DNA of 21,062 nt, taken from the IMG/VR virus record IMGVR_UViG_3300046675_000220, positions 1 through 21,062 of that record; one strand, written 5' to 3'. Shown in pieces: positions 1-21,062 of this stretch. Under the pieces are notes generated by a model, which saw only the letters and a program-made list of their open reading frames with translations, searched no databases and was not told the DNA's origin. Within the stretch, counting starts at the first letter, position 1; every line of letters starts with the position of its first letter. Both the position numbers and the translations under genes were made by a program. The DNA comes from a virus.

Positions 1-286
1 CCATTAGTGGTATTCTATCGGGAGGTCCACTTACTTCCTTCGCGAATTGCAAGACAAAGGTCATATAGCGTTCTTCATTTCGGTGAAGGTGCCACTGGGG
101 CGGATAAGGCCGAGGGTCGAATTCCTTCGGAATAAGGCCAAGGTCTCCATATACGGCAATCAGCAACATGGCACAATCAGTCCCACCGCCATTTTTGCCC
201 TTTACCATTGCGTTGCTAACATAGGGTGTTCCGATCCAAGAAATTGCCTCATCGGCAATCTGTTGGCGCACAATGGCTTCGTCCAC
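1..286 (-). CDS. NlpC/P60-family tail peptidase, 3' end cut by window edge
   Basis: Ninety-five codons are visible before the left edge. The start is GTG at 286-284, with AGGA eight bases upstream overlapping the TAG stop of the preceding hub gene. The peptide has the N-terminal half of a phage NlpC/P60 (C40) cysteine peptidase: WIGTPY at residues 17-22, a glycine run followed by TDC with the candidate catalytic Cys38, then DPRPYPPQWH and LHRNEERY at about 57-74, a stretch typical of tail-associated members such as GTA gp14. The catalytic His would lie outside the window. Known role of the family: it sits in the tail tip and cuts cell-wall peptide during genome entry. Its place right after a DUF2460 and a BR0599-type protein matches the GTA gp12-gp13-gp14 order. 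The family call is strong; activity cannot be judged from half a domain. Confidence 0.88.
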   Translation of the reverse strand, partial: MDEAIVRQQIADEAISWIGTPYVSNAMVKGKNGGGTDCAMLLIAVYGDLGLIPKEFDPRPYPPQWHLHRNEERYMTFVLQFAKEVSGPPDRIPLM

Positions 287-296
287 AGTCTGGTTC

Positions 297-2420
297 CTAT
301 ACACTGATAACTACCGGAGGCACCTTGTCGAAGCCACGGAAGTTGTCCCAATTATTAAACTTAACCTTGCAGGTATTATATGACTTACTACAGCCGGGAT
401 AATATGTAACGGTATCTCCAGCCGAAGGAACGGCATTCAACGGATAAGCAAGATAAAGGCCATTATTATCGTTATTATCAATTAACACTTGTAGGCCATT
501 ATTAACGCCCGATGTAAAGAGCAACCGGCCTTGGGCAAAATATGATATTCCGTCCGCCCCTTGGTTGGGGCTAATACCGCCAGCAATATTTATCACCCTC
601 TTTGAGGCATTTAGCACCGTGCCATCAACGCCATAAGACGATTTATTCAACGAACAGCCATGATCGAAGAGGGTCCAAAGACAACCGGGTTGATAATAGT
701 TCCGAGGCATATTGACATTCAACTTAAGCAAAGAACTCTTGACCTTTAGTTCGATATGACTAGCTCCGCCCTTCGCAATACTTGAGGTATAGCCCGTGAA
801 CAAGGTCCAAACAGCCAATGGATTATGCTGAATGTCACTCGCCACATTCCCCGAATGAAACTCCCAAATGGCACGTTTGCGAACAATAATAGCCCCATCG
901 AGAAGACCCTCTTCTGCGCCAGTAAGAAACTTTGCCCCGAACATCGTATCCGTCGGAGACGCCCATATTTTCAGGCTCTGTTCGTCAACACTAAGCCCTA
1001 CCCCAATCTTGCGCTGAAGTCCCTCGAAGCGAAGTGAGCTTGCCTTCCATATAACACCATTATAGAAGATGTCGATGTCAAAGTCGGTGAAGTAATCGTT
1101 GGTCCCAAGCACCGAGGTGAATTGATATAGATGCGCCATAATGGCCCGATCGCAACAAGTTGCAAAGGCAATATACTCTTGCGGAACCCGAAACGTCTGC
1201 GTGGGCAACGGCGGAAAGAACTTAACCCTAGCCTGACCGGCGCTTAGGGCATAGGCATAATACGACATCGTGCTGGCATCGTAGTTGCGATAAAAGGCCC
1301 CAAAGCCAATGATATTGGTTAAATTCACCGGGGCGCCACTAAACAACAATTGCCCATTTGAGGTGTCGATTATCTGAAAACTCCGTTGACCACCTAGCAT
1401 CAAGGTATTGCCGACAAGATTGGACCGGCCAGGCGAATAGGCACTCGGCGCTGCATCCACTACCGGCGGCTTAACTACCCAATTGACGGTGCCGTCGAAG
1501 TTGGCCGACATAATATACCTTGGACTAAGACTATCGAACGGACTCATCCAAATAAGCACTGCATTATGTGTTACATCATATTCTACTTCGGGTATGTCTA
1601 CATAATGATATGTGGGCAGATCGGGAAAATAATCAAAGCCCCGTATAGTGCTCACGGTTGAGTTAATGAACATCCCATTAGTTATGTTGATCTTCCATAT
1701 ATCAATATCGCCATCGGTCGAATCGGTGAATTTGGTATTAACATAGATGAAATCACAACTGCCGTTATTATGCTTTGCCCCGGCAATAAGCTGATGCCGA
1801 CCAAAGACGCCGAGAAACCTAGGCGTCGGACCTAAGCCAATGGGCACCATATTAGTTCCGTCGAAAAACTCAGGCTCACCACCGACGCCAAAGTTCAGTG
1901 GATAACCCACAACCTCATGGCTAGAGGTGGTATTTACGACACCGTAAGACCCTGGACTCATAACATTGTTGATTGGCGGCGGATTGCCTGGGCTGATATA
2001 AAACGTCCCTGTGACTTTGAAGGTGCTTTTGTCTATACGAAAGAGCCGATTATATTCGGGCAACGTGCCAGGCGCTACGGTCATTGTCATATAGAGGTTG
2101 GTATTATTCCCAACACAAAGGCTATATATGCTCTGTTCGATAGGAAATCCGGGCGGAGAGCCGAAGCTCGTCCCCTCAAACATCTGGTCTAATGTAACTG
2201 TGCGAAAGACTTCCATCGTATCCGCATTGCGAACAGATATGCCCGCAATACTATTTCCGTCATCATCCCGCCCCAATACTGTCATATAAATCAATCTATT
2301 GGCCCAATCGAAGATGGTGCCACCGAATCTGTCTACGTCAGAGCCATTGGGAAAGTTCGGGTCAGGCTCTAGCTTCGTCTCCAATGTCATCATCAACGAG
2401 CCCGTTATAGTCGTACTCAT
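297..2420 (-). CDS. Baseplate hub: propeller-like N-terminus fused to BR0599/DUF2163 domain
   Basis: 707 residues. The C-terminal 300 residues (about 410-707) look like GTA gp13 / phage BR0599 proteins: HLYQFTS then YFTDFDIDIFYNGVIW at 430-458, a Cys pair at 580 and 589, and the hallmark GC-x6-C with KFNN and NFRGF at 676-697. GTA gp13 is a hub component that links the distal tail ring to the peptidase and fibre. The N-terminal 400 residues do not belong to that family. They are beta-rich with recurring short segments such as NTLMLGGQRSFQIIDTSNGQ, suggesting a beta-propeller or similar repeat fold; this is inference. The ATG overlaps the TGA of the DUF2460 gene (ATGA), so translation is probably coupled. 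The extra half may be a receptor- or polysaccharide-binding module. The BR0599 call is confident; the N-terminal function is unknown. Confidence 0.8.
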   Translation of the reverse strand: MSTTITGSLMMTLETKLEPDPNFPNGSDVDRFGGTIFDWANRLIYMTVLGRDDDGNSIAGISVRNADTMEVFRTVTLDQMFEGTSFGSPPGFPIEQSIYSLCVGNNTNLYMTMTVAPGTLPEYNRLFRIDKSTFKVTGTFYISPGNPPPINNVMSPGSYGVVNTTSSHEVVGYPLNFGVGGEPEFFDGTNMVPIGLGPTPRFLGVFGRHQLIAGAKHNNGSCDFIYVNTKFTDSTDGDIDIWKINITNGMFINSTVSTIRGFDYFPDLPTYHYVDIPEVEYDVTHNAVLIWMSPFDSLSPRYIMSANFDGTVNWVVKPPVVDAAPSAYSPGRSNLVGNTLMLGGQRSFQIIDTSNGQLLFSGAPVNLTNIIGFGAFYRNYDASTMSYYAYALSAGQARVKFFPPLPTQTFRVPQEYIAFATCCDRAIMAHLYQFTSVLGTNDYFTDFDIDIFYNGVIWKASSLRFEGLQRKIGVGLSVDEQSLKIWASPTDTMFGAKFLTGAEEGLLDGAIIVRKRAIWEFHSGNVASDIQHNPLAVWTLFTGYTSSIAKGGASHIELKVKSSLLKLNVNMPRNYYQPGCLWTLFDHGCSLNKSSYGVDGTVLNASKRVINIAGGISPNQGADGISYFAQGRLLFTSGVNNGLQVLIDNNDNNGLYLAYPLNAVPSAGDTVTYYPGCSKSYNTCKVKFNNWDNFRGFDKVPPVVISV

Positions 2421-3085
2421 GGCTTAACACTCTCGAACTTGACTTCTTTTGCTTCCCATCGGTTAAGGAGAATTTGACTAAAATCAAGATGATCTTCTAG
2501 AAATCGACAGCGGAAATAAAAGTGGAGGTCCATATTTATGGCAACATTCGCTCCTGGGGCACTAGTAAAGACGATATTGGTATTCGTATCATCCATGCTA
2601 TAGGTGCTCGGGTCTTGCGCTATGCCATTTAAGTAAACCGCCTCTATGGTATTAACCCCACCAACGGGCATAAACATAGGCGGAGCAAACGGGCCTGAGC
2701 CCCAATTCACAATAACGGGAAAAGACATTCGGTTTCCATCGCCAAGGCCAATCACCTGGTCGAGACGAGAGTTATCGTCGGGATCTTCGAAATAAAACTC
2801 CCCGTAAGAGCCTTTACAAAGAAGGAAGAGGCCTGAGATTTGCTCAAACTCCCGAAAGCCAAGTTGCGTATAATCTGGCACGGTATTCTGTGTCTGCTCT
2901 CTAAGCCAAGTATAAGTCAGGGTAAAGGCCCAGCGTGGAAATGCGGCACAGGCGAGTTGGGTTTCTCTTCCAGTTGCCCCGATCGTAACTCTCGATGCCA
3001 ATATGGGCTTCTTCTTAACACTCCAGCCGATAGAGGGAAGTGCGGGAAATACCGGAGTAGGAACAGGGTAGAAGATATATGACAT
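2417..3085 (-). CDS. DUF2460 distal tail protein (GTA gp12-like)
   Basis: 222 residues, close to the usual length of DUF2460 (TIGR02217) proteins. Family motifs in order: FPALPSIGWSVKKKPI at 13-28, a GRE step at 39-41, FPRWAFTLTYTWLRE at 49-63, FLLCKGSYGEFYFEDPDDN at 87-105, GLGDGNR at 113-119, VYLNG at 150-154, and CRFLEDHLDF at 193-202 with RW at 209-210. In the GTA this protein forms the distal tail ring at the end of the tail tube, to which the hub binds. The ATG lies within one arm of a conserved intergenic hairpin motif, and the likely ribosome site (TAGGG, six to seven bases before ATG) lies inside that motif, so folding could affect its translation. The neighbouring upstream gene ends in a divergent copy of the same domain. 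Confidence 0.88.
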   Translation of the reverse strand: MSYIFYPVPTPVFPALPSIGWSVKKKPILASRVTIGATGRETQLACAAFPRWAFTLTYTWLREQTQNTVPDYTQLGFREFEQISGLFLLCKGSYGEFYFEDPDDNSRLDQVIGLGDGNRMSFPVIVNWGSGPFAPPMFMPVGGVNTIEAVYLNGIAQDPSTYSMDDTNTNIVFTSAPGANVAINMDLHFYFRCRFLEDHLDFSQILLNRWEAKEVKFESVKP

Positions 3086-3103
3086 AGAAATTCCCTACCC
3101 CAT
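3079..3103. repeat. Intergenic hairpin motif, copy 4 (divergent, inverted orientation)
   Basis: On the plus strand the right arm CTACCCCAT (3095-3103) follows a seven-base loop and a degenerate left arm ATGACATAG. The stretch TAGAAATTCCCTACCCCA is identical to the minus-strand reading of the copy at 8625-8653, so this copy lies inverted relative to the other three. It overlaps the start codon and ribosome site of the DUF2460 gene. Pairing is weaker than in the capsid-gene copy because it includes one mismatch and wobble pairs. Confidence 0.65.
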
Positions 3104-3129
3104 CTCTCTATTGCTCGCTTCGCTCGCCA

Positions 3130-4962
3130 CTATTGACACCCAGGCCAATACACAGCCCGGAACTTAAGACTCGGAACGGTCCAACGGTTCTTGCTAAACT
3201 CTTCAAACTCTTGCTCATCTTCTACGAAGCGGCAGACATAATAATACCCAAAGGTCATCGTAATCGTGGCATTCGCCGCAGGTGGGGTGTGGAAGTTAAT
3301 GAAATTGCGACTAATACCATAGGTATTAGGATTAACGACATGGCCATTTATCTTCACATTAGTTACCGTCCCTATCATCCCAACCGGTTCGGCAGTGGCT
3401 ATACTTGCCTGTCCCCAAGTGCGAAACACAGTAAAGTCCTTCTGTGTCGAATCTCCAATACCAATTATCTGATCGGTTCTGCTATCGTCCCAAGGTGCAT
3501 CAAAGGCAAAGATACCCGTTTGACCATACATCATCAGCCAAGTCTGAACGAGACTTTGGTATTGCTGATAACCAACAAGATCGTCATATGGTATCTGGTT
3601 CTGCGTCTGATCCAATAGTTCTTCGAAAAGTATCTCTATATCCCAAAGAGGATAAAGTTGTTGCATCACGCGCATTTCACGAAGGGATTTAGTCGTACCT
3701 AGGGTTGTGTCCATAACGATGCTTAGTTTAATGGGGAAACCGATTGGCAATGGCGGGAATAATGGAATAGGGCCACAGGCAAGCTCGTCACCTGTTGTCA
3801 ATATGGCATCAAACCGATCAAATGAACTAATGGTGTCACTAAGACTAAAGATGGCATTTATGATAATGATAAAGTCATCATCGCTAGAGACGAAGTCATT
3901 GTATGCGACGAATTGTGTTTCAAATTCGTCAAATTCGTCACTAGAACTTGCTGTGTCACTAAGACTCGTATGATAACTAACGGCCCCAAAGACACTCAGA
4001 ACGTCTGCCGTAGTTACACTGTCACTAAGACTAAAGTTAGGGGCAAAGACACGAACGAAGCTATCGCTTGTTGCTGCGCTATCGGTTAGTGCTTCTGGAA
4101 AATCTCTCGCCGCAACACTAAAGGCGTCAGATGTTGCTACCGTGTCACTAAGGAGGAAAGAGCTTAGGACCGAACCCCAATGCTCAACCGCCACTTGCGT
4201 GACTTGAATGGGGGCATCAGCACTGTACCAATGTTCTAAGGCACTTTGCGTAACTTGAATAGGCGTAACGTCCCGGAACCACTCTTCAACGCTAACTTGT
4301 GTTACTTGAACCGGAACATTGGTTGTAAACCACTCCTCTACGGCAACTTGTGTTGCAATAGCATTAGTGGGGCTAGTTGTTCCTGATGTAAAGCCCGAGG
4401 TAAACCCACTCGGCACCGTGCCCGTGAATGCCGTGTCGCCGAAGTTGGCGGTGGCGACATTGCCGGTGCCGCCAAAACTCACAGCCGGATACAGCGGAAT
4501 GCCGTCGCCCAAGGTGCAAGCTACACCCCCGGCGCCTATCGCCGGATTTGCCGAAGCGGAACCGTTCCAATTCCCCGCCGCGCCTTTGCGAAACCAAGCC
4601 AGTCTGGCGCCCACATCGAACGCGATGCAAACCACGTCACCCGAAGTGAAGGAACCGATGTTGTTCCCGATGTTAGTCCCGTCGAGTAGGATGTTGCCGG
4701 TTGATGCAACTCCGCAGTTTCCCACAGCACCGGCAGTGGCAAAGCCGCTAGACAGGGTGGCGTTGATCGAGAATGCCCCGTATGTCGCCGTCGTGACTAC
4801 GGTGGTGGCAGTGACCTCCCAATAGAATTTGCCTGTGATCTGTTTGTCGATGGCACGAACGGTGCCAACCACGGCAGTGGTGGCTGTCGTAGTTAAATTG
4901 TTTGTCCCCGACAGCGTAATATTCGCTGACTTGTCGCTCGGGTTCCAGGTTGTATTAGCCAA
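3130..4962 (-). CDS. SPRY-like / repeat / DUF2460 fusion tail protein
   Basis: 610 residues in four parts. Residues 35-190 resemble a SPRY/B30.2 domain (FYWEV at 46-50, GDVVCIAFD at 108-116, WFRKG at 123-127, LYPAVSF at 157-163). Residues 204-263 hold three and a half 17-residue repeats of the TQVAVEEW type. Residues 269-386 hold six copies of a 20-22-residue unit built on LSDT...SDxF. Residues 395-610 are a divergent DUF2460 domain aligning with the next gene: FDAPWDDSRTDQIIGIGD and CRFVEDEQEF against FEDPDDNSRLDQVIGLGD and CRFLEDHLDF. The start is TTG, chosen because GGAG lies eight bases upstream. The DUF2460 half could dock on the tail tip while the SPRY and repeat parts project outward as a receptor-binding or spacer arm; this is inference. 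Domain calls for the C-terminus are strong and for SPRY moderate. Confidence 0.75.
   Translation of the reverse strand: MANTTWNPSDKSANITLSGTNNLTTTATTAVVGTVRAIDKQITGKFYWEVTATTVVTTATYGAFSINATLSSGFATAGAVGNCGVASTGNILLDGTNIGNNIGSFTSGDVVCIAFDVGARLAWFRKGAAGNWNGSASANPAIGAGGVACTLGDGIPLYPAVSFGGTGNVATANFGDTAFTGTVPSGFTSGFTSGTTSPTNAIATQVAVEEWFTTNVPVQVTQVSVEEWFRDVTPIQVTQSALEHWYSADAPIQVTQVAVEHWGSVLSSFLLSDTVATSDAFSVAARDFPEALTDSAATSDSFVRVFAPNFSLSDSVTTADVLSVFGAVSYHTSLSDTASSSDEFDEFETQFVAYNDFVSSDDDFIIIINAIFSLSDTISSFDRFDAILTTGDELACGPIPLFPPLPIGFPIKLSIVMDTTLGTTKSLREMRVMQQLYPLWDIEILFEELLDQTQNQIPYDDLVGYQQYQSLVQTWLMMYGQTGIFAFDAPWDDSRTDQIIGIGDSTQKDFTVFRTWGQASIATAEPVGMIGTVTNVKINGHVVNPNTYGISRNFINFHTPPAANATITMTFGYYYVCRFVEDEQEFEEFSKNRWTVPSLKFRAVYWPGCQ
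3805..4158 (-). repeat. Six in-frame LSD-type repeats, about 20-22 residues each
   Basis: The unit core is L-[ST]-D-[ST] followed by about five residues and [SA]-D-x-[FL]. The aspartates of the core recur at residues 273, 294, 314, 336, 356 and 376 of the fusion protein. Partial DNA conservation remains: GTCACTAAGACT recurs on the plus strand near 3836, 3955 and 4021. The spacing is slightly irregular and unit five (YNDF) is degenerate. Confidence 0.75.
4174..4353 (-). repeat. Three and a half in-frame 17-residue TQVAVE repeats
   Basis: Residues 204-263 of the fusion protein read as units beginning TQVAVEEWF, TQVSVEEWF, TQSALEHWY and TQVAVEHWG, each ending in P-[VI]-Q-V where complete, with an exact 17-residue period. 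This TQVxVE motif is seen in other phage virion proteins; its structural meaning is not known to me. Confidence 0.8.
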
Positions 4963-4990
4963 GAGCTAGGCTCCAGTTCACGGCTTCGCC

Positions 4991-6487
4991 CTAGCTTACC
5001 ACAAGAGGACCGACGGTAATGGCATCAACCGCACTGCCAACCCAGGCCGAACCGGTATTCGGGTCAACAACATCTGTGCGCCAAGCCCATTGCCAACCCG
5101 AGGTAGAGAGTGTCAACGTCGGCGTAGAGACAGTCGTTGTGCCCGATTTTGTCCTAACACTTGCCGTACGTGAACCTGCATCGGACTTAATCATATATCC
5201 TCTCGTCACAACGGCAAAGATAGTGCTTGGCACGGGGGTTAGGGTGCCAATAGTGTAGAAATCTGCATCATTAACGGTACTATCATAGACATAACTCGTT
5301 AGGCCGTCCTCTTGGGGTTCGCTAACCACATCACTGTTGTATAAGGGGGCAAGATTGATCGTTACTGCTTGGCAGTTGTTGGCTCCTGCCGTGCCGCCTG
5401 GATTGGACGCAGGCCACGAGGCATAAACCGGCGTCGTTAAGACGATACTTCCCGCCTGGTTTGCAACATTATAGGTTATTGAGGCGTCTTGGTTAATGCC
5501 GATCCAATAGCTCTGCCCGACGGTGATATAAGCTGGCGATGGAAACACAAACGCAACGGCTGTTGTTGTCGGGTTAGTAACTTGCGTCGATGTTGCCAAC
5601 AGGGTGCCAATACTACCGCCAGTGCCTACGGCAAACAACGCCACGGTAAAATGTCCAGTCCCACCGCCGCCAGACGCATCACATCGGATACTGCCGCTGA
5701 CAACATTGCCGCTTCTATTAGCAACGAATGGCATATAATGCGCCGAGTTTGCCGCCAGCGCCTGCCCAGCCGCAAGCGTTGTGCTAACGGCCTGCGAAGG
5801 TATAGTCCCCACTTGGCTAAACTGTGCGCTAGAGGTAGTAATGGGCATACGAGTATTGCACCGAATATCGCCCATCCAAGCTACGCTAGAGGCATCACTT
5901 CGCCAAAACAAATCATCAATGTTCTGGGTTGCCGCCCCAACGTTACAACCGACCTGAAGCTTGTTGGCATAGTTATTAGTAGACGTGGGGCGAGTATTCA
6001 AGCCGCCTAGTGCATGATCGTTGCTAGTATTACCATTCTTACGAACTGCCCAACTTCCAGTTGTGTTGTTAATCACAATTTCGATTTCGAACGTATACCA
6101 TGTGTTAATAACCGGAGATGCACCCGTATATGTATCTAGCACCGTGCCAACGGACGTTCCAGACGTCAGTAATATCGCACCATCTTGGCGAAAGACAACA
6201 GCACACTGACCTGTGGTTCCATCAAGTAATTGCAAATAGGTATATAAATTAGAGCCCGAAACTACTCCAGTTTGGCGAAACGCCACAACAAGATGATGCA
6301 CGGCATCATTAACGCCGCTACTCTTTGCCAAATATAACGCACCATTAGTGGAGTAAAGTGCTTGACTACCCGAAAACCTACCTGCCCCTAGGAGAAAACT
6401 GCCCGTGCTTCCACTGTCCCAGTAGCCGTTGACCGTATCGGCCGGAAGTGCATACAGATCAAATCCATCGCCAAATGACCAAGCCAC
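4991..6487 (-). CDS. Lectin-like virion protein, paralogue 2
   Basis: 498 residues from a GTG start at 6487-6485. I chose this start because GGGAGG lies nine bases upstream, the same layout as in the neighbouring paralogue, and because the protein then begins AWSFGDGFDLY against AYTFGDGFDLY. An upstream frame to 6649 exists but would overlap the previous gene and lacks similarity. Residues 1-210 resemble a concanavalin/LamG-type jelly roll (TWYTFEIEIVINNTTG, then IDDLFWRSD). A middle beta domain contains YITVGQSYWIGI. The last 110 residues (EDGLTSYVYDSTVNDADFY, KSDAGSRTASV, DPNTGSAW) closely match the paralogue. It probably belongs to the tail or capsid surface and may bind glycans; this is inference. 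The middle region differs most between the two copies. Confidence 0.8.
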   Translation of the reverse strand: MAWSFGDGFDLYALPADTVNGYWDSGSTGSFLLGAGRFSGSQALYSTNGALYLAKSSGVNDAVHHLVVAFRQTGVVSGSNLYTYLQLLDGTTGQCAVVFRQDGAILLTSGTSVGTVLDTYTGASPVINTWYTFEIEIVINNTTGSWAVRKNGNTSNDHALGGLNTRPTSTNNYANKLQVGCNVGAATQNIDDLFWRSDASSVAWMGDIRCNTRMPITTSSAQFSQVGTIPSQAVSTTLAAGQALAANSAHYMPFVANRSGNVVSGSIRCDASGGGGTGHFTVALFAVGTGGSIGTLLATSTQVTNPTTTAVAFVFPSPAYITVGQSYWIGINQDASITYNVANQAGSIVLTTPVYASWPASNPGGTAGANNCQAVTINLAPLYNSDVVSEPQEDGLTSYVYDSTVNDADFYTIGTLTPVPSTIFAVVTRGYMIKSDAGSRTASVRTKSGTTTVSTPTLTLSTSGWQWAWRTDVVDPNTGSAWVGSAVDAITVGPLVVS

Positions 6488-6506
6488 GCTTCGCATCCTC
6501 CCGTTA

Positions 6507-7985
6507 TTAGGTGACGATAATTGGCCCGATTTGGGCAAGCGCCACATTCGCCGCCGACCAAGCCAAGGTGGTATTCGGATCAACAGTATCAGTCCTATAT
6601 AGCCAAGTCCAGGTATTAGTTGAAAGAGAGGGATTTGGGCTTTGCACAACGGTCGAGCCTGACTTTAGCTGAACACTCACCGACCTTGACCCTGCATCTG
6701 TCTTCTGCACAAAGGCCCTTGTCGTCACGGCAACGGTTGAATTTGGCACACTAGCTATAGTCGAGATGTTGTATAGATCATTGTGCCCGGTGGTGTTATC
6801 GGTGACATAACTGTTGCCGGCGTCTTCCTGAAATTCCCCTACAAACGCAGCGTTAGGTGGCGAAGAGAGAGTTACCACAACTGCCGCAAATAAACCTGGT
6901 GAACCGCTAGTAAGCGAAGGGGGATTAGTTGATGGAAAAGACGCATAGGTAGTGGCGCCATTAAAATTAGCTGCTTGAGTAGGCGAGCAATTAAATGAAG
7001 TGTTACCACCTAGACATACAGCAATATAATAGGTATTTCCCCTAGTTACCGAAACAGGCGACGGGAATGTAAACGTAGCAATCCCCGTCCCTGGAGCTAC
7101 TAACGGAGTTGCCGATCCTAATGGAGTTCCCGGAGCACCAGCGTTGCTATTATCATAAATACTCGCCTTAAGGGTGGCTGCTGTGGCCGAAAAAAGCGAG
7201 ATCGTAGCTGAACCTATAGCACCAGTAAAAGACGCAACAAAGGCCGTATAATAGGCTGCATTAGTAACCGCGCCTACAGTCGTACTAAGCGTAGCAAGGG
7301 TTTGCGTGACGGGATTAGGGCTTTGTGTGAACTGAACACTAGCGTCAGTTGTTGGCATTCGCGTGTAGCAGCGAATATCCCCTAGCCATGTCCCGGTGCT
7401 AGCGCCCGATTGCCAAAACACATCATCGACATTGTGATTAACACTTGCATTTAAGCCAAGGGTTAGGCGATTGGCATAGGCATTGGCACTGTTTTGCGTA
7501 TCAAGACTAGTGGCGCTGAAGTCGTTGCTGACGTTACCGTTCTTCCGAACATTAAACACACCAGTTGTGTTATTGATCGAAATTTCAAACTCAAAGGCAT
7601 ACCAAGTATTTGCTGCCAGTACGGCACCAGTATAAGTAGCCAATGTCGTTCCAGTTGGACCACCAGACGTTAACACAATAGCACCGTCAGAACGAAAGAC
7701 GATAGAACATTGGGCCGTGGCTCCATCGGAGAGTTGCAAATAAACCCCTAGGGTTGTGCCACTTATTGTTGCCGTTTGCAAATAGGCCACAACAACATGA
7801 TGTACGGCATCATTGGCGCCACTATTCTTAACAAAGGTATTAGTCGTTCCCATGAATATAGCGCGGCTATTACTGAAGCGCCCAGCCACTAGCGAAGCAT
7901 TTGACGAACCACTGTCCCAAAAGCCAACAAAGGCATCGGCTATTGTGGTATAGAGATCAAATCCATCACCAAAGGTATAGGCCAC
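6507..7985 (-). CDS. Lectin-like virion protein, paralogue 1
   Basis: 492 residues from a GTG start with AGGGAG nine bases upstream, overlapping the TAG of the preceding gene. Layout: jelly-roll-like N-terminal domain (FGDGFDLY at 5-12, TWYAFEFEISINNTTG at 127-142, VDDVFWQSG at 186-194), a linker DIRCYTRMPTTDASVQF at 203-219, a middle beta domain (TRGNTYYIAVCL at 314-325), and a C-terminal domain (GNSYVTDNTTGHNDLYNI at 390-407, QKTDAGSRSVSVQLKSGS at 427-444, DPNTTLAW at 469-476). The C-terminal pattern occurs in other phage surface or fibre proteins. The gene ends ten bases before its paralogue begins, so the pair looks like a tandem duplication. No enzymatic motif is visible. Confidence 0.8.
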   Translation of the reverse strand: MAYTFGDGFDLYTTIADAFVGFWDSGSSNASLVAGRFSNSRAIFMGTTNTFVKNSGANDAVHHVVVAYLQTATISGTTLGVYLQLSDGATAQCSIVFRSDGAIVLTSGGPTGTTLATYTGAVLAANTWYAFEFEISINNTTGVFNVRKNGNVSNDFSATSLDTQNSANAYANRLTLGLNASVNHNVDDVFWQSGASTGTWLGDIRCYTRMPTTDASVQFTQSPNPVTQTLATLSTTVGAVTNAAYYTAFVASFTGAIGSATISLFSATAATLKASIYDNSNAGAPGTPLGSATPLVAPGTGIATFTFPSPVSVTRGNTYYIAVCLGGNTSFNCSPTQAANFNGATTYASFPSTNPPSLTSGSPGLFAAVVVTLSSPPNAAFVGEFQEDAGNSYVTDNTTGHNDLYNISTIASVPNSTVAVTTRAFVQKTDAGSRSVSVQLKSGSTVVQSPNPSLSTNTWTWLYRTDTVDPNTTLAWSAANVALAQIGPIIVT

Positions 7986-7998
7986 GGTTCGAGGCTCC

Positions 7999-8598
7999 CT
8001 ATGTCAACGTAACACTATAAGAAACGGTTAGGGTATTCGTGGCGACAACCGGCTGTGGCGTGGAGAACGTGCCTTCGGCAAAGAGCGTTCCACCAGTATT
8101 GCCAACTGTGGCTGACGCCCCACTACCGCCGACAATAAAGGCACCCTGAACGGTTCCAGTGCCGGTAAAGGTAAACACCAATCCGGCACTAAGTGCCTTA
8201 GTGGCACTATATGCTGATGCCCCACTTACCGTTGCCGTAGACCACACACACGCTATACGTCCACCGGAGTATGTCGGAGCGTTACTTGTTCCTGCCTCAA
8301 GCCAAGTTGCATGAGAGGCCATTGTATCGCCACCAGAGATAGACCCGAAGCTGGCACTCGAAATAAGGCCCATATACTCCGCGGCGGTATAGGCACTACC
8401 GGCAAGTGTTATGTCGAGCAACAAGGCTTTGCCCGTTTGGGTCAATAGATTGTCTAACTCTTCTTGCCAAACAACGGTGCCGTCCTTGTCTTTGCAGACA
8501 AAGGAGAAATGGCCCTTTATCTTCAATTCGTCATCAATAGGGCCTTTGGTGCCGAATGCTACGTCAAACCTATCATTGGATTTTGCTTTTTCGTTCAT
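7999..8598 (-). CDS. Phage structural protein of unknown role (199 residues)
   Basis: I chose the ATG at 8598 because AAAGGA lies nearby with good spacing and because the upstream in-frame extension to 8676 would run through an intergenic hairpin and into the tape measure gene. The mature part reads IKGHFSFVCKDKDG, then LDNLLTQTGKALLLDITLAG, AYTAAEYMGLISS and a Thr/Ser/Gly/Ala-rich beta region with GTGTVQGAFIVGG and ending in VTLT. I recognise this pattern from small virion proteins encoded near tail or fibre genes in several phages, but not an assigned function. It could be a decoration or fibre-associated protein. The stop overlaps the ribosome site of the next gene. Confidence 0.75.
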   Translation of the reverse strand: MNEKAKSNDRFDVAFGTKGPIDDELKIKGHFSFVCKDKDGTVVWQEELDNLLTQTGKALLLDITLAGSAYTAAEYMGLISSASFGSISGGDTMASHATWLEAGTSNAPTYSGGRIACVWSTATVSGASAYSATKALSAGLVFTFTGTGTVQGAFIVGGSGASATVGNTGGTLFAEGTFSTPQPVVATNTLTVSYSVTLT

Positions 8599-8624
8599 CG
8601 GTTTGTCTTTCCTTTGGTTATGAG

Positions 8625-8653
8625 ATGTGGGGTAGGGAATTTCTACCGCACAT
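8625..8653. repeat. Intergenic hairpin motif, copy 3
   Basis: Arms TGTGGGGTAG (8626-8635) and CTACCGCACA (8643-8652) pair at nine of ten positions around the seven-base loop GGAATTT. It lies between the tape measure stop and the 199-residue gene, about 27 bases before that gene's ATG. No T-run follows on either strand, so it is not a standard intrinsic terminator. Confidence 0.75.
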
Positions 8654-8656
8654 ATC

Positions 8657-11600
8657 TTATGCTGGCCGCCACCCATTCCGCATCATATTACGAGCCTGTC
8701 CAAGCATTGCGCCCGAGTGAAGGCCCATCATGGTGGAGAATTCCCCTCGGCTCATTCCGCTTCCGCCTCTTCCAGGCCGGGCATTTATTGTCGGATTATA
8801 GTTCAAGTTGGCCATATTCGAGGTATTGCTGTCGCCACCGCCAGTTTGCCCCCTTGCTATCATCTGTTGGAGGCCACGGGAAATTGGTGCTGGTAATACC
8901 ATTTCTTGCGAATGCAAAATGGCCATTTGTGTCCCAACCCCACCTACGGTCATTCCGCCTGCGGCGGAGACAATACCACCCGAAGCATAGGTAAATCCGA
9001 GCGCACTGGGCTTCACATTCAGCGCAGCTAATAGCACATCCTCGGCAGTTGCTGCCGCAGTAATGGCACTAACTATGCTTGTTGTTGATGCAATTGCCGT
9101 TGCATCCATCGTAGCCCCGAGCGTTGCTATCGCACCACTAATTCCCGTCGTTGTTGCTGTGGCACCAGTTGTTATAGCCGTTACAACCGCCGTGTCACCT
9201 ACGGCACCACCAGCAGCTTGACCAACGGCACTTCCCGCTGCTGCTCCTGCGGTATTGCCAGCGATGCTACTAACGGCACTACTCATCCACTTTCCGAGCA
9301 TTTCGCCAATGGTATTACTCGCACCACCTGTTAGGGCATTTGCAAGTGTATGACTAAGTGCTTCCCCAATACTCTTAACGGCACTCTCGGCAACACTTTT
9401 CAGTAATTGCCCAACCGCCGCCCGCATTTGGCTACCTTGATCGCTAATTGTCTTAGAACTAAGCCCCGCTTTGATGATTTCCTTCTGCGGCGCAATGAGG
9501 GCATCGAACATCGTACTACCGAAGCTCTCAAAGGCACTGCCGAGTTTATCAAAAAAGTCAGTAAACGCAGCGGCCTGTTTATTCGCCGCGGCAACGGCAG
9601 CGTCTCCGGCTTTCTTATATAGAGCTTCCTCTTTGGTTTTCGAGTCGAGTATAATACTATTGATCTTATCTTGCGTTTCCTTATAGGACCTCGTCCCTGC
9701 CTCTTGGGTTGATTGAATCTCTTTAAGTTCGCTAATCTGATGCGCAGCAAAAGATTGTATCTGCGAAGCTTCAGCCAAGGCTGAACTTACCGTGCGTTGA
9801 TCCGCACCAGGGCCTTCTTTCTGGCCAGCATACTTAAACGTCCCTGCGGCCATAGAGGCGAGTTTCGTATTAACATCCAAAAGGCGGGCTTTATACTCGA
9901 AGTCCTTCGCCTCAGTGTCAATCTCCTGTATACGGGCCTTGTTTACTTCAACAACTTTCTCTCGTTCAGCATTAGATACTTGGGCCATCGTTGCCTTATG
10001 GGCAGCAACGAGTTGCTTTAGCTTTGCAATTTCTTCATCATAAATGGCAATTATCTTCTTCGAGTTTCCATCAGCCTCTGCAACACGCAGGCGTATGGCA
10101 GCAAGATAATCCGTTGTCTCCTGATGGCTCTTCGAACCACCAGGGGCACCAGCCAACATATTATTTAATGCAATCGTCTTCTGTGCAAGTTCCTCTCGGA
10201 CTTGCAATCTCGCCTTGGCCGTCAGCGTCTCATCCGCCAACGTCTTCTTCATTATCTCAATCTCAGCCCGGGCTTCATCCTCTCGCAGCTTCTTGACCTT
10301 GGCACTCCCTGCGGGTAATTGAGCCTCCCCCTCGCTTGCCTTCAAGGCCGCCTGTCGCATCTCCTCATGCATACGATCAACGGGCGTTATTGGCTCGGTC
10401 AATGGTGGAGGCTGAACTTTGCCAAACCGTGCACGCATCCGTGCGGCATCTTCGTCCTCTGGCACACCTGCGCGGCCTGGCCCTTTACCAGCCCTCTCTA
10501 GCATTATCCTAACGTGTTCGGGATAAGACTGGAATGGATTACTAAAAGCCGCGAGGAACGTCGAGCCAAGCATACCAATAGCGCCGACGAGAAGCATAAC
10601 CTCCGAATAGGCTTCCTTAAGGAAACCAACTAGGGTGATGATAACTGGACCCCAGTTTTCCATTGCCCTAATGCCATCGCCACGAATAGTCTCACCGAGA
10701 GACCGAATGGCAGTTGCCACCTCCTCAAGTGATTTAGCCGTCTTTTCAGTAAGCGTAACGCCCAACTTATCCGCAGCATCACCCTGGGCCTTTAGGCCGG
10801 CTTCGCCATTCTGCAACAAAGGTATTAGTTTCGCAAACTCCCTCCCGGCAATCTCCGTCATATTTGCAGATTTATTCGCCCCATCGGCATTTCGCACCCA
10901 AGCCTCGGCAAGTAGGGCAATGATCTTACCGACATCACCGCCTGTCTCTGCCAATTGTTTTTGCGAAATGCCAAGATTGGTATACGCCTCGGCGGCTTTC
11001 GACGCTGGGTCAGCAATAGCCGTGGAGAGCGTCTCCGCTACATGCCGAAGGGCACTGTCGGCCTCAGTTGCTGATAAGCCACTAATGCGTAAGGCGCCTT
11101 GGAGGCGAGAATAGGCGCCAATCCCCATCCCGGCGGCACTAGCAGCGGCCCTAGTTTCCGTTGCCCATTTCCCCAGGGCTTCGGCGCTATGGAAGAACGC
11201 CGCCGTGCCCATAACGGCGACTAGAGCGCCAAGGGATGTTACGAGACCAGCTACACCAAGCCCGGCATCTCTCGCCGCAGCTCCCATAGAGCTAATGAAT
11301 TGCCCTCGGTGACCACTGGCAAGAGAGTCGAACATGCCGACAATATGCCTCGACTCTCGCTGAAAGAACCCTGCAACACCAGCTTGTGCCTGACTCTCAG
11401 TCAACACCGTTGCAGTAGCACGGACCGCTCTGACTTGTTCACGATAAGCTTCGGTTGCTGCCCTAGCACCAGCAATCTCAATCTCAGATGCCGAAGCCCC
11501 GGCTCTTCCTGCTGCGGCCATAGCAGCGGCTACGGAGCTAATAACCGCCTTCTGTTGCTCCAATGCCTTTGTAAGCGCCTCGGCGCCAATGAATTGTGCC

Positions 11601-12709
11601 TCCTCAAACGAGGCTCCGCCAAGTGCCGCAGCAGCGGCGGCCTTTGCGGCATAGGCCGAAGGTGGATGAGCGGCAATAATCCCATGAGCACTTGCTGCTT
11701 CGCGGCGAGCACGGGCATCAAATGCACGGTTCTCTTCTTCAGCCTCGTGCCTTATTGCAGCAAGTCGAAGATCATGATTACGGTTAATATACTCAGCTTC
11801 AGCCCTACTTCTAGCTGCCGAAGCATCCATACCTTGGTTAATGTATTCTGCTTCTGCCCGCTGTCTGGCCCGAATAAGATCCAAGTTCCTATTGGCATAT
11901 TCCGCCTCGGCTCTAGCTTTCGCTGCCTCTGCGGTCATCCCGGCGTTAATGTATTCTGCCTCAGCCCGTTGCTTCGCAGCAATCAGATCGAGGTCTCTAT
12001 TTAGATATTCTGCCTCGGCCCTTTCTCTCGCCGCAGTTGCCGTCATCCCTTGGTTTATATATTCGGCTTCAGCCCGTTGTCTAGCCCTAATCAGTTCTAA
12101 GTCACGATTAGCGTATTCTGCCTCAGCCCGGGCTTTTGCCGCTTGGGCATCCATCCCTTGGTTTACATATTCCGCCTCAGCTCTTGCCTTTGCCGCAACC
12201 AAGTCCATATCACGATTGATATACTCGGCCTCTGTATGCGCCGCAGCAATAGCTGCATCTTCTTGGCGGCGTTGGGCCTCAACGGCCATATTCCGAAGGC
12301 GAATTTCCTCCCTAATCTTCTGCTCTCGACTTGGGCCAGAGGTATCGGGACGAATGAAACCTGGGGTTGGCGTCGATTGGGGTGGGGCTGGTGGATGTGG
12401 GCGAATGAAGCCGGGGGCAGCCATCTGCCTAGCAGTATTGGCCGCAACGGTGCCTTGGCGCTCTAATGCCTGTGTTACTTCATTTATTGCTGCGGTTTCG
12501 CCCTTTAGGGCACTTATCGTTGCTTGTGCCGCAGCAATGCCTTGCTGCATACTAAGCACAAGTTGTTGGCCCATCCGGCTGCTATCGGTGCCAATAGCAG
12601 TAATATTCGCCCGAAGAAGTTTGATTTGTTCTTCGAGTTCTTTTATTCTCGCCGCAGCAGCGGTAGAATTGGCCGTTATGTCGATATTGAGATGTGAACT
12701 ACCCGACAT
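8657..12709 (-). CDS. Tail tape measure protein
   Basis: 1350 residues, the longest gene here, placed directly after the tail chaperones as expected. It sets tail length and is thought to leave the tail during DNA entry. The start ATG has AGAGG seven bases upstream and overlaps the chaperone stop by 11 bases. An N-terminal coiled-coil (18-95) is followed by a Pro-rich linker with two PGFIRP copies (99-121), nine 18-residue repeats (164-325), hydrophobic segments at about 483-506 and 686-722, and a core typical of tape measures (RLQGALRISGLSATEADSAL near 535). The C-terminus is Ala/Gly-rich with ASGGIV and LHSQEMVLPAPISRGL near the end, as in many tape measures. No lytic transglycosylase or peptidase motif was seen. 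At about 1.5 angstrom per residue it implies a tail near 200 nm. Confidence 0.93.
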   Translation of the reverse strand: MSGSSHLNIDITANSTAAAARIKELEEQIKLLRANITAIGTDSSRMGQQLVLSMQQGIAAAQATISALKGETAAINEVTQALERQGTVAANTARQMAAPGFIRPHPPAPPQSTPTPGFIRPDTSGPSREQKIREEIRLRNMAVEAQRRQEDAAIAAAHTEAEYINRDMDLVAAKARAEAEYVNQGMDAQAAKARAEAEYANRDLELIRARQRAEAEYINQGMTATAARERAEAEYLNRDLDLIAAKQRAEAEYINAGMTAEAAKARAEAEYANRNLDLIRARQRAEAEYINQGMDASAARSRAEAEYINRNHDLRLAAIRHEAEEENRAFDARARREAASAHGIIAAHPPSAYAAKAAAAAALGGASFEEAQFIGAEALTKALEQQKAVISSVAAAMAAAGRAGASASEIEIAGARAATEAYREQVRAVRATATVLTESQAQAGVAGFFQRESRHIVGMFDSLASGHRGQFISSMGAAARDAGLGVAGLVTSLGALVAVMGTAAFFHSAEALGKWATETRAAASAAGMGIGAYSRLQGALRISGLSATEADSALRHVAETLSTAIADPASKAAEAYTNLGISQKQLAETGGDVGKIIALLAEAWVRNADGANKSANMTEIAGREFAKLIPLLQNGEAGLKAQGDAADKLGVTLTEKTAKSLEEVATAIRSLGETIRGDGIRAMENWGPVIITLVGFLKEAYSEVMLLVGAIGMLGSTFLAAFSNPFQSYPEHVRIMLERAGKGPGRAGVPEDEDAARMRARFGKVQPPPLTEPITPVDRMHEEMRQAALKASEGEAQLPAGSAKVKKLREDEARAEIEIMKKTLADETLTAKARLQVREELAQKTIALNNMLAGAPGGSKSHQETTDYLAAIRLRVAEADGNSKKIIAIYDEEIAKLKQLVAAHKATMAQVSNAEREKVVEVNKARIQEIDTEAKDFEYKARLLDVNTKLASMAAGTFKYAGQKEGPGADQRTVSSALAEASQIQSFAAHQISELKEIQSTQEAGTRSYKETQDKINSIILDSKTKEEALYKKAGDAAVAAANKQAAAFTDFFDKLGSAFESFGSTMFDALIAPQKEIIKAGLSSKTISDQGSQMRAAVGQLLKSVAESAVKSIGEALSHTLANALTGGASNTIGEMLGKWMSSAVSSIAGNTAGAAAGSAVGQAAGGAVGDTAVVTAITTGATATTTGISGAIATLGATMDATAIASTTSIVSAITAAATAEDVLLAALNVKPSALGFTYASGGIVSAAGGMTVGGVGTQMAILHSQEMVLPAPISRGLQQMIARGQTGGGDSNTSNMANLNYNPTINARPGRGGSGMSRGEFSTMMGLHSGAMLGQARNMMRNGWRPA
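11735..12220 (-). repeat. Nine exact 18-residue (54-base) repeats in tape measure protein
   Basis: Residues 164-325 of the tape measure form nine consecutive 18-residue units ending in AEAEY; the last is degenerate, ending in EAEE. Conserved Tyr falls at 181, 199, 217, 235, 253, 271, 289 and 307, preceded by Tyr163. Two unit types alternate: one starts with N-[RN]-x-x-[LI] and the next with N-[QA]-G-M, giving a 36-residue super-repeat. Eighteen residues equal five turns of alpha helix, so the acidic AEAEY patch would recur on one face. Confidence 0.92.
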
Positions 12710-13169
12710 AGTTTCGCCTCTTTGCCACGGCGCTATTGCGCGCCTTGAGTTCTTCTATATCAAATATAGGAGGAGCGTTTGGCAGCCCAGTGTCTCTGCC
12801 GCGAATGACCGGAAGCCCTCGTCCAGCTTTGGCGGAAATCTGCGCCACAGCCGAGCGCATAGCAAGGTCTGCCTCGGGGGTAACTTGGAAAGAAGAAGCA
12901 TCATTTTCTATTGTCTTCTTTCCCCCACCAAAACCTTCGACAAGGGCCTTTACGAGAATGTTAGTCGGCGGATAATCGGCCCAATTATTAAATAATTCAT
13001 TCACTTCAAGGAGGGTGTGTTCGTCAATCTGAGAATAGGTCCAACCATATGCGGCAGCTAAACTGCCGTAGATAGGCTTAATGTTCCATTGCCCCGAGGT
13101 GCTGCCGTCACCGTCGGAGCTGCCTCTTCCCCCGGCGTAAAGCCACTTACACCAAGAATTGAGAGCCAA
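12699..13169 (-). CDS. Tail assembly chaperone, downstream (T) frame
   Basis: This frame is -1 relative to the upstream chaperone frame and overlaps it by 112 bases. Its apparent start at 13169 is TTG without a ribosome site, so it is probably made mainly as a G-T fusion. The diagnostic region is IYGSLAAAYGWTYSQIDEH followed by LLEVNELFNNWADYPPTNIL, which matches the T part of G/GT tail chaperones (a helical segment with a GWT motif). The C-terminus is basic. In lambda and similar phages the fusion binds the tape measure and recruits tail tube subunits, and it is absent from the virion. A slip at the candidate site 13127-13133 would give a protein of about 239 residues. Confidence 0.82.
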   Translation of the reverse strand: MALNSWCKWLYAGGRGSSDGDGSTSGQWNIKPIYGSLAAAYGWTYSQIDEHTLLEVNELFNNWADYPPTNILVKALVEGFGGGKKTIENDASSFQVTPEADLAMRSAVAQISAKAGRGLPVIRGRDTGLPNAPPIFDIEELKARNSAVAKRRNYVG

Positions 13170-13417
13170 AAGGGGCCATTGTTTTGCATATCGAGGAAAT
13201 TAAATAACTTCTCTTCGGGGAAATCGGGATAATTGCGGCGAAGGGCCGTTAGTATAACCTGACCCCGAAGTTCCATTGCCTCGAAGATCTTACTTTCGGC
13301 AATCAAGGCATCATGCTGTTGAAGAAGAGCAAGAACTCCTCCCCGAAGTTGGCCCAGCGTTAGGGGAGGAACGACGAATGTTTCGTCCCCTATTGTCATC
13401 TTAATTCCAGGAAACAC
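13058..13417 (-). CDS. Tail assembly chaperone, upstream (G) frame
   Basis: 119 residues from GTG at 13417, with AAGGGG eight bases upstream. Family pattern: KMTIGDETFVVPPLTLGQLR near the N-terminus, then VILTALRRNYPDFPEEKL and LSILGVSGFTPGE. Many phage G proteins share the ALRRNYPD and GVSGxxPGE signatures. The last 20 or so residues (after GFTPGE) are low-complexity, as expected for the part bypassed by frameshifting. It lies between the major tail protein and the tape measure, the standard position. It probably acts alone and as the N-terminus of the fusion with the next frame. Confidence 0.87.
   Translation of the reverse strand: MFPGIKMTIGDETFVVPPLTLGQLRGGVLALLQQHDALIAESKIFEAMELRGQVILTALRRNYPDFPEEKLFNFLDMQNNGPFWLSILGVSGFTPGEEAAPTVTAAPRGNGTLSLSTAV
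13127..13133 (-). other. Candidate -1 frameshift site (GGGGGAA)
   Basis: In the G frame the bases read G GGG GAA, just after the GFTPG motif. A one-base backward slip keeps GGG perfectly paired in the P site and lets the Glu tRNA re-pair on GGA with one G-U wobble. It is not a perfect X-XXY-YYZ heptamer. I found no perfect one in the open overlap; the other homopolymeric run (CCCCTTTT at 13170-13177) is a weaker candidate. The frame relation itself (-1) is certain from the sequence; the exact site is not. Confidence 0.45.
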
Positions 13418-13434
13418 GGTGTTTACCCCTTTTG

Positions 13435-14181
13435 TTATTCAGAAATAGAGACGGTGCCGACGGTATTGTCACTTGCCCGTGAGAACGCCTGGAAGTCGAA
13501 GTCCATGATGGAATAGTCATCAATCTTCGAGGGCAGTGTGAAGTGCGAACTGACACACTGATTTAGCCGTAAGGTCAATTGGCCCGTCGATCCTTGGGTG
13601 TTCTTCTGCTGATAGAAGGTTCCCATGAATGTCGGGGTATAGCCCATAAAGTGATTATTTATCGTAATGGTCTTACCCTGCGTGTCGGTATAGACATAGC
13701 TGATGGCGACAACTGCGCCAATATCGCCAGAGAAGAAGGTATAAGTGCCATTCGTCCCTGTGGTATACTGTCCTGCCGCTGCTGGGGCGCCAGTGGTATA
13801 GGCGAAACGAATATTCCCTGTTGTTGCATAGAACACACCAAGATCAGAGACAAAGGTCGAGGAGTGTGTTACCGTTGCCGTTCCGGCACTGAGGGTCTTA
13901 TATTCGTCTTGGCTAATATTCTGCTCTCCGGTGACGAACGTTTCACCAAAGAATATGTCAGCATAAAGAGCGGCAAAGACCCGAGCAACTTTCGCCTTCC
14001 CAGTGATTTTGCCCTTGCCGCGGGCAATGTCAATCGGATAACCCAATTGGCTATATAATTCCTTCACCTCGAATGTGAAGTCGATTGAATTGTCCTGAAG
14101 GACGGCGAACTGGTCCGGACCCACTCCGGGGACATCTGTGCGTTGTCCCCAAAGAGCGCCAATGCCGAAGAGAAGCTGCAT
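13435..14181 (-). CDS. Major tail (tube) protein
   Basis: 248 residues. The start MQLLFGIGALWGQRTDV is a recognisable signature of a siphovirus tail tube family found mainly in proteobacterial phages. Further motifs are FAVLQDNSIDFTFEVKELY and YPIDIARGKGKITGKAKVA, then GALYADIFFGET-like spacing and a C-terminus ending MDFDFQAFSRASDNTVG. AAAGGA lies eight bases before the ATG. It should polymerise into the hollow tail tube. Position just before the G/T chaperones supports this. An insertion around residues 95-165 with a T/G-rich beta stretch may be an immunoglobulin-like surface domain; this is inference. It is preceded by about 270 bases without a convincing gene, so it may have its own leader signals. 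Confidence 0.88.
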   Translation of the reverse strand: MQLLFGIGALWGQRTDVPGVGPDQFAVLQDNSIDFTFEVKELYSQLGYPIDIARGKGKITGKAKVARVFAALYADIFFGETFVTGEQNISQDEYKTLSAGTATVTHSSTFVSDLGVFYATTGNIRFAYTTGAPAAAGQYTTGTNGTYTFFSGDIGAVVAISYVYTDTQGKTITINNHFMGYTPTFMGTFYQQKNTQGSTGQLTLRLNQCVSSHFTLPSKIDDYSIMDFDFQAFSRASDNTVGTVSISE

Positions 14182-14455
14182 TTACTCGTTCCTTTACTAA
14201 CAAGAGTTGCGTGTGGAGAGCAGTAGTGACGAACGACTTCGTTCCGCCGGGACATTTCAATTAGGTCGAAGCAGGGAACCAAATCGTCCTTCGAGGCAAG
14301 AGTGGCCCCAGGCGAAGACAGGAGTAGACAAAGAGCATTGAGGGGATCGACAACATTCGGCGTCTCAACTAGCTCCAACCAATCATGGACGAAGGCGACT
14401 TTATAGGTGCGGATAGATGGGTGGGGTAGGGAAACACTACCATGTATCTCTTCCT
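14182..14455. other. Leader stretch without convincing gene, before major tail gene
   Basis: This is the only long gap between the right edge and position 1. A minus-strand frame (14064-14459) crosses it, begins at an ATGA overlap with the terminator gene and runs 118 bases into the tail tube gene. It lacks a ribosome site and family resemblance, so I do not call it. The stretch contains hairpin motif copy 2 at 14421-14445 and an AAGGA-led 24-codon frame (14369-14443). It also holds a small inverted repeat, GAACG-ACTT-CGTTC, at 14231-14244. A promoter or RNA-level control element for the abundant tube protein is plausible but unproven. Confidence 0.5.
14421..14445. repeat. Intergenic hairpin motif, copy 2
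   Basis: Arms GTGGGGTAG and CTACCATGT flank the seven-base loop GGAAACA. Five inner pairs are perfect (GGTAG with CTACC); the outer arm has one mismatch and possible G-U pairs. It shares GGGGTAGGGAA with the copies at 8625 and 19271. It lies about 240 bases before the major tail protein start. Confidence 0.6.
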
Positions 14456-14914
14456 TCATGGCATTTCAACAATCAAAGGGACGATCAGCATCGTCTGATA
14501 ATCTATATCCCCTGGATCTTTAAATATCCGTCCCTGAATGTTAACTGAATATACCAGTCCACCTAGGGTATTATTATTTGTGCTAAAGTTATCAGCTGGG
14601 TTTAGTGCGGCTTCAAATGCTTCCATCATCGTATCTAATTGTGGGCCACCAGGCGTACTATCTGAACGACTATAACACCAAAGGCCCAAATCAAGCCTGC
14701 GGCGCAAAAGGCCAAGACCACGATATTCATCGGTTTCACGATGTGTCACCAAGAAACATGCCGGTTGTTGGTCAACTGGAACATCTCCCCACAGGCGAAG
14801 CCTGTTACTAACCGTGCGCCAAGTTAGGGCGCCGTTTATCGGAATGAGAAAGGTCATATTCTGTATGCTATTCAGTATCGCCACCATGACTTCATTACGT
14901 GTCACAATGGCCAT
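14456..14914 (-). CDS. Tail terminator / completion protein
   Basis: 152 residues. The profile fits phage tail terminators: N-terminal helix, then QQPACFLVTHRETDEYRGLG, LDLGLWCYSRSD, PQLDTMMEAFEAALNPADN, TLGGLVYSVNIQGRIFKDPG and a hydrophobic final strand MLIVPLIVEM. Proteins of this kind form a ring that caps the finished tail tube and joins it to the head connector. Its position directly after the HK97 gp10-like gene and before the tail tube gene agrees. The ATG lies three bases after the previous stop, with GAGG eight bases upstream. Confidence is good for the family and moderate for the exact ring role. Confidence 0.78.
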   Translation of the reverse strand: MAIVTRNEVMVAILNSIQNMTFLIPINGALTWRTVSNRLRLWGDVPVDQQPACFLVTHRETDEYRGLGLLRRRLDLGLWCYSRSDSTPGGPQLDTMMEAFEAALNPADNFSTNNNTLGGLVYSVNIQGRIFKDPGDIDYQTMLIVPLIVEMP

Positions 14915-14917
14915 AAT

Positions 14918-15397
14918 CTATTCCTCACCCTCTCCAGCGATCATCAATTGAACTAGGTCACTAAATTTCTCCGGAATTAGCGGCTCAACTTCCTCAGCCG
15001 CTAGGCGAAGATAGCCGAAGGCCCGAGAAGGTGGGTGGTTAACCGAATGTAGGTAGACTATCTGACCGACTTTTTCCCAATAGAACTTAAGTATTGTTGC
15101 CTTAGTTGGCACTATCGGGTAATACCCTTTGCCGCCAACCTCTAATGCCCAAGCCTTCGGGGATTCTGGTGACATATATACCGATGCGTTAATGACACCT
15201 CCGGACATTCTATCCCGCTGCTTACGCACGGTTTCAATTAGCTCGCCACTCTTCTGTTGAAGCACTCTACCCGATAGGTTCTCAATAACCTTATCGTACA
15301 ATAGATCTGTCAATTGGGTCATTTTGCGCGAAATAGCCCGTCTCATTCTTTCATCAAGGTCGTCTAAGTTCGTTGCCGTTATAGAAACTTCGAGCAT
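14918..15397 (-). CDS. HK97 gp10-like head-tail joining protein
   Basis: 159 residues. Helical N-terminus (LDERMRRAISRKMTQL), then KSGELIETVRKQRDR, a WALEVGGKGYYPIVP strand-turn and the C-terminal signature HPPSRAFGYLRLAAEEVEPLIP. That pattern is characteristic of the HK97 gp10 / neck completion family, whose members act at the head-tail interface or in tail completion. The ATG overlaps the TAA of the preceding gene by one base (TAATG), and there is no strong ribosome site, so translation is probably coupled. Confidence 0.82.
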   Translation of the reverse strand: MLEVSITATNLDDLDERMRRAISRKMTQLTDLLYDKVIENLSGRVLQQKSGELIETVRKQRDRMSGGVINASVYMSPESPKAWALEVGGKGYYPIVPTKATILKFYWEKVGQIVYLHSVNHPPSRAFGYLRLAAEEVEPLIPEKFSDLVQLMIAGEGEE

Positions 15398-15597
15398 TAT
15401 TTATATAACCTAGCCCGAACCGCACAATCTTTACTCTCTAGCAATTTGCGAAGAGCAACGGTGCGTTCGGGATTACGGGGCAACATATCAGCAATTAGAT
15501 TGGCGAGTTCCCCAAACGGCCTAGACACATCCTGAAGATCATGCGCTAGGTGCTCATAGGCGAAGAATTGCAATAGGGGTTCTTGGTCAGGTGTCAT
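15397..15597 (-). CDS. Small conserved phage protein (66 residues)
   Basis: I chose the ATG at 15597, which overlaps the TGA of the adaptor gene (ATGA); the longer in-frame reading from 15648 would lie inside that gene. The protein starts MTPDQEPLLQFFAYEHLAHD, continues with VSRPFGELANLI and ends with NPERTVALRKLLESKDCAVR. I recognise this as a small, widely conserved phage protein (EPLLxFFAYEHL and ERTVALRKLLExKD signatures) with no established function that I can state. It is helical and compact. Here it lies between two head-tail joining genes, so an assembly or accessory role is possible; this is inference. Confidence 0.82.
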   Translation of the reverse strand: MTPDQEPLLQFFAYEHLAHDLQDVSRPFGELANLIADMLPRNPERTVALRKLLESKDCAVRARLYK

Positions 15598-16472
15598 ATC
15601 GCATATGGACTCCCAAGTGGAGGAGGAAGTACGGAAACATATGGCCAAATCAGATCATTTACCTCTGGGGGCAGGGAGTTTGTGCTATTCCACGGCTGGC
15701 TACTATTCCCGCGCCAATAGCGAATTGTCTCCTGTCCGCCCAGAGATTTCATTATTTCACCAATCCTGCCCCGATAGGAATATCGCTCTGCTACCATCTG
15801 TATAACGGCCTCTTCTATAGCCGCAGGGACGAAGGAATATGATATTAGCACCTGAGCGCCAGCATCTGTCGCATCAAAGGTATAGAGGCCAGGAAGGCTA
15901 TCTACAGGCGATATGTATTCGCCCGGAACGCCACTTAGGACTTTCACCGAGGTCATAGGTGTGCCATCAGCGTAGGTAACACCATTATCCTTAGTCCATA
16001 GGCCAAGGCTTTGTAAGACGGTAATAGTATATGGTCCTGGATCAACAGGAATGGTCCAAGGTTCATTCGAGATTAAGTAGCCCGCTTGGTATGTGACACG
16101 AACATTCTGGGCACCATAATAATGGCCACTAATGATGTCTAGCACAACTGGATCACCGGGAAGTTGGCCCGACCAAGGCACAAAGCGATAGCCATAACCA
16201 GGGTTTGACGCAGGTATTGACACTAAGCCATTCATCACCGAGATAATGCTAGTAACGGGATAATCAGGAAGGACGATCTGTGCGTTACCGACACCATCAA
16301 AGATCCTTGTAATAGTCTGGCTATAGAGTGGACCACGATTTAACACGCTGCTAATAAGCCCAGACATAGACGTGACGAGCTGGCTAATAACTGGGCTCGG
16401 GAGAGTAGGAGCATTGCCCATCCAAGTGGTGACTCTCTCGGGGGTTGTTAGATCGCCATTTATTAAGGGCAT
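15594..16472 (-). CDS. Head-tail adaptor (HK97 gp6-like), enlarged
   Basis: 292 residues, longer than the usual 100-200. The N-terminus (DLTTPERVTTWMGN, then ISQLVTSMSGLISSVLNRGP) and DYPVTSIISVMNG near 73-85 follow the gp6-like adaptor pattern, which forms a ring under the portal. The C-terminal helix region FVPAAIEEAVIQMVAERYSY to GRIGEIMKSLGGQETIRY also matches. An inserted beta-rich stretch (about 110-215, including PGPYTITVLQSLGLWTKDNG) is not part of the standard adaptor and may be a decoration domain. The ATG overlaps the preceding TAA by one base, with GAGG seven bases upstream. Position between capsid genes and neck genes agrees. Confidence 0.8.
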   Translation of the reverse strand: MPLINGDLTTPERVTTWMGNAPTLPSPVISQLVTSMSGLISSVLNRGPLYSQTITRIFDGVGNAQIVLPDYPVTSIISVMNGLVSIPASNPGYGYRFVPWSGQLPGDPVVLDIISGHYYGAQNVRVTYQAGYLISNEPWTIPVDPGPYTITVLQSLGLWTKDNGVTYADGTPMTSVKVLSGVPGEYISPVDSLPGLYTFDATDAGAQVLISYSFVPAAIEEAVIQMVAERYSYRGRIGEIMKSLGGQETIRYWRGNSSQPWNSTNSLPPEVNDLIWPYVSVLPPPLGSPYAI

Positions 16473-16864
16473 TACTTGTCCTCAATTTCTTCCCGAAGGT
16501 TCTCTAATTCAATATCTTTCTTTTGTATGGCATCAGTCAAATTTGCGTTTTCATTCGTCAGTGCGGCAAGTTTGGCCTGAAGTGAGGCCATATCTGACCG
16601 CAGATTTTGAATTTCATTCCTCTGCGCCTCGGCGGTTATACTTAGTTCCGCTATGGCACTATCGCGAAGCGGGTCAGACTTCGGTAGATCTTCCGGCAGG
16701 CCCTTTGCATCGGCAATAGTAAAACCTGTTATAGCAAGTATGCGAGGGGCGAAGTGCTCCGGGGCACGAAAATAACACGTTCCATTTTCTGTCGTCACCT
16801 CCGGGTAGAACTCTTGGCGTTCGACCGATATACTACTTGTCCCATTTGGGAAGGCAAACCACAC
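16472..16864 (-). CDS. Coiled-coil protein of unknown function in head cluster
   Basis: 130 residues from a GTG start with AGGGAG eight bases upstream. The N-terminal half contains FYPEVTTENGTCYFRAPEHF then ILAITGF, a pattern seen in small proteins encoded between capsid and adaptor genes. Residues about 70-130 form a strong predicted coiled coil with regular Leu/Ile/Ala spacing (EAQRNEIQNLRSDMASLQAK, then ELENLREEIEDK). It may dimerise and act in head assembly or completion, but no function can be assigned from the sequence. Confidence 0.72.
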   Translation of the reverse strand: MWFAFPNGTSSISVERQEFYPEVTTENGTCYFRAPEHFAPRILAITGFTIADAKGLPEDLPKSDPLRDSAIAELSITAEAQRNEIQNLRSDMASLQAKLAALTNENANLTDAIQKKDIELENLREEIEDK

Positions 16865-16876
16865 GGCAGATGCTCC

Positions 16877-17338
16877 CTATGTTAGAAGTTCCTCAAACTC
16901 ACTCTCGGTTCCGACGAATGCCATATCGCCCTTTATAGCAATGCGCTTCTCCCCGGTTACGACAACAACCTTTCCACCTTTTGCCAACACCGAGCGAAGG
17001 TATTGACTAACCGGCGGCCTCTGCCAAGCATTGTCATGACCTGGATACGGGTAGACAAATAGTGTCTCCCTATCCGTTCCCCAAGGCCAGCCGAGAACGA
17101 CCTTGGTTATATCCGGGCGCATATTCTCGGGAAACGAAGGCACATCCATTCGCCTCTGAGAGTCTAGCCAGAGACAAACATAGTGGCGACAAGCATCCGG
17201 CCGATCTTCGTAGATCTGACACCCGATGCCAAAAAGTGTCTTTGCAAGGTGCTTACAAGGCTCTCCGAAAGCCTTATGCACATCCTTTACTTCAAAGACA
17301 ATGCAACACCCCGTGCAGTCCTGGCACATTCCGGCCAT
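16877..17338 (-). CDS. YkgJ-family cysteine-cluster (Zn/Fe-binding) protein
   Basis: 153 residues if started at the ATG at 17338, four bases after the preceding stop; a TTG at 17359 is an alternative. Neither has a strong ribosome site. From the ATG: MAGMCQDCTGCC gives the C-x2-C-x2-CC cluster, followed by CKHL, then GIGCQIYEDRPDACRHYVC. That is the full YkgJ signature (C-x2-C-x2-CC ... C-x2-L ... GCxIYxxRPxxCRxxxC) described as a zinc- or iron-chelating domain. The C-terminal half (GWPWGTDRETLFVYPYPGHD, then GKVVVVTGEKR) is specific to this protein. It is soluble. Its role among head genes is unknown; a metal-dependent assembly, modification or redox function would be speculation. Confidence 0.82.
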   Translation of the reverse strand: MAGMCQDCTGCCIVFEVKDVHKAFGEPCKHLAKTLFGIGCQIYEDRPDACRHYVCLWLDSQRRMDVPSFPENMRPDITKVVLGWPWGTDRETLFVYPYPGHDNAWQRPPVSQYLRSVLAKGGKVVVVTGEKRIAIKGDMAFVGTESEFEELLT

Positions 17339-17342
17339 AGTA

Positions 17343-17567
17343 TCACCAAAGGCCCACAATACCTGTTGCCGTAGTGCCGGTGGAATAAACCTTCGTCACA
17401 TGCACTGGGGAAATACCTATTCCCAATGTTAATGTAACTCCGATTTGTCCCCCGGCCATATCTACGGTAACAGTTCCTGCGGCTCCACAACAGAGGGCGC
17501 GAGTAGTATAGTTCAGCCCAAGAGTATTGCTTGGGACAATACCTTGGGCATAGCTATAGCTTTCCAT
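17343..17567 (-). CDS. Small virion protein resembling GTA head spike-base proteins
   Basis: 74 residues with an excellent ribosome site (AAGGAGG eight bases before ATG, overlapping the capsid stop), which argues for strong expression. The sequence has LNYTTRALCCGAAGTVTVDM, then a hydrophobic strand series and a C-terminus VTKVYSTGTTATGIVGLW. Small virion proteins of the RCAP_Rcc01079 type, which form the base of capsid spikes in the Rhodobacter GTA, share the GTGGxVTV ... LPVxVxxVxATGTTATxIxAL pattern. The match is from memory and not computed. Its position directly behind the major capsid gene fits a capsid decoration protein. Confidence 0.68.
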   Translation of the reverse strand: MESYSYAQGIVPSNTLGLNYTTRALCCGAAGTVTVDMAGGQIGVTLTLGIGISPVHVTKVYSTGTTATGIVGLW

Positions 17568-17582
17568 TCGGTGGTCCTCCTT

Positions 17583-19238
17583 TTAGAAGACCATCGAACC
17601 TGTTGCTGGGTTCTTATTGATAATGGCGGCAAAGGCCGGGGTGAAGTAGCAGGGGAAGACTTCATCGACGTAGACGCCATACTCATAGCGCCGAGAGCGC
17701 CACGGCCACTGGATTTGGTAGTAGTCCTGGCGAACCTTCGCTTCGAGCAAGTTAGCAACGCCCGAAAGTTCGTATGGGCTCTTATCCGACCAGAACAACA
17801 GACAGCCCGGTGGGATATAGGGATGAATTTCAATGTCGAGCGTGTTGTTGAAGAACTTATTCAAATAACTCGTAACACGACGACCAGCTACGATCCGGCC
17901 CGTTTCCTGATCTGCATCGAACCAGATGCGATAGCTATTGTTGGAACTGGCTTGGCCCAACATTGCGCCGAACGAGTCAAGAACATCCGCGGCAGAAATA
18001 AGGATGCGATCGAACCCAACCTTATACTGCTCATATGCAGCCCGAAGCACGGCATCAATCTCGGCGAAATTGCTACCGCCAATAGTCAATCCCGTGTTGC
18101 CTGCGGGCATAGTATAGATGATACTGCCACCGGGAGAGTAGGTGATGTTATTCGGCACAAGTGGATTTGTTGACATAAACTGGCCAGGAGATGGGCCAGT
18201 AACGGCACCAAAGACTTGGGTCAATATCCCATCAGGGACGAGTTGATCCACGCTATTGTCAACAAACGACGAACTGACCTTCAAGTTAGCAACAGGTTGG
18301 TTGGTTGCCGCAGGCACTTTCGTGAAGATAGCCTGATTTGTCGGCGTAATTCCAGCGAGATACTCTGTGCCTGTTACCGTTCCAACATACCATGCATAGG
18401 CAAATGCGCCGGAGACGAGGGCAACTGTTGCCGTGACGACATTACCCGCAGTAACGGTGCCAATTGTTGCCTCTGCACTCGGCTGAGCACTTCCGCCACC
18501 ATAAGTATCCGTGCTGGCATCGGCATTGACTTTCGTCACCTGCCCAACAATGCCACCAGTATTTGTAGCACTCACGAAGGGCGAATACGCCAATTGCCCC
18601 ATGCCAGTCAATGCCACACAGACGACGAAGATAGCACCACCGGCAAACGTGCCACTATAGCCCGTCAGGGTGCTCTGTGTCAATGTGGGTGTTGGAGTAG
18701 TACCGAGCGGAAGACTCGCATCACCATTGATGAGGATCTTCTCTTCATCAATCATTAGCGAGCGAAGCGAGGACTGAACGCTAATTCCGAGGGCCTCTGG
18801 CGAAAGGTTCCGTGCACCAAGTCTGGCTTCAAACGTAACGCTCGACTCAAAGCCAAGGGTCTTATACGCCGCCACGAGGTCTTGCTCGGCAATAGCAATA
18901 CGTGCGCCACGATTTCCTTCGCTAACGCCAGAACTGGCACCATTCACATTAACGCCCGTAATCCTTTTCCAATGAAAGGCATTACCACCGTCGGCAGAGA
19001 CACGAGGAAGACGAGAAATGCGGGGAATGAGTTCCCGATACGGGTAAAGCATCTGAACAATAGGCCGGAGGTCATACCAAAGCAAATTGGTTGCCTGTTG
19101 GATAGTATCGGCCTTCTGTAGCGGGCCAAGCCTCTTCTCGAGGTTCTTGACGAAATTCTCATTGTTCAAAAGGGCATTGACAAACTCATTGCCAATACCA
19201 TTGTTTCCCGTGAACCCTACCTGTTGCAAGCCGTCCAT
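17583..19238 (-). CDS. Major capsid protein (HK97 fold) with inserted domain
   Basis: 551 residues, with AAGGTGG seven bases before the ATG. Residues 50-175 (LLWYDLRPIVQMLYPYREL, then FHWKRITGVN and SLRSLMIDEEKILINGD) and 385-545 (SNFAEIDAVLRAAYEQY, FDRILISAADVL, EIHPYIPPGCLLFWSDKSPY, RRYEYGVYVDEVFPCYFTP) follow the HK97-like capsid pattern seen in many phages. Residues about 180-330 are an insertion rich in Thr/Gly/Ala with two immunoglobulin/fibronectin-like stretches (TVTAGNVVTATVALVSGAFA at 261-280). This probably forms a domain exposed on the capsid. The gene follows the protease/scaffold fusion and precedes a small decoration-type gene. A conserved hairpin lies in its leader. Confidence 0.9.
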   Translation of the reverse strand: MDGLQQVGFTGNNGIGNEFVNALLNNENFVKNLEKRLGPLQKADTIQQATNLLWYDLRPIVQMLYPYRELIPRISRLPRVSADGGNAFHWKRITGVNVNGASSGVSEGNRGARIAIAEQDLVAAYKTLGFESSVTFEARLGARNLSPEALGISVQSSLRSLMIDEEKILINGDASLPLGTTPTPTLTQSTLTGYSGTFAGGAIFVVCVALTGMGQLAYSPFVSATNTGGIVGQVTKVNADASTDTYGGGSAQPSAEATIGTVTAGNVVTATVALVSGAFAYAWYVGTVTGTEYLAGITPTNQAIFTKVPAATNQPVANLKVSSSFVDNSVDQLVPDGILTQVFGAVTGPSPGQFMSTNPLVPNNITYSPGGSIIYTMPAGNTGLTIGGSNFAEIDAVLRAAYEQYKVGFDRILISAADVLDSFGAMLGQASSNNSYRIWFDADQETGRIVAGRRVTSYLNKFFNNTLDIEIHPYIPPGCLLFWSDKSPYELSGVANLLEAKVRQDYYQIQWPWRSRRYEYGVYVDEVFPCYFTPAFAAIINKNPATGSMVF

Positions 19239-19270
19239 TTGTTCGCCACCTTTTACTAGAAGTTAGAGGA

Positions 19271-19295
19271 ATGGGGTAGGGAATTGCTACCCCAT
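19271..19295. repeat. Intergenic hairpin motif, copy 1 (perfect)
   Basis: ATGGGGTAG and CTACCCCAT are perfect nine-base arms around the seven-base loop GGAATTG. It lies in the 66-base gap before the capsid gene, ending 33 bases upstream of the ATG. No T-run follows on either strand. The same motif recurs at 14421, 8625 and 3079, always at gene junctions. Confidence 0.85.
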
Positions 19296-19304
19296 ATACC
19301 TATA

Positions 19305-21062
19305 TTACCTGCCTTGCCCCGCTGCACCCTTAAAGGAAGGATCGAAGACACTCTTACCGAAATGACCCGAAGTAAGGAAATTACCAATTACCTTAGCACT
19401 AGCGGCAGTATGAGCGTTCTCATCACCGGAGCCAAGGGCGATTGGATCAACACCATCGAACAATGCTTTGTTCAACGTATCACTGTTGTTGCCCGCTGCG
19501 CCCGTAACACGGGTTACATCAAAGTTATAGGGGCGTTTGCCACCACTAACCGAAGCTGCCGGAAGCCTACGAAGTGCTTCAAGCTCCCCTTCGCTCTTTG
19601 CCTTGGCCATAATCAACTCAGCAACGTCGGCACTGATCTGGCCGTTCTTGGAGTATTTCGCAAGATCGCTAGTTGGTGCCGCTTTGCCCGGATAGGGCTG
19701 ACCATCAATCGGATATAGTGGCGGAGCACTGCCACTTCCATCGCCGCCTGGAGATGCCGTGGCAAGATCGCTAGTCGTCAGGTCTTTGACACCTGCGGGG
19801 ACTTGGTAGAAGCTGTTGCCGTCTCCCGTCTCTTGCCCACGCTGCCCGGCACGGCCTGCCATCTTTGCAAGTTGCGTCGTGGCGGCTTTGCCGAAGGTGC
19901 GGGCCTTGTCTAGCTCCTGATATGCCTTCTGCAACTTCTCCATAGCCCCAGCATGGTCAAACTCATCTCCGTCATTATCGTCTTTCGGCTTCTTTGCGGC
20001 CTTGTTCAAATACGCCGCCTTATGCATCTTATGGGCTTCCTCAATGGACTGCTTCGCCATCTTGCAAGCCTTGCGGCTCTTCTTCACATTGTCACTTGCC
20101 ATTGCCATCCGTTGGGCTCTTGTCGGCTGCGCCGCCTTTGCGAGCATATTACGCAGCACGTCTTCAAGTCCATCACCCGTCTTAGTCAAGGCCGTAGTGT
20201 CATTTACCTTATCCATGTCAAAGTTCTCCCCCAATAGGGTGGTTAAGAATTGGTCATCGGCGTCACTTAGGTCTTCCGCTTCGCTACCTTCATGTTCAGC
20301 CTTAGTTGCCATAACCTTCGCTAGTTGCGAAGCTATCGAACCCAGCTCCTTCGCAAGAGCCTTATCTTTCATATCTCCACCCTCACGCTGCGCTTCCATT
20401 ATCAGGCTGCGCTGTGCGGAGCGAATAGAGTCGAAGCAATAGGCGAGATTGCCAACTGCACCCATGCCTTTGTTTAGCTCTTCCTGCCCAGCCTCCGACG
20501 GCACCTTTGCCTTTTTCAAACTGAGGAAGCTATCGCCAGATATGCCAAGGGCAAGTGCAAGTTGTTGCTTTGCAAGTTTCTTCGCCTTCTTACCACTCTT
20601 AACGGGGAGTACAACTGGTTTCTTATTGTCAATCTCGTTCTTCTCTAGGGCGCATTTCTCGCAATTGGCAACACCATGCTTCTCGCACTTTTCATCAGTC
20701 TTCCTTGTTACGTTCTCATCGTCCCTTTGGTCTTTGGGACTAATAACATCGGCCTTCTTCGCCGCCTTCGGCGCTGGGAGACTAAATCCGTCATGTGCTG
20801 CCGGAGGCCCTGCTTTGGCGAGAGACGATACGATCTTCGCCATCTTGGCCAATGCCTTACCCTCGGGTGAAACCTTCTCACGTATCTTAACGAGATAACC
20901 GGGTTCATCATCACGGTCTTTGGCGGACTTTGCCAAGGAGAACTTAGCGTCAGGATTTGCGGGACGATCAACGACAGATATTTCCGTCAACTCAATGGCC
21001 GTTATAGTATCCCCTTCTTTAGCAAGTTTCCGTCCACCGATACTGAAGCCCTTATAAACGCC
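19305..21062 (-). CDS. XkdF-like prohead protease fused to scaffold-like tail, 5' end cut by window edge
   Basis: 585 codons are visible; the start lies beyond the right edge. The frame stays open to base 21062, so the TTG at 20990 is an internal Leu. The first visible part, VYKGFSIGGRKLAKEG then IELTEISVVDRPANPDA, is the end of an XkdF-like (Peptidase_S78_2) phage protease domain; the catalytic residues are outside the window. The remaining 540 residues are Lys/Ala-rich and mostly helical (e.g. KKAKKLAKQQLALAL, MLAKAAQPTRAQRMAMASDN), typical of a scaffold that is cut away during maturation. An embedded C-x2-H-x4-C-x2-C cluster at visible residues 126-137 could bind zinc. The gene lies just before the major capsid gene, as expected for protease or scaffold. 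The protease call is good; the scaffold role is inference. Confidence 0.8.
   Translation of the reverse strand, partial: GVYKGFSIGGRKLAKEGDTITAIELTEISVVDRPANPDAKFSLAKSAKDRDDEPGYLVKIREKVSPEGKALAKMAKIVSSLAKAGPPAAHDGFSLPAPKAAKKADVISPKDQRDDENVTRKTDEKCEKHGVANCEKCALEKNEIDNKKPVVLPVKSGKKAKKLAKQQLALALGISGDSFLSLKKAKVPSEAGQEELNKGMGAVGNLAYCFDSIRSAQRSLIMEAQREGGDMKDKALAKELGSIASQLAKVMATKAEHEGSEAEDLSDADDQFLTTLLGENFDMDKVNDTTALTKTGDGLEDVLRNMLAKAAQPTRAQRMAMASDNVKKSRKACKMAKQSIEEAHKMHKAAYLNKAAKKPKDDNDGDEFDHAGAMEKLQKAYQELDKARTFGKAATTQLAKMAGRAGQRGQETGDGNSFYQVPAGVKDLTTSDLATASPGGDGSGSAPPLYPIDGQPYPGKAAPTSDLAKYSKNGQISADVAELIMAKAKSEGELEALRRLPAASVSGGKRPYNFDVTRVTGAAGNNSDTLNKALFDGVDPIALGSGDENAHTAASAKVIGNFLTSGHFGKSVFDPSFKGAAGQGR

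Follow-up and report, generated by a model that had tools for sequence, protein, structure and literature searches.

Each of the hairpin-like repeats found at gene junctions of this viral DNA forms the middle part of a longer DNA palindrome of 37 bp, and palindromes of the same family recur at gene junctions all along the genome of the phage. The element is very probably a protein site on double-stranded DNA. On the basis of sequence comparisons, we predict that its binder is the phage's own fusion of a ParB_N domain, a helix-turn-helix (HTH) and an N6_N4 DNA methyltransferase, which we consider the probable candidate. Our starting point was a fragment from IMG/VR, called the window below, by which we mean the whole analysed stretch of 21,062 nucleotides.

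Repeat analysis revealed that the inner hairpin-like copies extend outward into a unit of 37 bp with the formula AGRTATATGGGGTAG-N7-CTACCCCATATAYCT, such that every element comprises two inverted copies of a half-site of 15-18 bp. The four copies of the window, at junctions labelled J3 to J6, and the genes beside them are as follows.

19305..21062, minus strand, gene upstream of the J6 site; it runs off the window and is 714-739 aa long in the composite genome described below
19265..19301, no strand, 37-bp palindromic site of junction J6, flanked by the gene that ends at 19305 and by the capsid-like gene 17583-19238
17583..19238, minus strand, 551-aa capsid-like gene on the downstream side of the J6 site; its product weakly matches proteins annotated as major capsid
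14456..14914, minus strand, gene upstream of the J5 site
14415..14451, no strand, 37-bp palindromic site of junction J5, with one arm degenerate
8657..12709, minus strand, tape-measure-like gene upstream of the J4 site
8621..8657, no strand, 37-bp palindromic site of junction J4, immediately following the tape-measure stop codon
7999..8598, minus strand, 199-aa gene downstream of the J4 site
3130..4962, minus strand, gene upstream of the J3 site, its stop 25 nt before the inner 27-mer
3073..3109, no strand, 37-bp palindromic site of junction J3, overlapping the called start of gene 2417-3085
2417..3085, minus strand, 222-aa gene on the downstream side of the J3 site

The first-pass annotation of this DNA described a hairpin with a 7-base loop and arms of about nine bases at 19271-19295, 14421-14445, 8625-8653 and 3079-3103. 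Copies are indeed present at all four positions, each of them being the centre of one of the palindromes listed above rather than a complete unit. The arms correspond to the description in two cases: they are perfect (9+9) at 19271-19295 and reach 11 bp with one mismatch at 8625-8653. The 14421 copy forms a stem of only 5 bp when folded as the sense transcript (z -1.0), and at 3079 Watson-Crick pairing is limited to 6 of 9 pairs and CTACC is absent. The orientation assigned to the copies, three one way and that at 3079 inverted, tells only which arm is more degenerate and means little, since the element is near-palindromic.

Each of the four copies contains one TGGGGTAGGGAA block, and the window has no others. 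A family restricted to this block proved too narrow, the GGAA of the loop not being conserved, and a symmetric GGGGTAG-N9-CTACCCC pattern was likewise discarded, having the wrong spacing and a window count no better than chance. Scanning genome contigs with ATGNGGTAG-N7-CTACCNCAT returned at least 119 matches, mostly unrelated hairpins, which is roughly the number that chance alone would yield when 16 bases are fixed and 257 billion are scanned. The palindrome family itself is not a product of chance: its 12 copies in the composite genome score 34.9-50.9 bits, against a maximum of 5.3 in shuffled sequence, and an unbiased search for dispersed palindromes recovered the family in six phages and found none in shuffled sequence. 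At the strict setting this search missed the known families of G009, G011 and G012, all three of which were recovered at looser settings.

The composite genome was built from overlapping contigs of three metagenomes. Contig L001 joins the window at its right end (100%) and L011 at its left end (99.8%), while L015 and G008 extend the composite further; the direct overlap of the window with G008 is short (67 bp, 91%), but L001 links the two, with matches of 100% to the window and 99.9% to G008. The resulting length, ~61 kb, is close to that of G009 (61.7 kb) and of Brevundimonas phage relatives (~62 kb). The 12 copies amount to roughly one per 5 kb, and every one of them falls at a gene junction, in one case with partial overlap of a called start, so that the chance-like scatter through unrelated coding regions, which the first-pass annotation had named as evidence against its proposal, was not found. 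The neighbours of the sites include late genes, replication genes, the ParB-methyltransferase gene and the convergent junction behind the DUF3987 gene. A late-promoter role, as first suggested, is improbable as a general account, given that copies are spread over the whole genome, this convergent junction and mid-operon positions after stop codons included.

Within the junctions, the sites occupy a slot that leaves the ribosome site free, starting a median of 4 nt past the stop codon and ending a median of 25 nt ahead of the next start, as placed by a simple gene caller. The translational effect proposed for the copy at 3079 is possible there and is not a conserved property, since the relatives have the start of this gene ~20 nt past the site. 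The sites are also more even in spacing than chance would have them. Median spacing is ~5.1 kb in the composite and ~6.5 kb in G009; the coefficient of variation is 0.38 in the composite versus ~0.88-0.89 for random placement (p=0.001, and p=0.0018 under a junction-limited null) and 0.46 in G009 versus ~0.88 (p=0.008), the tests on the two phages not being independent because the junctions are common to both.

Related phages, gathered by using the capsid-like, portal and DUF3987 proteins as queries and mostly 55-85% identical in shared proteins, keep the element at the same junctions, among them the one that follows the tape-measure gene, those that precede the capsid-like and the ParB-methyltransferase genes, and the one behind the DUF3987 gene. 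Hence the loss from these junctions in relatives that would have spoken against a conserved element was not observed either. G009 has 12 copies and partial records have 1-6. As for the window sites, junction J6 is also occupied in L002, L063, L189 and L190, J5 in G009, G011, G012 and L188-L191, and J3 in G009, G010, G011 and G013, while J4 has a counterpart in the same region of G009, G011, G012 and G013. The family is absent from the partial records G014, L192, L193, L197 and L200 despite shared structural genes, and the ParB-methyltransferase was not detected in these partial records. No such palindromes were present in the 49 kb examined of the Brevundimonas phage Polewnik, whose capsid-like protein is 34% identical.

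The outer arms, AGRYATAT...ATATRYCT, are common to the phages, whereas the inner core is phage-specific and uniform inside each phage. The core is GGTAG in the composite, L002, L003, L063, L190, L204 and L209; RAGGGT in G009, G013 and L191, with a similar one in L188; ATACAGT in most copies of G010-G012; and GGTGAAAC in L189. Cores at different junctions of one phage agree at 15.2 of 20 positions, against 10.0 of 20 for one junction in different phages. Such concerted, phage-specific change of the core points to a trans-acting, phage-specific factor.

Whether the element acts as DNA or RNA can be judged from its mismatches, keeping in mind that an RNA stem tolerates G-U and not A-C. On the transcribed strand, with the sense assigned by hand from flanking homologues, there are 55 G-U and 61 A-C mismatches, i.e. 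no wobble excess. Covariation of the arms, which the first-pass annotation had recommended as a check, is missing as well: of 18 positions, 12.81 are alike in the two arms of a copy, compared with 13.08 once arms have been permuted between the copies of a phage (p=0.92). This lack of compensation disfavours a cruciform and implies that the half-sites are independent, as expected for a protein dimer on double-stranded DNA; together with the genome-wide concerted change of the core, it argues for a phage-specific dimeric DNA-binding protein. We therefore hold with considerable confidence that the element is a double-stranded DNA site for a protein, and of the roles first envisaged for the repeat, that of an operator-like site is the one supported. 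Intercistronic RNA hairpins acting in processing or stability, like the RNase III sites of T7, would accord with the good folding of two window copies as RNA (z -3.8 and -5.5) and with the start of the sites so close behind stop codons. However, G-U is not preferred over A-C, pairing within copies is not compensatory, the 14421 copy barely folds and the palindromes of several relatives reach the central base, all of which contradicts the processing or stability role suggested previously and makes it highly improbable. As for the U-tract of an intrinsic terminator, no T-run is present on the gene strand in the flanks of the four window copies, just as the first-pass annotation had observed. It is equally hard to believe that the element is a functionless mobile or gene-converted palindromic repeat homogenised within each genome. 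Homogeneity inside a phage and difference between phages would fit such a repeat, but the same junctions are kept across phages, the spacing is even, the outer arms are conserved while loop and flanks vary, and no transposase was recognised.

The candidate binder is encoded in the part of the composite contributed by L015:

L015:2962-4434 (composite), gene for a ParB_N - helix-turn-helix - N6_N4 DNA methyltransferase fusion

Both named domains are above the Pfam cut-offs (ParB_N, PF02195, E 6.6e-12; N6_N4_Mtase, PF01555, E 3.1e-10), with the HTH sitting between them, and the C-terminal methyltransferase is related to CcrM and DpnA. The GERR and ENxxR motifs known as CTPase motifs are present and conserved in close relatives; they are not proof of CTP binding, and some ParB-fold methyltransferase fusions bind ATP (PMC12704722). 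An AlphaFold model is confident over approximately residues 6-172, which match crystal structures of Noc, ParB and KorB; the predicted HTH has a pLDDT of ~80 and a ParB match, and the methyltransferase half is modelled poorly. In sequence, this half is ~67-80% identical between phages. Viral contigs contain 218 relatives of the fusion.

Two further observations connect the fusion to the palindromes. In six of the six phages in which both are visible, the ParB-methyltransferase start is preceded by a site at a distance of 54-265 nt, and there is no site directly upstream of the gene in L233, L214 and L234. Moreover, the type of the recognition helix tracks the type of the core, albeit over three core types and few independent examples. 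With the GGTAG core, the recognition segment is SIHHSYLR in the composite and SLHHSYLR in L209 (7/8 identical), two phages that are 60-76% identical in six other shared proteins and are more alike also elsewhere in the HTH region. With RAGGGT, it is SLHVTHVR in G009 and SIHQTHLH in G013 (H-x-T-H), and with ATACAGT it is ALSQ[VA]QFH in G010 and G011. The helix of L234 reads SLHHSHVR, and a recognisable site with one GGTAG half was found in this phage after the pattern had been noticed.

A Pfam search of 59 composite proteins recognised no other sequence-specific regulator apart from the small terminase, and no integrase, repressor family or ParA-type family; several small proteins are without a family match. 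The small terminase subunit is a weak alternative and was set aside: phages that differ in their cores have similar HTH regions in this protein, and the protein is present also where the site is lacking. Among eight more distant phages with a ParB-methyltransferase, plausible families of dispersed palindromes were seen only in two (G016 and G025) and no convincing family in G015, G017, G022-G024 and G026. Such sites are therefore not a general feature of the fusion, and the idea of dispersed palindromes common to all phages that carry it was dropped. As for cultured relatives, no ParB-methyltransferase homologue covering >45% of the query was found in 50,697 phage records, and Polewnik was not matched.

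Several known systems resemble the one proposed here. KorB of plasmid RK2, a ParB-family CTPase that acts as a CTP-dependent clamp together with KorA, shares ParB_N and HTH with the phage protein (profile match 8qa8, E 1.7e-5; fold match 8qa9), and in both cases palindromic sites are dispersed over the replicon, in the phage 12 over ~61 kb. RK2 has ~12 OB sites on 60 kb, which is similar in number and density. The differences are that the C-terminal part of the phage protein is a DNA methyltransferase, that the phage palindrome is 37 bp long and that the clamp role of the phage protein is a prediction. In its CTP-bound form, KorB slides along the DNA from OB and silences promoters at distances of up to 1.5 kb (PMC11790492). 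ParB-parS systems, including Noc, have in common with the phage the ParB-CTPase fold, an adjacent HTH and multicopy palindromic sites. However, the phage has a methyltransferase fusion, no recognised ParA gene and no ParB C-terminal dimer domain, and its sites are evenly spread instead of clustered; without ParA and the ParB C-terminal domain, it is not a parABS system. The closest proteins in domain content are fusions of the ParB-CTPase fold with a PF01555 methyltransferase in one chain. They are reported (PMC12704722, PNAS 2025) to be commoner in phages, enriched in prophage regions and of unknown role, perhaps anti-defence; what differs here is that target sites and a helix-to-site match are proposed, for one clade. 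No report of target sites for ParB-fold/N6_N4-methyltransferase fusions was found in searches of an open-access library.

Stoperators of Cluster A mycobacteriophages are likewise dispersed and intergenic, with a consensus that varies from phage to phage in correlation with the cognate DNA-binding protein (PMC6550527), but unlike a 37-bp palindrome they are short and asymmetric, follow for the most part the direction of transcription and are the targets of a lysogeny repressor. The SPBRE of SP-beta is a repeated intergenic element bound by the phage-encoded regulator MrpR (PMC10516654), and a phage-encoded binder is predicted here too. Nevertheless, SPBRE is a 15-bp motif at promoters, whereas the present sites are mostly mid-operon after stop codons, and MrpR is tyrosine-recombinase-like, while Pfam recognised no such protein in the composite.

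These parallels bear on what the sites might do. A different phage regulator that escaped recognition, such as a lysogeny repressor, could use them as operators or stoperator-like roadblocks, with the ParB-methyltransferase being unrelated. Dispersed intergenic sites with a phage-specific consensus are typical of stoperators (PMC6550527), and the regulator may hide among the small composite proteins without a family match. We nevertheless consider this unlikely, given that neither an integrase nor a repressor family was recognised by Pfam, that the sites are long palindromes and not short, asymmetric and oriented, and that the ParB recognition helix tracks the core. For the ParB-type fusion as the binder, the steps from binding onward, that is, site binding, clamp formation and the role at the sites, are what we infer by analogy. 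The fusion protein would dimerise on the 37-bp palindrome and load there as a nucleotide-dependent clamp, as in ParB/parS and KorB/OB; the clamp may then slide off the site, patrol the adjacent phage DNA and carry methylation and/or transcriptional silencing along the phage's own genome.

It is tempting, if still doubtful, to suppose that the role is KorB-like, the sliding clamp silencing or terminating transcription over kilobases and the methyltransferase working at other places or serving only for dimerisation. In function, the nearest analogue is KorB, with its dispersed sites and long-range silencing (PMC11790492), and intergenic phage sites lie all along the operons, one of them ahead of the protein's own gene. 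Against such a role stands the well-conserved methyltransferase half, which suggests that its activity matters. Self-methylation, in which the clamp would load only at the phage-specific palindromes and methylate its own genome and little else, is a speculative option to which we give rather modest odds. Sliding from each site would then cover the 5-6 kb to the next, and with sites and recognition helix diverging together, each phage would mark only itself.

Fusions of the ParB fold and N6_N4 methyltransferases enriched in phages are known already (PMC12704722), and so are dispersed regulator sites in other phages. What we propose as new, on sequence grounds, are concrete DNA target sites for one clade of these fusions. 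From the point of view of analysis, the case indicates that wobble and compensation compared across relatives can reclassify an apparent RNA hairpin as a DNA site. If the fusion is the binder, the ParB-fold/methyltransferase class would gain its first predicted target sites, and the pairing of helix type with core type would give specificity predictions for one clade of fusions. If the proposed scenario is true, the even spacing of the sites would be explained, and DNA clamps of the ParB/KorB style would be linked to phage DNA modification and self-recognition.

Two distant phages that carry a ParB-methyltransferase (a ParB_N, helix-turn-helix and N6_N4_Mtase fusion), G016 and G025, have dispersed palindrome families of their own, CCATGTTTGTYGCAACAAACATGG and GCCCACATATGTAATTACATACGTGTGG, respectively. 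These are possible counterparts of the 37-bp site. In the relative L004, a diverged palindrome, AGATGGATACGTTTCTCGCCATGCAACGTATCCACCT, lies immediately past the homologue of window gene 14456-14914, and it possibly represents one more type of core for the J5 site, which adjoins that gene. The copies are as follows:

G016 palindrome: L230:1967, L230:17106, L231:11668, L231:18895
G025 palindrome: 1345, 18390, 42656, 52408
L004 palindrome: L004:8180-8216

A hairpin different from the 37-bp site, AGAATATGGGGTAGGCAAAACCTACCCCATTTCT, was repeated across a dozen viral contigs (L028, L029, L032, L043, L044, L052, L054, L055, L058, L061, L062 and L065). A further sequence, TATGGGGTAGAAATAGTCTACCCCATA, is kept in many marine alphaproteobacterial genomes (L076, L078, L080, L085, L088 and numerous further alphaproteobacterial loci in the scanned contig collection, genome_contigs); it is flanked by a T-run and is probably an intrinsic terminator.

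Within window 4991-7985, the genes 4991-6649 and 6507-7985 look like a tandem duplication; repeats there lie about 1504 bp apart, and both genes match phrog_2448. The tape-measure-like gene contains tandem 54-bp (18-residue) repeats at 11782-12196. Outside the window, two neighbouring, secreted-looking proteins of the same phage (genes L025:10430-11173 and L025:11213-11860) have PEP-CTERM sorting signals at their C-terminal ends, with Pfam PF07589 matched in two members. Such signals are not expected in a phage and suggest that the host has an exosortase system.

In its leader, the ParB-methyltransferase gene has a compact RNA motif, NGACCYGGGCATGTCN-NN-AAAA-GGCCCA, which also precedes unrelated phage genes:

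L015:2718-2747 and L015:2845-2874, two copies in the window's phage
L234:4113, L233:1875 and L214:1197, further copies
L339-L357, 19 other viral loci

The motif is probably an H-type pseudoknot. Its stem is GAC/GTC, the first pair co-varying in many copies, and the GGGC loop could pair with GCCC. The motif had no match in Rfam and may represent a small RNA class so far unrecognised.
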